A stretch of DNA of 64,000 nucleotides from Paludibacteraceae bacterium (GTDB lineage Bacteria > Bacteroidota > Bacteroidia > Bacteroidales > Paludibacteraceae), in NCBI GenBank assembly GCA_024401435.1, contig JAKSLB010000013.1, positions 1-64,000 of the forward strand, written 5' to 3'. The notes below the pieces were generated by a model, which had not been told where the DNA came from, did not search any database, and saw only the letters and a program-made list of their open reading frames with translations. A program made the position numbers and the translations under genes. Below, in pieces: positions 1-64,000 of this stretch (position 1 is its first letter; each line of letters starts with the position of its first letter).

Positions 1-57
1 CTTTATTTCTTCCATTGGAGTATCCTTTATTTCTTCCATTGGAGTATCCTTTATTGT
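1..57. repeat. 24-bp tandem direct repeat
   Basis: Two identical 24-bp units (1-24 and 25-48) are followed by the start of a third, diverged unit. They lie in frame in the minus-strand gene and encode repeats of DTPMEEIK. The array may continue left of the window. Confidence 0.85.
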
Positions 58-432
58 TTCCAAAGCAATGCACCACTTTTCGGTAGAATCCTTCCAATCA
101 TATTCTTCTAAATCAACATATATTACATTTTCAACATCTGTATTTGGATTGATGAGTAAATCTATTTGTTTAAGTGTATCCAATGTCAATGGGTATGATA
201 TGAACAGTTTGTTACTAATTGATTCAATGTTTTGTAGAATATCATCGTAATATTGTTCCACCAATAGGTCTTTATCATCTTGGTACTTTTCAATTAAGAT
301 GTATGTACTATTATTACTAGCGGTTAGATAGTATGTGTTCTTGTTTAAACCTTTGTTAAAGGTACAAATATGTTCAAATATTATGGAGTTCTTCATAAGA
401 AGAAACATAAGTTCTTTTGCGGATTCTATCAT
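1..432 (-). CDS. Hypothetical protein, 3' end beyond the window
   Basis: An open frame runs from an ATG at 432-430 to the left edge without a stop, so the C-terminus is missing. A GGAGG ribosome-binding site lies just upstream, inside the end of the preceding gene, with one base between that gene's stop and this ATG. The protein begins MIESAKELMFLLMKNS. Near the edge it carries a tandem octapeptide DTPMEEIK encoded by a 24-bp direct repeat. I recognise no domain. Confidence 0.75.
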   Translation of the reverse strand, partial: MIESAKELMFLLMKNSIIFEHICTFNKGLNKNTYYLTASNNSTYILIEKYQDDKDLLVEQYYDDILQNIESISNKLFISYPLTLDTLKQIDLLINPNTDVENVIYVDLEEYDWKDSTEKWCIALETIKDTPMEEIKDTPMEEIK

Positions 433-433
433 T

Positions 434-685
434 TTAGTCCTCCAAGTTTATATTTAGGTTAATCATATCCATAAATTTATGTGTCAAGATATTGACCATT
501 TCCAAATCTTCATTTTCAATGCATTCAAACCATCTAGTGCCGACCATTTCGCAAGTATAGTCCTCTTTGCCTTTCTTGAAGAATGCTATGGCATATCCAG
601 GTCTAATTAGTTCAAACATTTCGCCATTTGAATCTGGATATTCTCTCCAAGTATAGTCCTTGTATGTGATTGTTGGCTTCACCAT
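434..685 (-). CDS. Hypothetical protein (83 aa)
   Basis: Small acidic, aromatic-rich protein without a recognised domain. It overlaps the upstream gene by 7 bp and is followed after one base by the next ATG, so it belongs to a translationally coupled minus-strand series. Confidence 0.7.
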   Translation of the reverse strand: MVKPTITYKDYTWREYPDSNGEMFELIRPGYAIAFFKKGKEDYTCEMVGTRWFECIENEDLEMVNILTHKFMDMINLNINLED

Positions 686-1203
686 CTTCTTTCATACTCC
701 TTTGAATAATCAAAATCAATATCCTTGATGCCAAGGTCATTCATCACAATTCTTGCAAATATGTTCCAATTTGCATTTAGTTGTGTATATATGTCTGTCT
801 TGAATTGGGTATGGTTGAACATATCACAAATGACTATCTCATGTTCCACTTTAGCCCAAAAGTAGTATTGGCAATCACTCTTGAGTCTATAGTTTAGGGC
901 ATATACGATAGGATATTCATATTCAAGTACCTTGTGTTTGAAGAATTCCTTTTCAAAGTCCTTTGAAAATGGAATAGCATTCTTACCATAAATCTTCTTA
1001 ATGTCTTCAATCATCATCTCATAGGTATATGATTTTCCATTATCATTGAAATATCTATCAAGAATCTTCTTTATGCCACTTTTAAGTTTCTTCAATTCGG
1101 TCTTGATTCTTCCCATTTGTCCGTATTCAAATATGTTTACAATTTCAATCTTATTTGAGTTGAAACTACTTGTGAATACATTATACACAGGTATATCTTT
1201 CAT
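679..1203 (-). CDS. Hypothetical protein (174 aa)
   Basis: Lysine-rich N-terminal half (residues 30-75, helical in appearance) followed by a mixed C-terminal half with several aromatic residues. No known motif. It overlaps both neighbours by a few bases. Confidence 0.7.
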   Translation of the reverse strand: MKDIPVYNVFTSSFNSNKIEIVNIFEYGQMGRIKTELKKLKSGIKKILDRYFNDNGKSYTYEMMIEDIKKIYGKNAIPFSKDFEKEFFKHKVLEYEYPIVYALNYRLKSDCQYYFWAKVEHEIVICDMFNHTQFKTDIYTQLNANWNIFARIVMNDLGIKDIDFDYSKEYERRW

Positions 1204-1331
1204 TTTCCAATTACTCCATAGGTTAAGTTGACTATGACAATTAGACTATACATCAAGCATTTCTCTTTTTCGGTTATAGTACCTTCACTATATTTCTTAC
1301 GGAGAAATATATATTGCTTGTATAGTTCCAT
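1200..1331 (-). CDS. Hypothetical small protein (43 aa)
   Basis: The first ATG in the frame is at 1331, giving a 43-residue protein with a hydrophobic segment near its C-terminus. A longer version would need a TTG at 1403 and would overlap the preceding gene by 53 bp, so the ATG is preferred. The stop overlaps the start of the next gene (ATGA). Confidence 0.5.
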   Translation of the reverse strand: MELYKQYIFLRKKYSEGTITEKEKCLMYSLIVIVNLTYGVIGK

Positions 1332-1350
1332 TTTTTGTCTTTCATACTTG

Positions 1351-1620
1351 CTACATTTGGAAAAAAGACCATAAGATGGGGTGTTTCTTGATTTGTTCCG
1401 CAAGGAAGTAATAATGATGAATGGCAGAATTTTCCCAATTTCCAGTATACATCACTGGAACATCATTTGGGTTGACCAAATCAGTAAAGATTTGTGATTG
1501 TTCAAGACCAGTCAAATAACCACACATATTGCCAGTCTTTTCTTTATGTTGGTTATGATATTCTTCAATTTGCTTCATTGCTTTTTTTGCAAGTTTGCGG
1601 TTCTTTAGGAAATTGAACAT
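1351..1620 (-). CDS. Hypothetical protein (89 aa)
   Basis: Basic N-terminus (FLKNRKLAKKAMKQIEEY, amphipathic helix) and a neutral remainder. No recognised family. An AGGAAG site sits upstream of the ATG. Confidence 0.65.
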   Translation of the reverse strand: MFNFLKNRKLAKKAMKQIEEYHNQHKEKTGNMCGYLTGLEQSQIFTDLVNPNDVPVMYTGNWENSAIHHYYFLAEQIKKHPILWSFFQM

Positions 1621-1629
1621 ATACTTCCT

Positions 1630-2052
1630 TTAACCATTTAGATTAAGTTCATTTTCTAGAAACCTAATATAATTATCCGCTAGATTCATATATTCCTTTT
1701 GTAGAAAGAATCTATCGTGTGGGTTTAATTCATTGTTGATGTCGTTTAGAAGTTTTTCTTTCTTTACTTCAAATTCCTTTTTAGTCATTGTTTTATCCTC
1801 ATTTATGTTTTTGTTTGCTTGTTCTAGTTTATCTTGTAATTCTTCAATAGTAGCTTTAGCAGATTCCAAATCCATCTTGCAATTTTCAAAAGCATCATCC
1901 AATTCTGACACAAGTTCTTCTACTTCAGAATACTTTAGATAGGCAAAATCATTATCGCATTCATATTTAGTTTCTTCCATATCAGGGCTTGCTTCGCCTT
2001 CTATATAATTTGTAGTAGGAATATATTTTGTCAATTCATCAAGTCGTTTCAT
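1630..2052 (-). CDS. Coiled-coil hypothetical protein (140 aa)
   Basis: Residues 45-130 are rich in Glu, Lys and Leu with heptad spacing, consistent with a coiled coil. The start overlaps the stop of the upstream membrane protein (TAATG), implying coupled translation. Function unknown. Confidence 0.7.
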   Translation of the reverse strand: MKRLDELTKYIPTTNYIEGEASPDMEETKYECDNDFAYLKYSEVEELVSELDDAFENCKMDLESAKATIEELQDKLEQANKNINEDKTMTKKEFEVKKEKLLNDINNELNPHDRFFLQKEYMNLADNYIRFLENELNLNG

Positions 2053-2237
2053 TATTTCCTCTCATTGAACCATTTCATAAGTCTATTGTTGAACAATATG
2101 ATTATCATAATGACAATTGCTATGGTATTTGGAATCCACACTTTATCAATACCAAATATGGAATCTACAATGACATTTGCAAGTAGCCATATGAATGAAA
2201 ATATAATGACAAAGTTATCCTTTCTTTTTGTTCTCAT
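2052..2237 (-). CDS. Small membrane protein (61 aa)
   Basis: Two hydrophobic helices (about residues 8-26 and 34-49) lie between basic ends (RTKRK at the N-terminus, WFNERK at the C-terminus), suggesting an inner-membrane hairpin. Function unknown. It is coupled to the coiled-coil gene downstream. Confidence 0.65.
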   Translation of the reverse strand: MRTKRKDNFVIIFSFIWLLANVIVDSIFGIDKVWIPNTIAIVIMIIILFNNRLMKWFNERK

Positions 2238-2255
2238 TGGATTAACCTTATGGTT

Positions 2256-2645
2256 TTAAATTGACTTCATAGCCATACCATTGATTATGTTGCTATAAGG
2301 GATTTCTTTATCAAAGTAGAATACTCTAACCTTGTTTTCATTCATATCTAGGACATAACTATAATCTGAACATCTATTGGCAATCAATTCCTTTAAATTG
2401 TTGTTCATACATCTATCATAAACCCATCTATCCTCATCAATATCATCATATCTATGGTGTTCGGCATTGAACATCTTGATTAAATCTTTAAATCCTTCCT
2501 TGGTTATGTTTCCAGAATTCTTGAAATCTTCTAGGAAATAATAGGCATCCTTACCATAACCTTCTAGGTACATATCACCATTGAATTCGGTAGATTGATA
2601 GATTGTACCATCCTTCAAAATCAAGTAGAAAGTTCCTCTTGTCAT
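2256..2645 (-). CDS. Hypothetical protein (129 aa)
   Basis: Begins with a beta-strand-like segment (GTFYLILKDGTIYQS) and continues acidic and aromatic-rich. No recognised domain. An AGGA site precedes the start, which overlaps the stop of the upstream 46-residue gene by 4 bp (ATGA). Confidence 0.7.
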   Translation of the reverse strand: MTRGTFYLILKDGTIYQSTEFNGDMYLEGYGKDAYYFLEDFKNSGNITKEGFKDLIKMFNAEHHRYDDIDEDRWVYDRCMNNNLKELIANRCSDYSYVLDMNENKVRVFYFDKEIPYSNIINGMAMKSI

Positions 2646-2782
2646 TTTTTATTATTCCTATATTTGTCTAGTTCTTTAATGATTTCCTTGGTTCTTTTGA
2701 CATCCCTATGGGTTTGTATGATAAAGTATATTGAAACCACAAGGCACATTATCTGTATCAAAATTAAAATTATTTTTTCCAT
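2642..2782 (-). CDS. Small single-span membrane protein (46 aa)
   Basis: Short gene with overlapping signals at both ends: its ATG overlaps the upstream stop (TAATG at 2782) and its stop overlaps the downstream start (ATGA at 2642-2645). The product has one hydrophobic helix (about residues 3-23, from KIILILIQIMCLVV onward) and a basic cytoplasmic tail. Double coupling and the absence of any gap support it as real. Function unknown. Confidence 0.65.
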   Translation of the reverse strand: MEKIILILIQIMCLVVSIYFIIQTHRDVKRTKEIIKELDKYRNNKK

Positions 2783-3525
2783 TATTTCAACCTTTCAAAA
2801 AGTTTACAATATGATTCCATAGCATTTGAATCAATCATATCCCTATAAATTCCACCATAATAGTTTGATGTATTGTCTTCATTTACAATATCATAACTTA
2901 TCTTTGCGTGTTCATCATTTTCCTTGTAGTATTCTACCTTTTTCAATATGAAATAATGAATCTTGTCTTCTTCATCCTTACATTGAGCCATTGCGAAATC
3001 ACCATCAAATGCTAATCTAGCGGTATCCAATTCAATGACATAATCAATCTTATCCAAGTCTTCGTGGGTTCTACAAAATTGCTTGATATGGTACTTTGAC
3101 CGCATATACCAATCATCATTGACTACATAGGTCTTATGCACTTGGGAAATGTATTCCGCACCGCATTCTGGGTCTTCGGTGATATGATATATAAGTCCGT
3201 CCTCTGGAACTTCAATGATTCGTAAATCATGACCATCATTTAATTCATCAAGTTCCTTATAGTCAAAGTGGAGTTCTTCAACAAGATTAAGTATGATTTG
3301 TCTAAATGTATCAGAACCATTCATATATGGATTAAATCTTATGTATTCTTCTTCTTCATCCTTATAACCACCCAAGGTTTCAAAATACTTATTCCATATA
3401 GATGCATAGGTTTCACCTGATGGATAATCACCAGTTTGAAAAAGATGATTTGAAACTAGATAGTCCCAAGCACCTTTTGTAATCTTTGCACCGCCTATGC
3501 TATTCGCAACTAGAAATTTCTTCAT
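2782..3525 (-). CDS. Hypothetical protein (247 aa)
   Basis: Acidic protein, the largest of this minus-strand block. The N-terminus (KKFLVANSIGGAKITKGAWDYLV) looks like a strand then a helix. The C-terminal half holds several strand-like stretches, and I see no catalytic motif. It overlaps the upstream gene by ATGA and the downstream membrane gene by TAATG. GAGG lies upstream of the start. Confidence 0.7.
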   Translation of the reverse strand: MKKFLVANSIGGAKITKGAWDYLVSNHLFQTGDYPSGETYASIWNKYFETLGGYKDEEEEYIRFNPYMNGSDTFRQIILNLVEELHFDYKELDELNDGHDLRIIEVPEDGLIYHITEDPECGAEYISQVHKTYVVNDDWYMRSKYHIKQFCRTHEDLDKIDYVIELDTARLAFDGDFAMAQCKDEEDKIHYFILKKVEYYKENDEHAKISYDIVNEDNTSNYYGGIYRDMIDSNAMESYCKLFERLK

Positions 3526-3917
3526 TTTTGACCCTCAATTAGGTTGACAATTTCAATGAAATTGTATTTTGAAACAAATGCAATGTCGCCATCAATGTTA
3601 AGAGCTGGATAGAATATATCCTTGTAATATAGACTCATTCCATTGTTATCAACTATTTTTTCCATACTAAAATAGAAAAATTCATCAACACAGCCCCTTT
3701 CATCATATATGACAAGTTTCTTGATTTTCTTGTATATACAATTAACATCGTGGTCTACATCTTCTTCTGGGTCAAACTTGTATTTCCAATCAAATTCAAG
3801 CAATGACTCATTATCGTTACTATCAAAGATTGCATATTGCTTAATATCCTTAAATCTATTAAGATTAAGTCTATTGGCAGCAACGACACCCTTGATGACA
3901 ATCATTTCATCTTTCAT
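3522..3917 (-). CDS. Hypothetical protein (131 aa)
   Basis: Mixed alpha/beta composition with an acidic middle (DSNDNESLLEFDW, DPEEDVDHD). No recognised family. AGGA precedes the ATG, and its stop overlaps the next start. Confidence 0.7.
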   Translation of the reverse strand: MKDEMIVIKGVVAANRLNLNRFKDIKQYAIFDSNDNESLLEFDWKYKFDPEEDVDHDVNCIYKKIKKLVIYDERGCVDEFFYFSMEKIVDNNGMSLYYKDIFYPALNIDGDIAFVSKYNFIEIVNLIEGQK

Positions 3918-3925
3918 ATAATTTC

Positions 3926-4555
3926 CTATTTCTTCATATTGACAAGAGGCTCATCTTCTAGAATCCAAGCGGTAGCGGTCTTGGTTGCACCATTACCTTC
4001 GGCAATCCAATTACCGCAACTAAATCTTTCCCATTCATAAGTACCATCCCACCTTCTACCGATGAATTTAGGATTTTCATCCTTTAGGTGGTACTTGTCC
4101 GTAACCTTGTCCTTATATTCCTTCCAAGAATTACATTGGATATGTTCTTCCAATACATGCTTGCCATCCTTGTAACCCTTGATGTTTATTTCGTTAGGCA
4201 TATAGACAGTAAGGATATGGTCTACTGGACTATCATACCAAAAGCAAGACCAAGGGGAACGGCATCTATATTCAATCATTCTATTTTGCTTGCACCATTG
4301 GAAACGACCTTCATAATCGCAAGAGAATGTATGGGTGAAACTACATAGTGTTAGATATTCATTTTCATAGTACAAGTCAGACAACACAAGTCTTGCGTGT
4401 TCATCCAATGCGTTGAATACGGAATCCCAAACGGCATCATCAATGATATCCGTCCACTTGTGTGAACCAGGTGCTGGAGACGCACTAAACTTGTCGGTCT
4501 TGTCAAACATTAGGAAAGGCTTGACTATTCTTGTTAAAATCTTTCTAAAATTCAT
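3926..4555 (-). CDS. Hypothetical protein (209 aa), Trp/Cys-rich
   Basis: Contains many Trp and Cys residues, notably CSFTHTFSCDYEGRFQWC and RCRSPWSCFWYDSP (about residues 70-110), which could be a metal site or a compact fold. The N-terminus is basic. GAGG lies upstream of the start. I recognise no family. Confidence 0.7.
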   Translation of the reverse strand: MNFRKILTRIVKPFLMFDKTDKFSASPAPGSHKWTDIIDDAVWDSVFNALDEHARLVLSDLYYENEYLTLCSFTHTFSCDYEGRFQWCKQNRMIEYRCRSPWSCFWYDSPVDHILTVYMPNEINIKGYKDGKHVLEEHIQCNSWKEYKDKVTDKYHLKDENPKFIGRRWDGTYEWERFSCGNWIAEGNGATKTATAWILEDEPLVNMKK

Positions 4556-4585
4556 ATTTTAAACCTCAATTTCTTTCCACAGAAA

Positions 4586-4750
4586 TTATAAATCCTCTTT
4601 AATTTCAAGTGTTTCGCCAATATCTCTATCTTCATACGCTTCCTTGAAAGCATCAGTCGCAGCTATTCGTTGATAGCGGTCTTTTATGCCAATAGGTCTT
4701 TCAAGTTCTGCGTTTCGTAAATTACAAGATTGTACCTTATCATCACCCAT
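4586..4750 (-). CDS. Hypothetical small protein (54 aa)
   Basis: Fills the gap between two larger genes and begins MGDDKVQSCNLRNAELERP. Charged and soluble. An AAGG is about 13 bases upstream. Supported by position, strand and lack of competing frames only. Confidence 0.5.
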   Translation of the reverse strand: MGDDKVQSCNLRNAELERPIGIKDRYQRIAATDAFKEAYEDRDIGETLEIKEDL

Positions 4751-4764
4751 TTCATTGTACCTTA

Positions 4765-5136
4765 TTACTTTAGATAGTTGAAGTTTGGGTTATTGTTTTC
4801 GGCATACATATATGCGTTTGTTGTTCCGTTTAGGAAATTACAACAATCGGTTTCTATCTTATCCCTAACAATGAAATAATTACGAGGATGGAAAGATATG
4901 ATAAAACAATCTGGGTCTTCAGCCAAAGCATTGTCAATATCCTTCATCACTTGGTTGAAAGTCAAAGATACCTCATCAACATCAAACTTATGGGTGTGTT
5001 TTTCCCAACGCATAGGGCAATCACTTGGATATTCCATTTTGTATGAATATATGATATGACTTACATAACTCATAGGTGCAAGTTTTACCTTACCGCTCTT
5101 TATGTCTTTTAGATATATAGGGTTGTTCTTTGACAT
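4765..5136 (-). CDS. Hypothetical protein (123 aa)
   Basis: No recognised domain. AAGGA lies upstream of the ATG. It is the first gene after the terminator-like hairpin at 5175-5199, so it may start a separate transcription unit. Confidence 0.7.
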   Translation of the reverse strand: MSKNNPIYLKDIKSGKVKLAPMSYVSHIIYSYKMEYPSDCPMRWEKHTHKFDVDEVSLTFNQVMKDIDNALAEDPDCFIISFHPRNYFIVRDKIETDCCNFLNGTTNAYMYAENNNPNFNYLK

Positions 5137-5174
5137 ATTTAATCCTTTATGGTTTTATCACAAAATAACAAAAA

Positions 5175-5199
5175 ATATGGAACTTAACAAGTCCCATAT
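5175..5199 (-). terminator. Rho-independent terminator (minus strand)
   Basis: An 11-bp stem with one mismatch and a 3-base loop is followed on the minus strand by TTTTTTGTTATTTT. It ends the unit containing 5210-9428. A T-run also follows on the plus strand. Confidence 0.6.
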
Positions 5200-5209
5200 T
5201 GATATTTTT

Positions 5210-5419
5210 TTAATCACAATGTTTCAACTTTTCTATTTCTTCTTCAAGTTTTTCACATTTTTCACGCCAAGACCGTTCCCAAAACTCACTTTGTTCTAGT
5301 TGGTTTTTAAGTCTTTCATTTTCTTGTTGAATTTGTAGAACCTCACCGATTTCAACATACAAGCCGTTGTCGTGTTCAACCATCTTATTGTTTATGAAAT
5401 CCGCATAAAATGTTCTCAT
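5210..5419 (-). CDS. Coiled-coil small protein (69 aa)
   Basis: Residues 28-67 form a clear leucine/glutamate heptad pattern (ENERLKNQLEQSE onward), a likely dimeric coiled coil. The N-terminal 25 residues look like a short beta unit. AAGGAA precedes the start. Function unknown. Confidence 0.65.
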   Translation of the reverse strand: MRTFYADFINNKMVEHDNGLYVEIGEVLQIQQENERLKNQLEQSEFWERSWREKCEKLEEEIEKLKHCD

Positions 5420-5431
5420 ATGATTCCTTTG

Positions 5432-5803
5432 CTAGGGTTTAGGAGAAATACCTTCAAAGACTATCTTGTAAAGTTCCTTATCATTTTCATCAAGAGTGAT
5501 AGTATCCAATATATCGGCTAATGCGGTTAGCATTTCCTTCTTGATTACATCAATATCCTTAAAGTTAAGCAAATCCGCTTCATTTTTTGTTTCCCACCAA
5601 AGATAATCTTTAATAGATAGTTCTACTGACCAACCATCTTTATTAGTAACAGCGTTTATTCGTTTACCACTATTATTATATGCCTGCTTTAGCTTATCTG
5701 GCATATTTTCAATTAGCCACCTATGAAATTCGTGGAACTTCTGAAACTTTTCTTCATTTGTTTCTTCGTATTTCTTGAATACATTAAAAATTTTATTAAA
5801 CAT
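5432..5803 (-). CDS. Hypothetical protein (123 aa)
   Basis: Mostly helical in appearance, with a Trp-rich middle (DGWSVELSIKDYLWWETK). No recognised family. GGAG lies upstream of the ATG. Confidence 0.7.
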   Translation of the reverse strand: MFNKIFNVFKKYEETNEEKFQKFHEFHRWLIENMPDKLKQAYNNSGKRINAVTNKDGWSVELSIKDYLWWETKNEADLLNFKDIDVIKKEMLTALADILDTITLDENDKELYKIVFEGISPKP

Positions 5804-5806
5804 ATT

Positions 5807-6112
5807 TTATTCTCCTTCACTCCAAACTTCAAATTCAATCTTATTATCGGTTCCAGCTACACCAACAATAAATTGATGGTCTTCAAGTGTTTCATCAATG
5901 TAAACTTTAATAATAGCATTAAGTGTACCATATTCATTAGAAGATATAGATGGTTTATTTAAGAAAAAAGGTGTTCCATACTTTTCAATAAATTCTGCCA
6001 TATTTTTAGACATATAACATTCATTTCCTACCATTTTAAATTTCGTTACACAGCTATTAGCATATTTCAATATTTGTGTAATTAATTGTGTACAGTGTTG
6101 TTGTTCATTCAT
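5807..6112 (-). CDS. Hypothetical protein (101 aa)
   Basis: Helical N-terminus and a strand-rich C-terminus. No recognised family. AAGGG lies upstream of the ATG. Confidence 0.65.
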   Translation of the reverse strand: MNEQQHCTQLITQILKYANSCVTKFKMVGNECYMSKNMAEFIEKYGTPFFLNKPSISSNEYGTLNAIIKVYIDETLEDHQFIVGVAGTDNKIEFEVWSEGE

Positions 6113-6117
6113 TTCAC

Positions 6118-6294
6118 TTATCCCTTCTTATATTTCCTATATTCAAAATAATCTAACACATTATCAAAATCATAAAATTCATCGTCTCTTTCACATTCGC
6201 AACATTCATTAGGTGGTTCATTATGTTCATTTAAAACTGATTGATAATAAGATTCGGTAATATGGAATGGACAATTTTCACAATGTAGTTTCAT
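6118..6294 (-). CDS. Cys-rich small protein, possible zinc binder (58 aa)
   Basis: A strong AAGGAG precedes the ATG at 6294. The product starts MKLHCENCPFH and continues with CCEC about 28 residues later. CxxC plus CCxC suggests a zinc knuckle, and the tail is acidic and aromatic. No family assigned. Confidence 0.65.
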   Translation of the reverse strand: MKLHCENCPFHITESYYQSVLNEHNEPPNECCECERDDEFYDFDNVLDYFEYRKYKKG

Positions 6295-6355
6295 ATATTA
6301 TTTCTCCTTTTTGTAACTTTATGTGTTTTTCCAATTCTTTACACCAGAAATATTT

Positions 6356-6697
6356 TTATTTTTCTACCTTTCCGCGAGGATAAAAGCATTTGTTATATTC
6401 TTCTTCAGTCTTAATTTCTATAATACCATCAGCAATACATTTTTGCTCGTCATAAGGAACTATTTTGAATAAATCATCTGGTATTTCTTCTGGTGAATTA
6501 ACTTGTAACCATTTTACAGATTCACTGTGTTTTGCCAAATATCTGTATAATTTAAGCTGATTTCTTATTTCTTGTTCGTAATATTCACGATTATAGATAG
6601 TATCAACTTTTACCACTCTTCCAGCTTTATTTACGAGCATCAATTCAGGGTCTTTATCCCATACTCTCCAAAACTTTTCAATTTGCACATATTTCAT
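6356..6697 (-). CDS. Hypothetical protein (113 aa)
   Basis: Helix-rich, charged. No recognised motif. GGAG lies upstream of the start. Confidence 0.7.
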   Translation of the reverse strand: MKYVQIEKFWRVWDKDPELMLVNKAGRVVKVDTIYNREYYEQEIRNQLKLYRYLAKHSESVKWLQVNSPEEIPDDLFKIVPYDEQKCIADGIIEIKTEEEYNKCFYPRGKVEK

Positions 6698-6717
6698 AAT
6701 TCACTCCAATAATATAA

Positions 6718-7023
6718 CTAAATAGCCTTATAATGTAAATATTCTTCGCCATCCATATTACTCATATATTTTAGCAAGTCTTTATAATAATTCTCTGTAG
6801 GTTTATTACTACCATAAAAATCTACGTTATCATTGATTATTTTGTTGATTGCTTGTGATATATCCTTAACTTTGGCTTTGTAGGTCAATGTGCAATAATC
6901 TGGTATACATTCATCATCAGAATAGTGAATTTCTTTCTCACCTAATTCACATCGTAAAGTCCAAAATGGTTCAGATAGTAGTATTTCTAATTCTTGTCCA
7001 TCTATATACATTCTTGTTGACAT
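6718..7023 (-). CDS. Hypothetical protein (101 aa)
   Basis: Begins MSTRMYIDGQELEILL. A beta-rich N-terminal half is followed by a helical half. AAGGAG lies upstream. No recognised family. Confidence 0.7.
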   Translation of the reverse strand: MSTRMYIDGQELEILLSEPFWTLRCELGEKEIHYSDDECIPDYCTLTYKAKVKDISQAINKIINDNVDFYGSNKPTENYYKDLLKYMSNMDGEEYLHYKAI

Positions 7024-7066
7024 TATAAGACGAACTCCTTTTATTTACTTAATTCTACTTTTTTAA

Positions 7067-7378
7067 TCAAAAACCTAGTTTAGTTAAGTGTTCATCTAGT
7101 TCTTCAATAGTTTTAATTTGCTTAAATAACTTAAAAAATTCAGAGTCTGGTTCAAAGTATTTGGGCCATTCAAATACTTTTCTAAAGTCATAATTTACAT
7201 TTTCTTTTAAAATTCCAACTTCGTGTTCACCATCATCTTTCCAATAATTGCTACCTAATCCACATGTGTAAACTATACAGCGATTATTATCTGTCCCATA
7301 CCAATATTCCGCTTCATCCCAATCAATTAATTCTAGGTTGTGCTTATGGATTATAGTTTCAATATCTATGTGTTTCAT
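7067..7378 (-). CDS. Hypothetical protein (103 aa)
   Basis: Aromatic, acidic protein (DWDEAEYWYGTDNNRC near residues 19-34). The GGAG in the end of the upstream small gene probably serves as its ribosome site. Function unknown. Confidence 0.7.
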   Translation of the reverse strand: MKHIDIETIIHKHNLELIDWDEAEYWYGTDNNRCIVYTCGLGSNYWKDDGEHEVGILKENVNYDFRKVFEWPKYFEPDSEFFKLFKQIKTIEELDEHLTKLGF

Positions 7379-7380
7379 TT

Positions 7381-7545
7381 TTACTTATTCTCCCTATCAA
7401 ACATGCTTCTTTTAGGAAATTCATCTCCACAATGTAAATCAAAAATGGGAAATCCTTTACACAATCTTACAGAAATGTTGTACTTCGTATCAGGCATTTC
7501 TTTCCATCCATAATCCACAAAATGTAATGGCTCATTTTCATTCAT
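7381..7545 (-). CDS. Hypothetical small protein (54 aa)
   Basis: The ATG at 7545 overlaps the stop of the upstream gene by 8 bp (ATGAATGA), and the stop is two bases from the next ATG. The product starts MNENEPLHFVDYGWKEM. Function unknown. Confidence 0.6.
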   Translation of the reverse strand: MNENEPLHFVDYGWKEMPDTKYNISVRLCKGFPIFDLHCGDEFPKRSMFDRENK

Positions 7546-7828
7546 AAAAACCTTCTTTCACTCGCTTCTTTAAAAGTTTAGTAGCATAAATTTCAAATTC
7601 ACTACTATTTTCTTCAAATAGTTTTTTAATTTCTTCATCCCAGTCTTTAAGAATATATGATAAAGATGTCCAAGTTATTACATAATGATGTTTTTTGGTT
7701 TCCTTATCATATAATCTTTCGCCATAATAAATATAAGTTCCTGGATTATGAAGCCCATAATAAGCAATAATTCTATCACTCACTTCCTTTGGACAAGTCA
7801 TAAAATCTTTCCATTCTTGGTCAGTCAT
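7538..7828 (-). CDS. Hypothetical protein (96 aa)
   Basis: I place the start at the ATG at 7828, which overlaps the upstream stop (ATGA) and has GGAAGGA upstream. A TTG at 7846 would lengthen it by six residues. The protein starts MTDQEWKDFM and has a strand-like HHYVITW segment. Function unknown. Confidence 0.65.
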   Translation of the reverse strand: MTDQEWKDFMTCPKEVSDRIIAYYGLHNPGTYIYYGERLYDKETKKHHYVITWTSLSYILKDWDEEIKKLFEENSSEFEIYATKLLKKRVKEGFYE

Positions 7829-8073
7829 AGATACTTTTCCTTCCAAAGTTTAAATTCCATTTTTAATTCTTCTATTTTTCTGCTTAATGTATGATTTTCA
7901 TTATTGAGATATTCCGTTTCTTTTTCAAGACTTTCAATATATCCACTATAAATCTTTTCTTTTTCTTTGAAAAAATCAAATTCAGATGAAGAAACGACTT
8001 TTGGTTTAACTCCAACTAAATAATACTTATTTTTCACATCATTTAGTTTTTCTTTAAATTCTTCTTTGGTCAT
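7825..8073 (-). CDS. Coiled-coil hypothetical protein (82 aa)
   Basis: The start is taken at 8073, where the ATG overlaps the upstream stop (ATGA) at a good distance from GAGGA. An ATG at 8085 is too close to that site. Residues 45-80 form a coiled coil. Function unknown. Confidence 0.6.
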   Translation of the reverse strand: MTKEEFKEKLNDVKNKYYLVGVKPKVVSSSEFDFFKEKEKIYSGYIESLEKETEYLNNENHTLSRKIEELKMEFKLWKEKYL

Positions 8074-8327
8074 AGATATGCCCATTCCTCTACATCTTCA
8101 TAAAAGTAACTTGTAGGTCCAAAGGTTTCAAAATGATATGGTCTCTTTTGATTTCCATAATAAATTCTATTTGTTTTTTCCATCCATCCTATTACATACT
8201 TAAAATCATTAATAATCTTCCTACTAGAAACCCAAGTTATGTCAGGTACTTTCATTATTATAACCTTATTCAAATCAGGTTTACACTCTTCTAATCTATA
8301 CCAAGTTAATGTTTGTTCTCTAGACAT
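8070..8327 (-). CDS. Hypothetical protein, possibly DUF551-like (85 aa)
   Basis: The pattern WYRLEECKPDLNKVIIM at the N-terminus and VEEWAYL at the C-terminus loosely resembles small phage DUF551 proteins, which open with W-x-P-V-x-E-x-L-P and end in H-W-M-P-L-P. The match is weak and function is unknown. Confidence 0.6.
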   Translation of the reverse strand: MSREQTLTWYRLEECKPDLNKVIIMKVPDITWVSSRKIINDFKYVIGWMEKTNRIYYGNQKRPYHFETFGPTSYFYEDVEEWAYL

Positions 8328-8329
8328 AA

Positions 8330-8650
8330 TTATTCCTTGCTTACATCATTTATGGAAGTTACTTCAGTCTTAATCGTTACACAATGAATCTTACAATCAA
8401 AGTTAGGTAAGCATCTTCCAAATATTCTATCTAATGCCGTTCTAGCATTCTGTTCCGTTTTGTATCTTTGTGCTTCAAATATATCTTGAGTTTCGTTGGT
8501 ATGTTTATACCCATCCAATTTTGTCATATCTCTACGATACACCCTTACATTTTTTAAGATATATTTTTCATCCTTTGTTTTACGATACTCGTCAGTTAAA
8601 AATTCTTTTTCCATCCAAGAAATTACATAAAATGTTTCTTCTTTAGTCAT
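8330..8650 (-). CDS. Hypothetical protein (106 aa)
   Basis: Basic protein with a strand-rich start (TFYVISWM) and three Cys or His residues near the C-terminus. No recognised family. Confidence 0.65.
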   Translation of the reverse strand: MTKEETFYVISWMEKEFLTDEYRKTKDEKYILKNVRVYRRDMTKLDGYKHTNETQDIFEAQRYKTEQNARTALDRIFGRCLPNFDCKIHCVTIKTEVTSINDVSKE

Positions 8651-8662
8651 TTTTGAACCTCT

Positions 8663-8878
8663 TTAGATTTCTATACTAAATCGTTTCTTGAATTCTTTTC
8701 TGTATTTCGCCATATTATCCAATACCAACCTAACATATAGGTCTTCATCTATTGTATTGTCTTTGGAGATGTATTGTTGACCCATCAACTTACAACAATC
8801 ACAATAATGTTCCCCCATTATGCCTATCAAATGACATTGACATCTACATACATTAGACTTGTGTAATTTTATTTTCAT
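8663..8878 (-). CDS. Cys/His-rich small protein, putative zinc binder (71 aa)
   Basis: The N-terminal half contains CRCQCH and HYCDCC, giving enough ligands for one or two zinc ions. The C-terminal half is a basic helix. Function unknown. Confidence 0.65.
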   Translation of the reverse strand: MKIKLHKSNVCRCQCHLIGIMGEHYCDCCKLMGQQYISKDNTIDEDLYVRLVLDNMAKYRKEFKKRFSIEI

Positions 8879-8879
8879 C

Positions 8880-9428
8880 TTACCGAACTACCTTTGCGTG
8901 TTTGAAACCACAATTGATAGCCTTTTCCTTTGTGATTACATCACCATTATGTAATCCATATTCATTGTGTCCATCTTCCATTGTGGAAGGTTTCAACGGT
9001 TCACCTGGGTGGAAGGTGAACATAATTTCACCATATCCGTCATTTCCTAAAATGATATATGTATATCCCATAGGAACAAACCAATTTTCATCTTGTTTGA
9101 CACACAAAGACAACTTTCCAGTTCCCTTAAAGTCATCAAGGAAGAAGTTAACATCGTTGGGAACATTTTCTATATCAACTATACCGATATGACCCTTTAG
9201 GTCATAGCATACGAAACAAGAGCAACCATCATCAACATTGGGGTTTTCAACCATAGTCCAATTTGAACATTCTAGGTATGCTTCCAATGTATTGAAATCT
9301 ACATTGGGGTCATAATAAGAGCCTTCTCCACCATTGAAAAGTCTTTGTCTAATACATTTGGTGTAATATGAAGGGTCTTTTTCCTTCAAAAGCCTAATTG
9401 CGTTCCTAACTCTTTCAGTATCCGTCAT
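8880..9428 (-). CDS. Hypothetical protein (182 aa)
   Basis: First gene of the large minus-strand block. It has a perfect GGAGG site and a TTGAAT-N17-TATATT promoter just upstream. The C-terminal part contains MFTFHPGEPLKPSTM, a compact loop-like motif I cannot tie to a named family. Function unknown. Confidence 0.75.
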   Translation of the reverse strand: MTDTERVRNAIRLLKEKDPSYYTKCIRQRLFNGGEGSYYDPNVDFNTLEAYLECSNWTMVENPNVDDGCSCFVCYDLKGHIGIVDIENVPNDVNFFLDDFKGTGKLSLCVKQDENWFVPMGYTYIILGNDGYGEIMFTFHPGEPLKPSTMEDGHNEYGLHNGDVITKEKAINCGFKHAKVVR

Positions 9429-9447
9429 TTAAATACCTCCATAGTAC

Positions 9448-9476
9448 AATATAGAACATAATTATGAAAAATTCAA
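9448..9476 (-). promoter_or_regulatory. Sigma70-type promoter for the minus-strand block
   Basis: TTGAAT (9476-9471) and TATATT (9453-9448) are separated by 17 bases. GGAGG and the ATG at 9428 follow. It matches the other TTGACA/TATATT promoters in the window. Confidence 0.7.
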
Positions 9477-9485
9477 TAACATATC

Positions 9486-9513
9486 TTGAAAAAATGTAAT
9501 GTTTTTGTATATT
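9486..9513 (+). promoter_or_regulatory. Sigma70-type promoter, divergent
   Basis: TTGAAA (9486-9491), 16-base spacer, TATATT (9508-9513), followed by an AGGAG site and the ATG at 9540. It lies back to back with the promoter at 9448-9476. Confidence 0.65.
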
Positions 9514-9539
9514 ATAGTCAAAAGATAGGAGTTAGCCTT

Positions 9540-9749
9540 ATGGAAAAGAATCAATTTTGGGTCGCTAGGGATAAGAATGGTGCTTTGACTTTGTTTGATG
9601 TCAAGCCGATTTCTAGTGATGGCATTTGGATTGTTGATGATAATGTTAGTTTTAAGCATATGGCATTGAACAAAGAATTGTTTAATGACTTGGATTTTGA
9701 ACATTCTCCAATGAAAGTCGCATTAACCTTACAAAGTATGAGCCGATGA
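9540..9749 (+). CDS. Hypothetical protein (69 aa)
   Basis: The start at 9540 is chosen because AGGAG lies about 8 bases upstream and the promoter at 9486-9513 would not transcribe the upstream in-frame ATG. The product starts MEKNQFWVARDKNGALTLF and looks like a small beta-rich domain. Function unknown. Confidence 0.7.
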   Translation: MEKNQFWVARDKNGALTLFDVKPISSDGIWIVDDNVSFKHMALNKELFNDLDFEHSPMKVALTLQSMSR

Positions 9750-9755
9750 GTTAAT

Positions 9756-10001
9756 ATGGACAAGTACGAAGAATTCTATAACAAATACAAGAATGAAATG
9801 GAATCTAGGACAAAGTGTTTTTGTTCCTATGGTAGAGGTTTCATTATATTCTACAAGGATGAAGGTTGCACTGAAACCATATTGCAATTCAATGTATGTG
9901 CAATTTGCGAAGATGAAACAGCATTGAGCCTATGGTTGGTCAATTTCATCATTGAAATGGTCAATTGGACTAATAAGGGATATATATTTAAGACAGTATG
10001 A
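9756..10001 (+). CDS. Hypothetical protein (81 aa)
   Basis: Four Cys residues (CFC at 22-24 and CAIC at 48-51) could bind metal. Its stop overlaps the next start (ATGA). Confidence 0.65.
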   Translation: MDKYEEFYNKYKNEMESRTKCFCSYGRGFIIFYKDEGCTETILQFNVCAICEDETALSLWLVNFIIEMVNWTNKGYIFKTV

Positions 10002-10390
10002 TTGAATTGAAAGAAGAATTCTATTCCAAATATGTTGAAAAGTTGCTAGGGAATTTCCATAGCAATGACATCAAGGAAATTATCAAAGAGATATATGAAA
10101 CCGCTTTCAAAGACGGAGAAAAGTTCGTATATCAAATGCGATATGGTAACGCCAACACAAATGAAAGCAACGGCACTATAACATATGTCAAATGTCCTAA
10201 ATCCAATGAATTGGAATACGGAAAAAAGTACAAATGTTATAGGAAGAATGGCGGTTATTTGGAATTGTATTACCACGGCATTCCACCTGGAGAGGTAAAG
10301 GGAGTTCTTACGGAACATTCATATCTTTCCAATAGTGATTGGTGGCAAACACCTAGTGAATTTGAATGGTTTGAAGAAATAATGGAGTGA
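9998..10390 (+). CDS. Hypothetical protein (130 aa)
   Basis: Helical N-terminal half. The C-terminal half has KCPKSNELEYGKKYKCYRKN and an SH3-like strand pattern. Coupled to the upstream gene by ATGA. Function unknown. Confidence 0.65.
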   Translation: MIELKEEFYSKYVEKLLGNFHSNDIKEIIKEIYETAFKDGEKFVYQMRYGNANTNESNGTITYVKCPKSNELEYGKKYKCYRKNGGYLELYYHGIPPGEVKGVLTEHSYLSNSDWWQTPSEFEWFEEIME

Positions 10391-10393
10391 AAT

Positions 10394-10552
10394 GTGAAAG
10401 AAAAGAAAGACTATATCCAGCCAAATATGGAAGTCATTGAGATGTCCTATGACACACAACTATTAGCTAGTTCAGATGGTGGTTCTTGGTTTGATGGCAA
10501 GCCAGATTCTGTATGTGGACATGGGCATAATCCCCATTGTATTGACGACTAA
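10394..10552 (+). CDS. Small peptide resembling gut-bacterial leader-type peptides (52 aa, GTG start)
   Basis: The GTG at 10394 lies three bases after the previous stop, downstream of a GGAG. The product reads VKEKKDYIQPNMEVIEM, then DTQLLASSDGG and a Cys/His/Gly-rich tail (CGHGHNPHC). The pattern K-x-Y-x-x-P-x-x-E-V-x-E followed by LLASS and a Gly-rich tail is common in short secreted or modified peptides of gut Bacteroidetes and Clostridia. I infer a RiPP-like or signal peptide. No modification enzyme is adjacent. Confidence 0.55.
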   Translation: MKEKKDYIQPNMEVIEMSYDTQLLASSDGGSWFDGKPDSVCGHGHNPHCIDD

Positions 10553-10559
10553 AAAATAC

Positions 10560-10583
10560 AAGACATATAATATTGTAGGTCTT
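10560..10583 (+). terminator. Weak terminator-like hairpin
   Basis: AAGAC and GTCTT can pair across an AT-rich loop and are followed by TTTTTT. The stem is short, so this is a tentative call. Confidence 0.35.
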
Positions 10584-10594
10584 TTTTCATTTTT

Positions 10595-10609
10595 CATATA
10601 TTTAGCTAT
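10595..10609 (+). promoter_or_regulatory. Late-type TATA box abutting the start codon
   Basis: CATATATTTAGCTAT ends directly at the ATG at 10610. No Shine-Dalgarno site is visible between box and ATG. Confidence 0.4.
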
Positions 10610-10954
10610 ATGATTGATATGAATATTTTTAGCAATGTCATTGAGGAAGACCTTGATGCCTTTGATGTAGAAAAGTCTGTAGAGATTATGTTGAAGTTGA
10701 ACCATAAGTGGTATGTAGGCAACACTATGGAAGAAATTGACCTTGACAATCCAGAAAATTACGAAACTCCTACACCAACGGATGTATACAAATATTTACG
10801 GAAAAGGTTGATAGAGAATTATGAACGGATGGTAAATGAAGGCATTGACTATACTTATACATCAAGTGGTGGATTTAGGCTAGAATCACATCATTCTGAA
10901 GAAGATGGTTATTGGTCGGCAATAATGTATTGTCCAGTTGAATCTATATTGTAG
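10610..10954 (+). CDS. Hypothetical protein (114 aa)
   Basis: Acidic, helix-rich protein. The start abuts a TATA-type box with no ribosome site. An internal ATG three codons on is an alternative. Function unknown. Confidence 0.65.
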   Translation: MIDMNIFSNVIEEDLDAFDVEKSVEIMLKLNHKWYVGNTMEEIDLDNPENYETPTPTDVYKYLRKRLIENYERMVNEGIDYTYTSSGGFRLESHHSEEDGYWSAIMYCPVESIL

Positions 10955-10963
10955 AGGATTATT

Positions 10964-11542
10964 ATGACACTTAAAGTTAAGAATGGCGTATTGACGCTAT
11001 CTAAAGAAGAAGTTGCTACCATTGTAAGGGAAGCAGCTAATTATCTTATTGATGTGGATGAGGATGAACCAAGAGATGTATTGTCATACCCAGTTGAGGT
11101 TGAAAATGACGGAATTGATGTGCTTGGTAGAAAGAATGTAAACTTTAGTCTTGATTGTTGTGCGAATGTTGAAGATGACCGCTTTGATGTTTGGAAGAAG
11201 CAACGCATTGAAAGGGGGTTTGATGATACGGAACTTTGGAATCTCTATGCTACAATTATGCAATTCACCATTCCAAGATTGAAGGCTTTTAGGGATGAAG
11301 TACACGGATTTCCTTGTTCATTTGAAACCATTGAAGAATGGAAGAATACCATTGATGAAATGATTTGGTCAATGGAATGGTATATGGAAAAAGACAACTT
11401 TGACTGTGAATATGTAAAGGATGAAAAAGGAAATATAATGGTAGACAATTTAACTGGTGAAATGATTCCAACCGAAGACCACAAAAGGGCAAAGAATGGC
11501 TGGAAGTTGTTTACCGAATATTTTCTTGGACTTTGGGATTAA
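10964..11542 (+). CDS. Conserved phage protein of unknown function (192 aa)
   Basis: The middle and C-terminus show a pattern I associate with a widespread phage protein family: an N-L-Y-A-T-I start, then IPRLKAFRDEVHGFP, then EEWKNTIDEMIWSMEW, ending in GWKLFTEYFLGLWD. The family has no assigned function that I know of. GAGGA lies upstream of the ATG. It is followed at 18 bases by another conserved phage gene, suggesting a small operon. Confidence 0.7.
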   Translation: MTLKVKNGVLTLSKEEVATIVREAANYLIDVDEDEPRDVLSYPVEVENDGIDVLGRKNVNFSLDCCANVEDDRFDVWKKQRIERGFDDTELWNLYATIMQFTIPRLKAFRDEVHGFPCSFETIEEWKNTIDEMIWSMEWYMEKDNFDCEYVKDEKGNIMVDNLTGEMIPTEDHKRAKNGWKLFTEYFLGLWD

Positions 11543-11559
11543 CAATAGAGGAATGAAAT

Positions 11560-12396
11560 ATGAGTCATTTTTGTGTATTTGCTATAACCGAAACCGATAG
11601 CGAAGAAGAACTACAAGATATATTGCAGCCATATCATGAATATGAATGCGATGGTGTCAATGATGAATATGTAAAACACATTGATGAAACCAAAGATGCA
11701 AAGGAAACTTGGAATGAAAGGCGAAATGATTATAGAGACATCTATGAGTTCTTTAGTCAAGAATATTGTTGCGACCAAGTATTTGTAGATGTGGATAGAA
11801 CCATCAACTATGAAGATGTTAGAGAGAGATATGCGATAGTATCTGAAGATGGTAATGAAGTAATCAAGTATTGTAATTTTACAAACCCCAATTCTAAATG
11901 GGATTATTGGTCAATCGGTGGTCGTTGGTCAACATCCAAGGATATGATGAAGAAGGGTGAATATGATTACAATGGATGGTATGAAAAAGAAATAAAGAGG
12001 CTAACAAATGATTGGAATACTTACCACCCATTGTTTGAAAAGTACAAGTTCACATTGGTTGAATGGAATCCAGATGCCGAGAACCTTGATGAAATGCGTA
12101 AGGCGTACCACAATCAACCATTGATGTTGGAAATTAAGGGCAATGATAAGAAGTATAGTATATGGAATTTTAATTGGGATATGATTAAGCCACTTGAAGA
12201 ATGGCTTGACATCAAAAAGAAAGCCATAGCCCCTTGCTTTGCCGTTGTCAATAAGGACGGATGGTTTGAAAGAGGTCAAATGGGTTGGTGGGCTTGTGTA
12301 TCCAATGAAAACGAAAATTGGAATCTTGATTTCAAGAAAATCATAGATTCAACACCAGATGACCACTATATTTGGATTGTGGACTGCCATATCTAG
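11560..12396 (+). CDS. Conserved phage protein of unknown function (278 aa)
   Basis: The opening MSHFCVFAI, the HEYECDGVNDEYV stretch (about residues 26-38), WDYWSIGGRW near the middle and the ending VDCHI are hallmarks of a protein family found in many actinophages and other phages (opening usually MSHFTVLV). Function is not established. GAGGA lies upstream. Its frame ends 18 bases before the next ATG. Confidence 0.75.
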   Translation: MSHFCVFAITETDSEEELQDILQPYHEYECDGVNDEYVKHIDETKDAKETWNERRNDYRDIYEFFSQEYCCDQVFVDVDRTINYEDVRERYAIVSEDGNEVIKYCNFTNPNSKWDYWSIGGRWSTSKDMMKKGEYDYNGWYEKEIKRLTNDWNTYHPLFEKYKFTLVEWNPDAENLDEMRKAYHNQPLMLEIKGNDKKYSIWNFNWDMIKPLEEWLDIKKKAIAPCFAVVNKDGWFERGQMGWWACVSNENENWNLDFKKIIDSTPDDHYIWIVDCHI

Positions 12397-12413
12397 TCCT
12401 AGGTAGATGTCAT

Positions 12414-12872
12414 ATGACAAGAGAAGAATATGAAAAGCAAAAGGCTGAAATACTAGCCGAGAAAAACCACCTTAATGAAGTCCTAGATAGGCTATGCCAA
12501 GAGTATCATGAAAATGAGCTAAAGGACAATCAAGAGATGTACAACGGCAAGTATTTCCTTGTATATGATAGAGTTCCTATGAAAAGTGGAAAGGGGCCGA
12601 TAATAGCCACAAAATATACAATCTACAAGATTAACAATGTCAATTTTGTAGGAAACGGATTCATCCGTTTTGACGGAATGAAATATGACATAGTTAATGA
12701 CAATACCAAAATGTCAATATCTTGCGTTACACATAGGGAATTTGCCAATTACTTGCAAATGACAACTTGGACAAAACCAGACAAGGAATTGACAAAGGAA
12801 GAGTTTGTGGAGCATATTTCCAAATTCAAGGACATTATTCAAACATATTGCACGGAAATAATGGAGAATTAA
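12414..12872 (+). CDS. Hypothetical protein (152 aa)
   Basis: The start is placed at the ATG at 12414, beyond the upstream stop and after an AGGT. A longer frame beginning at 12372 would overlap the upstream gene by 25 bp. Residues 1-35 look like a coiled coil (TREEYEKQKAEILAEKNHL), followed by a beta-rich domain. Function unknown. Confidence 0.65.
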   Translation: MTREEYEKQKAEILAEKNHLNEVLDRLCQEYHENELKDNQEMYNGKYFLVYDRVPMKSGKGPIIATKYTIYKINNVNFVGNGFIRFDGMKYDIVNDNTKMSISCVTHREFANYLQMTTWTKPDKELTKEEFVEHISKFKDIIQTYCTEIMEN

Positions 12873-12875
12873 AAA

Positions 12876-13154
12876 ATGAGTATAGTTGTATTTCAAGTTA
12901 TTGCGTTCATTGTTGTTTGCGGTCTTTGTGTATTGATAGGATATATGCAAAGAAAAGGATTGTGGCTTCTTCTGCCTATAATATTTATTTCCCTATTTAT
13001 AATATTGCTAATGTACAACAACAATGTCCTTTTCTACGATGAAATCATAGAATGCATTGAAAATGGTGGAAATATCAATTGGTGTGTTGACAAGCACTAT
13101 GCGGTTACAAGGACGGAAAATACTCCGTTCTTGAAGTATATCGGCTACAAGTAA
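12876..13154 (+). CDS. Small membrane protein (92 aa)
   Basis: Two strong hydrophobic helices (residues 2-22 and 28-46) joined by a basic turn (MQRKG), then a soluble C-terminal tail with two Cys. The topology would fit a holin-like or other small membrane protein, but nothing beyond topology supports that. Confidence 0.6.
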   Translation: MSIVVFQVIAFIVVCGLCVLIGYMQRKGLWLLLPIIFISLFIILLMYNNNVLFYDEIIECIENGGNINWCVDKHYAVTRTENTPFLKYIGYK

Positions 13155-13526
13155 TTATATAGAACCTTTAGAAAGTTTCTTTAGGTTTTCCATCATTATT
13201 TCTTTCTTGGTGTTTCTATTCATTTCAACCAAGCCTTTGGGGGTAAGTTCCTTACCCCTTTTTATTATTTCCTTGATTTCGTTCTTTCTATAATAGAACC
13301 TATATTTTAATTGGTAAAGAAATGGTTCTAGCAACAAGTCCATAGTCTTGTTCAAATCTTCTTCAATGTTCTCATAGCAATACATCACTACGGCTATGGT
13401 TAAATGCAGTACCTTAATTCTATCATATCCGTTCAATTTCTTTGTGATTTCATCCTTGGACTTTCCTATGTTCTCCAAGACCCAATCCTTATATTCCTTA
13501 TGTGGTGTAATAAAACCAAAGTGCAT
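13155..13526 (-). CDS. Paralogue of the 13685 protein (123 aa)
   Basis: The start is taken at 13526, which directly abuts a TATA-type box (TATATATTTATCTT). A start at 13577 would lie upstream of the box. Its middle and C-terminus align with the plus-strand 13685 product: conserved positions include K-[IV]-L, T-[IV]-A-x-V-x-[FY]-CY, LK-x-x-F, the EI dipeptide, G-x-x-L and a terminal RN-x-K-x-EI. Function unknown. It converges on the membrane gene at 13154. Confidence 0.65.
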   Translation of the reverse strand: MHFGFITPHKEYKDWVLENIGKSKDEITKKLNGYDRIKVLHLTIAVVMYCYENIEEDLNKTMDLLLEPFLYQLKYRFYYRKNEIKEIIKRGKELTPKGLVEMNRNTKKEIMMENLKKLSKGSI

Positions 13527-13543
13527 AAGATAAATATATATGA
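13527..13543 (-). promoter_or_regulatory. Late-type TATA box abutting the start codon (minus strand)
   Basis: TCATATATATTTATCTT runs directly into the ATG at 13526, like the plus-strand late boxes. Confidence 0.4.
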
Positions 13544-13616
13544 ACTTGAAAAATGACACAAAATGACACTTTTCCATACATAGATAATTTAAGGCAAAGA
13601 TTTTTTAAAAAAAGAC

Positions 13617-13645
13617 TTGCCATTCTTACATAATTTTAGTATATT
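13617..13645 (+). promoter_or_regulatory. Sigma70-type promoter
   Basis: TTGCCA (13617-13622), 17-base spacer, TATATT (13640-13645), about 40 bases ahead of the 13685 gene. Confidence 0.6.
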
Positions 13646-13684
13646 TGGATATAGAAACAACAAACCAAAAAGGATGGTAAAAAT

Positions 13685-14098
13685 ATGCGTGATTTTAGCA
13701 ATGTTATTCCTGATGCAAAGGACAAGGTCCGAGCTGAATCTATGGTAAAGAAGATGTCTGGCGGTGCTTATGCGGTTGAGCAGTACACCCGCCTTATGGC
13801 AAACAAGATTACGGATTCCAATAAAATTCTCCGCAGAACCGTAGCTATGGTGGAGTTTTGCTACACCTATTCTGATGATGCAAAGGTGTCTGTTTTTGTA
13901 GACCGCATTATGAAGTCCTTTGGTGCCCGTTTGAAGGACTATTTCGGTTATAATGATGCCGAAATCGTTGCCATCAAGGAACAAGGAATGGCACTTTCCT
14001 ACAAGGGGAAGGCAGAACTTACCCGTAACAACAAGTTGGAAATTCTTCAGCGAAACTTCGCTCTTATGCAACAGCGACTCGCTGAAATGGATGCTTAA
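13685..14098 (+). CDS. Small helical protein with its own promoter and terminator (137 aa)
   Basis: Helical, charged protein with an AAGGATGG ribosome site, a TTGCCA/TATATT promoter and a strong terminator, so it is a monocistronic unit. Codon choice (GCC, CGC, CTC, AAG) is richer in G and C than in its neighbours, which would fit high expression or a different origin. It is paralogous to the divergent gene at 13155-13526. No family assigned. Confidence 0.7.
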   Translation: MRDFSNVIPDAKDKVRAESMVKKMSGGAYAVEQYTRLMANKITDSNKILRRTVAMVEFCYTYSDDAKVSVFVDRIMKSFGARLKDYFGYNDAEIVAIKEQGMALSYKGKAELTRNNKLEILQRNFALMQQRLAEMDA

Positions 14099-14119
14099 AA
14101 AGTAATCATCGGTACAATT

Positions 14120-14150
14120 CTCCAACTTTTTTAAAAAAGTTGGAGTTTTT
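14120..14150 (+). terminator. Rho-independent terminator
   Basis: A perfect 26-base palindrome (CTCCAACTTTTTT and its complement) is followed by TTTTT. Confidence 0.8.
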
Positions 14151-14152
14151 AC

Positions 14153-14181
14153 TTGACAATTTCAAATCTAAAGGCGATAAA
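14153..14181 (+). promoter_or_regulatory. Possible promoter
   Basis: TTGACA (14153-14158), 17-base spacer, GATAAA (14176-14181), just after the terminator. The -10 element departs from the TATATT seen elsewhere. Confidence 0.35.
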
Positions 14182-14187
14182 AGAAGT

Positions 14188-14772
14188 ATGAGAAACTACG
14201 AAGAAACAAAATACATCCGTGACATTGAACCTTTAGATGTCAAGAAATACCTCAATGGTACTTGTACTGGTGAATATCTTGAAAACCCCAAAGACCATTT
14301 AGAGTTCACCTACGCAACCGATAGCAACAACAAGTATCGTTTCCATATTGACCTTTATTCCCCTATGATTGGTTTATTTGACATCAAAGAGAACAAATAC
14401 TTGAAAAGGTATTATATGGAGCAAAATGATACCGAGAAGTTCTTCTACAAGAAGCTGAATGTTCTTGTGTCTATGATTGGAAGAATCAACAAGAAGAATG
14501 TTGAAAACGCATTGAAGGAACAAAGGGTTAAGATGGAAAATAACCTAAAGAAGTTCAATGTATTCAACAAGGTGATTGCAAAGTACAATCCTAGCAAATA
14601 TACGAAAACTTCATCTTGGTGTGACTTTGTAGAAAATGTCACCAATAAAGGTGATGTAATCTTTACGAAAGAAAACCACAATGAATTCCTATTGACATTT
14701 CCAACAAAAGTTGTTACATTGGACATTATACTAAATAACAACAACAAATTGTTGCGTGTAAAGGAATTATGA
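14188..14772 (+). CDS. Hypothetical protein (194 aa)
   Basis: The ATG at 14188 is preferred to a TTG at 14140 that lies within the terminator. The protein is basic, with a long charged helix around residues 105-135 (RINKKNVENALKEQR). Coupled by ATGA to the next gene. Function unknown. Confidence 0.65.
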   Translation: MRNYEETKYIRDIEPLDVKKYLNGTCTGEYLENPKDHLEFTYATDSNNKYRFHIDLYSPMIGLFDIKENKYLKRYYMEQNDTEKFFYKKLNVLVSMIGRINKKNVENALKEQRVKMENNLKKFNVFNKVIAKYNPSKYTKTSSWCDFVENVTNKGDVIFTKENHNEFLLTFPTKVVTLDIILNNNNKLLRVKEL

Positions 14773-15329
14773 ACGGAATAGAGCTATATCGGCACATTTT
14801 CTTGATAAACAAGGGTTTAAGGGCTAAATGCTTGGGAGAATTCAATGTCCCAAGTATTTCTTCTATTACATTGAAGGAAGAAAGGATTCTAAAGGATGAA
14901 ATGTCCATAGAGATATGTTCAACCATTGCAACACTACTAAATAACAACCTCATCCATATCTATCAAATTGACCTCTTGCTATACAACTATTGGTTCAAGA
15001 ACAAGAAGGTTTTAAGTGTCATTGACATCCATAACAAGAACTTGAATTCCCTATTGAATGAATACCATTGCACTTGGCAAGATACTATAAACAACAAGAC
15101 ATTGATTGAAGATTATAAACAAGTAAATAGGTTCAAAAAAGTCTATGGTAAGAAGGGAAAGGGTATTGTATGGGAACTTTTCAAGCAAAACCTAATAAAT
15201 CCCCTATATTACATTGATAGAATTGACCAATACGAAGAATTGAAGGAAAACAAGTTCACTTGGGTGTGTAGGCATATCCATACATATATGAACCTTGAAA
15301 ATTTCCTAGAAAATGTCAAAAATATATAA
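14769..15329 (+). CDS. Hypothetical protein (186 aa)
   Basis: Basic, Asn/Leu-rich, helical. ATGA overlap with the gene upstream, so the two are probably cotranscribed. No known family. Confidence 0.65.
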   Translation: MNGIELYRHIFLINKGLRAKCLGEFNVPSISSITLKEERILKDEMSIEICSTIATLLNNNLIHIYQIDLLLYNYWFKNKKVLSVIDIHNKNLNSLLNEYHCTWQDTINNKTLIEDYKQVNRFKKVYGKKGKGIVWELFKQNLINPLYYIDRIDQYEELKENKFTWVCRHIHTYMNLENFLENVKNI

Positions 15330-15341
15330 TATAAGGTAGGT
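15323..15341 (+). promoter_or_regulatory. Late-type TATA box with ribosome site
   Basis: TATATAATATAA (15323-15334) is followed by AGGTAGG and the ATG at 15349. This is the leadered version of the late box. Confidence 0.45.
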
Positions 15342-15348
15342 TTTTACT

Positions 15349-15699
15349 ATGAATCTTGATGAATATGTACATAATGAAAAGGAAAAGGAAATTCTCTCTG
15401 AAGGTATGGTATATCGTGGTGTAACCACTATGAGCACCAATAACGCAAGAGGAATCATCCCACACCAACATTCCTATGTCATTGATTGCAATGGCTATGG
15501 CATTACTACACAGGATTGCGATTCTAGGGGTCACTGGCATCAAATCAACAACTATAAGATTGTATGTGCCGACCACGAACATGAACTAGAACAACCAACT
15601 TCCTCATCCAATGAGATTGGTGTGGTTGACGCATTGCCACAGTCCGTCAATGTGAATGTTGTGAACCAACCAGTACAAGCGGTTGAAGTAAGCAAGTAA
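15349..15699 (+). CDS. His-rich metal-binding-like protein (116 aa)
   Basis: Residues 38-78 contain HQHSYVID, GYGITT, RGHWHQI and HEHEL. The spacing of H-x-H, GHxHxI and H-x-H motifs resembles YmaF-type proteins and small proteins that sit next to phage tail genes, suggesting metal binding. The C-terminal 40 residues are low complexity (SVNVNVVNQPVQAVEV). It directly precedes the fibre locus, so a virion or fibre accessory role is plausible but inferred. Confidence 0.6.
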   Translation: MNLDEYVHNEKEKEILSEGMVYRGVTTMSTNNARGIIPHQHSYVIDCNGYGITTQDCDSRGHWHQINNYKIVCADHEHELEQPTSSSNEIGVVDALPQSVNVNVVNQPVQAVEVSK

Positions 15700-15720
15700 T
15701 TGTAGGTTTTTCCAATAGAA

Positions 15721-15749
15721 AACCCACCCAAACATTGGGTGGGTTTTTT
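15721..15749 (+). terminator. Rho-independent terminator
   Basis: 11-bp stem (AACCCACCCAA and its complement) with a 3-base loop, then TTTT. Confidence 0.85.
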
Positions 15750-15756
15750 GTTTTGA

Positions 15757-15775
15757 TATACATAAGATATAAGGA
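15757..15775 (+). promoter_or_regulatory. Late-type TATA box with ribosome site
   Basis: TATACATAAGATA (15757-15769) is followed by AAGGA and the ATG at 15783. Confidence 0.45.
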
Positions 15776-15782
15776 TTAAATT

Positions 15783-18700
15783 ATGCTAGTTGAAAATGGA
15801 CAAATTATTGCTATAGATAGTGTTACCACTGATGGTGTAACCATAAGTGGTGATGGTGTTAAGAAACCACTTACCGCAACCCCTTATAGCGGTGTTGATG
15901 GTATTGTTGTGGAGGACTTCAAGATTGGTCTTGACCACGAACATGATGAAAGTAAGTGGAAAATGTATGGTGAAGATGAAAGAAACCTTACACCAAAGAA
16001 GGAAGGTTCTAGTATAACCTTGACTATGGCTGGTACAATCACCGCCAATGACAATGTTACCGCTGAAAACAATAGCATCTATGTTGGCGAAAACATTTCT
16101 GCTCAAACAACGGATAGTGTTATTGTACTAAATGGTGCTACTCAAAAGTATTTTCCTTATACTGCATATACTGGAGGAACTTATGAAAGTACAAGTAGTT
16201 ATTCAAACACGGCAAACAAAAAGTCTATTGAAATTGAAGATATCATAGATTCAAGGACTCAAAAACCATTTGTCAAGGAAGTCTATGGAAAGCCAACAAA
16301 ACTATCCGCAATATCAAACTCCTTTGTTGCGGGTGAAGGCAATGAATTAACCTATGGTCAAAATCTATTGGTGAATGGATTTGACAACATAGCCAATGAA
16401 ATATCTAGGTCTAATGTTGTAGGTTTTTGTAACTATTTGAGTGCTATGAATAGCATCAATTTGATGGGCTTTAACAACACCGCTAGTATGATTGAATATA
16501 CTACACTTATGGGTACTTACAATACCATTAGTGGTGGTAGCTTTATAAATGTGTATGGTCATAAGAATTATGTTGGTTATACTAATTCAATTAACATATA
16601 TGGTCCATATAATAGTGCTTATCAAACCATAAACACAATTGTAAATGGTGTTTCTAATATGTTATATAGTGTTGGAAATTCCAATGTGCAAGGTCATTAT
16701 AACTATGTTGCTTATACAACTGGTGTTAATATTGTCGGTACATATATTCAGTCAGAAAGAGATAAGTTCTCTATAATTAGAGGTATGTTCATTAGTGCAT
16801 ATGGTGCGGCAAATAATATCATTTTCAATAATGCAATTTCTGATACAATTACGCCAACAAGTCAAATACCAAGTGATGGTATTACCGCTACAATAAATTA
16901 TCAAGGTAGTAAATTAAATGTTTATGGTACAACCAATAGCATAATAATGAAGCAAAATACGATTTCATCGTGTTACAATGGGGTAAGAGGTGCAATTTCC
17001 CTAGACCAATCCGCATATTCTTGTACTACAAACACATATATTAATCAAGGTGATGGTCTATTAAACATTGGTGCTGGTAATTATGTAGAATATTTCGCTT
17101 GGATATCAAACATTGGTGCTAGAAATATAATAACATATAGCCAATATGTATCAATGATGGGTGCAAGTAACTCCGCAAATTGCTTACAACACGCAATGAT
17201 ATATGGTGCTGGTAACTATGTAAATGGTTCAAAGAGCGTCATTGTAATGGGTGAGCCTATAACAGCAAGTGGTTATGATGTAGTTCAAATATCATTGAAT
17301 AATAGTGTTAACTATTCAAACACCGTTCTAGCAATGGGTGAAGATATTTATGTATATCAAAATGAAGGTGTAATTGCCATTGCAACCCAACAAAATAGTG
17401 GTATCGGTCAAAAGACAATTTCGGCATATAACATTAAGGATTCCTTGATAATGGGCAAGAACTCCGCATCACAAGGACAAGAATATGTAATTGTTGGTCA
17501 ATACAATACCGCCCAATACGCACAAAACGCAAACATATTTGGTTTCAACAACTTCTTGGGTAGTGCTTCCAAGACCGAAATCATTGGTGATAATAATAAT
17601 TTAGTCATTAATAATAGAAAACCAAATTATAATGCAATTCACAATACCGCACAAGATGCTAGTGGAATTTATTTCAAAGACTTTACTGAATACGACAATA
17701 CAAGTTTGACCGATTCTTGTGGTGGCGTACAAGTTCTTGGTTCAAATAACCAAATATCCGCTCTTTTGTATGACTATAATAGATATAGTGATGATAGATA
17801 TAGACCAATATTTAGAAATATATCAGGTCTTACTGGAAAGGAACTTGGTCTATATGTAAATGGTAGAAGAAACCTCATCACTGGTTGGGGTATGATGAAG
17901 GTCTTTGGTCATGACAATCTCATAACTGGATTCCACGATTTCATTGATATAAATGGTGACAATAACTGCATATATGACAATGTTCATAAAACCATTCTAT
18001 ATGGTGATAATAGTGATGCAATTAATACACAAGAATCCTTGCTTTTTATAAAGGGCATTAGAGCCTATGGGGTTTCAAATAGCGTTGTCTTGGTTAGAGG
18101 TTATAATGGTACTTATAGAGAATCTTCGGCAACTAATATATTTAATAGCTTTATAGCATCTAGGGATTATTATAATAATAGGTCAATAGTACAATCAAAT
18201 ATATTGACTTATAAGGGTCGTTTTTCTGGTAATATATGTTATTCAAACATAAATGCAAGTGGTATTGAAGTAGCTAGTTATGCTGGAATTCAAAGGTCAA
18301 ATCTTAACATTTTACCATATGTTAAGATGAATGCAGGTGCTGGCATAATAGATTCAAATCTTAATATTGGTGATGTCAGTATGCCTTGGCAAGATGGTAA
18401 AACAATTCCATTGTCATTTGATTATAATATATTACAATCTGATGTTAAAATTAGTAACCTTGGGAATAATTATTATAAAAATGATGAAAACAAATATGTT
18501 TCAAAGTCTTTAGGTACGACCGTTGCATCCAATGTAACACTATTGTATTGTTATGGAAATACCGCTACATCTTCTAATGATTTCGGTGAAGCTCACCGAA
18601 GTGATATTAAAATGATTTATTGCAGTGGATATAACCTTGTAGTCAATTCATATCTAAATCTAGAATCTTGTCCTAAAATTGAATATACCATACATAAGAG

Positions 18701-20159
18701 TAACATTATAGGTTACAATGTAAGAATAAACAATGAGTTTGGTAGAGCAACAACGACTGACATTGTTTACTCTAATGTGATTGGTGAATCTTTATCTAGT
18801 ATTAACGGATTTTCTTTTGTCAATATGATAGGTCAAATGAACACTACATATGATGTAAGATTTTCAAATATTATAGGTAATAATATTGGTAGTTCGGCAT
18901 CACCAACAAGATATGTATACTATTCTCAATTGATGGGCTATGGTTTTAAAGCAACCCAAATACAAGCAAGTGAAATAATCGGTTATGGTCATTCCGCAAG
19001 CACAATTAATAGAACATTGTTGATGGGTGACGGGACCAGTGCAAGCACTATAGGTTGGAGTTTTGTAAACACTTATGGTGGCACATTGAATAGTATATCA
19101 TTCTCTAACCTCATTGGTGGAATTTATGGTGGCACATTATCGGCAACCGAAATTCACAAGTCCAACCTAATTTTAAGAGAAAACGCATCCGCTCAACACA
19201 TCTCGCAAACATTTGGTGCTATTGGTGGAAGTGCATATAATATACATAAGTCCTTTGTAAATATTTGTTGTAGCAATGTTCTTAATTCTGGTATAACCAA
19301 TTCCTTGGTGTTGGGTGAAGATTATAATAATTGTACACTTCAAGATATACGAAGAAGTATTATAACAACAAATAGTGCTCTTTTCAATATATATGATTCC
19401 AATGTCATTTCAGACAACGGTTTTGTTAATTCAGCATATTTTTCAAACATAATTACAAATAATACACCTATATACAATGTATATTATAATATATTGAATG
19501 TTCATGGTAAAAATGGAACTGTTCAATCAGCCTATTATGGTCTAGGAATCGGTTATAACAATGTTATAATAAGTGCCGAAAGATTTGACATAATCGGTGA
19601 CTATATCACAGCAAAAAATATGAATGCGGGTAGATATGGTTGTGGATATGATGCAACAGCGGATAAATGGATAAGTGGTACAAAATACCAAAACCCCAAA
19701 TATCTAAACATTACTGGTTCAACCTTCATTCATGGTGGCAACATATACGCATCTGCAAAGCACTTTGGTGAGGAATACGAAGGCGAAATAGTAGAAAAGC
19801 CAAATAGCACCTTCTTGGTAGCCAACGGAACATCCGCTATTGACAACTTGAACCTTACCGCATTCGGCAACAACATAGGTGAAATCCAAGATGTATCCTC
19901 TACATTCCTAATTGCACCAGAAGGAGATAAGGTATTCTCCGCAGTTGCTTCAACAAGTGCAGGTTATGTTGAACATACCGATGTGGAAACCACCAATAGT
20001 GGAAAGTCCATAGTCAATGTTGAATACTTGATGGGTATCATTGAAGGCTTGGAAGCAAGAATCCAAGAACTTGAAAATTCCCATGTCTATACGGCTATAA
20101 CCGAGGATAATATTGATACATTGACTGGTAAAGGAATTATCTACATAGATAACAACTAA
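15783..20159 (+). CDS. Giant beta-roll tail spike/adhesin (1458 aa)
   Basis: The N-terminal 25 residues (MLVENGQIIAIDSVTTDGV) form an anchor module shared with the 21239 protein. From about residue 190 to 1390 the protein is built of degenerate 14-16 residue repeats of the type N-x-[IV]-x-G-x-x-N-x-x, e.g. NLMGFNNTASMI and NVYGHKNYVGYTNSI. This pattern resembles YadA-type head beta-rolls of trimeric adhesins. The C-terminus has TTNSGKSIVNVEYL, a short coiled coil (GLEARIQELEN) and a small end piece. The same C-terminal block occurs in the 40352 protein. I infer a trimeric receptor-binding spike. The repeat region is more AT-rich than the two ends. Confidence 0.75.
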   Translation: MLVENGQIIAIDSVTTDGVTISGDGVKKPLTATPYSGVDGIVVEDFKIGLDHEHDESKWKMYGEDERNLTPKKEGSSITLTMAGTITANDNVTAENNSIYVGENISAQTTDSVIVLNGATQKYFPYTAYTGGTYESTSSYSNTANKKSIEIEDIIDSRTQKPFVKEVYGKPTKLSAISNSFVAGEGNELTYGQNLLVNGFDNIANEISRSNVVGFCNYLSAMNSINLMGFNNTASMIEYTTLMGTYNTISGGSFINVYGHKNYVGYTNSINIYGPYNSAYQTINTIVNGVSNMLYSVGNSNVQGHYNYVAYTTGVNIVGTYIQSERDKFSIIRGMFISAYGAANNIIFNNAISDTITPTSQIPSDGITATINYQGSKLNVYGTTNSIIMKQNTISSCYNGVRGAISLDQSAYSCTTNTYINQGDGLLNIGAGNYVEYFAWISNIGARNIITYSQYVSMMGASNSANCLQHAMIYGAGNYVNGSKSVIVMGEPITASGYDVVQISLNNSVNYSNTVLAMGEDIYVYQNEGVIAIATQQNSGIGQKTISAYNIKDSLIMGKNSASQGQEYVIVGQYNTAQYAQNANIFGFNNFLGSASKTEIIGDNNNLVINNRKPNYNAIHNTAQDASGIYFKDFTEYDNTSLTDSCGGVQVLGSNNQISALLYDYNRYSDDRYRPIFRNISGLTGKELGLYVNGRRNLITGWGMMKVFGHDNLITGFHDFIDINGDNNCIYDNVHKTILYGDNSDAINTQESLLFIKGIRAYGVSNSVVLVRGYNGTYRESSATNIFNSFIASRDYYNNRSIVQSNILTYKGRFSGNICYSNINASGIEVASYAGIQRSNLNILPYVKMNAGAGIIDSNLNIGDVSMPWQDGKTIPLSFDYNILQSDVKISNLGNNYYKNDENKYVSKSLGTTVASNVTLLYCYGNTATSSNDFGEAHRSDIKMIYCSGYNLVVNSYLNLESCPKIEYTIHKSNIIGYNVRINNEFGRATTTDIVYSNVIGESLSSINGFSFVNMIGQMNTTYDVRFSNIIGNNIGSSASPTRYVYYSQLMGYGFKATQIQASEIIGYGHSASTINRTLLMGDGTSASTIGWSFVNTYGGTLNSISFSNLIGGIYGGTLSATEIHKSNLILRENASAQHISQTFGAIGGSAYNIHKSFVNICCSNVLNSGITNSLVLGEDYNNCTLQDIRRSIITTNSALFNIYDSNVISDNGFVNSAYFSNIITNNTPIYNVYYNILNVHGKNGTVQSAYYGLGIGYNNVIISAERFDIIGDYITAKNMNAGRYGCGYDATADKWISGTKYQNPKYLNITGSTFIHGGNIYASAKHFGEEYEGEIVEKPNSTFLVANGTSAIDNLNLTAFGNNIGEIQDVSSTFLIAPEGDKVFSAVASTSAGYVEHTDVETTNSGKSIVNVEYLMGIIEGLEARIQELENSHVYTAITEDNIDTLTGKGIIYIDNN

Positions 20160-20185
20160 ATTGAAAAACTAGCATAAAGTCCAAG

Positions 20186-20215
20186 AATCCACCCACTTGT
20201 GGGTGGATTTTTTTA
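20186..20215 (+). terminator. Rho-independent terminator
   Basis: 11-bp stem (AATCCACCCAC and its complement), 2-base loop, then TTTTTT. Confidence 0.85.
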
Positions 20216-20231
20216 TATTTTGCTTCATAGG

Positions 20232-20244
20232 ACATAGATAAAGT
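20232..20244 (+). promoter_or_regulatory. Late-type TATA box abutting the start codon
   Basis: ACATAGATAAAGT runs into the ATG at 20245. It is a diverged member of the late-box set. Confidence 0.35.
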
Positions 20245-21195
20245 ATGAAAATCAAGATAGATATAGTTGTAGCTACGCAAGGTGATAGATTTGAGATGTT
20301 GAAGAAGATGACTCTTCCTTCACTATTAAAGGCTACGGAAGGCATAGAGGAAATAAATAGAATTGTGCTAGTAGTAAACAATCTCCGTGGAAGAAAGTTG
20401 AAATCCTATGACATATTCAAGAAGAAGTCTGAAAAGATTGAAATCATTGAAGGTGATTCCAAGTATAGGTTGATGAACAAGTACATCCCCTATGTCAATA
20501 CCTATGGTGGTAACAACTATACAATCCATTGTGATGATGACAGATATTACACAAGACAAAAGTTCTTGGACTTTATAGAAGCGGTAAACATATATCCAGA
20601 CAAGCCTATATTCCTAGAAACATATAGGATTATGAAATGGGATGGTAGTTGTGCATCCATAGCAAGTTACCATACAATTTTCCTTGGTATAACTTCCATC
20701 AATGGTAGATGTATTCCAGCCACATCTATGTGGTTAGCACCTCCAAAGTTCTTGAAGAAGTCAATGATTACCAACTATAAGAAGCAAGTGGAAACTGGTT
20801 TCAACGATGATGAACTAATTCTTACAAAGGAAATGTTTGAAAGACACGATGATGCCATATATCTACCTACAAGAAGTTTCAACGATAGTCTAGAAATGGA
20901 TTTCATTCGTGATTCATACAATTTCAAGCCATTTGTTGAGAATAAGAACACCGAGTTGAAGAAACAAGACTTGGTATTCCTTGAACTATATGGCAAGGAT
21001 AGGATATTTGACCCAGGAACCTATTACAAGAATGCGGAGGTTGTTGTAAATGATTGGAATCGCATTCCTATATATCTATTGAAGACATTCTTGGAAAACT
21101 CCTATAACCATTACCTTGAATACAAGTTCATTGATAACAAGCAAACAATTGATGAAAAGGTTATATACCAAGGTTGGAGAATGATTGACATTTAA
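20245..21195 (+). CDS. GT-A type glycosyltransferase-like protein (316 aa)
   Basis: The N-terminus (KIDIVVATQGDRFEMLKKMTLPSLL) resembles the nucleotide-binding start of family 2-type glycosyltransferases. IHCDDDRYY places a DDD metal-binding motif at residues 97-99, as expected for GT-A enzymes. The acceptor domain is unclear. The gene has its own terminator and lies between two fibre genes, so it may glycosylate fibre proteins or host surface sugars. That role is inferred. Length is typical of single-domain enzymes. Confidence 0.6.
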   Translation: MKIKIDIVVATQGDRFEMLKKMTLPSLLKATEGIEEINRIVLVVNNLRGRKLKSYDIFKKKSEKIEIIEGDSKYRLMNKYIPYVNTYGGNNYTIHCDDDRYYTRQKFLDFIEAVNIYPDKPIFLETYRIMKWDGSCASIASYHTIFLGITSINGRCIPATSMWLAPPKFLKKSMITNYKKQVETGFNDDELILTKEMFERHDDAIYLPTRSFNDSLEMDFIRDSYNFKPFVENKNTELKKQDLVFLELYGKDRIFDPGTYYKNAEVVVNDWNRIPIYLLKTFLENSYNHYLEYKFIDNKQTIDEKVIYQGWRMIDI

Positions 21196-21200
21196 CACCA

Positions 21201-21226
21201 AAAGACCACATATCGTGGTCTTTTTT
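21201..21226 (+). terminator. Rho-independent terminator
   Basis: AAAGACCAC pairs with GTGGTCTTT and runs into TTTTTTC. The U-tract ends where the next TATA box begins. Confidence 0.85.
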
Positions 21227-21238
21227 CATATATAAGAT
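21227..21238 (+). promoter_or_regulatory. Late-type TATA box abutting the start codon
   Basis: CATATATAAGAT is followed immediately by the ATG at 21239. There is no ribosome site. Confidence 0.5.
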
Positions 21239-22666
21239 ATGCTAGTATCAAAAGGTAAAATAATTGCTTTAGACAAGGTTAATGTTGATAGTTCTCTATC
21301 TGGTGATGGTAGATGGGGCACATCAAACATAGGTCTTTCACAATCCACTTGGGATAACATCAATAGTAGGGTTCTATCTTCTGACTTTCTAGAATATTCT
21401 GGTAAGATTGATGAAGAAATTCAAAAACTATATGGAATCGGTTCATTTAGCGGTCCTTACACAAGCACCGCAACAATCCCAGAAGAAGAAGCCAAGAATA
21501 CAAAAACCATATACTTGATTGAAGCACAAATAACTGGAAAAGATGTTTACGAAGAATACTTCTATAGCGACACCAAGAGTGCCTATGTATGCTTTGGTGA
21601 AGCCTCCCTTGACCTATCCGTGAAGTTGGACAAGTCGGTGTTTGAATCATTCAAGAGTGAAGAATATGATACCTATACCGCAAATACCGACCAACACCTA
21701 CTATCATTAGATAATAATAAGTTTGATGTTTCAGCTTTTGATGAATACTATACGGATTTCAAAGTATATTCCGCAGATGTTGACCTTAACATTAACAAGC
21801 TATATACCGACAAGTTGGATGTTTCTTCATTCAATGAGTTCAATACCGATTTTGAAACATTCTCTTCAAATATTACACAATCCGCTAATGACTTGTACGA
21901 TACCAAGTTGGATAAGTCCGTGTTCAATACCTTTAGTGGTGATTATAGCACATTTTCCTCTAATATAGTTGAATCAGCCGAAGACTTGTATGATACAAAG
22001 TTGGATAAGTCCCAATTTGTTGTTACCGCATTGGACTTTGTTGATAATAAGACATTGTATGTATCTGGAATTGAAGATGATGTTTCCACATATTCTTCCT
22101 ATGACCTAGTTGATGTGTCTGCAAAGTACACGGAAGGTGATGAAATTGCAAAGATTAATGGCAATTCTATTTATGTGCCTAATGAAAAGACAAGTATACA
22201 CATTAAAGCAGAAGAATCTCATTTTGAAGAGAGACATATTTTTGAAGAAAATGGTATAACAATCATTCCATATATAGATACACTATATAATAGAACTGGT
22301 AAATATATATCAATTTCTCACCCTTCAAGTGGAAAGTATCTAATAACATATAATATTGTGTTTAATGTCCCTCAAACTGACGACCTTGCCAATAAATTTT
22401 GTAATGTATCTCAAATATTATCAACAACTCAAGGTTTTGATTATGCATATATTGATAACATTATTGGTTTTTTACAAACAAATAGTCAATTATATACTAT
22501 AAATCATACACAAATATATGAACCACAAATTTCAGATGATGATGTTGAAAATGGGGCTTTAATTATTATAGACGCTAGTGAATATTCACAATCTGAAAGT
22601 GCGGTTGTCAGTATTGATTGGATTACATTTGAATCTATAACAATTGACATTGTAAAAATTGAATAA
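21239..22666 (+). CDS. Tail fibre with coiled-coil repeats and C1q/TNF-like tip (475 aa)
   Basis: The N-terminal anchor (MLVSKGKIIALDKVNVD) matches that of the 15783 spike. Residues 120-265 contain repeated DLYDTKLDKSVFNTFSGD-like units. The last 155 residues, starting near TSIHIKAEESHFEER, include GKYLITYNIVFNV, a strand pattern typical of C1q/TNF-like jelly rolls that trimerise. This tip is encoded by more AT-rich DNA than the shaft, suggesting a swapped module. I infer a trimeric fibre. Confidence 0.65.
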   Translation: MLVSKGKIIALDKVNVDSSLSGDGRWGTSNIGLSQSTWDNINSRVLSSDFLEYSGKIDEEIQKLYGIGSFSGPYTSTATIPEEEAKNTKTIYLIEAQITGKDVYEEYFYSDTKSAYVCFGEASLDLSVKLDKSVFESFKSEEYDTYTANTDQHLLSLDNNKFDVSAFDEYYTDFKVYSADVDLNINKLYTDKLDVSSFNEFNTDFETFSSNITQSANDLYDTKLDKSVFNTFSGDYSTFSSNIVESAEDLYDTKLDKSQFVVTALDFVDNKTLYVSGIEDDVSTYSSYDLVDVSAKYTEGDEIAKINGNSIYVPNEKTSIHIKAEESHFEERHIFEENGITIIPYIDTLYNRTGKYISISHPSSGKYLITYNIVFNVPQTDDLANKFCNVSQILSTTQGFDYAYIDNIIGFLQTNSQLYTINHTQIYEPQISDDDVENGALIIIDASEYSQSESAVVSIDWITFESITIDIVKIE

Positions 22667-22674
22667 CATAAAAG

Positions 22675-22702
22675 ACCCTTGGATAAGTCCAAGGGTTTTT
22701 CT
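22675..22702 (+). terminator. Rho-independent terminator
   Basis: ACCCTTGG pairs with CCAAGGGT across a 6-base loop, then TTTTTCTC. Confidence 0.75.
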
Positions 22703-22706
22703 CAAT

Positions 22707-22725
22707 CATATATAAAATAAAAAGG
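22707..22725 (+). promoter_or_regulatory. Late-type TATA box with ribosome site
   Basis: CATATATAAAATAA (22707-22720) is followed by AAAGG and the ATG at 22735. Confidence 0.5.
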
Positions 22726-22734
22726 TTTTATACA

Positions 22735-25017
22735 ATGGCAGAGAAAACTAAATGGATGTGGGAAGCAAGTTCTTATCAAGATGGTTGGTATCATAAGCGT
22801 ATTCTTGCTGGAAAGAAAGTACCAGACCCTAGTGAACTTGAACTACCTGATACCTTGGTATCAAAAATTGGAACTAATGGAAGTGATATTGTAGTAAGTG
22901 AATTCAACACTCTAGACAATACTGAAACAAAGTATACTTTGGGTCTTGGTGATACATATACCACAAATACCGCTTTCAACACTTTTAGGAATGAGGTTTA
23001 CAAGAACTACGCAACCACCAATGAAGTAGCAAAGGGTTATGTGTCAACTGGTGAATTTGAAGCCTTCAAGAAGGAATTTGACATATCCAATTGTGTTACA
23101 AAGGATTATTTGAGTTCTAACTATCCCTCAAAGACCGACCTAAACGCATATCAAAAGACTACCGCTGCCGATAGCAAGTATCTTACAAAGACAAGTGCGG
23201 ACACTATATATCAACCAAAGGGTGAATATGTAGCCGAAAATGTATACAAGACATATACTGCAAGTGTTGTAACCGAACTTGGTAAGAAATTAAATACCAC
23301 CGACTTCAATACTTACTCCGCTAGTGTTAAAACCGAACTTGGTAAAAAATTAAATACCACCGACTTTAATACTTACTCCGCTAGTGTTGAAACCAAACTA
23401 GAAAAGAAGCTAGATTCTACCGACTTTGATACCTATTCCGCAAGCATTGATACGGAACTTGGTAAGAAACTAGATACCACAGACTTTGACACATATTCCG
23501 CAAATGTTGAAACGGAACTTGGTAAGAAACTAGATTCTACCGACTTTGATACCTATTCCGCAAGCATTGATACCGAACTTGGTAAGAAACTAGATACTAC
23601 CGATTTTGATACTTATTCAGCAAGTGTTGATACCGAACTTGGCAAGAAGTTAGACATTACCGACTTTGATGCTTACTCCGCAAGTATTGAAACCGAATTT
23701 GGTGGTAAGATTGGTAGTGCTGAATTTAACTCCTATTCCTCAAAGATAGATTCCTATATTGATGACCTATCTGGTGAATTTTTACTATATCAAACTAAAG
23801 CCGATATGGTAAATTATGCCACCGAATTGGAAATGCAATCTGCAAATCATCAAATTTCCGCAATCCAAGACATAATCCATAGTGATGACAAGACACTTGA
23901 CACAATTCAAGAAATTGTGGATTTCGCCAAGCACAACAAGGACTTGATTGATGGTATTCTAACTGTCAAGCAAGACAAGAGTGCAATGTCAGCTTATTAC
24001 ACAAAGACCGAAACCGATGGTATGTATCTAACCGAGGCTTCTGCGGACACCATATATCAACAAATAGTTGATATGACCGCATATCAAGAAGTAAGTGGAA
24101 TGACCGCCTATGCAAAGAAGTCTGAACTTCCAGAAACATACTTTACAAAGGAAAGTGCCGATACACTATATCAACCAATAGGAAACTATGCATCCTCAAC
24201 AGACCTAACCTATGTAAGTGGTGTTGTTGATGGAAAGGTTGATTTGAGTGATTACAATACCTATACCGCATTTGTTGAACAAACATACGCATTGTCTTCA
24301 GATGTATATTCAAAGAGTGAAAGTGATGACAAGTATCTAACCGAAACTTCCGCTAATGAATTGTATCAATCATTGGAAGGAATGAAGGATTATGCAACCA
24401 TCACACTTATGAATAGCGGTTTTGACAAGGTTGATGGTGAAATCCTAACTATGTCTGGTTCTATTTCCGCTATTGAAGTGGACTTGAAGGACGACTACAT
24501 AGCAAAGGAAGATGTAACCTTCGCTACGGACTCTCAAATTGAAGCATTGTTTGAAGAAACAACCGAATCCACCGACCCTACTGATACTACCGACAAGGAA
24601 GATGTTGATGAAGAAGTTGATGAAAACATTGAATGGTCTTCATTGAACTTTGGTTCTATTGAATTGATGGCAGACACCAATCCAAGAACAATGAGTGTTG
24701 GAAACTTCAATGAAGGTGTAAATACACCTACGAAGGAACAATTGGAAACATTGTTGACCAACGCTTCCGTTAATTATGACAATGACTTGCTAACCCTTCA
24801 TTCAAAGTCTGATGATGTGATTACCTACAATGTCGGTCATACAAGTACACTTGATTATGACATTGTAACCATTCCTTCAAAGAGTTATGATGACTATGGC
24901 AATAGATACGCATTGTTCATAAAGAAGTCCAAGGATGATGGTACGATTTCTACCGAAATATCAACCATTGGTGAGCAAAGTGTGCTATTGACAAGCATAT
25001 ATATTAAGAACAAGTAG
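22735..25017 (+). CDS. Long tail fibre with 20-residue tandem repeats (760 aa)
   Basis: The N-terminus (MAEKTKWMWEASSYQDGWY) is a distinct anchor. Residues 175-320 are seven near-perfect 20-residue repeats of the type TELGKKLDTTDFDTYSAS, a pattern that could form a trimeric coiled-coil shaft. Residues 355-420 are nearly identical to part of the 31062 fibre. Other units (ESADTLYQPIGNYAS) are shared with the 31062 and 36400 proteins. The C-terminal 150 residues form a separate, acidic-linked tip. I infer a long side fibre. Confidence 0.7.
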   Translation: MAEKTKWMWEASSYQDGWYHKRILAGKKVPDPSELELPDTLVSKIGTNGSDIVVSEFNTLDNTETKYTLGLGDTYTTNTAFNTFRNEVYKNYATTNEVAKGYVSTGEFEAFKKEFDISNCVTKDYLSSNYPSKTDLNAYQKTTAADSKYLTKTSADTIYQPKGEYVAENVYKTYTASVVTELGKKLNTTDFNTYSASVKTELGKKLNTTDFNTYSASVETKLEKKLDSTDFDTYSASIDTELGKKLDTTDFDTYSANVETELGKKLDSTDFDTYSASIDTELGKKLDTTDFDTYSASVDTELGKKLDITDFDAYSASIETEFGGKIGSAEFNSYSSKIDSYIDDLSGEFLLYQTKADMVNYATELEMQSANHQISAIQDIIHSDDKTLDTIQEIVDFAKHNKDLIDGILTVKQDKSAMSAYYTKTETDGMYLTEASADTIYQQIVDMTAYQEVSGMTAYAKKSELPETYFTKESADTLYQPIGNYASSTDLTYVSGVVDGKVDLSDYNTYTAFVEQTYALSSDVYSKSESDDKYLTETSANELYQSLEGMKDYATITLMNSGFDKVDGEILTMSGSISAIEVDLKDDYIAKEDVTFATDSQIEALFEETTESTDPTDTTDKEDVDEEVDENIEWSSLNFGSIELMADTNPRTMSVGNFNEGVNTPTKEQLETLLTNASVNYDNDLLTLHSKSDDVITYNVGHTSTLDYDIVTIPSKSYDDYGNRYALFIKKSKDDGTISTEISTIGEQSVLLTSIYIKNK
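23265..23690 (+). repeat. 60-bp tandem repeats within a fibre gene
   Basis: Seven in-frame copies of a 60-bp unit encode 20-residue repeats. Identity is high between adjacent copies, so copy number can probably vary by recombination. Confidence 0.85.
23788..23970 (+). repeat. Segment duplicated in the 31062 fibre gene
   Basis: About 180 bp matches 32499-32681. The first 85 bp or so differ at only one or two bases, and the rest differs mainly at synonymous positions. Confidence 0.8.
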
Positions 25018-25038
25018 AATTTGTTATCTCCTTAAATG

Positions 25039-25068
25039 AAGTCCAACCAATAAGGTTGGACTTTTTTT
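25039..25068 (+). terminator. Rho-independent terminator
   Basis: AAGTCCAACC pairs with GGTTGGACTT across a 5-base loop, then TTTTT, immediately before the next TATA box. Confidence 0.85.
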
Positions 25069-25080
25069 CATACATAATAT
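25069..25080 (+). promoter_or_regulatory. Late-type TATA box abutting the start codon
   Basis: CATACATAATAT is followed immediately by the ATG at 25081. Confidence 0.45.
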
Positions 25081-25671
25081 ATGGCAGAAGAATTCAAGAA
25101 CATAATAAAACTAAATCAATTGGCTAGGTTCAAAGAACTAGCCGATGAAAAATATGTTAACAAGGAAGATGCGTTAGTCAAGACATCCATTGATGATGAC
25201 CTTGTGATATTGAAAGAAGATAAGTTGACAATAAATGTCACTACTACCGACAATACGATATACAAGATAGGTGATTATTATATAAGTGGTGGTGAAGCCG
25301 TACCCCCAAAAAAGATATTTGACAATGATGATGACACCGAAAGACAAGGTAAGTTATGGCTTTATGAAGATGGTACTATGGTCTTGGAAAATGTTGAAAA
25401 GTTCAATCAAATAGAGGTATATTATTCTTTGAAGGGTACAAGTCAAATACAATATTATAAGATTATGACTGAAATGATTGATGCCCCCAAGGAGAACAAT
25501 GGTGTATTCACAATATTCAACCCTAGCGAAAATATATTGGTATACACATTTGAGCAAGTTGAAGTATCTTACAAGTCTAGCGAAGAAGGTTCAACCATCA
25601 CAATAAAGTCATTGGCTGGTGATGAAAGTTTGGTTAAAATTGAAAGAATATATGGCATCTTGGAGAATTAG
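25081..25671 (+). CDS. Short fibre-family protein (196 aa)
   Basis: The N-terminus MAEEFKNIIKLNQLARFKEL is the anchor module shared with the 31062, 33000 and 36400 proteins. The rest is a compact beta-rich domain rather than a long shaft. One base separates its stop from the next ATG, so it is probably co-expressed with the CotH-like protein. I infer a short tail-tip or connector protein. Confidence 0.65.
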   Translation: MAEEFKNIIKLNQLARFKELADEKYVNKEDALVKTSIDDDLVILKEDKLTINVTTTDNTIYKIGDYYISGGEAVPPKKIFDNDDDTERQGKLWLYEDGTMVLENVEKFNQIEVYYSLKGTSQIQYYKIMTEMIDAPKENNGVFTIFNPSENILVYTFEQVEVSYKSSEEGSTITIKSLAGDESLVKIERIYGILEN

Positions 25672-25672
25672 T

Positions 25673-28600
25673 ATGGAATATTTTGATATAGAAAAGTCTA
25701 AAGTAAGAACAAAGGTGAATGGTAAGGTATATTCACATGATTCCATAAGTACAATGTTAATATACAACATTTATCAAAAGGATGATGAAACAAAGACCAT
25801 TTATACATCCAATGAATTAACAACAAACACAATGATGTACTACACATCGTTGAACAATGAACAAGTAAATATAGATAAGAAGTATAAGTTGATAGCCTCC
25901 AAGATAGAATACATATCAAATGGCGAGGACAAGTCTTTCGTTGATGAGAATGTTGCCTTGCAAGCACAAGGTGATTCTACATTGAGCTATTCTAAAAAAT
26001 CCTTGAAGTTAAAGTTTAACAAGAGCCGTAGTTTCTATGGGTTTGATGATAGCAAGACATTTTCATTAAAGAATGATGTAAACCAATGTGCTCATACGGT
26101 AATCAATGGTTGTGGAAACCTTTGGAGACAGATGTTTGAAAGTAGAGATGACTATGACTCATTGCCTACTTGGTTCAAAGAAAGCAAGGCGAAGGGTTCA
26201 TTGAATGGAAAACCAATCAAGGTATACTATGTGTTCACTAACGAAGATGGTGAAGAAATATGTGACTATATGGGTATCTATACGATGTCTACAAAGAAGG
26301 GTGATAGATTAGCTGGTTTCAATTCAAGCAAGAACCCAAATGCTTTCATAGTTTCTATGTCTTGTATAAACAATGCTGGTCGTAGCAATATAGGTTCTGA
26401 AGTATCAAACTTTACAAAGAAATATCCAAGAAAGTTCAACAAGATATGGAATGGTGATGAGGATTCTTCTATCGGTGGATATGAATTTGAAGATGGTGAT
26501 GAAAAATATAGGGATAAGAAGGTACAATTCATAAACAAGGTCATTGATGTGTTTATGAATGAACCAGAAGAAACATTCAAGGAAAAAGTTCAACAATGTT
26601 TTGATGTAGCATCATTCATTGACTTAATAATTTTTACCACTATTTCCGCTAACCCAGACTTGAACAAGAATATGCTAATGTTTGGTGATGACTTCAATGA
26701 AAACGGCAAACTATATGCAATATTGTATGACTATGATGCAGGTTCATTCACTGGTTGGGATTGTTTCGCTGCCGATGGCTCAATACTACCAACCGCTGTA
26801 CCTCAACTACAAGCGTGTTGTTGGGCACCTGACTATGATTGGATGACAAGAATCCATAATACTTTCTTGAATGAAATCAAGGCTAGATATTTCCAACTCC
26901 GTGAAAGAAAGATTCTTGACCCATCAAACATAACAAAACTATTCTTGGATGAATATCGTAATGTGTCAAATATATTACCATTTGATAGAAGTTATGTTGA
27001 TGATGAAGGCAATGTCATTTCCATACCTGAACATTCAACCCGTAAATTTTCTTCTGAAGGAGCACTAGGTACGGACAATATATGTGGCACTAATATCACA
27101 AATATGACACAGACTCTATATGATAAAATTGTAAAGAGATTCATACAAACGGATGAACTTTATGAAAACATAGAAGATTTCTATCCATTTGGCATAATAA
27201 CCGAAATCAACAAGAAGCAAGATGAAATTGTTGTTGATGAAGGTACTACATCGTTGAACATATTTGACTATTTTAATTACAATCCTCTTGGTGATTATAT
27301 CCACAATGAGAATGTCTATAAAAATGTAATCATCCACAATCTTACGGATAGCAATGGAATAATTTCATCAATAGACCTTGATGGTACTATCACTTTTAGT
27401 CAAAATGAAGGCGAAACGAAGATTTCATTGACAACCAATCAATTGCTCAATCCTATTATGGAAGACACAAGAGGTCCAAAAATTGTAGGAAAGGTTGTAA
27501 GTGATACCATAACCATAAAGAGATATACAACCAACGCAACAACGGCAAACATTTCCATAATAAATGGTGAACCATACCAATATGGAAAGGAAGTTATTAT
27601 TGAAAGTATTCCAAATGGAAAGATAAATAGTTGTTCTTGGGTTGTTTCCCCTAATGATACATCATATACCATTGAAGGTAATAGGTTGCGTATAACAACA
27701 AAACCTATGGATGAACATATATCCATTGATTATAAGGGAGTGACGGATGATGGCGAATTTGTGAAAACATTTGAATTTGATACAATAATTCCATCATTAG
27801 TCTTTGACAAGAGCAATTCATCCTATGGCATAAAGTCGGTTCAAAATGTTCCTTATGACGGAATGGTGATTGAAGGTGAATTTAGCGTAGATTTAAACAG
27901 TTGCATAGATGGAGCTACCACAAATGGTTACATCTTTGGTAACAAGAACGGAAAGGCTACATACAAGTCATATATGACAACCGACACACACGATGAAGTT
28001 GGTATATTCTGTATGCTCCGTAGATTCAACGGAAAGACATTGATTAACCCTCAATTCTTCTTTAACAAGAACTTTTCACAAGCCCCATCAACCACACCAA
28101 ATGATGCTGGTGCTTATAGTGGTAGCACTTTCGCATTGAACCATCCATTGGTGTTTGAGGCGGGTGAGAGGATTTACTTCAAGATATGTGAAGCATATTT
28201 CCAAATGAATGATAGGATATATCCTTGGGTATATAAGGGTGTGAAATCCTCAAATATCAAGATAACTCAACCATTGAGATTGTTTGGCTATCTTAATGGT
28301 ACTGCAATAGCAACTTCACCATTCAAGAATTCCTTATATTGGCTAAAGGTTCATAGCAATGGTAAACTTGTATCACATATTGTGCCAAACGACATTGAAC
28401 AATTTGAAACCGATAAGACCTATGCCATAAAGGACTTGGTAACACCTTCTAACAACATTGTTGCAAATCTGAGTCAAACAACTATGGCATTTAGTAGTTA
28501 CTATCCTTGTCCTTCCGTTGGTGGTTTGGGTATAGATAGAAGATTGCCCAACAATGATGATGGCGTTCCATTTAGCAATATTGATATAATAGACACAAAC

Positions 28601-29539
28601 ATCAAGTACGAAACCGACTTGACCTTTGAGATAAAGTTCAAACCAATGTTCTCACAAGAAAAGAATGTGGAAGACCACCGTGGTAGACTTTTCGGTGCTA
28701 TGCAGTTATTGAACAAGAAATGGAACACATCTGGCACACAAGGCATAAGAAACTATGACTTGATATCCTTGATGTGTACGCATACACAAGGTGGAGGTAT
28801 TGTTGCTCGTAATACTGACTTGACTACAAACCCATCTGTGTATAGAAGTTACATAACAACCGAAATGGGTGTTATCTACAAGGCTATATACTCCCCAACA
28901 AAGTTACAAGTGTTTGATGAGAATGATGTATTGTTGAAAGAAGTCAACTTGACCCGTAAACAAGTTGAAACCGATAGCACAATATATCTAGGTGGTCTAA
29001 ATTGTTGTTATAGTGATACCGAACCATTCTATCAAGGTTTCTATGGTTATATCTATAGTTTCAAGATTTCCAATTCTACTGACACATTGCTTGACTTGAC
29101 ACCAAATGAAAAGAAAACTGGTTTCATTGATAGTATAAGTGACAAGGAATTCCTAATACATTCCACACCAAATGCGAATACAAAATCCGCAATGGTTAAG
29201 ATTGACCTTGAAGATGGCATAGATGTTGTAGGAAAGACATATCAATTGTCATTGACCGAAGATAGTTACAATGATGTTGTTTCTAGTTCAAAGTTCATAG
29301 CACCTTCACCAAACCTTGATGTCCTTACCTATATAGATATGGGAATCAACAACCATAATATCAAGAGTGAGTTCATTTGGGAAGTGGATGACAACAAGAA
29401 TGAATTTGCAACCATAGACAATAACGGATTGCTTACAATCTATGAGTCATCAAACCAAAAGGAAGTTGTGGTCAAGTGCTATTGGTCTTTGGATAAGTCA
29501 ATATGCGATACAAAGACAATAACAATAACCTATGAATGA
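25673..29539 (+). CDS. CotH-kinase-like tail protein with lectin and Ig-like domains (1288 aa)
   Basis: The ATG at 25673 follows the upstream stop by one base. Upstream in-frame starts lie inside that gene. Residues 95-360 resemble CotH protein kinases: QGDSTLSYSKKSLKLKF (about 99-115; the family consensus is R-G-N-S-T/S-W then P-K-K-x-Y), YMGIYTM (199-205), DLNKN (D329) and YDYDAGSF (D353, D355), which match the catalytic Asp positions of the family. ConA/LamG-like segments follow near residues 730-860 and 975-1140. The last 80 residues look like a bacterial Ig-like domain. I infer a virion tail protein that may phosphorylate or bind a surface target. Kinase activity is unproven. Confidence 0.7.
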   Translation: MEYFDIEKSKVRTKVNGKVYSHDSISTMLIYNIYQKDDETKTIYTSNELTTNTMMYYTSLNNEQVNIDKKYKLIASKIEYISNGEDKSFVDENVALQAQGDSTLSYSKKSLKLKFNKSRSFYGFDDSKTFSLKNDVNQCAHTVINGCGNLWRQMFESRDDYDSLPTWFKESKAKGSLNGKPIKVYYVFTNEDGEEICDYMGIYTMSTKKGDRLAGFNSSKNPNAFIVSMSCINNAGRSNIGSEVSNFTKKYPRKFNKIWNGDEDSSIGGYEFEDGDEKYRDKKVQFINKVIDVFMNEPEETFKEKVQQCFDVASFIDLIIFTTISANPDLNKNMLMFGDDFNENGKLYAILYDYDAGSFTGWDCFAADGSILPTAVPQLQACCWAPDYDWMTRIHNTFLNEIKARYFQLRERKILDPSNITKLFLDEYRNVSNILPFDRSYVDDEGNVISIPEHSTRKFSSEGALGTDNICGTNITNMTQTLYDKIVKRFIQTDELYENIEDFYPFGIITEINKKQDEIVVDEGTTSLNIFDYFNYNPLGDYIHNENVYKNVIIHNLTDSNGIISSIDLDGTITFSQNEGETKISLTTNQLLNPIMEDTRGPKIVGKVVSDTITIKRYTTNATTANISIINGEPYQYGKEVIIESIPNGKINSCSWVVSPNDTSYTIEGNRLRITTKPMDEHISIDYKGVTDDGEFVKTFEFDTIIPSLVFDKSNSSYGIKSVQNVPYDGMVIEGEFSVDLNSCIDGATTNGYIFGNKNGKATYKSYMTTDTHDEVGIFCMLRRFNGKTLINPQFFFNKNFSQAPSTTPNDAGAYSGSTFALNHPLVFEAGERIYFKICEAYFQMNDRIYPWVYKGVKSSNIKITQPLRLFGYLNGTAIATSPFKNSLYWLKVHSNGKLVSHIVPNDIEQFETDKTYAIKDLVTPSNNIVANLSQTTMAFSSYYPCPSVGGLGIDRRLPNNDDGVPFSNIDIIDTNIKYETDLTFEIKFKPMFSQEKNVEDHRGRLFGAMQLLNKKWNTSGTQGIRNYDLISLMCTHTQGGGIVARNTDLTTNPSVYRSYITTEMGVIYKAIYSPTKLQVFDENDVLLKEVNLTRKQVETDSTIYLGGLNCCYSDTEPFYQGFYGYIYSFKISNSTDTLLDLTPNEKKTGFIDSISDKEFLIHSTPNANTKSAMVKIDLEDGIDVVGKTYQLSLTEDSYNDVVSSSKFIAPSPNLDVLTYIDMGINNHNIKSEFIWEVDDNKNEFATIDNNGLLTIYESSNQKEVVVKCYWSLDKSICDTKTITITYE

Positions 29540-29540
29540 A

Positions 29541-29567
29541 GCAATCAACTGCTAAAGACAGTTGATT
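29541..29567. terminator. Hairpin shared by the CotH-gene end and the TnpB end
   Basis: TCAACTG and CAGTTGA pair across a 7-base loop, followed by TTTTCCC on the plus strand. The hairpin overlaps the last codons of the minus-strand TnpB gene, so it can be both the fibre terminator and the element's right-end structure. Confidence 0.5.
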
Positions 29568-30814
29568 TTCCCAGCGTGGCAAGTGGTCAAGCCACTTGCT
29601 ATGACTGATTTCTGCTCAAGATTACTTATGTAACCAGTATCAACAGACTTTAGTGATTTATCACTTCCCGTGCTTCCCACGGTATTTCTACATTTTAAAA
29701 TTTTAAGACCTTCATTTAGTATGTTAATAGCAGCATTTTCATCTCTATCCAAATAAGTACCGCATTGAGGACAAGTCCAAAATCTTTCATCAAGTTTAAG
29801 TCCTTTGTATTTGAATCCGCAACAGTGACATAATTTACTACTTGGATAGAATGTACTTATCTTTATGTAAATCCTATTCATTTCTTTAGATTTGTAATCA
29901 ATCATATTACAGAATGTTGAGAAACTAGCGTCTTGGATAGATTTTGCTAATTTATGATTCTTTAACATACCTTTAACATTTAAGTCTTCACTAACAATGA
30001 CTTGGTTTTCGTTCACTATTTGCCTTGACAATTTATGTTGAAAGTCTTTTCTTTGATTCTTTATTTTTTCATGTACTAAAGCTACTCTTAACTTTTGTTT
30101 CTTGTAATTAGAAGAACCTTCAGTGCAATGACTTAATTTTCTTTGTTCTTTTGCTAACTTTATTTGTGAAGTTCTAAAATACTTTGGATTTTCAATAACT
30201 TGACCTGAGTCAAAAATACAGAAATCTTTTAATCCCAAATCAAACCCACAAGAATAAAATTTAGGTTCAATGTATTCTTTTTCAGATAATTCACAGCAAA
30301 TACTAGCAAAATACTTGTTAGTTGGAGTTTTCTTGATAGTTATATTATAGATATGAATTTGAGACCAATCGGTATCTTTGTAATTTTTGAATTTCACTGA
30401 ACCTAGTTTAGGAACTTTAATATGTTCTTTATCTTCAATTCTTATGTCACCAACGCCTTTCTTACTGTAAGTACAAGCAATTCTAAAAGAATCTTTTTGA
30501 CCCTTTTTATGAAACTTTGGAAATGATTGTTTTGCTTTAGATTTTCCTTTTAATGAATTAAAAAAGTTACTATAAGCAGTCATACAGTCCATATAACTGT
30601 TTGCTAATGCTTGACTTGGAACTTTAGTTAAGAACTTCCATTCTTCTTTGAAACTTTTTAAGTTTGGATTGAAGTTTAGTTTATAATCTTCCCAAAGTTC
30701 TTTTTTCAAGGCTAGAATATGATTATATACGAACCTAGAACAACCAAGAGTCCTATCTATTAGAACTTTTTGTTCCTTGCTTGGGTATAATCTTATTTCT
30801 AATCCTTTCTTCAT
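29552..30814 (-). CDS. tnpB: TnpB RNA-guided nuclease of IS200/IS605 type (420 aa)
   Basis: The protein is full length. It has an N-terminal helix-turn-helix-like region (LYPSKEQKVLIDRTLGCSRF), the split RuvC nuclease with Asp192 (GFDLGLKDF), Glu276 (IVSEDLNV) and Asp358 (LDRDENAAINIL), and a zinc finger with C329, C332, C348 and C351. TnpB proteins are RNA-guided DNA nucleases that help IS200/IS605 elements persist. No TnpA transposase is nearby. The gene is antisense to the fibre genes, between the CotH-like gene and the next fibre. Its guide RNA would be expected to overlap the 3' end, but I cannot define it. Confidence 0.9.
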   Translation of the reverse strand: MKKGLEIRLYPSKEQKVLIDRTLGCSRFVYNHILALKKELWEDYKLNFNPNLKSFKEEWKFLTKVPSQALANSYMDCMTAYSNFFNSLKGKSKAKQSFPKFHKKGQKDSFRIACTYSKKGVGDIRIEDKEHIKVPKLGSVKFKNYKDTDWSQIHIYNITIKKTPTNKYFASICCELSEKEYIEPKFYSCGFDLGLKDFCIFDSGQVIENPKYFRTSQIKLAKEQRKLSHCTEGSSNYKKQKLRVALVHEKIKNQRKDFQHKLSRQIVNENQVIVSEDLNVKGMLKNHKLAKSIQDASFSTFCNMIDYKSKEMNRIYIKISTFYPSSKLCHCCGFKYKGLKLDERFWTCPQCGTYLDRDENAAINILNEGLKILKCRNTVGSTGSDKSLKSVDTGYISNLEQKSVIASGLTTCHAGKINCL

Positions 30815-30824
30815 ACAAACAAAA

Positions 30825-30853
30825 TCCTATTGACAGTCACGGTGTCAATAGGA
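30825..30853 (-). promoter_or_regulatory. Strong hairpin directly upstream of tnpB
   Basis: TCCTATTGACA and its exact complement form an 11-bp stem with a 7-base loop. On the minus strand it is followed by TTTTGTTTG and then the tnpB ATG. It looks like an attenuator or a terminator that limits read-through into tnpB. Confidence 0.5.
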
Positions 30854-30969
30854 CTAAAGCTATTTCTAGCTTTTAAACTTTTTTTCCTATTATTAGAACC
30901 CGTGACCTTTCCAATAATCTATATATTATTTATATTTTAAATTATGAAAAAATTTAATTTTAGCGGAAA

Positions 30970-31012
30970 TTCATATCAACCACTGAAGATGGTTGATTTT
31001 TCTTTCCGCACT
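30970..31012. repeat. Nested palindrome upstream of tnpB
   Basis: GCGGAAA and TTTCCGC flank an inner hairpin TCAACCA/TGGTTGA, which closely resembles the hairpin at 29541-29567. The two may be paired end structures of the element. Confidence 0.5.
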
Positions 31013-31019
31013 AATTATG

Positions 31020-31049
31020 AAAAAGTCCAACCATTGAGTTGGACTTTTT
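31020..31049 (+). terminator. Rho-independent terminator
   Basis: AAAAGTCCAAC pairs with GTTGGACTTTT across a 6-base loop, then TTTTTC, just before the next TATA box. Confidence 0.8.
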
Positions 31050-31061
31050 CATATATAAGAT
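31050..31061 (+). promoter_or_regulatory. Late-type TATA box abutting the start codon
   Basis: CATATATAAGAT is followed immediately by the ATG at 31062 and is identical to the box at 21227. Confidence 0.5.
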
Positions 31062-32930
31062 ATGGCAGAAGAATACAAAAACCTAGTAAAACTTGAACAA
31101 TTGGCTACATTCAAAAGATTAGCCGATGAAACATACACAAACAAGAAGGAACTTGATTCCTATTACACCAAGGAACAAGCGGATGAAAAGTTCATTTCTG
31201 CACACCAGTCCCTTGAAGAATATCAAAAGACCGCTGATGCGGACGCTAAATATGCAACCATAGTTGAAGATGAAAAGAAATTGATGATTTCCTCTTTCAA
31301 CGATTATAGTGCAAAACTTGATGTTGAAATTGATACTAAAGTACCTTATTCGGCTATGACCGCATATCAACCAAAGGGTGATTATGTTTCAGCTACCGAT
31401 GTATCCTATATTAGTGGTGTGGTTGACAATAAGGTTAATAGGCAAGCCTACGAAGAATTTACCGCAAGTCTACCAGAAACATACTTAACCAAGGAAAGTG
31501 CGGACACATTGTATCAACCAACGGGTGACTATGCAACCAACACCGAAGTAAACAAGAAATTGTATACCTCCGCATTCAATGAATATTCGGCAAGTCTTCC
31601 CTCTACATACCTCACAAAGGAAAGTGCGGACACATTGTATCAACCTATCGGTGATTACGCAACAAATGACAAGGTAACTTATGTAAGTGGTGAAGTTGAC
31701 AAGAAACTTGTAAAGAGTGACTTTGACACCTATTCCGCAAGTCTTCCTTCTACATACCTCACAAAGGAAAGTGCTGATACACTATATCAACCAACGGGTA
31801 ACTATGTTTCTTCTACCCAACTAGCCGATTATTATACAACGGCTCAAGCCGATGCTAAATTCTTGACTGCTCATCAATCTCTTGAAGAATATCTAACTAC
31901 CGCAGATGCACAAGCTACTTATGCAACAAAGGAAGATAACAACAAGAAACTTGATACCACAGATTTCAACACCTATACCGCTGGTATCCGTGAAGAACTT
32001 GATGATGTAGTTACCAATGAAGAACTTGAAGAAACCTTGGAAGAATATCAACCAAAGGGTGACTACGCATTGGATAGTGACTTGGAATATGTAAGTGGTG
32101 AAGCTAATAAGAAACTTTACACCTCCGCATTCAATACTTATTCCGCAAGCCTTCCTTCTACATACTTTACCAAGGAAAGTGCCGATACATTGTATCAATC
32201 CCTTGAAGGTATGACCGCATACCAAGTTACTGGTGACTATGCAACAAATACAAACTTGAACTATGTAAGTGGCGAAGTTGACAATAAACTATTCATTTCT
32301 TCCTTCAATACATATTCTTCAGACCTACAAACCGCATTGTTCACCAAGGCTAGTGCCGATACATTGTATCAACCTATCGGTGATTATGTTACCTCTACCG
32401 AATTGAACAAATACTATGACAAGACCGCATCTGATGGAAAGTATCTAACACAAACTTCGGCTGATACTATATACACCAAGTTGGAAGATATGTCATTGTA
32501 TCAAACTAAAGCCGATATGGTAAATTATGCTACCGAATTGGAAATGCAATCTGCAAATCATCAAATTTCCGCAATTCAAAATATAATCCATAGTGATGAC
32601 GAGACACTTGACACAATCCAAGAAATAGTTGACTTTGCAAAGCACAATAAAGACTTGATTGATGGTATCTTGACAAACAAGCAAGACAAGTCCGCTATGA
32701 ACTCATATTATACAAAGAATGAAGCCAATGATTTGTATAATGGCAAGGTAGATACTACAACTTATGAAACCTTTACTGGTACTACCCTTCCTAATGATTA
32801 TTACAAAAAGACCGAAGTCTATAGCATTACGGAAGCCGATGAAACATTTGTTGCTCACGAACAAATATCAATAGCAACGGATGCTCAAATTAGTGCAATG
32901 TTTGGGTTCACAACTGAAGAAAATGCATAA
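31062..32930 (+). CDS. Long repetitive tail fibre (622 aa)
   Basis: The N-terminal anchor (MAEEYKNLVKLEQLATFKRL) belongs to the four-gene family. The body is made of repeated units of about 45 residues containing YLTKESADTLYQPTGDYAT followed by VSGEVDKKL and TYSASLPST. Residues 480-545 are nearly identical to the 22735 fibre. The C-terminus is short and acidic, without a clear receptor domain. It is probably a shaft-type fibre. Confidence 0.7.
   Translation: MAEEYKNLVKLEQLATFKRLADETYTNKKELDSYYTKEQADEKFISAHQSLEEYQKTADADAKYATIVEDEKKLMISSFNDYSAKLDVEIDTKVPYSAMTAYQPKGDYVSATDVSYISGVVDNKVNRQAYEEFTASLPETYLTKESADTLYQPTGDYATNTEVNKKLYTSAFNEYSASLPSTYLTKESADTLYQPIGDYATNDKVTYVSGEVDKKLVKSDFDTYSASLPSTYLTKESADTLYQPTGNYVSSTQLADYYTTAQADAKFLTAHQSLEEYLTTADAQATYATKEDNNKKLDTTDFNTYTAGIREELDDVVTNEELEETLEEYQPKGDYALDSDLEYVSGEANKKLYTSAFNTYSASLPSTYFTKESADTLYQSLEGMTAYQVTGDYATNTNLNYVSGEVDNKLFISSFNTYSSDLQTALFTKASADTLYQPIGDYVTSTELNKYYDKTASDGKYLTQTSADTIYTKLEDMSLYQTKADMVNYATELEMQSANHQISAIQNIIHSDDETLDTIQEIVDFAKHNKDLIDGILTNKQDKSAMNSYYTKNEANDLYNGKVDTTTYETFTGTTLPNDYYKKTEVYSITEADETFVAHEQISIATDAQISAMFGFTTEENA
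32499..32681 (+). repeat. Segment duplicated from or into the 22735 fibre gene
   Basis: Counterpart of 23788-23970. It encodes the AKTDMVNYATELEMQSANH-like block and the following helix region. Confidence 0.8.
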
Positions 32931-32954
32931 AAAATAGAAAATAAAATATGAACA

Positions 32955-32988
32955 TTTGCCCTCCATAGTTGTTTCTATGGAGGGCAAA
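32955..32988 (+). terminator. Perfect 14-bp hairpin without a plus-strand U-tract
   Basis: TTTGCCCTCCATAG pairs with its exact complement across a 6-base loop, but AT-rich sequence rather than T follows. It may still end transcription or protect the 3' end. Confidence 0.55.
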
Positions 32989-32999
32989 ATATATAAAAT
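32989..32999 (+). promoter_or_regulatory. Late-type TATA box abutting the start codon
   Basis: ATATATAAAAT-type box followed immediately by the ATG at 33000. Confidence 0.5.
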
Positions 33000-35393
33000 A
33001 TGAGCGAAGAATATAAAGATATAATCAAGTTAGACCAATTGAAGACATTTAAAGACCTTCTTGATGATACATTTATTTCAAAGAAAAAGGAAGAAAATTA
33101 CGACACCGCCTATGACTTTGCGGATACGCATAAAGGTTCTTTGAATTTCAAGCAAGGTGAAGAAAGTGTAGGCACTTTTGATGGTACTACGGATTTAGAT
33201 ATTCAACTAGGTGCTACTATAAAGAATGAAGAAGGTGAAGATGTTGTAAAGCCTTTGGATGAGGTTATTACCAAGTTATTTGATGAAAAGCAAGACAATC
33301 TTGACACCACACCTAGAGGACAAACGGAAGAAAGAGAAAAGTATCAAGAAAAATTGAAAAACTTCGCTATCAACATTTTCGGTAATTCAGACACCGCAAA
33401 TTCATTGAACGCAAAGCGTGTTGAATGGACGACCGATTGGGATGATGTTCGTGAAGATGGTTTCTATGCTGGACTACAAAGCCCAAATCATCCAACTACG
33501 GGTGCTGAAGCTAAATATCATAGACCCACCGATTCTTATAATAGTGGTTTCTTAATTGTTTCCTCTTGTCTACAACCATCTGCCGATAGTACACAAATCT
33601 TTAAATTCGTATTCCAGATATTCTTCAATGCTTATGGTATATGGATTAGAAGGGATAAATCCTACTATACTACGGATATGGTATTTAAGAGAGATACGGG
33701 ATTTACAAATTGGGTAAAATGTACAACATTTAACACAACAATTTCCGTAGGTTCTACCGATACTCCAGTTTATATTGATAAAAATTCCGTTGTTACAGGT
33801 TCCACAGATACATCAACCGCTACAAACTACAAGCCAGTAACCAAAATCAAGGTATCCGTTGGTGGTACTGGATTGAACACAATAAAAAAGGGTTCTTACT
33901 TAATAGGTAACGATACAAATGCAATTCAAGTGAAAACACCTGATGAAGTATTGGTTGACATAAACGCACAAGAAAAACTTACATTTGACACTTTACCAAC
34001 CGAAGGTTCTACAAATCCAGTCACATCAAACGGCATTAAGTCCTATGTTGATACTATGGTTTCTGGTCAAGCGAAGTTTGTAGATGCACTTCCTACAATT
34101 GGTGAAGAAAACATAGTCTATTATGTTCCACAAGCAAATGCTGATAATACCGATACAATATATGATGAATACATTTGGTGTGACAATTCTTTTATAAAGG
34201 TTGGTGATAAGTCATTGAACCTAAATGACTATGTTTCAACACAAAGGTTTGAAGAAACCGAAGAAATGATGTCAAGAAGCGTTGACCAATTGAGAATGGT
34301 AACGCAAGAAACATCAGAAGCCATTGATGAAACCAAGGAAATGGTGGATTCAAACATGACGGATACTATTGAACAAGGTTTCTATATTTGTGATTCTAAC
34401 CAAAATGTGGCTATGAAATATGATGAAGAAGGTCTAGACTTCGCAAAGATTTCAAACCACGCAATAGAGGTGTTGAAGGAATCCTCATTGACAAAGGAAG
34501 AATGTCTATCAAAAAGCCATCAATATGTTGGTCAAAGAGTATTGTTGGATAAGAAATACTCCTTCAATTCAAACTATGTTATGAAATTGAAATCTGGCGG
34601 TCAAGCAACTACAACATATGGAGATTATATCTTCCAAGGATTTGCTGGAGGAAAATGTAGTATATTTGACCTAAAGAACAAGAATACTACTCCATTGGCT
34701 ACAATAAATCTTGAACCTATAGGCACATCAGAAGAACACCATAACAATTCGCTTATGTTTATGGATGGTGTTTTCTATGAACTTGGTGATGAATTCCCAT
34801 TGCTTATTAGCCAAGGCTCTAATGCCTCATTGAGTTCTCCTTGTTCATTTGTATATCGCATTACAAGGAATGGTGATTCTTGGAATGCAACATTGGTATC
34901 TACAATATATGTTGACCAAACGGACTTTGAAAGTCATAATCTAGAAAAGACTGAAACCGCATATACTTGTACATATTGCAAGGAATACAACAAGTTGGTC
35001 GTATGTTCATTACAACATCGTTCTACAAACACCAGCACAATAGCAACGAATAAGTTCATTACTACATTATATGATATGCCAAACTTCAAGAACAATGAAA
35101 ATGTCACATTGAATTGGTCTAATGCATATAATCAGTTTACTACCTTACACAATAGATGGCTTGGTATGCAAGCACAACTTTGTGTAGGCGACTATTTCAT
35201 TAGAAGTGTTGGATATGGTACGGAAAGTGCTCCCAATATGTTGGAATTCTATTCATTGAAGATGAATACAAGGGTTTCTCTTGTTCCTTTGAATGATGTA
35301 ACAAGATATGAAATGGAAGGAATTATGTATTCAGATGAATACGGTCTAATGATTGTTGATTCAAACGGTGATTGCTACAAATTGGAGTTTTAA
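33000..35393 (+). CDS. Tail fibre with phage-type GGTG motif and beta-rich C-terminal domain (797 aa)
   Basis: The N-terminal anchor (MSEEYKDIIKLDQLKTFKDL) is of the shared family. Near residues 280-310, VGGTGLNTIKKGSYLIGND matches the GGTG fibre motif common in phage tail fibres. Residues 410-465 are a helical linker. The last 300 residues are rich in short strands and loops (GKCSIFDLKNKNTTP, NRWLGMQAQLCVGDYF), compatible with a beta-propeller receptor domain. Followed after 2 bases by the next gene. Confidence 0.7.
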   Translation: MSEEYKDIIKLDQLKTFKDLLDDTFISKKKEENYDTAYDFADTHKGSLNFKQGEESVGTFDGTTDLDIQLGATIKNEEGEDVVKPLDEVITKLFDEKQDNLDTTPRGQTEEREKYQEKLKNFAINIFGNSDTANSLNAKRVEWTTDWDDVREDGFYAGLQSPNHPTTGAEAKYHRPTDSYNSGFLIVSSCLQPSADSTQIFKFVFQIFFNAYGIWIRRDKSYYTTDMVFKRDTGFTNWVKCTTFNTTISVGSTDTPVYIDKNSVVTGSTDTSTATNYKPVTKIKVSVGGTGLNTIKKGSYLIGNDTNAIQVKTPDEVLVDINAQEKLTFDTLPTEGSTNPVTSNGIKSYVDTMVSGQAKFVDALPTIGEENIVYYVPQANADNTDTIYDEYIWCDNSFIKVGDKSLNLNDYVSTQRFEETEEMMSRSVDQLRMVTQETSEAIDETKEMVDSNMTDTIEQGFYICDSNQNVAMKYDEEGLDFAKISNHAIEVLKESSLTKEECLSKSHQYVGQRVLLDKKYSFNSNYVMKLKSGGQATTTYGDYIFQGFAGGKCSIFDLKNKNTTPLATINLEPIGTSEEHHNNSLMFMDGVFYELGDEFPLLISQGSNASLSSPCSFVYRITRNGDSWNATLVSTIYVDQTDFESHNLEKTETAYTCTYCKEYNKLVVCSLQHRSTNTSTIATNKFITTLYDMPNFKNNENVTLNWSNAYNQFTTLHNRWLGMQAQLCVGDYFIRSVGYGTESAPNMLEFYSLKMNTRVSLVPLNDVTRYEMEGIMYSDEYGLMIVDSNGDCYKLEF

Positions 35394-35395
35394 TT

Positions 35396-36358
35396 ATGGG
35401 TTTTGCTATTATATCTAAAAATATGGATTTTCGTGGTGCTTCGTTGGGTAAGATTACTCCAGTGAAGAATGTACCAGTTATTGAATTTCACATAAAGGAA
35501 ATTGATGAAATTTTAGGTTCTCAACAAATGGAAATAGATTATCTACCTTCAAATACAAGTCAAAGAGAAGTTACTTGGTCTATAGTTGAAGGTGAAGAAT
35601 ATGCTATAATTAATCCAAATGACGGATGGGTTAACACAATAGCCAACGGAACTATTGTCGTAAGGGCGGTTTCCGTATATAATCAAGACATCTATGATGA
35701 AATTTCGGTAAATGTGAACACTAATGATGTCATTGACATTGATTGGATTGGTACTTGTGGTGGTAACTATCTTGACCTTGGTATTAAAGTGCCTGAAATC
35801 AATTCCTTTGACTTGGAAATGGTTGCTCATAGTAGAAACACTTGGGTTGCGTTCGGTACTAGAAAAGCAGCCACTACTAATGTGTTCCAAGGCATTTATT
35901 CATCGGCAACTAATGCTATTTCCTTTAGAACCACTTGGAATGAATATCTAAATGAATATAAGTGGAATTCTTATAATGGAAGTTCATTCAATAAAGATGA
36001 TGTGATTAGGTTCTTTGCAAATAGAGTTGACAATTCCAATATTTTGTATGTAAATGATAAACAAATCGCAAACACTAATACTACTGGAACTGTAAATGCC
36101 GAACCAATTGACAACATCTATCTATTTGACATAAATCAAGGTGGTGTTCCTTCTCAAAAGAAGGATGATTTCGCTTGCATTAGGAAATGTGTCATTACCA
36201 ATACAAGCAATGAAGTCATTATGGACTTAAAGCCTGTATTGTACAAGAATATACCTTGTTTCTATGATAGTGTACAATCAAGGTTCTTGTATATTCAAGG
36301 CGATGAACCGACTTACTACTTATTGGATGGCGAAGAACTATTCTACGCACACGATTAA
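35396..36358 (+). CDS. Ig-like plus ConA-like lectin tail protein (320 aa)
   Basis: The ATG at 35396 lies just after the upstream stop. The longer frame from 35372 overlaps that gene. Residues 20-115 look like a bacterial Ig-like (BIg2) domain (TWSIVEGEEYAIINPNDGWV, TIVVRAVSVYN). Residues 120-320 resemble concanavalin-like lectins of gut phages, ending in DLKPVLYKNIPCFYDSV and a FLYIQG strand. I infer a carbohydrate-binding tip co-expressed with the 33000 fibre. Confidence 0.65.
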   Translation: MGFAIISKNMDFRGASLGKITPVKNVPVIEFHIKEIDEILGSQQMEIDYLPSNTSQREVTWSIVEGEEYAIINPNDGWVNTIANGTIVVRAVSVYNQDIYDEISVNVNTNDVIDIDWIGTCGGNYLDLGIKVPEINSFDLEMVAHSRNTWVAFGTRKAATTNVFQGIYSSATNAISFRTTWNEYLNEYKWNSYNGSSFNKDDVIRFFANRVDNSNILYVNDKQIANTNTTGTVNAEPIDNIYLFDINQGGVPSQKKDDFACIRKCVITNTSNEVIMDLKPVLYKNIPCFYDSVQSRFLYIQGDEPTYYLLDGEELFYAHD

Positions 36359-36361
36359 AAG

Positions 36362-36387
36362 AAACACCCCACAATTGGGGTGTTTTT
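36362..36387 (+). terminator. Rho-independent terminator
   Basis: AAACACCCC pairs with GGGGTGTTT across a 6-base loop, then TTC and the next TATA box. Confidence 0.85.
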
Positions 36388-36399
36388 CATATATAAAAT
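36388..36399 (+). promoter_or_regulatory. Late-type TATA box abutting the start codon
   Basis: CATATATAAAAT is followed immediately by the ATG at 36400. Confidence 0.5.
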
Positions 36400-39342
36400 A
36401 TGAGTGTGAAATATAAAGATTTAGTAAAACTAGAACAATTACAAACATACAAGACTCTTTCTGATAATACATATGCACCAAAGGGTGATTACCTTGTAGC
36501 GGATGACATTACTGGAAAACAAGACAAGGTTGATATGAGTTCCTATTATACCAAGGAACAAGCGGATAATAAATTCCTTACCGCACATCAATCCCTTGAA
36601 GAATACCAAAAGACCGCTGGTATGACCGCCTATGCGTTAAAAAGTGATATTCCAACCGACCTTTTCACCAAGGAAAGTGCCGACACTTTATATCAACAAA
36701 AGGGAAACTATGTTTCTTCTACGGAACTAAACAATTATTATACAACGGCACAAGCCGATGCTAAATTCTTGACCGCACATCAATCCCTTGAAGAATATCA
36801 AAAAACAGAAGATGCCGATGCAAAATATGCAACCAAGGGTGAAATTCCAACCGACCTTTTTACCAAGGCTAGTGCTGATACTCTTTATATTTCAACCGCA
36901 AAGGAAGAAAACTATGATAGTGCATACACACACGCATCTTCCCACACGGCAACATTGACATTCAAGCAAAAGGATACCACAATAGGTACATTTGATGGTA
37001 CTACCGCCTTGGAGGTTGAGGTCGGTGGTTCTACACCAACAGATAATGGTGATTACATTTATAGAAAGACCGATGAATTTGATGGTTGGTACAACATCAC
37101 TAATGAAGCACAAGAGATTGAAGGCAAGAGTGGTGTAAATGTTTCTAGTGACACAGAAAACAAGAAAACTACTATTTCATTGACAGAAGAAGTCCAAGAA
37201 AAGTTGTCCAAGATGGATGAACAACTTGAAATAAGTGGTGGAAATGGTATTTCAATAACAAGTGCCGATGGTAAGTTGGTCATAGCCTCCAATGGAATAG
37301 CGAACATTGAAACCGATTCCACATTGAGCGGAAATGGAACTACAACATCACCTTTGGGCATAAACAAGGACAATGAACTTGAAATAAGCGGTGGAAATGG
37401 TATTTCCGTAACTACTTCTGATGGCAAGTTGGTCATTTCTTCTGATGGTATAGCAACAATTGAAACTGACACCACATTGAGTGGTGATGGTTCTAGTGAA
37501 TCCCCATTAGGAATAAATGCGGATACACAAATGGAATTGGTTGAGGGTGAAGGCATCTCCATAAAGAAGAATGAGGATGAAACTCAACTTGAAATTTCCG
37601 TAAGTGGTATAGCTACAAAGTCCTATTATGAAATCGCAAAGGAAAATGGTTGTGAACATACTGCAACAATAAATGGTAAGGTTGTAAGCGGTTATGCCCA
37701 CGGAAAGGGTACTATCGTTGATGGCGAATTTATGACAGTTGTCGGTAAATACAACCTACAATATCCAGAAATTGGCACTTTATTTGCGGTCGGTGATGGT
37801 GATGAAACCACAAGAAGGAATACTTTTAGTGTTGCTCACGATTCAATCATATTTGGTGGCAATGGTTCTACTGTTGATGGTACAAATGAACACATCATTT
37901 GTTTTGGTAAGACACACGATATAGATGATTGTAGAATGCTTACCATATTCGGTGAAGGCAACTCCGCTACAAATGTTGAATACACACTAATCAATGGTAA
38001 GGAAAACAAGTTTAGTGGCTATCTATATAGCTTTATGAATGGTTCTAACAATAGTACGAAGGATTCTAAATACAACATAATCAATGGTAACTCAAATTCC
38101 TCCACCAATATGAACCATTCTATCATTGCAGGTAACGGAAATGCTGTAAGCGGTGAAACAAGTCTTGAATATAGTACCATATTTGGTTCTAACAATAGAG
38201 TTGGTGGCATATCCCACAACTACATCAATGGTGACCAGAACTCCGCATTGGGTCAATTCAACCAAGTCCTTGGTCAAAGCAATCTAGCAATTGGTGGATT
38301 GAACTTTGTCATCGGTGTCGTAAATAGTGCTATCGGTGATAACGCAAATATGCTACTAGGCTCTGGAAACCTTTCCACCAACAAGGGTTGTATCTTGATG
38401 GGTAACAACTTGACATCAAATGCCGAAATGCAAATCATACTTGGTGCAAAGAACGACATTACCGATATGGTTGATGGTTTGTACACGGAAGATTCAGAAT
38501 ACTATTCCACAAATACTGGTGTTCTTCCAATGTTCGTATTGGCTGGTGATTCAAAGGGTTATAAGAATTCTCATACCGTCTATAAGGATGGTCAGATTAG
38601 ATTAAGATTTGACAATCCAAACTATGGTGCTGAAGGGGTATACGATACCGATGAAGTCCTATTGAACTATCCATACTTCCAAAAGCAAAAGAGCATAGGT
38701 GATGTTGTTGTAAGTTCTAGCGGTTATTTCTATGAACCAATTAACGGAACTAATACAACCATAGTAACCGCATTTGCCGAAGATGGTCATAAGACTTTCA
38801 AGGTCAATGTAACTCAATCTATGGAAGATTCCCCAGTTATCGTTACTGGTGAAGGTAACATAATGGTTCAAAGTAGTACGGATGCCGAAACAAGTAAACC
38901 CAAGTTTACAATTACACTTGATGATGTTGCAGCAACCGAATACTTTGGTGATGACCTTGTAGGTGTAGACTTTGAAACTAGAAAGATTTCCGCAACGGAA
39001 ACCCTATCCGCAATGTTGCAAAAGCCAAGTGCTCTATATGAAACAACCGCAAGTGAAACCCCATACGCACAATATAGTGCAAACAAGGTTGTACTTGATG
39101 AAGCCGTTATTGACACAAGTGTAAGTGTAAAGAACGGAAGTGCATATAGTAGCTCAAATGAATGGTCAAAGATGGTTCTACCAACAACTGGCGAATACAT
39201 CACCAACGATATGTTGGCAAATGGCTTGAAGATGATGATTGTTCCACCAGATTATGATGTAACAACCGCACCTGCGAACACATTCATATTCAAGGTCAAG
39301 CCAACAAGTACCGATACAGATACCGACACCGAAAATACATAA
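36400..39342 (+). CDS. Tail fibre with adhesin-like beta-roll (980 aa)
   Basis: The anchor MSVKYKDLVKLEQLQTYKTL is of the four-gene family. Residues 30-165 hold the QADAKFLTAHQSLEEYQK shaft units. Residues 275-405 contain a tandem pair of about 50-residue units (LEISGGNGISITSADGKLV). Residues 440-700 are beta-roll repeats such as NYINGDQNSALGQFNQVLGQ, similar to YadA-type adhesin heads. The C-terminal 280 residues are a distinct beta-rich region that ends in a Thr/Asp-rich tail (TDTDTDTENT). I infer a receptor-binding fibre. Confidence 0.7.
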   Translation: MSVKYKDLVKLEQLQTYKTLSDNTYAPKGDYLVADDITGKQDKVDMSSYYTKEQADNKFLTAHQSLEEYQKTAGMTAYALKSDIPTDLFTKESADTLYQQKGNYVSSTELNNYYTTAQADAKFLTAHQSLEEYQKTEDADAKYATKGEIPTDLFTKASADTLYISTAKEENYDSAYTHASSHTATLTFKQKDTTIGTFDGTTALEVEVGGSTPTDNGDYIYRKTDEFDGWYNITNEAQEIEGKSGVNVSSDTENKKTTISLTEEVQEKLSKMDEQLEISGGNGISITSADGKLVIASNGIANIETDSTLSGNGTTTSPLGINKDNELEISGGNGISVTTSDGKLVISSDGIATIETDTTLSGDGSSESPLGINADTQMELVEGEGISIKKNEDETQLEISVSGIATKSYYEIAKENGCEHTATINGKVVSGYAHGKGTIVDGEFMTVVGKYNLQYPEIGTLFAVGDGDETTRRNTFSVAHDSIIFGGNGSTVDGTNEHIICFGKTHDIDDCRMLTIFGEGNSATNVEYTLINGKENKFSGYLYSFMNGSNNSTKDSKYNIINGNSNSSTNMNHSIIAGNGNAVSGETSLEYSTIFGSNNRVGGISHNYINGDQNSALGQFNQVLGQSNLAIGGLNFVIGVVNSAIGDNANMLLGSGNLSTNKGCILMGNNLTSNAEMQIILGAKNDITDMVDGLYTEDSEYYSTNTGVLPMFVLAGDSKGYKNSHTVYKDGQIRLRFDNPNYGAEGVYDTDEVLLNYPYFQKQKSIGDVVVSSSGYFYEPINGTNTTIVTAFAEDGHKTFKVNVTQSMEDSPVIVTGEGNIMVQSSTDAETSKPKFTITLDDVAATEYFGDDLVGVDFETRKISATETLSAMLQKPSALYETTASETPYAQYSANKVVLDEAVIDTSVSVKNGSAYSSSNEWSKMVLPTTGEYITNDMLANGLKMMIVPPDYDVTTAPANTFIFKVKPTSTDTDTDTENT
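37225..37515 (+). repeat. Tandem duplication of about 145 bp within a fibre gene
   Basis: Two diverged copies encode LEISGGNGIS...TLSGxGxxxSPLGIN units, and a third, more diverged one follows. Confidence 0.7.
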
Positions 39343-39345
39343 TAT

Positions 39346-40287
39346 ATGAGTTTACACTTCGGTAATTATGAAATTGGTGAGATATACTTTTCTAACGCAA
39401 GTAGAGAGGTATATCCAATCGGTTCTATACATTTTAACGATAACCTATTATTCATTGATGAGAATGAACCACTTCCACCAATTGATGAACCTACGGCAGT
39501 CAATACTTATGTCAAGGAAGAAAACAAGATTCAAGTTACCAACATTGTAACCTCTACTACTGAAACATACCTTTCATTGTTCACATTTAGAAGTGAAATC
39601 GTTGATAGTGATGTTGTAGAACTAAACTCTATGAGACTTTGGTTTCACAATCCAACATTGAACATATATTCAGCAGAAAACTACCAATGGAAGAATATGT
39701 ACATCATAGAATTCTATGATACCGATGGCAATCAATTGACCGAGGAAAACATTAAAAAACTTGACCTCAACCATATGGTGATTGCTGGAAAACCTTTATC
39801 TTGTAACCTCACAACAAGAGAATTGAGAGCCGATGTTATGGGCGACAATATGAACATTGGTGCTTGTAAGGTTGGCGATGATGACTTCTATTCAGTAAAG
39901 TTCAACTTTGAAGGTGTAACCTTGAAGAAGGAATGCATATATGGATTTGTTATCAAGGATGTCTATAACATCATAGAAAAGGATGATAACACATACCTAT
40001 TCATCAACCCCAATGTCATTTCGCAAACCGCACTTGAAAAGAACTTCAATGGTTCTAACATATTTGATTCAAACCAAGGTGATACTATAAGAATTTATCC
40101 TAGTTGGTTCTATGATGAAAGTGGAAATATTAATCCTTGGGTGACGGAAGAAGAAATGCAACCATACAAGGGAAACTTCATAACCAATAAGCCTGTAATC
40201 CGTGCATTGTTTGAATTTGATTCTGGTTATGAATGGTGCTATCCTATTGGTAGATTCATGAACGATGTAGTTAAAAACAATGCTTAA
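39346..40287 (+). CDS. Fibre-family protein with short beta anchor and Pro-rich linker (313 aa)
   Basis: The N-terminus (SLHFGNYEIGEIYFSNAS) is a short beta anchor like those of the 44618 and 45318 proteins, followed by a linker PLPPIDEP near residue 42. The remaining domain is beta-rich, with no recognised family. It lies 3 bases after the 36400 gene, so the two are probably cotranscribed. Confidence 0.6.
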   Translation: MSLHFGNYEIGEIYFSNASREVYPIGSIHFNDNLLFIDENEPLPPIDEPTAVNTYVKEENKIQVTNIVTSTTETYLSLFTFRSEIVDSDVVELNSMRLWFHNPTLNIYSAENYQWKNMYIIEFYDTDGNQLTEENIKKLDLNHMVIAGKPLSCNLTTRELRADVMGDNMNIGACKVGDDDFYSVKFNFEGVTLKKECIYGFVIKDVYNIIEKDDNTYLFINPNVISQTALEKNFNGSNIFDSNQGDTIRIYPSWFYDESGNINPWVTEEEMQPYKGNFITNKPVIRALFEFDSGYEWCYPIGRFMNDVVKNNA

Positions 40288-40317
40288 AAAAACACCCACG
40301 AAATGTGGGTGTTTTTT
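40287..40317 (+). terminator. Rho-independent terminator
   Basis: AAAAACACCCAC pairs with GTGGGTGTTTTT across a 5-base loop, then TC and the next TATA box. Confidence 0.85.
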
Positions 40318-40344
40318 CATATATAAATAAAGAATATATAAGGA
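40318..40344 (+). promoter_or_regulatory. T4-type late promoter with ribosome site
   Basis: The exact T4 late consensus TATAAATA is at 40322-40329. AAGGA (40340-40344) and the ATG at 40352 follow at normal spacing. This is the clearest leadered late promoter in the window. Confidence 0.6.
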
Positions 40345-40351
40345 CACTAAT

Positions 40352-43300
40352 ATGGCTTTAGAACAAAATGTAACACGCATTGAAGGTGCAAAACAAGACC
40401 TCAAATCCGCTATTGAGGAAAAGGGAGTTTCCGTACCTTCTACTATGAAGATTGATGGTTATGCTGGCTTGGTTAGAAATATAAAGAACCAATCAAACAT
40501 ATCCTCCGTTGATAAATCTATTAATGTAAGAACATCGGTTGATGGTGATGTTGACCTTGCCGTTAATACAGAAATCATAGCAACAAATGATTCTGTTGAT
40601 AGAAAACTTGAAGATAAGGTTGACAATGAAACACTAGATAACTATTACGACAAGGATGAATGTAGTGGTCTATTTGTTTCTACATTGACATCATTAGATG
40701 ATTCCATTTCATTGACTAGAACTACAAGTGGTTATGACTTATCCGTAATAGGTGGTGACGAAGGTAATGGTGTTACATTTGGTTATCTAATAAATGGTCA
40801 ATTCTACAAGGAAAATGAAGAAAACGAAGAAGTAAAGATTCCAGCAGAAAAAAACAAGTTGTATGTTGACTTGAACACCAACGATTCCTATCACTACACA
40901 AACGCACTAATTCCAGCAGAAAAGATTCCAGAATTGCTTTCCAATGGTGCATACGCAAATACATCCAATGCGAAGATTGGTGATTACACCACATTATCTG
41001 AATACTCCATACAATACTTTGGAGAAAAACTTGACTTTAAAAATGATGTCATTATGTATAATATTGATGAAGATTTCATTAAAAATGTCCTTACGAATTA
41101 CATTCCAAAGGGCACTCATATAATGACATATAGTGATTTAATTCATTTTATGGCAAAGTATGATATTGAAGATATTTCTACGGAAGAAGATACACTTGAA
41201 TTTATTAAGTATTTAGAAAAGGATTTCGGTATAAAGTTGCCATCTGCAACAATAGTTTCTAATTATGGTGATGTGTATGATGTAAAATTTAATAGGTATA
41301 CTATTTTTGTTGAAGAAGAATACCAAGGAGAAGTTGGAGAGAAATATATATGCCTTCAAATTATTGGTATGGCTAACGATACTGAAGCCTATTATGATGT
41401 TGATTTTATTCCATTTAGTGATGAATATGTTGAAGAATATCATATAAATACTTCAATAATGTATGTCTTGGATACCTATATCAATACAATTGGCGTTATA
41501 GCTAAAATGCTTGATGTTGAAATTGATGAAAATAAATATACAACATTTAAGGATATGATTCCCGAAAATTATACAATTATTAATGGTGCTGAATTTAAAT
41601 TATATTATAAAGATTACATTGAAGAAATTGAATCTAATACACTAAATGATATGAATTGTCATATAATCACAGAAGATGACATCTTGAATACTTTAGTAAG
41701 TCTATATGGCGACATTGACTATGAAGATTCAGACGCTTTCAATAACGCATTGTGTGGGACTTTAGAATACATGGGCGTTACTACATTCAAGTTTATTGAT
41801 AATTATTCAAGAACAATAGAAGAGGCGTATGGATATTATAAACTAAAAGATAGTGATGGCTATGGAGTATTCACTTATGTGATTGATGGAATAACAAAAT
41901 ATACATATCTTAATGAATCTTTAGATTATACTGAAGAAGCCCAAGTGTTCTATGTAAAGAATGACTATGTACCAAATGTTGTATCAAGCGATACCGTAGA
42001 AGATGTAACATACGAGGATATGTATGTAAAAGTAAGTGATACAAAAATATTCTATGGTTCTTTTGTAAACGAAATCTTTAGAGATGAAAATCTTAACAAG
42101 ATTCTATTGATTGAAGGAAAGTTGTACTATGACAAAGAAAATGAATTGACTTACATTTGTGTAAATAATGAATTGGTACAAATAGGTGGCTCAACAATTG
42201 ACACCGAAGGTGGCTCAACAATTGACACAGAAAAGTTCGCTTTGAAAAAGTATTATGGTGATGATGCCATAAATCTTGAAACCCATACCACCGACAATAG
42301 TGGTAATGCTTGGTTTAGCGGTAATATGGTTGTATCAAAGAGTGCATCCACAATCAAATATACCACATTTATTAATGAAGGCTATAAGATTTCTGAAAAC
42401 AACTTTATCGCAGGTGACCATATTAGTTTAAGTGGACAAAACAAGAGCAACTTGATTATGAACGCCTATATGGATGGTCAAATTGTTGGTAGTAAGTCTT
42501 ATGGAGGTGCACCATTATCCGTTGACACAATCCAAAACTCTATGCTTGTTGGTGAAGGTTGTTCCGCTTGGAGTTCTAACGGACTTTTGTTGAATGGTAT
42601 CGTTAATAGTGCAGGAGTCACAACAAAGGCGTTATTACAAGGTGATGGTAATAAAGTTTGCAAGTCTAACAACAATGTAATCATAGGTTCTTTCAATAGA
42701 ATTGAAAATATGATTAATACCGAAACAAGTTCATATAGTTGTTATATACCATCAGCAGATTATTATTATTCACCACTTACAATTGGAACGGCACAATATA
42801 ACGCAAATGCAAATTACAATGGAGGTTGGACGCCATCATTGAACATTATTGTAGGTTCTTATAACGGCATTGCTAGAGGTGAAAAGAACTTTATTCTAGG
42901 AAACCGCAATGTTGCTAATACTGAAATTGTCAACTCTGGAAAGTATGTTTCTGAAGCCCTTGGTGCTTTAGGTGATTTTGTTATGGGTGATAAAAATGAC
43001 ATTTCAACAATGTCAAGGACAATTGTTATAGGTAATAATAATGGTGGATATGGAACTACTGCTAGTGATAGGCATCAAGGTCTAACAAACAAAAGTACGA
43101 ACGCAATCATTATTGGTTCAGGTCATTCATTGTATGGAAACCTACAAAATACGATATTGATTGGTGAAGATTCTATAATTCAAACCCCTAAAAGGTCAGA
43201 AAATAGTGGCTCTTGTGTAACAAGGTCTATCTTGATTACAAATGGTGATTGGAGAAACCAGAAATGTGAATTCTATAACATTGGTAATAGTATCATCGTT

Positions 43301-44503
43301 GGTGAAGGTATATCTGCAAGTAATTTGACAAAGAATTTAATTATGGGTTCTCACGATACATTGAGGGCTTCTAATGCCATATTTATGATGAATGGTGTTA
43401 GTGAAAGTGGTACAAGTGGTAACATCATTAGTAATGATACTTGCTTAATGGTACTTGGTTGTGAAAACAACATTACAAGTGTTGACCATTCATTGGTGCT
43501 TGGAAACAAGAATAATATGTTATACGCAGCAAGTACAATCGCAAATTCCAAGAATGACATTAATTGTTGTGATAACTGTATCCTATTCAATGATGATTAT
43601 GAAAAATCATACTCTTATGGTGTTGTAAAGGCTAACACCTACTCTAGTTGTAATTCCATTATTAGCTTTGGTAGTGGTGTTGACCTCAATTCTATGGGTA
43701 GAGTTCTAAACCTTGGTGAATTGAGTGGTGTAAGTTCAAATGCCATATTAAACTTGGGTGGTAAAGAAGAATACAAGGATAAACAAGGATATTCTAGATA
43801 TAGTGGTACAAACCTAATAGATAGCATCTCTAACTGCTTGCTAGTTGGTGATACATTGACATCCAAGAGTGGTTGCTCTACCATCAATATGGGTTATAGA
43901 AACAATGTAAATGGATTGAACTATATCTATGTCAATGGTACTGACAATGATATTCAAGCCGATTTGATGATTCTTACAGGTCATACCGCAGCTACATCAA
44001 AATGGGATGATGATAAATGGGCTGGAAATGAATCAAAGGACGGATATGAGGTACTAGGTTCAAACAACTCTGCAAAGATTGGCATTGCTAGTGGTATTGC
44101 CGATGATGTCCGTACATCTCTCCGTGTACAAGGTTACAACAACACAATCGGTGTTACAAACAATAGTGCTTGGGGTTACATTGATGTGTTTGGTATGAAC
44201 AACAAGGTTCAAGGTCTAAACGATAGCCTACACATTTGTGGTAATAGCAACTCCGCAAGTGCTACGAAGGATGTTACCGCATTCGGTCATAGTATGAATC
44301 TTTGTGACATATCCTCAACATTCGTAGTTGATACCAACGGAAACAAATTCTCATCAAATAAGGATGGTGCGTATGTCAACAAGGTTGATACCACAACAAC
44401 CAATAGCGGATATTCAATTGTGAACATCAACTACATACAATCATTGGTTGATAGAATCGTTGCGTTGGAAAATGCACTTAAAGCCAATAACATAAATATA
44501 TAA
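40352..44503 (+). CDS. Giant beta-roll tail spike with inserted domain (1383 aa)
   Basis: The N-terminus (MALEQNVTRIEGAKQDLK) differs from the other anchors. Residues 230-540 form a separate acidic globular region, encoded by markedly more AT-rich DNA (about 41030-42000). A GGSTIDTE tandem pair follows near residue 612. From about 640 to 1330 there are YadA-type beta-roll repeats (GSYNGIARGEKNFILGNRNV). The C-terminal block TTNSGYSIVNINYI plus coiled coil (DRIVALENAL) is shared with the 15783 spike. I infer a trimeric receptor-binding spike. Confidence 0.75.
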   Translation: MALEQNVTRIEGAKQDLKSAIEEKGVSVPSTMKIDGYAGLVRNIKNQSNISSVDKSINVRTSVDGDVDLAVNTEIIATNDSVDRKLEDKVDNETLDNYYDKDECSGLFVSTLTSLDDSISLTRTTSGYDLSVIGGDEGNGVTFGYLINGQFYKENEENEEVKIPAEKNKLYVDLNTNDSYHYTNALIPAEKIPELLSNGAYANTSNAKIGDYTTLSEYSIQYFGEKLDFKNDVIMYNIDEDFIKNVLTNYIPKGTHIMTYSDLIHFMAKYDIEDISTEEDTLEFIKYLEKDFGIKLPSATIVSNYGDVYDVKFNRYTIFVEEEYQGEVGEKYICLQIIGMANDTEAYYDVDFIPFSDEYVEEYHINTSIMYVLDTYINTIGVIAKMLDVEIDENKYTTFKDMIPENYTIINGAEFKLYYKDYIEEIESNTLNDMNCHIITEDDILNTLVSLYGDIDYEDSDAFNNALCGTLEYMGVTTFKFIDNYSRTIEEAYGYYKLKDSDGYGVFTYVIDGITKYTYLNESLDYTEEAQVFYVKNDYVPNVVSSDTVEDVTYEDMYVKVSDTKIFYGSFVNEIFRDENLNKILLIEGKLYYDKENELTYICVNNELVQIGGSTIDTEGGSTIDTEKFALKKYYGDDAINLETHTTDNSGNAWFSGNMVVSKSASTIKYTTFINEGYKISENNFIAGDHISLSGQNKSNLIMNAYMDGQIVGSKSYGGAPLSVDTIQNSMLVGEGCSAWSSNGLLLNGIVNSAGVTTKALLQGDGNKVCKSNNNVIIGSFNRIENMINTETSSYSCYIPSADYYYSPLTIGTAQYNANANYNGGWTPSLNIIVGSYNGIARGEKNFILGNRNVANTEIVNSGKYVSEALGALGDFVMGDKNDISTMSRTIVIGNNNGGYGTTASDRHQGLTNKSTNAIIIGSGHSLYGNLQNTILIGEDSIIQTPKRSENSGSCVTRSILITNGDWRNQKCEFYNIGNSIIVGEGISASNLTKNLIMGSHDTLRASNAIFMMNGVSESGTSGNIISNDTCLMVLGCENNITSVDHSLVLGNKNNMLYAASTIANSKNDINCCDNCILFNDDYEKSYSYGVVKANTYSSCNSIISFGSGVDLNSMGRVLNLGELSGVSSNAILNLGGKEEYKDKQGYSRYSGTNLIDSISNCLLVGDTLTSKSGCSTINMGYRNNVNGLNYIYVNGTDNDIQADLMILTGHTAATSKWDDDKWAGNESKDGYEVLGSNNSAKIGIASGIADDVRTSLRVQGYNNTIGVTNNSAWGYIDVFGMNNKVQGLNDSLHICGNSNSASATKDVTAFGHSMNLCDISSTFVVDTNGNKFSSNKDGAYVNKVDTTTTNSGYSIVNINYIQSLVDRIVALENALKANNINI
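42184..42231 (+). repeat. 24-bp tandem duplication in a spike gene
   Basis: Two copies of a 24-bp unit encode GGSTIDTE twice at the boundary between the inserted domain and the beta-roll. Confidence 0.8.
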
Positions 44504-44569
44504 GTTGTAGTGATATAAGAGGTTGAATTCAGTTCACAGAAATCAAACTAATAAGAAACTACAACAAGG

Positions 44570-44596
44570 AAGGTGGGGCAAATGCCCCACCTTTTC
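44570..44596 (+). terminator. Rho-independent terminator
   Basis: AAGGTGGGGCA pairs with TGCCCCACCTT across 2 bases, then TT. An outer GTTGTAGT/CTACAAC pairing (44504 and 44559) could extend the structure. The 114-base gap otherwise holds nothing I recognise. Confidence 0.75.
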
Positions 44597-44606
44597 CGTT
44601 TAAACA

Positions 44607-44617
44607 ATATATAAAGT
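44607..44617 (+). promoter_or_regulatory. Late-type TATA box abutting the start codon
   Basis: ATATATAAAGT is followed immediately by the ATG at 44618. Confidence 0.45.
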
Positions 44618-45307
44618 ATGATTGTTACATTTAATGGTAAGATTGTTAATTTCGGTGGAAAGTTGATTAGTATTGGTGGTGATGTTCCTCCAACACCACC
44701 AGGTCCTGAACCCACACAAAACACATATACAATTTTTCCCCAAAACGCATCATTAGAGGTTGGTACAAGTACACCAACTGGATGGTTCGTTGGTGCTATT
44801 ACAGAAACTAGGTTGAATACGGTACTCACTGAAGAAGATTCTTCTACACCTTCAACATTCCCAAATATGACATATTCATTTACTCCACAATCATTTGCGG
44901 ATAAAGTCTATATGAAATTAGTAGCTAGTGGTTGTAAAGCAGGTGAAACACTTGCAGGTATTGATATAACAGGTGAAAATCCTGTATTGGCTATTGCATT
45001 TAGTGATATAAATGGAAATGTAAGTGAATTCATCAATATTGGTCGTGATGGAAGTAGTGGTTCTGGCGTTCTTAAAATCCGTACTGCTGAAGAAGGTTCA
45101 GTTGATAGTAAAGCACATTACACTCTACCTTCAGTTGAAATAACATCATATCTTTCCAATATAGACATTACAAAGATATGCAAAGTACACATTTCATTGC
45201 TTTGGAGTGATGGTACATCTTGGAAGCCAAGAACCAAGGGTCTGAAGATTTACAGCTTTATAATAGCGGATACACCAATAACAGAAGATACATCAATAAC
45301 AGAATAG
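44618..45307 (+). CDS. Fibre-family protein with short beta anchor (229 aa)
   Basis: MIVTFNGKIVNFGGKLISIG is a short beta anchor, followed by a Pro-rich linker PPTPPGPEP (residues 25-33) and a jelly-roll-like beta domain (about 45-215). The anchor-linker-domain layout matches the 39346 and 45318 proteins. I infer a small tail appendage with a binding domain. Confidence 0.6.
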   Translation: MIVTFNGKIVNFGGKLISIGGDVPPTPPGPEPTQNTYTIFPQNASLEVGTSTPTGWFVGAITETRLNTVLTEEDSSTPSTFPNMTYSFTPQSFADKVYMKLVASGCKAGETLAGIDITGENPVLAIAFSDINGNVSEFINIGRDGSSGSGVLKIRTAEEGSVDSKAHYTLPSVEITSYLSNIDITKICKVHISLLWSDGTSWKPRTKGLKIYSFIIADTPITEDTSITE

Positions 45308-45317
45308 CGTGGTAAGT

Positions 45318-46238
45318 ATGTTCCTAAAGCACAATGGCAATTATCTAAAGATTGATGGTTCACTTTTCATTTTGAAGGAAAGTGAACCTCCTACCCCAAT
45401 GGAAACGGAATACATACAATCAAACTACAATGATATGATTGACTTGGTTAATGATGTCATAATGAACCTAAATTCTGATGAAAGACTTGCCATTGTCATA
45501 AGACATAGTGAAAGGTCTAGTGATACTTCAGCATCCGCTGACATAACAAACCACGGAAAGGCTTATGCCATAGACCTTGGAAAGAAGATTAAGGCAACAA
45601 ACAAGTTCAAGGAAAGTGAATGCTCATTCTATGGTACAAACGCATTGAGGTGTATAAATACGGCAAATTGCATATACCTAGGAATGTTCAACAATGATGA
45701 AACTACACTATCCAATGTAATAAGCAGCAAGGTTTCCGTAAAATCCGTAGCCGACAAAGCAACCGATAGAGGTGATGTTTTCAAGTTGACATATACATCT
45801 TCTAGTGGTTGGCCCGATGTTGCCGATTTCGCTAGAAGACTATCAAACGATGTTGTTATGGAACCTGTTTCAAAGAACATCATTGATGGTTGTGTTGAAC
45901 TTATGGGTGACAAGAAATTCTGCGTTTGTGTTTCCCACGACTTTAACACATTGCCTTTCGTATGTTGGTCTAGTGGTCAAACCACAAGCACAACAAACCA
46001 CGCAAAATGGTTTGATTTCCAAGGAAATGTTACGCACAATGAATGGCTATGCTATATGGCTGGCGTAGCAATTATAATAAAGAAGAATTTGAGAATACTA
46101 AAGCCAATCTATACAATCACAAGGAAATTGATTGGCGAAAGCAACTTGACAAACTTTACGGACATAGCCGAAGGTGGAAGTGGTTGGCACGGAGTAATGC
46201 GTTCAACTGACAACTCTGGCTATGGCAATGTTCTTTAA
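45318..46238 (+). CDS. Histidine phosphatase-like enzyme on a fibre-type anchor (306 aa)
   Basis: The start is the ATG at 45318. A GTG at 45309 is possible. The first 20 residues (MFLKHNGNYLKIDGSLFIL) match the short beta anchors of neighbouring fibre proteins, followed by an EPPTP linker. The rest resembles the histidine phosphatase superfamily: RHSER at residues 62-66 (family RHGE, His63 as nucleophile), NALRCINTA (second Arg) and SHD at 206-208 (second His). It may remove phosphate from a host surface polymer as part of the virion. Location and substrate are inferred. Confidence 0.65.
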   Translation: MFLKHNGNYLKIDGSLFILKESEPPTPMETEYIQSNYNDMIDLVNDVIMNLNSDERLAIVIRHSERSSDTSASADITNHGKAYAIDLGKKIKATNKFKESECSFYGTNALRCINTANCIYLGMFNNDETTLSNVISSKVSVKSVADKATDRGDVFKLTYTSSSGWPDVADFARRLSNDVVMEPVSKNIIDGCVELMGDKKFCVCVSHDFNTLPFVCWSSGQTTSTTNHAKWFDFQGNVTHNEWLCYMAGVAIIIKKNLRILKPIYTITRKLIGESNLTNFTDIAEGGSGWHGVMRSTDNSGYGNVL

Positions 46239-46252
46239 TAAGAGGTAAAAAT

Positions 46253-47128
46253 ATGGCAAAGAAAGATGTAATATTAACTATTAGCGGTGGCGGTATCCTA
46301 GGTGTAGGTCCTGCACACTTTTTAAAGAGATTGGAAGAAGATATGAAGAAGCCATTGAATAAGGTATTCAAAGGTTATGCTGGCACTTCTACTGGTTCAA
46401 TCATAGTGGCTGCTATTAACGAAGGCATTTCCACCGATGAAATTGAAAAACTATACAAGGAAAAGGGCAAGGAAATATTCAAGCCTTGGACTTGGCTAGA
46501 AAAGGTGAAGGCATTGAACAAGCCGCTTCCAAAATACAACAATGCAGAATTGAAGAAAATGCTAAAGGAACTCCTAAATGGTACTTGTGCGGAATGGAAG
46601 CAAGAAATCTATATACCTTCCATTGATATGATTTCCTCCAAGAATACCGAGAAGGTATTTGATAGAGGTGACAAAGACATTCCAAAGTGGTTTGCCGTTA
46701 TAGCATCCACTAGTGCCCCAACATACTTTATGCCAGCAGGTAGTGATGAGAATTGGTTAGACGGAGGGCTGTCGGCTAACAATCCCGTAGCAATCGGTAC
46801 GGCTGGGTACAAGAAGCATACTGGAAAGGATGACTTCAAGGTTGTACATATTGAAACAGGTATGCTAAATGCAAAGAAGGGCAAGGGTGGAAACAAGAAC
46901 CTACTTGATTGGGGTAAGTACATTCTAAAGAACTTTGTAGCCCGTTCTGAATCCACAAACACATACATAGCAAAGGAAATTGTAGGTGAAGAAAATGTGT
47001 TCGTATGTGAACCAACCACTACAAAGAGTTTTGAAATGGATGACTTGAAGTGTGTTGATGAAGTTATAAAGATTTGGGATGAATATTACGAAAGCGTAAA
47101 GAAAGACCTAATCAAGTTCTTGAAATAA
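46253..47128 (+). CDS. Patatin-like phospholipase (291 aa)
   Basis: It has the oxyanion motif SGGGILG (residues 11-17), the nucleophile elbow GTSTG (44-48, Ser46) and the DGG dyad motif (D170), followed by NPV, all typical of patatin-like acyl hydrolases. No signal peptide or membrane helix is visible. GAGG lies upstream of the ATG. It follows the histidine phosphatase after 14 bases, so it may share its transcript. A role in lysis, membrane remodelling or entry is possible. None is shown. Confidence 0.85.
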   Translation: MAKKDVILTISGGGILGVGPAHFLKRLEEDMKKPLNKVFKGYAGTSTGSIIVAAINEGISTDEIEKLYKEKGKEIFKPWTWLEKVKALNKPLPKYNNAELKKMLKELLNGTCAEWKQEIYIPSIDMISSKNTEKVFDRGDKDIPKWFAVIASTSAPTYFMPAGSDENWLDGGLSANNPVAIGTAGYKKHTGKDDFKVVHIETGMLNAKKGKGGNKNLLDWGKYILKNFVARSESTNTYIAKEIVGEENVFVCEPTTTKSFEMDDLKCVDEVIKIWDEYYESVKKDLIKFLK

Positions 47129-47152
47129 TCATTCAAAGACATTAGACTCAAG

Positions 47153-47178
47153 ACCACCAATGAAAATTGGTGGTTTTT
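47153..47178 (+). terminator. Rho-independent terminator
   Basis: ACCACCAAT pairs with ATTGGTGGT across GAAA, then TTTTTT. Confidence 0.85.
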
Positions 47179-47192
47179 TATATTTAGTGTAT
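47179..47192 (+). promoter_or_regulatory. Late-type TATA box abutting the start codon
   Basis: TATATTTAGTGTAT is followed immediately by the ATG at 47193. Confidence 0.4.
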
Positions 47193-47624
47193 ATGACAAA
47201 CGAAGAACAAATATCTAAAAATGTTAACCACCCTTCACACTACACAAGTTCCAAGAGTGGTGTTGAGGTTATTGAAGTTACAAGATGCCTTTGCGGTTCT
47301 CTTTCAAATTGTTTCAAGTACATAGCAAGATATAGTGGAAAGTTCAACCCACAAGAAGATGTGAGAAAGGCAGTATTCTACTTGAACGACTACAAGGAAC
47401 ATCCAATGATGGCATATACTTGTGAAAAGCCAGAATATGTGCTAGACCTAATCCAAAAGTTCATTGATGTTGAAGAGGTTGATGCTATCAAGAACGCAAT
47501 GATGTTCATTTCAAATATTGTAAAACTTTCCGCAAACATTCCTTATACCGAAATGAGTGGAAATAAGGTCATTGAAGACCTTACGGCATTTGCATTGACC
47601 CTTCCAACCGAGAACAAAAAATAA
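47193..47624 (+). CDS. DUF3310 family protein (143 aa)
   Basis: The start is the ATG at 47193, because an upstream in-frame start lies inside the terminator. The sequence VNHPSHYTSSKSGVEVIEV, then SNCFKYIARYSGKFNPQED and KAVFYLNDY, is characteristic of DUF3310, a small phage family sometimes annotated as a nucleotide kinase. The N-terminal 70 residues carry the domain. The rest is helical and of unknown role. Confidence 0.8.
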   Translation: MTNEEQISKNVNHPSHYTSSKSGVEVIEVTRCLCGSLSNCFKYIARYSGKFNPQEDVRKAVFYLNDYKEHPMMAYTCEKPEYVLDLIQKFIDVEEVDAIKNAMMFISNIVKLSANIPYTEMSGNKVIEDLTAFALTLPTENKK

Positions 47625-47637
47625 TATATTTCCGTAT

Positions 47638-48102
47638 ATGGCTAGAACAAGTAAATTAGAAAATCCGTTGAAGAAGGCGAAGGAAGCCAAGGAAAAGAGT
47701 GAGATAACAATCTTTACCATACTAAATGAGATTGAATCCACAAAAAGACCTTGGGATGAACTTTCAGATGACTTCAAGAAGAAATATAGTCAATACTTGG
47801 TCAATTGGCTTATTTCAAGTGTTGAGCCTTACATACCATTGATTGCTGCATTGGATATCAAGAAATTGACCGATGAACAACATTATATGATTCTATGCAC
47901 ATATATTCAAAAGCAAAGACATTACTTCAAATGGCTAAACAACAAGGTCAAGAAGGATGACTTTATGGAATATGTATGTAGAAGGTATAAGATAGGCAAA
48001 AAGGATGCGGAACTCTATCTATCACTTATGAGTGAAAAGGAACGGAGTATGATAGATGAAAAGTTTGAAGCCACAAAGGGATTCCTTAAAACAAAAATTT
48101 AA
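47638..48102 (+). CDS. T4 gp62-like clamp-loader small subunit (154 aa)
   Basis: The sequence aligns by eye with T4 gp62 over about 110 residues: F-x-I-x-x-x-I at the start, a Y-x-x-x-x-x-L-S-x-x-P core, LTDEQHYMILCTYIQKQRHY corresponding to the DE-x-H region, KW, and a final RRYKIGKKDAELYLSLM helix. gp62 caps the gp44 ATPase ring that loads the sliding clamp. The gp44 and gp45 equivalents are not in this window. A TATA-like sequence abuts the start. Confidence 0.6.
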   Translation: MARTSKLENPLKKAKEAKEKSEITIFTILNEIESTKRPWDELSDDFKKKYSQYLVNWLISSVEPYIPLIAALDIKKLTDEQHYMILCTYIQKQRHYFKWLNNKVKKDDFMEYVCRRYKIGKKDAELYLSLMSEKERSMIDEKFEATKGFLKTKI

Positions 48103-48112
48103 CCAAACAAGG

Positions 48113-48139
48113 CATATTGTTTTCAATGTGCCTTTTTTA
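48113..48139 (+). terminator. Rho-independent terminator
   Basis: An 11-bp stem (AAGGCATATTG with CAATGTGCCTT, one G-U pair) and TTTT loop is followed by TTTTT. AACATAT then abuts the next ATG. Confidence 0.75.
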
Positions 48140-48145
48140 ACATAT

Positions 48146-48373
48146 ATGAATGAATGGAAATACACAAAGGATGAAATTCCTAATGATATGAAATACAAAA
48201 TGGTAGCAATCCGTATAGAAGGATACTATTGTTATTATACAATTCAAAAATTAGCATACTTTAAAAACAACAATTGGTACAACACAAAGAATGAACTAAT
48301 TGATGATTTCGTATTTGCTTGGAAATCTAGTAGAAAAAAGGCTAATAATCCAGATTTCAAAGGTTTCTATTGA
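48146..48373 (+). CDS. Hypothetical protein (75 aa)
   Basis: The start is placed at 48146, after the terminator. An upstream start at 48056 would overlap the clamp-loader gene and the terminator. Aromatic and basic (YYCYYTIQKLAYFKNNNWYN). Function unknown. Confidence 0.6.
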   Translation: MNEWKYTKDEIPNDMKYKMVAIRIEGYYCYYTIQKLAYFKNNNWYNTKNELIDDFVFAWKSSRKKANNPDFKGFY

Positions 48374-48386
48374 AAAATTATATAAT

Positions 48387-48415
48387 AAATCTCTTGACAT
48401 TCAAGAGATTTTTTT
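48387..48415 (+). terminator. Terminator overlapping a promoter -35 element
   Basis: AAATCTCTTG pairs with CAAGAGATTT across ACATT and is followed by TTTT. The TTGACA at 48394-48399 lies inside the stem-loop. Confidence 0.8.
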
Positions 48416-48422
48416 GTATATT
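48394..48422 (+). promoter_or_regulatory. Sigma70-type promoter
   Basis: Consensus TTGACA (48394-48399), 17-base spacer, TATATT (48417-48422), followed by AGGAG and the ATG at 48456. Confidence 0.75.
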
Positions 48423-48455
48423 ATGTGTACAACAAAAGGAGCAATTGTATTTAAT

Positions 48456-48737
48456 ATGCGTGGAATCAAAGTAGGAAACTATATTGTAGACCCTATCACA
48501 AATCAATTCAAAAAGAGGGATAGGGATGCCGAAAATGAAGGTATGTACCTCCGTGTAGGTAACTATGCCGTAAGCAAGTCAAACCTTCGTAAGGCATACA
48601 AGATTGTCCGTATCATTAGTGTGGATAGGATTCAAGTGATGAATGAAGATGGTCAACTTATAATCCTTTGCAAACATCTTCATTACGGATGGCACTATGA
48701 AGGTGAGTATTTCCGTATTAGTCCAAAACCTTTTTAA
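48456..48737 (+). CDS. Hypothetical protein (93 aa)
   Basis: The ATG at 48456 follows AGGAG at a rather long 14-base spacing. The protein is beta-rich and basic (MRGIKVGNYIVDPITNQF) with an SH3-like look. Function unknown. Confidence 0.65.
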   Translation: MRGIKVGNYIVDPITNQFKKRDRDAENEGMYLRVGNYAVSKSNLRKAYKIVRIISVDRIQVMNEDGQLIILCKHLHYGWHYEGEYFRISPKPF

Positions 48738-48749
48738 CAAGGAGTTATT

Positions 48750-49043
48750 ATGCTTACAATGCATGAAATCTATACAATTAAGGATATGGCTTTGAGCCAT
48801 AAATATCGTTCTACTGACTTCTGCAACCAAGATGAATATTTTTGTGTGTATTGGGAAAACAAGGACTTTAGACTAGAAGTCTACTACGAAGATGAATACT
48901 ATAACGATGATGGCGTAAGCGAGGTTTCCCTAAACAAGATGGACTTATCCACACATAAGGTGGAATGCATTAAAACAATCAAAGACCCCAATATGGAAGA
49001 TGTTGAACAGCTATGCGAAATGGCTATGAAAATGTTTAAGTAG
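48750..49043 (+). CDS. Hypothetical protein (97 aa)
   Basis: AAGGAG lies upstream. Acidic and aromatic-rich (FRLEVYYEDEYYNDDGV). Probably cotranscribed with the 48456 gene. Function unknown. Confidence 0.65.
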   Translation: MLTMHEIYTIKDMALSHKYRSTDFCNQDEYFCVYWENKDFRLEVYYEDEYYNDDGVSEVSLNKMDLSTHKVECIKTIKDPNMEDVEQLCEMAMKMFK

Positions 49044-49066
49044 TTGGTATAGTTTGCATACTTGAT

Positions 49067-49081
49067 TTTTATATTTCTTGT
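49067..49081 (+). promoter_or_regulatory. Possible late-type TATA box abutting the start codon
   Basis: TTTTATATTTCTTGT is followed immediately by the ATG at 49082. It is diverged from the core box. Confidence 0.3.
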
Positions 49082-49498
49082 ATGCTAACAGAACAACAAT
49101 TTGAACACCTTTGTGATGAGGCTGAAAGGGAAACCCAAATGCCTGAAAACCTTGAAGATATGATATTGGTCAACAACAAGTTGGCTAACCTAGTCCAGAA
49201 ATGGAATAGAATCTTCAAGAAGCAATTCAAGATATGTGCCGACCTTGAAATAGAAAAGGACACCTTGTATGGTGACCTTTATGACAAGTACAAGCGTAAT
49301 AGCAATCTTTATATGGAAGACAAGGAAATCCCTTGGGCAATCAAGAGAGACCCTAGTTATGGCAAACTATGTAGAGAAAAGGCTTTACAAGATTCATACT
49401 TGGAATATTTCAAGAAAACCATAGACAATATCAAGTCTATGGGTTATGAGATTCATTCATATCTTGAATTCAAGAAACTTATGTTCACACAATCCTAG
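49082..49498 (+). CDS. UvsY-like recombination mediator (138 aa)
   Basis: The C-terminal 110 residues follow the T4 UvsY pattern: a KW followed by a basic stretch, E-x-x-K-x-x-LY, Y-x-x-x-Y, a long helix, and a closing IDNIKSMGYEIHSYLEFKKL that mirrors UvsY's IKSRGFAIKHIQDMRAF. In T4, UvsY loads the UvsX recombinase onto ssDNA. No UvsX is in the window. The end overlaps the convergent gene by 4 bp. Confidence 0.6.
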   Translation: MLTEQQFEHLCDEAERETQMPENLEDMILVNNKLANLVQKWNRIFKKQFKICADLEIEKDTLYGDLYDKYKRNSNLYMEDKEIPWAIKRDPSYGKLCREKALQDSYLEYFKKTIDNIKSMGYEIHSYLEFKKLMFTQS

Positions 49499-49842
49499 GC
49501 TAGGATGTCAAACATTGAGGAAGGAACATTGTGGATTATTTCACCACAATTGTTTCCTTCAATTATCCGTACATTGTAAAGTTGTGTTCCATCAATCTTA
49601 TAGGACAATTCCACTATTTGATATAGTGATTTGTCCTTTTTTTCTTTGTTACGCAACTTATCACCGACAACAGGTTCTCTATTGTTGATGATTGTTTCTT
49701 GTTGTTCTTCCTTGTTCCCTTCCTTTATCTTCTTCGCCTTTATGACGGTCTTTTTAAGTTTTTCTGAAACCCACTTTGGACAATCAGGTTTCATACAAAC
49801 CTCTTTAATTCCCTCAACCAATGCTCTATAAACTTCATCCAT
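49495..49842 (-). CDS. Hypothetical protein (115 aa)
   Basis: Charged helical N-terminal half (KLKKTVIKAKKIKEGNKEE), then a beta-rich C-terminal half. AAGGAG precedes the ATG, and the gene follows the baseplate gene by 10 bases, so it is likely cotranscribed with it. Function unknown. Confidence 0.65.
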   Translation of the reverse strand: MDEVYRALVEGIKEVCMKPDCPKWVSEKLKKTVIKAKKIKEGNKEEQQETIINNREPVVGDKLRNKEKKDKSLYQIVELSYKIDGTQLYNVRIIEGNNCGEIIHNVPSSMFDILA

Positions 49843-49852
49843 AGACTACTCC

Positions 49853-52800
49853 TTAACTCTCTGGTACATAGTTCAACTTAATCTTAATAAAGGAAATTTC
49901 AGAAGGTATTGAATAGTTTACAATATTTGAATTTTCATCAAGAACTGTATTGGATGTAGCCACCTTGATAGTGGAATATGTATCCAATATTTTCTTGTTG
50001 GCAGTGTTCCATTTTTGTGGTGTATTATCCGTCTTGACATACCTCGTCAAGTTATCATTGAAAAGAACATCACTTTCACTACATACGATATCCTCATATG
50101 TTTCACTATGAACAGTGGTGTTACTTACCTTCAACTCATATGGAAGATTCTTCGCTCTATCGGTTGTCTTCAACTTCTGTTGACATTTCATTGCTATAGC
50201 ATTAGCATTACCAACAGTAGTGCCAAAGTCTTGAATGTCTGGGTCTTCTGATACATTTAATGTAATGACACTAAAATGTATTTTTCCATCTTTATCATAA
50301 TAGGAAACACTCAAATCACTATCCATACCAAAATCAACTTCTTTTGTTGGTATTGTATTTCTAAAAGTCAAGTATGCCCTATTGTATCTTACTTCAACAT
50401 CTTCACACATTAGATAATATCTAGGAACAGTTCCATAATTAACGGTTGCCGTAGCGGTACTTTTGTATTCATTACCAACAAATATAACATTACTAAATCC
50501 CAACTCTTGCAACATCCAATTTTGCAAGGTATCGTATTTGTATAATTCAATTGGTGTATATTGTTCTCCATTAGGACTATCCCACTTTCTAACAGTAGCT
50601 TCACCATCATTACTAATTTTTAGATTTAAATTCTTTTCAAACCTATAACTAGTAGTCAATATATTATAAAGTCCTCTAAAAAGAGTACCTGTTGTATCGT
50701 AATTTTGGTCTTTACCATCATCATATAATGTATTGCTTGTGCTTGAATTGAATCCACAAGATGTATCTTCTTCACAGTACGACCAAGCACCACTTTTATA
50801 TACGCCATCAATAAATCTATCTTCCCAATATCTAGATTCACCCCTAACAGTATTTGTTTGAGTAGTGCTATTCCATCTATTTATGCGTGTAATATGTACA
50901 AAAACTTCAATAAAATTCTGTATGTTAGGATAAGATTCCAAAAAAGCTGCACTCAACCAATCATTAAGGTTATACATTTTACCAAAAATGTTTTTAGATG
51001 TGCTATTATTAGAACTTGACCAATAATTTTTTATTGCCTTTAATATGTTATTTGCTTGTTCAACTGAAACAATCTTATTATTTGTAGTATTTTCTCCCAA
51101 TATTTTTTCAAATTCATCAACTTCAAACTTATACATCATTATGTAGGCAAGTACATATTCCCATTTATTATAACTAAACGAACTATTATAAGTCGTTCCA
51201 TTTGAAGAAGTTGTATGGTTTTTCAATTCGTTTAACAAATTACTATTAGCAAACCTTGTTATCTTATTATCATCAATATTCAATTGTATATATCCAAATT
51301 TACCGCCACTACCAACTGTTGTTGTGCTTGTAGTAGGTACACTTATTGTTACTGGTTTACCTATGATATTATAGTCAAACTCTTTATTCTTGCTATCAAC
51401 AAGAGCAACCGATATTGTATTCTTGTTTTCAACCTTAAACATTGAATTATCAATTGTTCTGTTATAATTGCTATATACATACTTCTTTGAATCTGACTTG
51501 ATATATGAGGATACAACAAAGTCAATATCACTAGCAACTACATTGCCATATTCATAAATCTTCTTTGCAATAGCGGACTTGTAAATCTTGTTATTGAACT
51601 TTAAGTTATCTGCAAAATAAGCATAAAGGTTCTTTTCAAGTTCTTTCTTGAATTCGCCTATTTGTACGGACTTGTTAAGTGTTATGTTACCAACTAGGTC
51701 AAAGTAATGTACAAGTGGAGGAACTGGGTACAATGTCTTACCCACTTCAATTTGTGGTTGGCATTGTCTTGAAATCTTGTTATGCATTTCTTGCAATGTA
51801 TTGGTGTTTTCATTGTTTGAAAGACCAAGTTTCTTGTTAATGAGGTTATCAAAATTGTTGGCAGCACCAATGACAAATAGTTTAGTATAGTCACTGATAT
51901 GGTCCATCATATCTTTAGGACTATCGTACATAATCAAGTTTGAGCAATCGGTTGACTTGTCATATATGTTAATGACATCATCTTCAAGATAAAGGTTTCC
52001 AATGACACTATATAGGATAGTGTTAGAGAATTGATTTGCGTTCCTAGAAGTAGTTTGACTACCTAGTGAAGTCATAACTTCATTTTCACCGAATGCGGTT
52101 GAAGCAAATACATTGAAAGGATTTGTCAATTGATTTAGGAATGCTATGTAGTCATTCATAGAAATCAACTTCATACCGCTTGCAAATGCCAACTTTGCAT
52201 TCATCTTCATAGAATCAATGCCTTCAAAGTCAGCTCCGTTGCAAATGTTGGTTGTAAATATGAATTCCACATTTGAGGTAACATCAACAAGGTTCTTTCC
52301 ACTAGAATATATGTTTCCTTCAAAGTTTAGTATGGAGTCAACTACACCAGTCTTGTTAGCCTTTGCACCCTTCGTTGCTAGGTATTGGATATATAGTTTT
52401 TCATTCTTGTCCTTCATACCGCAACTAGAAACACCGCCTTCACCGAATTCAAGTCTTACCGTCTTGTCTGGGTTAGTCTTGATGCGGACAACTCTAATGT
52501 TGTCTGGATTGTGGTCGTTGTTTGTCTTCAAGGCTTTCATAGCCTTATAGTTCAATGCGGTAGATAGTAGTTCAATATCAAATATGTTTTCGTTATATGC
52601 GGTATCCTTATCCATTGCGATACCGACCTTGGTGATGCCCATTCTAGGGTTATAATCAGATGTTTGATTAGCAAATGGGTCACGGCTACCATAGAAATTG
52701 GAAAATTCTATGTCATCTATATCGTAATGTTGATAACTTTCGCCAAATTGGTCTAGATTATCCGTAGCCTTTAGTTCAAGTTCCTTGATTTCACCTTGAT

Positions 52801-53356
52801 AGATACTAATCTTGGAAAGACCATTCTTTACATAGTATATACCGCTTTGTAGAGCGGAATAGTTCTTTTGTTCCTTTTGAGGAATGGAGTATTCAATTTC
52901 CTTCACCCAAGTGGACAACTTACCATTAATGATGTCATCCCTAGTAAAAGTATAGGCATATGTAGTATCAAGGATATATGGAAGATTGTTGAAGGACAAC
53001 TTTAGATTTGATGTATTGAACCAAATAATATCACCAACCTCAATCTTTGGATTGAGTGGTCCTTTCAATCTTATCTTTAGGTTAGCCTTTGCTGGAACGG
53101 CTCTCTTTGGGGAATAGCAAAGGTTATGACACCATTTAATCACACTTGATTCTAGTCTTGCGGTATCAATGAAGCACTCTTGGGCGGTTCTCATCATATA
53201 GTAGTTGGTCAATTCCGTAGTGGAAGTGAACAAGTTTTCCCAAGTCTTGTATATACTAGCCTCAGACATCTTTGCAAACCTAGGGTCGGCTGCAAGTCTA
53301 GTGTTGAAGTATTCCTTTAATTGTTCGTGTGTGATTAGGTTATAGTTTAAATCCAT
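49853..53356 (-). CDS. Baseplate wedge protein, T4 gp6-like (1167 aa)
   Basis: Residues 55-95 (ECFIDTARLESSVIKWCHNL onward) match the conserved T4 gp6-type segment in which T-A-R-L-x-S-S-V precedes GY-x-P. Residues 298-340 have the baseplate-J-like motif RLEFGEGG, then YIQYLATKGAKANKTG. gp6 forms the inner ring of contractile-tail baseplates. At 1167 residues it is nearly twice T4 gp6, with a long, strand-rich C-terminal half of unknown role. It is transcribed against the fibre locus. Confidence 0.75.
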   Translation of the reverse strand: MDLNYNLITHEQLKEYFNTRLAADPRFAKMSEASIYKTWENLFTSTTELTNYYMMRTAQECFIDTARLESSVIKWCHNLCYSPKRAVPAKANLKIRLKGPLNPKIEVGDIIWFNTSNLKLSFNNLPYILDTTYAYTFTRDDIINGKLSTWVKEIEYSIPQKEQKNYSALQSGIYYVKNGLSKISIYQGEIKELELKATDNLDQFGESYQHYDIDDIEFSNFYGSRDPFANQTSDYNPRMGITKVGIAMDKDTAYNENIFDIELLSTALNYKAMKALKTNNDHNPDNIRVVRIKTNPDKTVRLEFGEGGVSSCGMKDKNEKLYIQYLATKGAKANKTGVVDSILNFEGNIYSSGKNLVDVTSNVEFIFTTNICNGADFEGIDSMKMNAKLAFASGMKLISMNDYIAFLNQLTNPFNVFASTAFGENEVMTSLGSQTTSRNANQFSNTILYSVIGNLYLEDDVINIYDKSTDCSNLIMYDSPKDMMDHISDYTKLFVIGAANNFDNLINKKLGLSNNENTNTLQEMHNKISRQCQPQIEVGKTLYPVPPLVHYFDLVGNITLNKSVQIGEFKKELEKNLYAYFADNLKFNNKIYKSAIAKKIYEYGNVVASDIDFVVSSYIKSDSKKYVYSNYNRTIDNSMFKVENKNTISVALVDSKNKEFDYNIIGKPVTISVPTTSTTTVGSGGKFGYIQLNIDDNKITRFANSNLLNELKNHTTSSNGTTYNSSFSYNKWEYVLAYIMMYKFEVDEFEKILGENTTNNKIVSVEQANNILKAIKNYWSSSNNSTSKNIFGKMYNLNDWLSAAFLESYPNIQNFIEVFVHITRINRWNSTTQTNTVRGESRYWEDRFIDGVYKSGAWSYCEEDTSCGFNSSTSNTLYDDGKDQNYDTTGTLFRGLYNILTTSYRFEKNLNLKISNDGEATVRKWDSPNGEQYTPIELYKYDTLQNWMLQELGFSNVIFVGNEYKSTATATVNYGTVPRYYLMCEDVEVRYNRAYLTFRNTIPTKEVDFGMDSDLSVSYYDKDGKIHFSVITLNVSEDPDIQDFGTTVGNANAIAMKCQQKLKTTDRAKNLPYELKVSNTTVHSETYEDIVCSESDVLFNDNLTRYVKTDNTPQKWNTANKKILDTYSTIKVATSNTVLDENSNIVNYSIPSEISFIKIKLNYVPES

Positions 53357-53418
53357 ACTTTGATACTCTTATTCTTCTATATTATGTATTTTAGCCGTTA
53401 TTAAACCAAAATTCTCTC

Positions 53419-53447
53419 TTGAAAAAATATATAACATTTTCTATATT
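53419..53447 (+). promoter_or_regulatory. Sigma70-type promoter
   Basis: TTGAAA (53419-53424), 17-base spacer, TATATT (53442-53447), followed by GAGGT and the ATG at 53464. Confidence 0.7.
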
Positions 53448-53463
53448 AACATTGAGGTATCAA

Positions 53464-54351
53464 ATGTTTGACAATTTATCAATTAACCAAGTTTTCCGTA
53501 ATAGAAGTTCAAAACTATTGAACATTTCACACAAGGACTTTGATGGTGCAGTATGTTCCATCCTAATGAAGAAAATCTATCGCAACATTGATTGTAAGTA
53601 TGCGGAATACGATGGTTCTATGCCGTATGACTTTAACAAGTACGATGGTGTCATTTTTACGGACTTTACACCCAAGACATTTGACAACATCCATATTCCG
53701 TATCTTGTGATTGACCATCACGAAAGTGTGAAACATCTAAACAATGAAAAGAATGTATTTATCAAGATTGGTTATTGTGGAGCAGCATTGGTCTACAAAT
53801 ATTACAACAAGTTTGTAAACTTTGCCCCATTTGGTGAACTTATTGAAACTGTAAATGACTACGATATGTGGCACTTGAAGGACTACAAGAAGGCATTTAC
53901 ATACAATATGCTCTTTTGGAAATATGGTTTTCAAAAGTTTACACAAAGATTTTCCGATGGCAACCTTACATTGACTGAAGAAGAAGAATTGTATATAATG
54001 GAAAGGTTTATGGCAATCAAGGAGCAATTGAAGTCCACACAAATCACGGAACTACCTTCCAACGGCATTTTCTATGTTTGTGTTGACAATGTTTCAGAGG
54101 TTTCATATTTTATGGAAAAGAAGATGAAACCTAACTATGCAATCTTTATGATTAAGCCAAATAGGATTTCACTCCGTTCATACAATGATAGAATCAACTT
54201 GGTTGAAATAAATAAGTCAGTGAATGCGTCACTTGGAACTAATGTGGGCGGTGGTCACGAAAAGGCTATTGGTGTCTATATTGAAGACCAAGATATGTTG
54301 AAGAAATATATGGATGCGTTTGTTAATAATGTCAATGAGGTTTTGAAATAA
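53464..54351 (+). CDS. DHH-family phosphoesterase (295 aa)
   Basis: The start is the ATG at 53464, preceded by GAGGT. A TTG at 53419 would lie within the promoter. HKDFDG (residues 23-28), FTDF (65-68), DHH (84-86) and GGGH (262-265) mark a DHH/DHHA1 hydrolase like nanoRNases, pAp phosphatases and RecJ relatives. These enzymes cleave short oligonucleotides or nucleotide phosphates. The last base of the stop overlaps the next ATG (TAATG). Confidence 0.85.
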   Translation: MFDNLSINQVFRNRSSKLLNISHKDFDGAVCSILMKKIYRNIDCKYAEYDGSMPYDFNKYDGVIFTDFTPKTFDNIHIPYLVIDHHESVKHLNNEKNVFIKIGYCGAALVYKYYNKFVNFAPFGELIETVNDYDMWHLKDYKKAFTYNMLFWKYGFQKFTQRFSDGNLTLTEEEELYIMERFMAIKEQLKSTQITELPSNGIFYVCVDNVSEVSYFMEKKMKPNYAIFMIKPNRISLRSYNDRINLVEINKSVNASLGTNVGGGHEKAIGVYIEDQDMLKKYMDAFVNNVNEVLK

Positions 54352-55373
54352 TGAATATTTGTAGAATGGACTTGTTTCACTACACCAAGGCAAATGGTGA
54401 GGAATCAAACAGAATCGTATATGTCAACTATCAATCTGGCAATATCCTTAATTGCTATGATGTGATGAAACTTGAAAAGAATGAAATTGAAGAACTTACC
54501 AACAAGATTGCAAAGTTCTTCAAGGACACGGAAAAGTTCGGTCTTGACGGAAACATCATCCAAAGACCTTCTATGAAGTTGGACAAAGAAATCCGCAAGG
54601 AATATATGGAAATAAAGAAGAATTTCCTCCTTGACATTCAACCACTATCAGAAAAGTGCGAAAGAAACTTCCGTATTGATAGGATTAGCGAACATAGGGA
54701 AGATGTATCTCTTGGAACAAGATGCAAGAGCGAAAGACAAGTTGCAGATGCCATATACAAGTTGAGCAACAATGACAACTTCCTATATGCCGACTTTGAT
54801 GATGTCATTGACAACAACGATGTTGTCCTTGTAACCGACTTCATTGACATTCTATCCACATCAATGTCCTTGGATGAGTATGAAGAAAAAGGTCTTGTCA
54901 AGGTCAATGAAAACCCTTCCACCAATGATGTGGTTGATGACATTGATGAAGTCCGTATGGACTTGTTCAAGTACACCAAGGCAGATGGTACGGAAAGGAC
55001 TAGACTTGTGGTTGTCAACTACCAGACATCAACTATGCTAAATGCTCTTGACCTCAACTACCTTGATAGAGAAGAAATCAAGACATTGTTTGATGACATT
55101 AGTGATTTCTTCCAATCTACAAAGAAATTCGGCTTGAAAGGTAACATCATCCAAAGACAATCAAAGGAATTGGACAAGGAAGATAGAGAAGAATATCTTG
55201 AAATGAAAAAGGCATTCCTCCGTTCCATTACCCCAATCACAAGCAAATGTGAAAGAAACTTCCGCATTGATAGGATTGCCGATTGGAAACAAAATGTTAC
55301 ATTCGGTGCTAATGTCAATAAGGCTTCAACTATGGCTTACAATGTGGTTGATACCGCAAATAGCGAAGAATGA
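54351..55373 (+). CDS. Internally duplicated protein of unknown function (340 aa)
   Basis: Two copies of about 118 residues (6-123 and 202-319) share RMDLF-x-YTKA-G, VNYQ, KFGL-x-GNIIQR, YMEIKK/YLEMKK and CERNFRIDRI. The 78-residue linker is acidic. No family is recognised. Coupled to the DHH phosphoesterase by TAATG, so a shared role is likely. Confidence 0.7.
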   Translation: MNICRMDLFHYTKANGEESNRIVYVNYQSGNILNCYDVMKLEKNEIEELTNKIAKFFKDTEKFGLDGNIIQRPSMKLDKEIRKEYMEIKKNFLLDIQPLSEKCERNFRIDRISEHREDVSLGTRCKSERQVADAIYKLSNNDNFLYADFDDVIDNNDVVLVTDFIDILSTSMSLDEYEEKGLVKVNENPSTNDVVDDIDEVRMDLFKYTKADGTERTRLVVVNYQTSTMLNALDLNYLDREEIKTLFDDISDFFQSTKKFGLKGNIIQRQSKELDKEDREEYLEMKKAFLRSITPITSKCERNFRIDRIADWKQNVTFGANVNKASTMAYNVVDTANSEE

Positions 55374-55394
55374 AGAAATTGTACCTCAAATAAC

Positions 55395-55435
55395 AAAGAC
55401 CACAGTTATATCATTTTCAACCATTTTAAACAATA
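55395..55435. repeat. Left arm of a 41-bp inverted repeat flanking the second tnpB
   Basis: 41 bases match the complement of 56852-56892 with one mismatch. The outer part (AAAGACCAC) looks like half of a terminator stem. Confidence 0.9.
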
Positions 55436-56787
55436 GGGTCATCTATTATCAATGATTGAGTGATTTCCTGCTTCAACGACCTGCACTGCTCTTGTGTTTC
55501 AAAGAACTGTAACCTCAAGTCTCTAGGGCGTGGTTCAGAACCACTACCATCCTTGCGACATTCATCACAAGGGCAGGCTTCAACGGCATAACTTGCCGTA
55601 GTTTGCTGTGTGGCATAGCCATACAACCACAAGCCATAGAACCGAAGGTTCCTGGCTGCATTTACATCTCTATCGTGATGAAAGCCACAATGAGGACAAG
55701 TCCATTCACGAGTCGTGAGTTTCAAATCTTCGTTCTTGTAGCATCCGCAGTTTGAACAATACTTGCTAGAAGCGTAGAACTGGGGAGCTTTGATTAGATG
55801 GATGTTGTACCATCTACATTTGTATTCTAACTGAGTATGAATCCTACCAAAGTTGGCATCTAGGATAGATGAAGCCAGCTTGTGGTTACGACTCATATTC
55901 TTTGGCTTCAAGGTCTCTATAACCAATACTTTCGGAGCAAGTTTTCTAGTCAGTTCCGTAGTACACTGGTGAGCTGAATTAACACGGATATTGGTTATCC
56001 TATGGTGGATACGAGCCAACTTCTTAACTGCTTTCCTACGATTCTTGCCACCTTTTCTTTTTCTAGACACCGAGCGTTGTTGTCTTTTCAAACGGTTTAA
56101 GTGTCTTCTATAAGCAATAGGATTATGTATAACCTCACCATAGGATGTAATGGCTAAATCCTTGATGCCTAGGTCTACACCAACGATATCGTACTCATTA
56201 TCCGTGATTTCTATGGATTCGTTAACTGGAACTATATCTGTAACATAGGCAAACGATACATACCATCTATCGGCAGTCCTAGATACGGTTGCCATAGACA
56301 AAGGTACTTTATCCACTCCTTCTGGAATAGTGATGTAGTCCTTCTCTTTTAGCTTGACCTTGCCTAGAGTAGGAATCTGAACAAAATCTCTGCCGATATA
56401 GACCGAACCAGTGACACGGAAACTATCATTCATTCCAGACCTATGGAATCGTGGGTGCTTACCCTTGTTACTGAAGAACTTCTTCCAAGCAGTACCTAGG
56501 TCTCGCAAGGCTTCCTGTCCGCAACACTTGGATAGTTCAAGTAACCATTCATTACCTTCAAGCCTCTTGTACGATACCCACTCCTTGTGCCAGTCTATAG
56601 GAGTGCCTAGCTTGCATTTTGGCTTGTTTCCTTCTAGAGTCAACTTCTTGGCTTCATCATAGGCAGCGTTCTGTTGGGCAAGTTTCCAGTTGTATGCCCT
56701 TCGTGCAGCAGCACAGGAACGAATGCATATCCGTTCTTGTTCCTTGGTGAGCCGTAGCTCCATCTTTCTACCGCAATGCTGTTCCAT
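55426..56787 (-). CDS. tnpB: TnpB RNA-guided nuclease of IS200/IS605 type (453 aa)
   Basis: Complete protein with the RuvC triad Asp205 (GVDLGIKDL), Glu291 (LVIETLKPKNM) and Asp374 (HDRDVNAARNL), plus a zinc finger with C344, C347, C364 and C367. The N-terminus could start at the ATG nine codons later (MELRLTKEQE), which resembles usual TnpB starts. The C-terminal 70 residues contain CPCDEC and basic runs. No TnpA is present. It is only distantly similar to the 29552 TnpB, so the two arrived separately. Codon use is richer in G and C than around it. Confidence 0.9.
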   Translation of the reverse strand: MEQHCGRKMELRLTKEQERICIRSCAAARRAYNWKLAQQNAAYDEAKKLTLEGNKPKCKLGTPIDWHKEWVSYKRLEGNEWLLELSKCCGQEALRDLGTAWKKFFSNKGKHPRFHRSGMNDSFRVTGSVYIGRDFVQIPTLGKVKLKEKDYITIPEGVDKVPLSMATVSRTADRWYVSFAYVTDIVPVNESIEITDNEYDIVGVDLGIKDLAITSYGEVIHNPIAYRRHLNRLKRQQRSVSRKRKGGKNRRKAVKKLARIHHRITNIRVNSAHQCTTELTRKLAPKVLVIETLKPKNMSRNHKLASSILDANFGRIHTQLEYKCRWYNIHLIKAPQFYASSKYCSNCGCYKNEDLKLTTREWTCPHCGFHHDRDVNAARNLRFYGLWLYGYATQQTTASYAVEACPCDECRKDGSGSEPRPRDLRLQFFETQEQCRSLKQEITQSLIIDDPIV

Positions 56788-56851
56788 ATTAAATATAGTT
56801 TATATATTATATTTCATAGGTTTATCATCAAAATAAGTTAAAATGGTACAT

Positions 56852-56892
56852 TATTGTTTAAAATGGTTGAAAATGATATAACGGTGGTCTTT
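56852..56892. repeat. Right arm of the 41-bp inverted repeat
   Basis: Complement of 55395-55435 at 40 of 41 positions. It runs into the TATA box at 56894. Confidence 0.9.
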
Positions 56893-56893
56893 T

Positions 56894-56912
56894 CATATAT
56901 AAAATAAAAAGG
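56894..56912 (+). promoter_or_regulatory. Late-type TATA box with ribosome site
   Basis: CATATATAAAATAA is followed by AAGGA and the ATG at 56920. The arrangement is the same as at 22707. Confidence 0.5.
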
Positions 56913-56919
56913 ATTTAAA

Positions 56920-57414
56920 ATGCAATACAAAGTCATTCTAACCGAAAGGGAATATGAAAAGGTTTCAAAGATTCTAGGTGAAGCAACTGAAGAACAAATC
57001 AACGATGCTGTTGAAGAATTGATTAATTTGGCTGCTTTTTCTGAAGATGAATTAATACTTGTACTAAAGTCTTTTGGCAACACTATGGAAACCCTTGACA
57101 AGATTTGTCAATGTAGATATGGTATGGATTGCCTACAATACATTGAATCTTTGAATGAGTCCACAAAGATTAATGAATCCAAGGACTACAAGAAGATGAC
57201 AAGAGCACAGATAGTCCATAAGGCTATGAAGAATGACGGAAAGGAAATCAAGTCCTATGAAGAATTCAATGAATTGAACAAGATTTCCTATCTCCATTCA
57301 ATCGCATTCGCTATGGACATCAATGGAAACCTTTCCGCAAAGTTGTTCGTTGATGATGAAGGCAATTATTACTATTGCATTAACAAGGGCGAACTTGTAA
57401 AGTTCCCATACTAA
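56920..57414 (+). CDS. Hypothetical protein (164 aa)
   Basis: Helical N-terminal 70 residues (EREYEKVSKILGEATEEQI), then a region with four Cys and a strand-rich C-terminus (KLFVDDEGNYYYCINKGELV). No known family. Confidence 0.65.
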   Translation: MQYKVILTEREYEKVSKILGEATEEQINDAVEELINLAAFSEDELILVLKSFGNTMETLDKICQCRYGMDCLQYIESLNESTKINESKDYKKMTRAQIVHKAMKNDGKEIKSYEEFNELNKISYLHSIAFAMDINGNLSAKLFVDDEGNYYYCINKGELVKFPY

Positions 57415-57436
57415 TTCAATCATTTCATTAAAAAAG

Positions 57437-57465
57437 AAAAAGACCTCAAAGCGAGGTCTTTTTTT
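57437..57465. terminator. Bidirectional terminator
   Basis: AAAAGACCTC pairs with GAGGTCTTTT across 5 bases. T-runs follow on both strands, between convergent genes. Confidence 0.85.
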
Positions 57466-57466
57466 T

Positions 57467-58087
57467 CTATATGATAACTGGTTCTTCCAACATTTCCCTT
57501 GAACAAGTATAATCATTCAATCCATATTTCTTCAACCTATTTCTTCTATCTTCCTCTCTCATTTGTTCAAGTTTCATCTTCAATAACCTATCCCTTACAC
57601 TTTCCTTCATCTTTAAACATTCATTACAAAACCTATTAAAATGGTAGGCTTTGAACATTTGACCGCTATACTTTCCTTCTACAAGGAACTTTGATTCTGA
57701 TAGAACCAATTCGGTATCATTTCCACATAGAACACATCTATGTGGTTTAAAGTTCTTGTAAGCCTCCCCTATGTATTCTTTATGATGTCTTATTGTGTGA
57801 TATAGGTATTGATACTTTGACTTCAAATGCAATTCGCAATGAGGACACTTGAAATCCGTTTTGTTGCTTTTTCTAGCACTTTCACAATTAAAACACCGAC
57901 CATAACGCATTTCCCTATTTGAAACATCATCGTATGGCTTTGTAACCCCACAAATAGGGCATACATAGGTTGTATAGCCATTTTCTTTAAGCCATACCCT
58001 AAACTTGTCATAGTCAAAGAAACGCACTCCTAGTGTGGTTTTTGCATACTTTCTATACTTTTTCTTTAATTGCTTATGGTTTAGCAT
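57467..58087 (-). CDS. Multi-zinc-finger protein (206 aa)
   Basis: Four Cys pairs or clusters are visible: CPICG (about 43-47), CFNC (65-68), CPHC followed by H-x-x-x-HH (81-101) and CVLCG with a later CNEC. The second half is basic and helical (RDRLLKMKLEQMREEDRRNR). It is probably a nucleic-acid-binding protein, and some phage homing or regulatory proteins look like this, but no nuclease motif is clear. The ATG abuts a TATA box. Confidence 0.65.
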   Translation of the reverse strand: MLNHKQLKKKYRKYAKTTLGVRFFDYDKFRVWLKENGYTTYVCPICGVTKPYDDVSNREMRYGRCFNCESARKSNKTDFKCPHCELHLKSKYQYLYHTIRHHKEYIGEAYKNFKPHRCVLCGNDTELVLSESKFLVEGKYSGQMFKAYHFNRFCNECLKMKESVRDRLLKMKLEQMREEDRRNRLKKYGLNDYTCSREMLEEPVII

Positions 58088-58099
58088 ATCTTATATAGA
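58088..58099 (-). promoter_or_regulatory. Late-type TATA box abutting the start codon (minus strand)
   Basis: TCTATATAAGAT runs directly into the ATG at 58087, straight after the U-tract of the upstream terminator, as on the plus strand. Confidence 0.5.
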
Positions 58100-58128
58100 A
58101 AAAAGGGCAAGGACTTATGTCCTTGCCC
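58099..58128 (-). terminator. Rho-independent terminator (minus strand)
   Basis: GGGCAAGGAC pairs with GTCCTTGCCC across 4 bases, followed on the minus strand by TTTTTT. It ends the flotillin-like gene. Confidence 0.85.
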
Positions 58129-58155
58129 TCTACCTTTGCACTCCAACAACAAAAA

Positions 58156-59736
58156 TTACTTCTTAATTTCGTTGATGATGTTCTTTGCGATGGCTTCGGC
58201 ATCAACTTCGGCAGGAATTGGGTTGTTAGAAGAACCCATCTTACCACCAAGCATACCGCCAAGAACACTACCAAGATTGATACCAGTACCACCTTGGACA
58301 CCTTGGATTACCTGCTGGAAACTTGTGGTGATTTCACCAATGGTCTTTCCAACGCAGCCTTCGCCATACATAGTAATGTTTCCAATCTTGCTCAAAGGTT
58401 CACCAATTGCCTTTGCGATTTCAGGCAACTGCTTAATGAGTTCAATGCCAAGCATTGCTTCATTGTTTTCCTTCAAGCCCATAGCTCTCTGCTTTAGGGC
58501 TTCGGCTTCCGCAAGACCCTTTTGCTTGATTGCTTCAGCTTCGGCATTACCCTTTGCAAGGATAGCAGCAGCTTCCGCTTCACCCTTTGCCTTGACCGCT
58601 TCGGCATCTTGCAACTGGGCATACTTATCGGCTTCTGCCTTAATCTTCAAGGCTTCGGCTTGCTTTTGCTGTTCAATCTTCTTCGCTTCGGCATCCTTTT
58701 GACGCTTGAAAAGTTCGGCTTCGGCTTGCTTTTCAATTTCGTACTTTACGGCATCTGCCTTCTTACAAACTTCGGCATTCAACTTTTGTTCTTGAACACT
58801 AGCCTGCTTCTGTTGGAGTTCAATGGTCTTTTCCATTGCCATAATCTGGGCATCAACTTCGGCTTGGTTCAAGTTTCTATCCTTTTCAGCCTTGCGGATG
58901 CTATATGCAGCATCGGCTTCAGCCTTCTTGATATCGCTTTGAATCTTTAGTTCAGCTTGCTTGATTGCCAATTCGTTGTTCTTGATTGCAATTTCGGTTT
59001 CACTTGCCACTCTTGCATCATTAGCCAACTTATCGGCTTCTGCCTGTGCGGTAGCAATATCCTTGTTTGCGTTTGCCTTGGAGATTGCTGCTGACTTGGA
59101 GATGGCTACAATGTTGTCAATACCCAAATTTTCAATCACATGGTCATTATCGGTAAAGTTCTGAACATTGAAGGTCTTGATGGTACAACCGATAGAGTTC
59201 AAGTCCTTTTCGGCATTTTCCATAACCAACTTGTTGAAGGTTTCTCGGTCATTAATCATCTTGACAAGTTCCATCTTGCCAACGATTTCACGGATAGAAC
59301 CTTGTAGGATTTCCGTAACCTTACCAGAAATATCACTAATGTCGCAATTCAAGAATGCGGATGCTGCTGCTCTAATGAGGGATTCATCAACACCATTTGG
59401 ATTGGTAATCATTCCATGACTATCCTTCACAGTTCGCATACCAATCTGGAAGGTTGCAACGGAATCAACCCTCACATTGATAAAGTCACTTGTAGGAATT
59501 GCGGAAGATGTTTCAACATTCACCTGAATAAGTTCCAAAGGTAGCTTATCCGCTCTTTCAAGGAAAGGAATACGGATTGCACTCTTACCGATTACAATAC
59601 GCATCTTGCGGAAACCAGTGATGATTGTAGCCACATTGGAAGGTGACTTGATATAGGATGCCCAAATGAAAAGGGCAATGATGATTACTACAAAGGCAAT
59701 AGAACCACCGATGATTGCAGAAGTTGAAATAGTCAT
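58156..59736 (-). CDS. Flotillin-like SPFH-domain membrane protein (526 aa)
   Basis: One N-terminal membrane helix (about residues 8-28) is followed by an SPFH/band-7 domain (30-215: IRIPFLERADKLPLELIQV, VNVRVDSVATFQIG). A long Ala/Glu/Lys coiled coil comes next (220-440: AEAAAILAKGNAEAEAIKQK), then a Gly-rich C-terminus (475-510). This is the order seen in bacterial flotillins (FloT/YuaG), which oligomerise in membrane microdomains. Length is typical. The DNA is richer in G and C than most of the window, suggesting acquisition from a host or high expression. In a phage it might alter the membrane or block superinfection, which is inference. Confidence 0.85.
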   Translation of the reverse strand: MTISTSAIIGGSIAFVVIIIALFIWASYIKSPSNVATIITGFRKMRIVIGKSAIRIPFLERADKLPLELIQVNVETSSAIPTSDFINVRVDSVATFQIGMRTVKDSHGMITNPNGVDESLIRAAASAFLNCDISDISGKVTEILQGSIREIVGKMELVKMINDRETFNKLVMENAEKDLNSIGCTIKTFNVQNFTDNDHVIENLGIDNIVAISKSAAISKANANKDIATAQAEADKLANDARVASETEIAIKNNELAIKQAELKIQSDIKKAEADAAYSIRKAEKDRNLNQAEVDAQIMAMEKTIELQQKQASVQEQKLNAEVCKKADAVKYEIEKQAEAELFKRQKDAEAKKIEQQKQAEALKIKAEADKYAQLQDAEAVKAKGEAEAAAILAKGNAEAEAIKQKGLAEAEALKQRAMGLKENNEAMLGIELIKQLPEIAKAIGEPLSKIGNITMYGEGCVGKTIGEITTSFQQVIQGVQGGTGINLGSVLGGMLGGKMGSSNNPIPAEVDAEAIAKNIINEIKK

Positions 59737-59781
59737 ATTTCAATTATCCTTTTTTGTTGTTGTTTGTTTTTTAGTGTTTAG

Positions 59782-60477
59782 TTAAAACATATAGAGAATT
59801 GTAGGATTGTCTGGCTGAACGATTTCTTCATAGCCAAGTTCCCTAAACTGTTGTTCCCTAAATCCACGGGTGATGATATGACAACCACTCTTGGAAGGAA
59901 TCACAGTTACAATTCTATTACCAATGGACTTGTCGTTTTTGTTGGAGATGTTGAGATTTTCAATATCATTCATCATCTTCTTCAAGTATTCCAAGTCAAT
60001 GATAGGCTTTCCGTTTTCATCCTTCTTCCAATCCACATCCACCAATCGTGTATTTTCATTGGTATCGGCAATGGAACTACGATGACCGATAGCGGAATGC
60101 AATTGTGCAGGAATCTTTCTAATCTTGTTCTTGTCGGCATACTTTGCGGTGATTTGAGCCATCATTCGCAAAGCCGTATTGTCATCACTTCTACGATTTA
60201 GACGGATATATGCTCTACAATTGAATGTTTCGCACATCAACTTGATTGTAGGAATGATGTTGTCAAATTCTTCAAAGTTGTAAATACAAAAAGAACTCAT
60301 AGTCCTATTGAAATTGTTGCCATTACAACCTGGGTGTCCATCCTTATGTCTACGGAGGACTTCAATAAAATAGAACTCACCTTCCTTTTCAAACTTTAAC
60401 AATGAACGGATTTGTTCAATGTTGTCTAGGGGCTTTGAGAAATCCCTATCAAAAAGTTTTTCATCCAACTTGTACAT
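59782..60477 (-). CDS. Conserved phage protein of unknown function (231 aa)
   Basis: The start at 60477 is preferred because AAGGAG is then 7 bases upstream. The ATG at 60483 is too close to it. Motifs YFIEVLRRHKDGHPG (about 35-49), CRAYIRLNRRS and the C-terminal IPSKSGCHIITRGF recall a phage family of unknown role with a primase-like strand pattern. No metal-binding triad is obvious. Confidence 0.6.
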   Translation of the reverse strand: MYKLDEKLFDRDFSKPLDNIEQIRSLLKFEKEGEFYFIEVLRRHKDGHPGCNGNNFNRTMSSFCIYNFEEFDNIIPTIKLMCETFNCRAYIRLNRRSDDNTALRMMAQITAKYADKNKIRKIPAQLHSAIGHRSSIADTNENTRLVDVDWKKDENGKPIIDLEYLKKMMNDIENLNISNKNDKSIGNRIVTVIPSKSGCHIITRGFREQQFRELGYEEIVQPDNPTILYMF

Positions 60478-60488
60478 TTGCATTCTCC

Positions 60489-60752
60489 TTATGCTACAAA
60501 CTTTCTTATGATATTTACCACATCCATTAGGTCATTGTTTGTTGATTGTAGAAATGCTTCATTTCTTATAGCATCTTTCCCAAGCAACATACGCAATTCA
60601 TAGCATTGTGCCATTTGAAACATCAAATCTTCTTCACCATCGTTTGAATAAGTGTGATTTCTAAACTCATCAATGAATGTCTTTACATCTTCTCTTTTGG
60701 AATTCAATAGACTTGAAACCAAGCAAGACTTTCTTATTGAACTTATACTCAT
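60489..60752 (-). CDS. Hypothetical protein (87 aa)
   Basis: Helical. The ATG lies only 7 bases after the -10 element of the promoter at 60760-60788, so its own transcript would be leaderless or nearly so. No ribosome site is seen. Function unknown. Confidence 0.65.
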   Translation of the reverse strand: MSISSIRKSCLVSSLLNSKREDVKTFIDEFRNHTYSNDGEEDLMFQMAQCYELRMLLGKDAIRNEAFLQSTNNDLMDVVNIIRKFVA

Positions 60753-60759
60753 ACCGCAA

Positions 60760-60788
60760 AATATAGAAATAGTCTATTCTATTGTAAA
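60760..60788 (-). promoter_or_regulatory. Sigma70-type promoter giving a near-leaderless transcript
   Basis: TTTACA (60788-60783), 17-base spacer, TATATT (60765-60760), then 7 bases to the ATG at 60752. The -35 overlaps the end of the acetyltransferase gene. Confidence 0.6.
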
Positions 60789-61402
60789 GGGGTAATTGAA
60801 GAAAATTCTCCACATCCATTGAACATTTTCTTGTACTTATCAGTTTCACTGGGGTTTTCAACGCCCATAAAATACTTTAGGTATCTTTGTACGAACTCTT
60901 CAAGAACCCACTTTGACACATACTTGTCACTCTTTGAGATAGGCAACGGATAACAACAAAGGTCAACATCATTATCAACATTACCAATGTAATTGAAATT
61001 AATCTTCTTGTAGTTCAATGATTTCCAAAAAACATTTGTATCATAGCTATCAAGTTCTACAAAGATGTAATAGGTGTATTCCAATGGGATTGTTTCAAGA
61101 AGGCTTGCATAAAGTTCCTTACCGACACCATTGTTTCTATATGATTCCTTTACGCAAATACTCTCAATACAACAGCAAGAAATGTCAAGGAAATAGTCAT
61201 AAACCATACCGCAAATAATTTCACCTGTGGATTCATCCTCAACCACAAGTGCATTGCAAGTTGCTTCCTTGATTTCCGTGCAAATGTTCAATCCAAGTTC
61301 TTCAAGAGTCCTATGGTTTGGAAGCAATGAATAAACTTCATCATAGAACTTACGGAGAATGTCTGTATTGAAATTGTTGAAATTAATAGTATGTAGTATC
61401 AT
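60779..61402 (-). CDS. GNAT-family acetyltransferase (207 aa)
   Basis: The ATG at 61402 is preferred to a TTG at 61408. Residues 80-110 show the GNAT acetyl-CoA motif: IESICVKESYRNNGVGKELY (R-x-x-G-x-G). The preceding strand-turn region and following FWKSLNYKK support the fold. The C-terminal 60 residues are an extra helical part. Substrate unknown. It overlaps the lipoprotein gene by 20 bp. Confidence 0.8.
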   Translation of the reverse strand: MILHTINFNNFNTDILRKFYDEVYSLLPNHRTLEELGLNICTEIKEATCNALVVEDESTGEIICGMVYDYFLDISCCCIESICVKESYRNNGVGKELYASLLETIPLEYTYYIFVELDSYDTNVFWKSLNYKKINFNYIGNVDNDVDLCCYPLPISKSDKYVSKWVLEEFVQRYLKYFMGVENPSETDKYKKMFNGCGEFSSITPLQ

Positions 61403-61637
61403 TGTCAACCTTCACAACAAAAGCACTATCAATATTGATGAATGTAGATGTACCATCAATCTTAACTAGATGGTATGTGTTTGCATTCCAATAGAAATTA
61501 AGGATTTCCAGAGTATCAACCGCACCATTGTGGTTGACAACGGCATAGTATTTCCTACCAACATTGTCTTGGTTTGAACAAGAGCAACCGATGATACTCA
61601 TCGCAACCGCAATTATACTAATTAGCACTCTTGTCAT
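61383..61637 (-). CDS. Small lipoprotein (84 aa)
   Basis: With the start at 61637 (AAGGAAC upstream) the product opens MTRVLISIIAVAMSIIGCSC, a lipoprotein signal peptide with a lipobox-like SIIGC and acylated Cys at about residue 17. The mature part is a beta-rich domain with Asn, Asp and Tyr. A phage lipoprotein at the cell envelope could act in exclusion or lysis control. This is inferred. Confidence 0.7.
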   Translation of the reverse strand: MTRVLISIIAVAMSIIGCSCSNQDNVGRKYYAVVNHNGAVDTLEILNFYWNANTYHLVKIDGTSTFINIDSAFVVKVDNDTTYY

Positions 61638-61779
61638 TTGAAAGTTCCTTTTCAGCACCAAGACAAATGAATCTAGAAACATTTCCAAAAGCCATAGGCA
61701 AAACTTCCTTGAACTTGCCTACCGCTACTGGTTCATAAATACCATCCTTGTTCTTGATTTCCAACATATATTCTTTCAT
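61618..61779 (-). CDS. Hypothetical small protein (53 aa)
   Basis: GGAG precedes the ATG at 61779. The frame overlaps the lipoprotein gene by 20 bp, as do other coupled genes here. Starts MKEYMLEIKNKDG. Function unknown. Confidence 0.6.
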   Translation of the reverse strand: MKEYMLEIKNKDGIYEPVAVGKFKEVLPMAFGNVSRFICLGAEKELSNDKSAN

Positions 61780-61783
61780 AAGG

Positions 61784-62098
61784 TTACTCCTCAATGGTAA
61801 AAAGGCACTTCAAGTCGCCATACTTCAAGTCATTCTCAAATTTAGAGGATTCATTCACAATTATAAGTTTCACATTCTTTCGGTTGTATATGCTTAACGG
61901 ATGATATAGCAATAATGTTTGCCTACTTGCATTTCCATTATCATCCACCAATTGTACGAAATGTGTGCAAGTATTGGGGTCTCCTCCACGCAAATGACTA
62001 CAAGGTGTCTTGTGATGTGTATTCCAATCCACATCAATACCATATTCTTCAATTAGCTTTTGGCTGAACTTTTTTTCAGCTACACTCTTTTCATACAT
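61784..62098 (-). CDS. Hypothetical protein (104 aa)
   Basis: The ATG at 62098 is chosen over a TTG at 62104. AAGGG is upstream. It contains HHKTPCSHLRGGDPNTCTHF, a His/Cys-rich stretch that might bind metal. Function unknown. Confidence 0.65.
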   Translation of the reverse strand: MYEKSVAEKKFSQKLIEEYGIDVDWNTHHKTPCSHLRGGDPNTCTHFVQLVDDNGNASRQTLLLYHPLSIYNRKNVKLIIVNESSKFENDLKYGDLKCLFTIEE

Positions 62099-62100
62099 AA

Positions 62101-62271
62101 TCAAACCCTTTCAAACCACATTGTAGTGAACCATTCAACTTCATTGTTGTCAAAGAATGTTACGCAATACTTTCCGTCCATTGGGTCTTTTGCAGTAATC
62201 TTGCCGATTCTGCCTTGACTATCACAACCACAAGCAATGCGTACTTTACTACCGATGCGAAACCTATTCAT
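62101..62271 (-). CDS. Small KOW/SH3-like protein (56 aa)
   Basis: The start at 62271 follows AGGT. The product reads RIGSKVRIACGCDSQGRIG, then strand patterns typical of KOW/SH3-like beta barrels. Possibly a nucleic-acid or protein-binding accessory factor. Confidence 0.6.
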   Translation of the reverse strand: MNRFRIGSKVRIACGCDSQGRIGKITAKDPMDGKYCVTFFDNNEVEWFTTMWFERV

Positions 62272-62307
62272 AACAAACCTACAAAAATAATGACTAGTTG
62301 TCAATGG

Positions 62308-62874
62308 TTAAAATCTTCTATACGGAGTATAGGGACGGAGGCATTCCAACTGCTTTGGAGAAAGGGGGCGGTTGAACTTGGGGGTCAATTCCTTCAACCA
62401 AGAACGCACCTGTTCGCTCAATTTCTTGCGGAATTCACTACGGAAATTCTTCACACAGAGAAGGGCAACAATCCATTCAAACTTGGCGTCCCCATTGTAT
62501 GCGTTTGCCAACTTCATATATTCACCAAAGGAAAGACGAGTCATCTTGATGGCATCGTGTCTATCAAGATATTCCTTATAGAGTTTTTCTGCCATATTAT
62601 GGCGTTCATCACGGAGCAAACGAGCCTTGTAAGCACTCATAACATCTTCGGTAGCATCAACCTTGCAAGTGCCATCACACCAAGACATATTGTAAGACTC
62701 ATAGTCATCCCTTTCATAGTGGATTTCTTCAATGCGGTCTTCTTCCTTGTGATAGACAATGGCATAGTAGTTATAGCAATAACCACCAGGACGGTATTCA
62801 ATACCAACAACCTTACCTTCGTGAAGAACAACTTCTTCATTGTTAGTCTTTGCGTTTTTAAGAATGAGTGCCAT
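62308..62874 (-). CDS. Hypothetical protein (188 aa)
   Basis: A beta-rich N-terminal half (residues 1-60: VVLHEGKVVGIEYRPGGYCY) and a helical basic C-terminal half (KNFRSEFRKKLSEQVRSWL). AAGGAG lies upstream. It has its own TTGACA promoter and G/C-richer codons, like the 13685 and flotillin genes. No family recognised. Confidence 0.7.
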   Translation of the reverse strand: MALILKNAKTNNEEVVLHEGKVVGIEYRPGGYCYNYYAIVYHKEEDRIEEIHYERDDYESYNMSWCDGTCKVDATEDVMSAYKARLLRDERHNMAEKLYKEYLDRHDAIKMTRLSFGEYMKLANAYNGDAKFEWIVALLCVKNFRSEFRKKLSEQVRSWLKELTPKFNRPLSPKQLECLRPYTPYRRF

Positions 62875-62917
62875 AGTGTATCTCCTTGAATGGGGTTTCT
62901 TCTCTTTTACATAAGTA

Positions 62918-62946
62918 AATTTATAAAATTATATAAGGTTTGTCAA
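62918..62946 (-). promoter_or_regulatory. Sigma70-type promoter (divergent, minus strand)
   Basis: TTGACA (62946-62941), 17-base spacer, TAAATT (62923-62918), with a leader of about 40 bases before the ATG at 62874. Confidence 0.7.
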
Positions 62947-62979
62947 GACATTTCTTAAAAAAAATTAAAAAAATTTCAT

Positions 62980-63008
62980 TTGACAATTATGATATAATTT
63001 TGTATATT
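62980..63008 (+). promoter_or_regulatory. Sigma70-type promoter giving a leaderless transcript
   Basis: TTGACA (62980-62985), 17-base spacer, TATATT (63003-63008), then only 6 bases to the ATG at 63015. Confidence 0.7.
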
Positions 63009-63014
63009 GTAGAT

Positions 63015-63083
63015 ATGACTAACATTTTTAAGAAAATCAAGAATTCGTTTAAGAGTACGAAAGAAGTAGCCACAAAAATGTAG
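63015..63083 (+). pseudogene. Short 5' frame (22 codons), probably the start of the 63101 gene
   Basis: The promoter-proximal ATG encodes MTNIFKKIKNSFKSTKEVAT and stops at 63081-63083. A one-base shift in the AAAAA run at 63074-63078 would join it to the frame used by the next gene. It is either a real short peptide or the start of a frameshifted gene. Confidence 0.5.
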
Positions 63084-63100
63084 ACTACGATTATAATGCT

Positions 63101-63637
63101 ATGTGGTCAGATTGGTGTTTACGGCATTTTAATTGCGGTGAATTCAAAAGAGTACGATTTAATGACATTGAAATAGCATTTGTTGCGTTAGCAAAAACTT
63201 TCGCTCTAACTAGCTGGAAATATGATTTGTACTCAGCATCTATTAAAATACAAGATGATGAAAGGCTTATAGACTTTTCTTCATATTCGCCTGAGGAACT
63301 TTTTGAAATCCTATATCAAGCCATCACTAGAAGACGCATAAGAATTAAGAATATTGATAGAATCTATACATTCATTCTAAATAGTTTGATTATGGAGTTT
63401 AAACTGACAAATGTTATAAACCACCGCTACGCAATGAACTATACAAAAGGTTGCGATATGGATAAGGTTGTTTTTGTTGATATTTTAGAAGAAATTAACA
63501 GTTTTAGAACTGGAATGGATTATATCAAATTTATAATAATTACCAACAAACCATCACACGAAATTAAGATTCCGCTAAATGAAAAGATTGATATGGAAGA
63601 AATCTACAACGAATTTAGAAAAATTTGTAAACTTTAG
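63101..63637 (+). CDS. Hypothetical protein (178 aa), possibly missing its true N-terminus
   Basis: The first in-frame ATG is at 63101, 93 bases past the promoter and without a ribosome site. The frame is open upstream to 63053 and reads as plausible protein (NVDYDYNAMWSDWC). Mixed helical sequence with no known motif. See the frame at 63015-63083. Confidence 0.6.
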   Translation: MWSDWCLRHFNCGEFKRVRFNDIEIAFVALAKTFALTSWKYDLYSASIKIQDDERLIDFSSYSPEELFEILYQAITRRRIRIKNIDRIYTFILNSLIMEFKLTNVINHRYAMNYTKGCDMDKVVFVDILEEINSFRTGMDYIKFIIITNKPSHEIKIPLNEKIDMEEIYNEFRKICKL

Positions 63638-64000
63638 TTGAGTTTTTCTTTGTTCATAATCTGTGTTAGAGCATCATTGATATGGATGTTCCAATCACCA
63701 TTTAAACCTACACTATATATATAACTTTCTTCTATATAGGTAGGAAATGCATTCTTTTTGCGTTTTGGGCGTATGTATAGTTTATCATTATTTATGTAAA
63801 TGCACAACAACTTACCGCCAATAGCATTGCATTTGAATTCATCTTCAGACAACTTTTCAAGTTTCCACTTTTCATTTGCAATTAGCAATGTCAAAGATAA
63901 TTTCTTTTTCATTCTTTCATTTTTTAACCGCCATTCAAAATTCATTCTTTCAACGACATCACATATTAAATTGTGATATGCCTTTGGTTCGTAATTCCAA
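63634..64000 (-). CDS. Hypothetical protein, 5' end beyond the window
   Basis: The reading frame is open from the right edge to a stop at 63634, so the ATG at 63945 is probably internal (upstream residues WNYEPKAYHNLICDVVER). Basic, with a strand-rich C-terminal half. It overlaps the convergent gene by 4 bp. Function unknown. Confidence 0.65.
   Translation of the reverse strand, partial: WNYEPKAYHNLICDVVERMNFEWRLKNERMKKKLSLTLLIANEKWKLEKLSEDEFKCNAIGGKLLCIYINNDKLYIRPKRKKNAFPTYIEESYIYSVGLNGDWNIHINDALTQIMNKEKLN

Follow-up and report, generated by a model that had tools for sequence, protein, structure and literature searches.

The window, by which we mean the whole stretch of 64,000 nucleotides analysed here, comprises bases 1–64000 of contig C35 (78,706 bases), one of the 204 contigs of a bin of 3.83 Mb. 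C35 carries a T4-type baseplate gp6-like gene, and in four fibre genes of the window (starts at 25081, 31062, 33000 and 36400) the encoded proteins resemble one another from Met1 through a common N-terminal module, beyond which they diverge (identity of the other three to 25081: 67 % over 30 aa, 52 % over 29 and 37 % over 49). At 21201–21239, 25039–25081, 31020–31062, 36362–36400 and, on the minus strand, 58128–58087, a hairpin, a T-run, an AT-only box and an ATG follow one another in that order, exactly as the initial annotation of this DNA had described, and at each of the five junctions none of 200 shuffles folded as well as the RNA itself (Table 1). The form then given to the box, (C)ATATATAARAT, is better replaced by the general form ATANATAA-NN-T-ATG, the copies at 25070 (ATACATAATAT) and at 58098–58091 on the minus strand (CTATATAA) deviating from the former. 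Further flush boxes that the annotation had not listed precede the ATGs at 20245, 33000, 39346 and 44618. That the fibre genes resemble one another from Met1 speaks for genuine initiation at the ATG behind the box, and it lends some support to the earlier idea that each such gene is a self-contained cassette.

Two parts of the original description need revision. The box had been regarded as a feature of fibre genes, but it is found genome-wide, heading 47 of 520 predicted genes, with examples other than fibre genes and outside the window, and the minus-strand example cited as a fibre gene, with its ATG at 58087, has a weak HNH match. Fusion to a terminator is indeed over-represented, with abutting terminators at 12 of 47 late boxes, 7 of 33 boxes of a second type (TATATTT, below) and 11 of 439 other starts (Fisher p = 1e-7 for late boxes versus other starts); nevertheless, 35 of the 47 flush boxes are without an abutting terminator according to the terminator routine used. 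The initial annotation also makes no mention of the constant -11 position, of the absence of space for a Shine–Dalgarno site, of the genes with leaders or of the second type of flush box.

Table 1. Boxes and terminator-like elements in the window (fold energies in kcal/mol)
Feature	Position	Strand	ATG	Remarks
Late box ATAGATAA, flush	20234..20241	+	20245	
Terminator-like hairpin and T-run	21201..21227	+		Abuts box; fold -12.9, z -5.6
Late box ATATATAA, flush	21228..21235	+	21239	
Terminator-like hairpin and T-run	25039..25069	+		Abuts box; fold -16.7, z -5.2
Late box ATACATAA, flush	25070..25077	+	25081	
Terminator-like hairpin and T-run	31020..31050	+		Abuts box; fold -21.6, z -8.1
Late box ATATATAA, flush	31051..31058	+	31062	
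Late box ATATATAA, flush	32989..32996	+	33000	Hairpin without T-run; fold -24.8, z -7.2
Terminator-like hairpin and T-run	36362..36388	+		Abuts box; fold -17.0, z -4.6
Late box ATATATAA, flush	36389..36396	+	36400	
Late box ATACATAA, flush	39335..39342	+	39346	Box ends in TAA, the stop codon of the preceding gene
Late box ATATATAA, flush	44607..44614	+	44618	
Variant box CTATATAA, flush	58091..58098	-	58087	Hairpin and T-run upstream; fold -21.9, z -5.8; outside the 47
Late box, leadered	15322..15329	+	15349	
Late box ATACATAA, leadered	15758..15765	+	15783	Leader with AAGGA
Late box ATATATAA, leadered	22708..22715	+	22735	Leader with AAGG
ATATATAA with TATAAATA inside (40322)	40319..40326	+	40352	Upstream of ATG; breaks NNT rule, uncounted
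Late box ATACATAA, leadered	53382..53389	-	53356	Leader without Shine–Dalgarno-like site
Late box ATATATAA, leadered	56895..56902	+	56920	Leader with AAGGA
Second flush box TATATTT, -13	10597..10603	+	10610	
Second flush box TATATTT, -13	47625..47631	+	47638	
Second flush box TATATTT, -12	49070..49076	+	49082	
Second flush box TATATTT, -13	60759..60765	-	60752	

Position and context of the boxes on five contigs

Five box-bearing contigs were analysed (C35, C172, C13, C120 and C123; 401,280 bases together), three of which, C13, C120 and C123, had been selected for carrying the box. As different T4-type genes are spread over them (in addition to the gp6-like gene, PolB-like and DnaB-like genes on C172, a gp15-like gene on C13 and a gp46-like gene on C123), the five are treated as one phage; they probably represent one giant T4-like phage and may be a single molecule. 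Gene prediction was mechanical (ATG to stop, at least 60 aa, longest first) and yielded 521 genes, of which the 520 with 60 bases upstream were used for counts. Megablast of 25,000 window bases against phages gave no match, searches of viral contigs with the baseplate protein, the sigma-like protein, PolB and two late proteins and of genome contigs with the helicase gave no confirmed relative, and close relatives for judging conservation of the box were found neither by nucleotide nor by protein searches. Another phage-like contig of the bin, C139, has a polymerase beta match and lacks the box.

In 47 of the 520 genes the octamer ATANATAA, hereafter the late box, starts at exactly -11 of the ATG; the next-best offset accounts for 7 genes, the mean over 49 farther offsets is 1.2, and T occupies -1 in 46 of the 47. 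The bare octamer is not over-represented on C35 and C172 (136 copies versus 121 ± 10 in shuffles): only where ATANATAA stands and the NNTR tail behind it depart from chance. With the tail, ATANATAANNTR occurs 69 times on these two contigs, compared with 20.2 ± 4.6 in 20 shuffles (largest 34), 61 of the sites lying outside genes, and 122 times on the five contigs, compared with 53 in reversed sequence. The possibility, raised along with the initial annotation, that the motif might be equally common inside genes is not borne out, since 97 of the 122 sites lie mostly outside predicted genes (25 in reversed sequence), the non-genic share of the sequence being 10.3 %. Across the whole bin, ATATATAANNTATG is present 33 times versus 3 for the reversed pattern, with 32 of the 33 on the five phage contigs, and ATANATAANNTATGR 48 times versus 2, with 45 on those contigs; in 15 other searched genomes of the genus ATANATAANNTATGR numbers 1–7 versus 0–5 reversed. 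No -35 element is seen for the late box; across the 61 intergenic ATANATAANNTR copies of C35 and C172, the bases farther upstream show a weak bias at -13 and -12 and otherwise no conservation. The divergent genes C172:80744/80761, whose ATGs are 16 bp apart, share one palindromic box (CAT AAG TTATATATAA GGT ATG). Sigma70-type promoters, sought in 35001–55000, were rejected as a candidate (89 found versus 95 expected).

Another flush box, TATATTT, heads 33 genes of the five contigs, 23 with its first base at -13 and 10 with it at -12. It fits the TAnnTTT of the Bacteroidota sigma-ABfr promoter, which has TAnnTTTG at -7 and TTTG near -33; the G after it is not conserved, and TTTG or TTG is not clearly enriched at -40 to -30.

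Thirty further genes have ATANATAANNTR at a distance, the deduced +1 being separated from the ATG by 11–42 bases and the box, with an identical NNTR tail, lying at least 22 bases upstream of the ATG. In 27 of these 30 leadered genes the leader contains a Shine–Dalgarno-like site, compared with a mean of 4.8 and a maximum of 11 in same-length controls (500 draws), and a stricter pattern is matched in 20 (control 2.9, maximum 8). Deduced leader lengths are 0 nt in 46 genes, 1–4 nt in 7, 5–10 nt in 1, 11–20 nt in 18 and 21–49 nt in 12; they thus form two clusters, one of 0–4 nt and one of 11 nt upwards, with almost nothing in the gap. Such sites are found in 3 of 47 flush late genes, in none of 33 TATATTT genes and in 267 of 440 other genes, the rarity in flush genes being partly built in because the box occupies that position. 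Ribosomal protein bS21, considered as the cause of Shine–Dalgarno use, gave no match over the cut-off.

Gene classes and a gp55-like protein

PHROG families were scanned with 46 of the 47 late-box proteins and with 33 TATATTT proteins; one protein may match several families, as does the gp15-like protein. The late-box set gave 20 families, comprising 14 with virion or packaging names, three endonucleases and three unnamed, and at least 26 of the 46 proteins had no match. The virion families include portal, head maturation protease, tail sheath stabiliser, head–tail adaptor, head closure, DNA end protector, tail sheath, tail tube and baseplate wedge, in agreement with the late-promoter reading of the initial annotation. 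Among the 25 of 44 TATATTT families displayed there are no virion names; they include homing and HNH endonucleases, helicases, DNA methyltransferases, a Mom-like protein, an SbcD-like protein, dCMP deaminase and the clamp loader.

Eighteen proteins begin with a tag like MKKVLLTENEYxKVxxILNE, and in 17 of them the tag ends in L-x-E. Eleven of the 18 are encoded behind a late box (6 flush, 5 leadered) and one behind TATATTT (Fisher p 5e-6). The available text of PMC9026906 states that T4 internal head proteins bear N-terminal capsid-targeting peptides and that gp21 cleaves its substrates after L/I-x-E. We speculate from these resemblances that the tagged proteins may be late internal head proteins. 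The L-x-E tag ends can also be set beside the head maturation protease family found under the late box.

A gp55-like protein is encoded at C13:27781–28359 (phrog_234, E 1.5e-6; hhalign to eight gp55 proteins, probability 88.6, E 2.6e-6, 73 columns), by a gene of the TATATTT class with its box at -12. The match is modest; the phrog_234 search also matches in 7 of 14 control genomes, no Pfam family is recognized in the protein, Sigma70_r2 has no match on C13, and the hydrophobic C-terminal end reportedly kept in gp55 homologues is not evident. A clamp-loader family of the TATATTT class is encoded on the five contigs (PHROG), and the gp45-type clamp (PF02916) had no match in the bin, in a search where one control genome matched, below the cut-off.

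Proposed transcription scheme and its alternatives

A TATA-type promoter appears to stand 11 bases before the start codon in dozens of phage late genes. The late-promoter interpretation of the initial annotation was right in kind, the box behaving as a promoter, and wrong in being limited to fibre genes. We hypothesize that a giant T4-like phage uses ATANATAA-NN-T-A as its late promoter, that RNA polymerase equipped with a putative phage gp55-like sigma most likely recognizes it as a lone -10 element lacking a -35, and that the RNA would begin at the A found eleven bases on from the box's first base. For the majority of box genes this position coincides with the first base of the ATG, and the mRNA would have no leader; the sequence strongly suggests leaderless late transcription driven by a T4-like promoter fused to the start codon. 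In the leadered genes, a box placed farther upstream would give a short leader with its Shine–Dalgarno-like site, and behind a gene with an intrinsic terminator at its end, terminator, promoter and start codon would be packed without spare bases. Because TATATTT heads replication and DNA-modification genes and the sigma-like gene, it probably represents an earlier class that activates the late one, in a cascade in which the earlier promoters would make the sigma and the sigma would open the late class. From sequence we infer that both boxes are promoters, where transcription starts, which sigma pairs with which box and when each class is active. The joint explanation, namely a late promoter, most likely with a gp55-like sigma, leaderless flush mRNAs and a TATATTT class that is probably earlier, is in our judgement a likely one.

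One could also imagine that the box acts in the RNA, as an A/U-rich translation start signal on transcripts starting farther upstream. The fixed distance from box to ATG would suit such a signal, and initiation in Bacteroidota is described in the available text of PMC6847099 as relying on upstream A's. Consistent with this, 84 predicted genes on contigs C1 and C183, taken as those of the bin bacterium (it may not be the phage host; no 16S was found in the bin, and CysS on C183 is 94 % identical to that of a Paludibacteraceae MAG from goat omasum), have A-rich starts and no Shine–Dalgarno enrichment. Yet ATANATAA is present only 4 times upstream of these 84 genes and never at -11, terminators adjoin the phage box, and the leadered genes carry the box and its NNTR tail well upstream, usually with a Shine–Dalgarno-like site in between. 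A translation signal is expected only beside the ATG, and given that leadered copies exist we read the box as a promoter and consider the translational explanation unlikely. We attach a similarly low probability to the proposal that host polymerase with a host sigma reads both boxes, so that the flush box would not be specifically late and a phage sigma would be unneeded. The fit of TATATTT to the TAnnTTT of the Bacteroidota -7 element (PMC7366714, available text) and the weakness of the phage sigma-like match speak for it, but the late box is unlike that element, the gene classes are split by box, and ATANATAANNTATGR is far more frequent in this bin than in the 15 other genomes of the genus.

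A phage-encoded RNA polymerase, as in phiKZ or T7-like phages, might be called to mind by the TATG that follows the box, in view of the phiKZ motif TATG with its G start (PMC5312081, available text). We regard this as very improbable, given that no beta match (PF00562) was found on the five contigs and that the only two matches are on C128 and C139; the search for a single-subunit polymerase found nothing and is uninformative, since no control genome matched either. Least probable by our estimate, and hardly credible, is that the junction is a mere trace of fibre-gene duplication in AT-rich DNA: the shared N-terminal module of the four fibre genes and the likeness of the 25081 and 31062 hairpins would be expected from duplication, whereas the remaining stems differ, dissimilar genes on all five contigs are headed by the box, and shuffled and reversed sequence holds far fewer boxes.

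If the promoter scheme is correct, each gene would be a promoter-plus-ORF cassette, movable without a leader, and a symmetrical box could serve two divergent genes. A T4-like giant phage with start-codon-fused late promoters would represent a solution distinct from that of T4, and in uncultured huge phages late genes, transcription units and true start codons could be recognized by a rule based on sequence alone. The scheme makes a sharp prediction, which is that 5' ends would fall exactly at the A of the ATG.

Comparison with other phages and known systems

Start positions of TATA relative to the ATG were compared among phages for genes of at least 80 aa. The window phage has 37 at -10 and 37 at -8, and about 30 at both -13 and -12 (baseline 7.3 ± 3.3). 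Peaks are also seen in G147:C113, a 375-kb contig of a same-genus genome in which TAG was read as sense (33 at -12; baseline 3.6 ± 1.9), and in LR745206 (40 at -10; baseline 5.9 ± 2.4; 250 of 635 kb). crAss001 (100 of 103 kb) shows a small excess (5 at -8 and 5 at -6 versus 1.0 ± 0.9), and the peak is absent from the parts examined of PTm1 (150 of 225 kb), T4 (66 of 169 kb) and P-SSM2 (50 of 252 kb, only 31 genes). The box of G147:C113 is TATAAT, at -12 in 30 of 429 genes (next offset 7), with AGAACT at -22, and that of LR745206 is TATATA, at -10 in 27 of 298 genes in the same 250 kb; since the boxes differ, the trait common to these phages is geometry, not sequence. The PolB of G147:C113 is 32 % identical to that on C172 over 242 residues (partial), so these two phages are not wholly unrelated. 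Shine–Dalgarno-like sites precede 200 of 477 genes in the window phage versus 35 in a control interval, 45 versus 44 of 429 in G147:C113, and 14 versus 29 of 298 in LR745206. It is tempting to propose, though we lean slightly to the side of doubt, that flush leaderless early and late promoter classes are an architecture common to several huge phages, in a phylum that hardly uses Shine–Dalgarno sites.

T4-type late transcription is the classic system, with leadered mRNAs that carry Shine–Dalgarno sites. The window phage resembles it in having an AT-only 8-bp box with no -35, virion genes behind that box and, by a modest match, an encoded gp55-like protein. The [N]ATANATA of its box resembles the T4 octamer TATAAATA, from which it differs in its free fifth base. 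According to the available text of PMC2988020, the T4 late system comprises the TATAAATA box at -13 to -6, gp55, gp33 and gp45, and compared with that position the phage box would be one base nearer the deduced start. The ten copies of TATAAATA found in T4 between 75 and 117 kb have offsets of -22 to -36 from the ATG, none of them near -11. The T4 octamer that the initial annotation had noted at 40322 is indeed there, but the window holds 5 copies versus 9.8 expected from shuffles, and the exact octamer, not being above chance in the window, was discarded as the motif. As the box departs from the consensus TATAAATA, we do not file the system as a T4-type late promoter system, though it would work like one. 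No description of flush or leaderless T4-type late promoters was found in the portions available to us of the open-licence literature, and the term 'promoter' is absent from the available text of PMC12363816, on Jug phages.

With phiKZ and AR9 the window phage has in common a short motif at the start site. The available text of PMC5312081 gives the phiKZ late promoters as TATG, with G as the start, describes the phiKZ and AR9 promoters as read by phage multisubunit polymerases, reports AR9 UTRs of 26–491 nt and remarks that phage transcripts are often leaderless; unlike these phages, ours has no multisubunit polymerase match on the five contigs (one subunit family, PF00562). Symmetric bidirectional promoters are described for bacteria, in which a pseudo-symmetrical sequence can drive divergent genes (PMC12825309, PMC10268837, available text), and by comparison a single palindromic phage box would serve the two closely spaced divergent genes on C172. 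As in leaderless mRNAs from bacteria and phages, a ribosome site would have no space in the flush genes, whose start codon stands at the deduced 5' end. In the available texts, 5' UTRs shorter than 10 nt amount to about 3.7 % in B. thetaiotaomicron (PMC7366714), and 87 % of predicted transcripts have leaders longer than 10 nt in F. johnsoniae (PMC6847099); unlike in either bacterium, whole regulons would be flush in the window phage.

The late box at possibly duplicated and at divergent genes

On C172, one of the five contigs treated as a single giant T4-like phage, an 806-aa frame contains a pair of halves that resemble each other. The late box (the putative late promoter element) also occurs within this frame, at 58811, directly ahead of the second half. 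The frame looks like the product of a duplication and fusion of one unit consisting of box and gene. Elsewhere on C172, divergent ATGs at 35768 and 35789 are separated by 20 bp, in which a single TTATATATTT reads as the late box on one strand and, on the other, as TATATTT, the box of a putative earlier promoter class. A still closer divergent pair, on C13, has just 9 bp between its ATGs (29332/29342).

Coordinates of genes discussed in this section and below (window positions unless a contig is named)
Feature	Position	Strand	Match
806-aa frame	C172:56890-59310	-	
Transposase-like gene	29552-30814	-	phrog_506 family
Transposase-like gene	55426-56787	-	phrog_506 family
Transposase-like gene	C172:43534-44751	-	phrog_506 family
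1287-aa protein	25676-29539	+	CotH kinase domain (PF08757, E 6.7e-17)
Patatin-like gene	46253-47128	+	Wolbachia phage WO; LR745206
phrog_850 gene	C35:71377-72837	-	phrog_850 (E 1.2e-113)
Tag protein	56920-57414	+	

The transposase-like genes are interspersed with fibre genes and their neighbours, and the CotH-domain protein is also encoded amid fibre genes. The patatin-like gene resembles, at identities in the range 28–34%, both stretches annotated as patatin-family in phage WO and the 634-kb uncultured phage LR745206. The strong phrog_850 match is to a family described as RNA-binding protein.

Shine-Dalgarno use and other phage contigs

Shine-Dalgarno-like sites precede 200 of the 477 genes of the five phage contigs (35 in the control), unlike the bin's own genes, which show no such use. 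Either the phage contigs have been wrongly binned or the phage renders such sites usable; a search for bS21 gave nothing above the cut-off.

A further phage-like contig of the bin, C139 (203,429 bases), has a polymerase beta match in a 1025-aa frame, and no TATA peak at start codons in the 80 kb examined. By eye only, the neighbours of this frame appear beta'-like. In a phage contig of 375,692 bases from another genome of the same host genus (G147:C113), taking TAG as sense gives the better reading (coding fraction 0.78 versus 0.63 in a 136-kb part); of 429 genes, 30 have TATAAT at -12 and 17 have AGAACT at -22.

Proteins sharing an N-terminal tag

An N-terminal tag is common to 18 proteins, one in the window and 17 on C172, C13, C120 and C123, and the late box is present at 11 of their genes. 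The tag terminates in L-x-E in all but one (17/18), and in this it resembles the capsid-targeting peptides of T4, which, according to PMC9026906, are cut by gp21.
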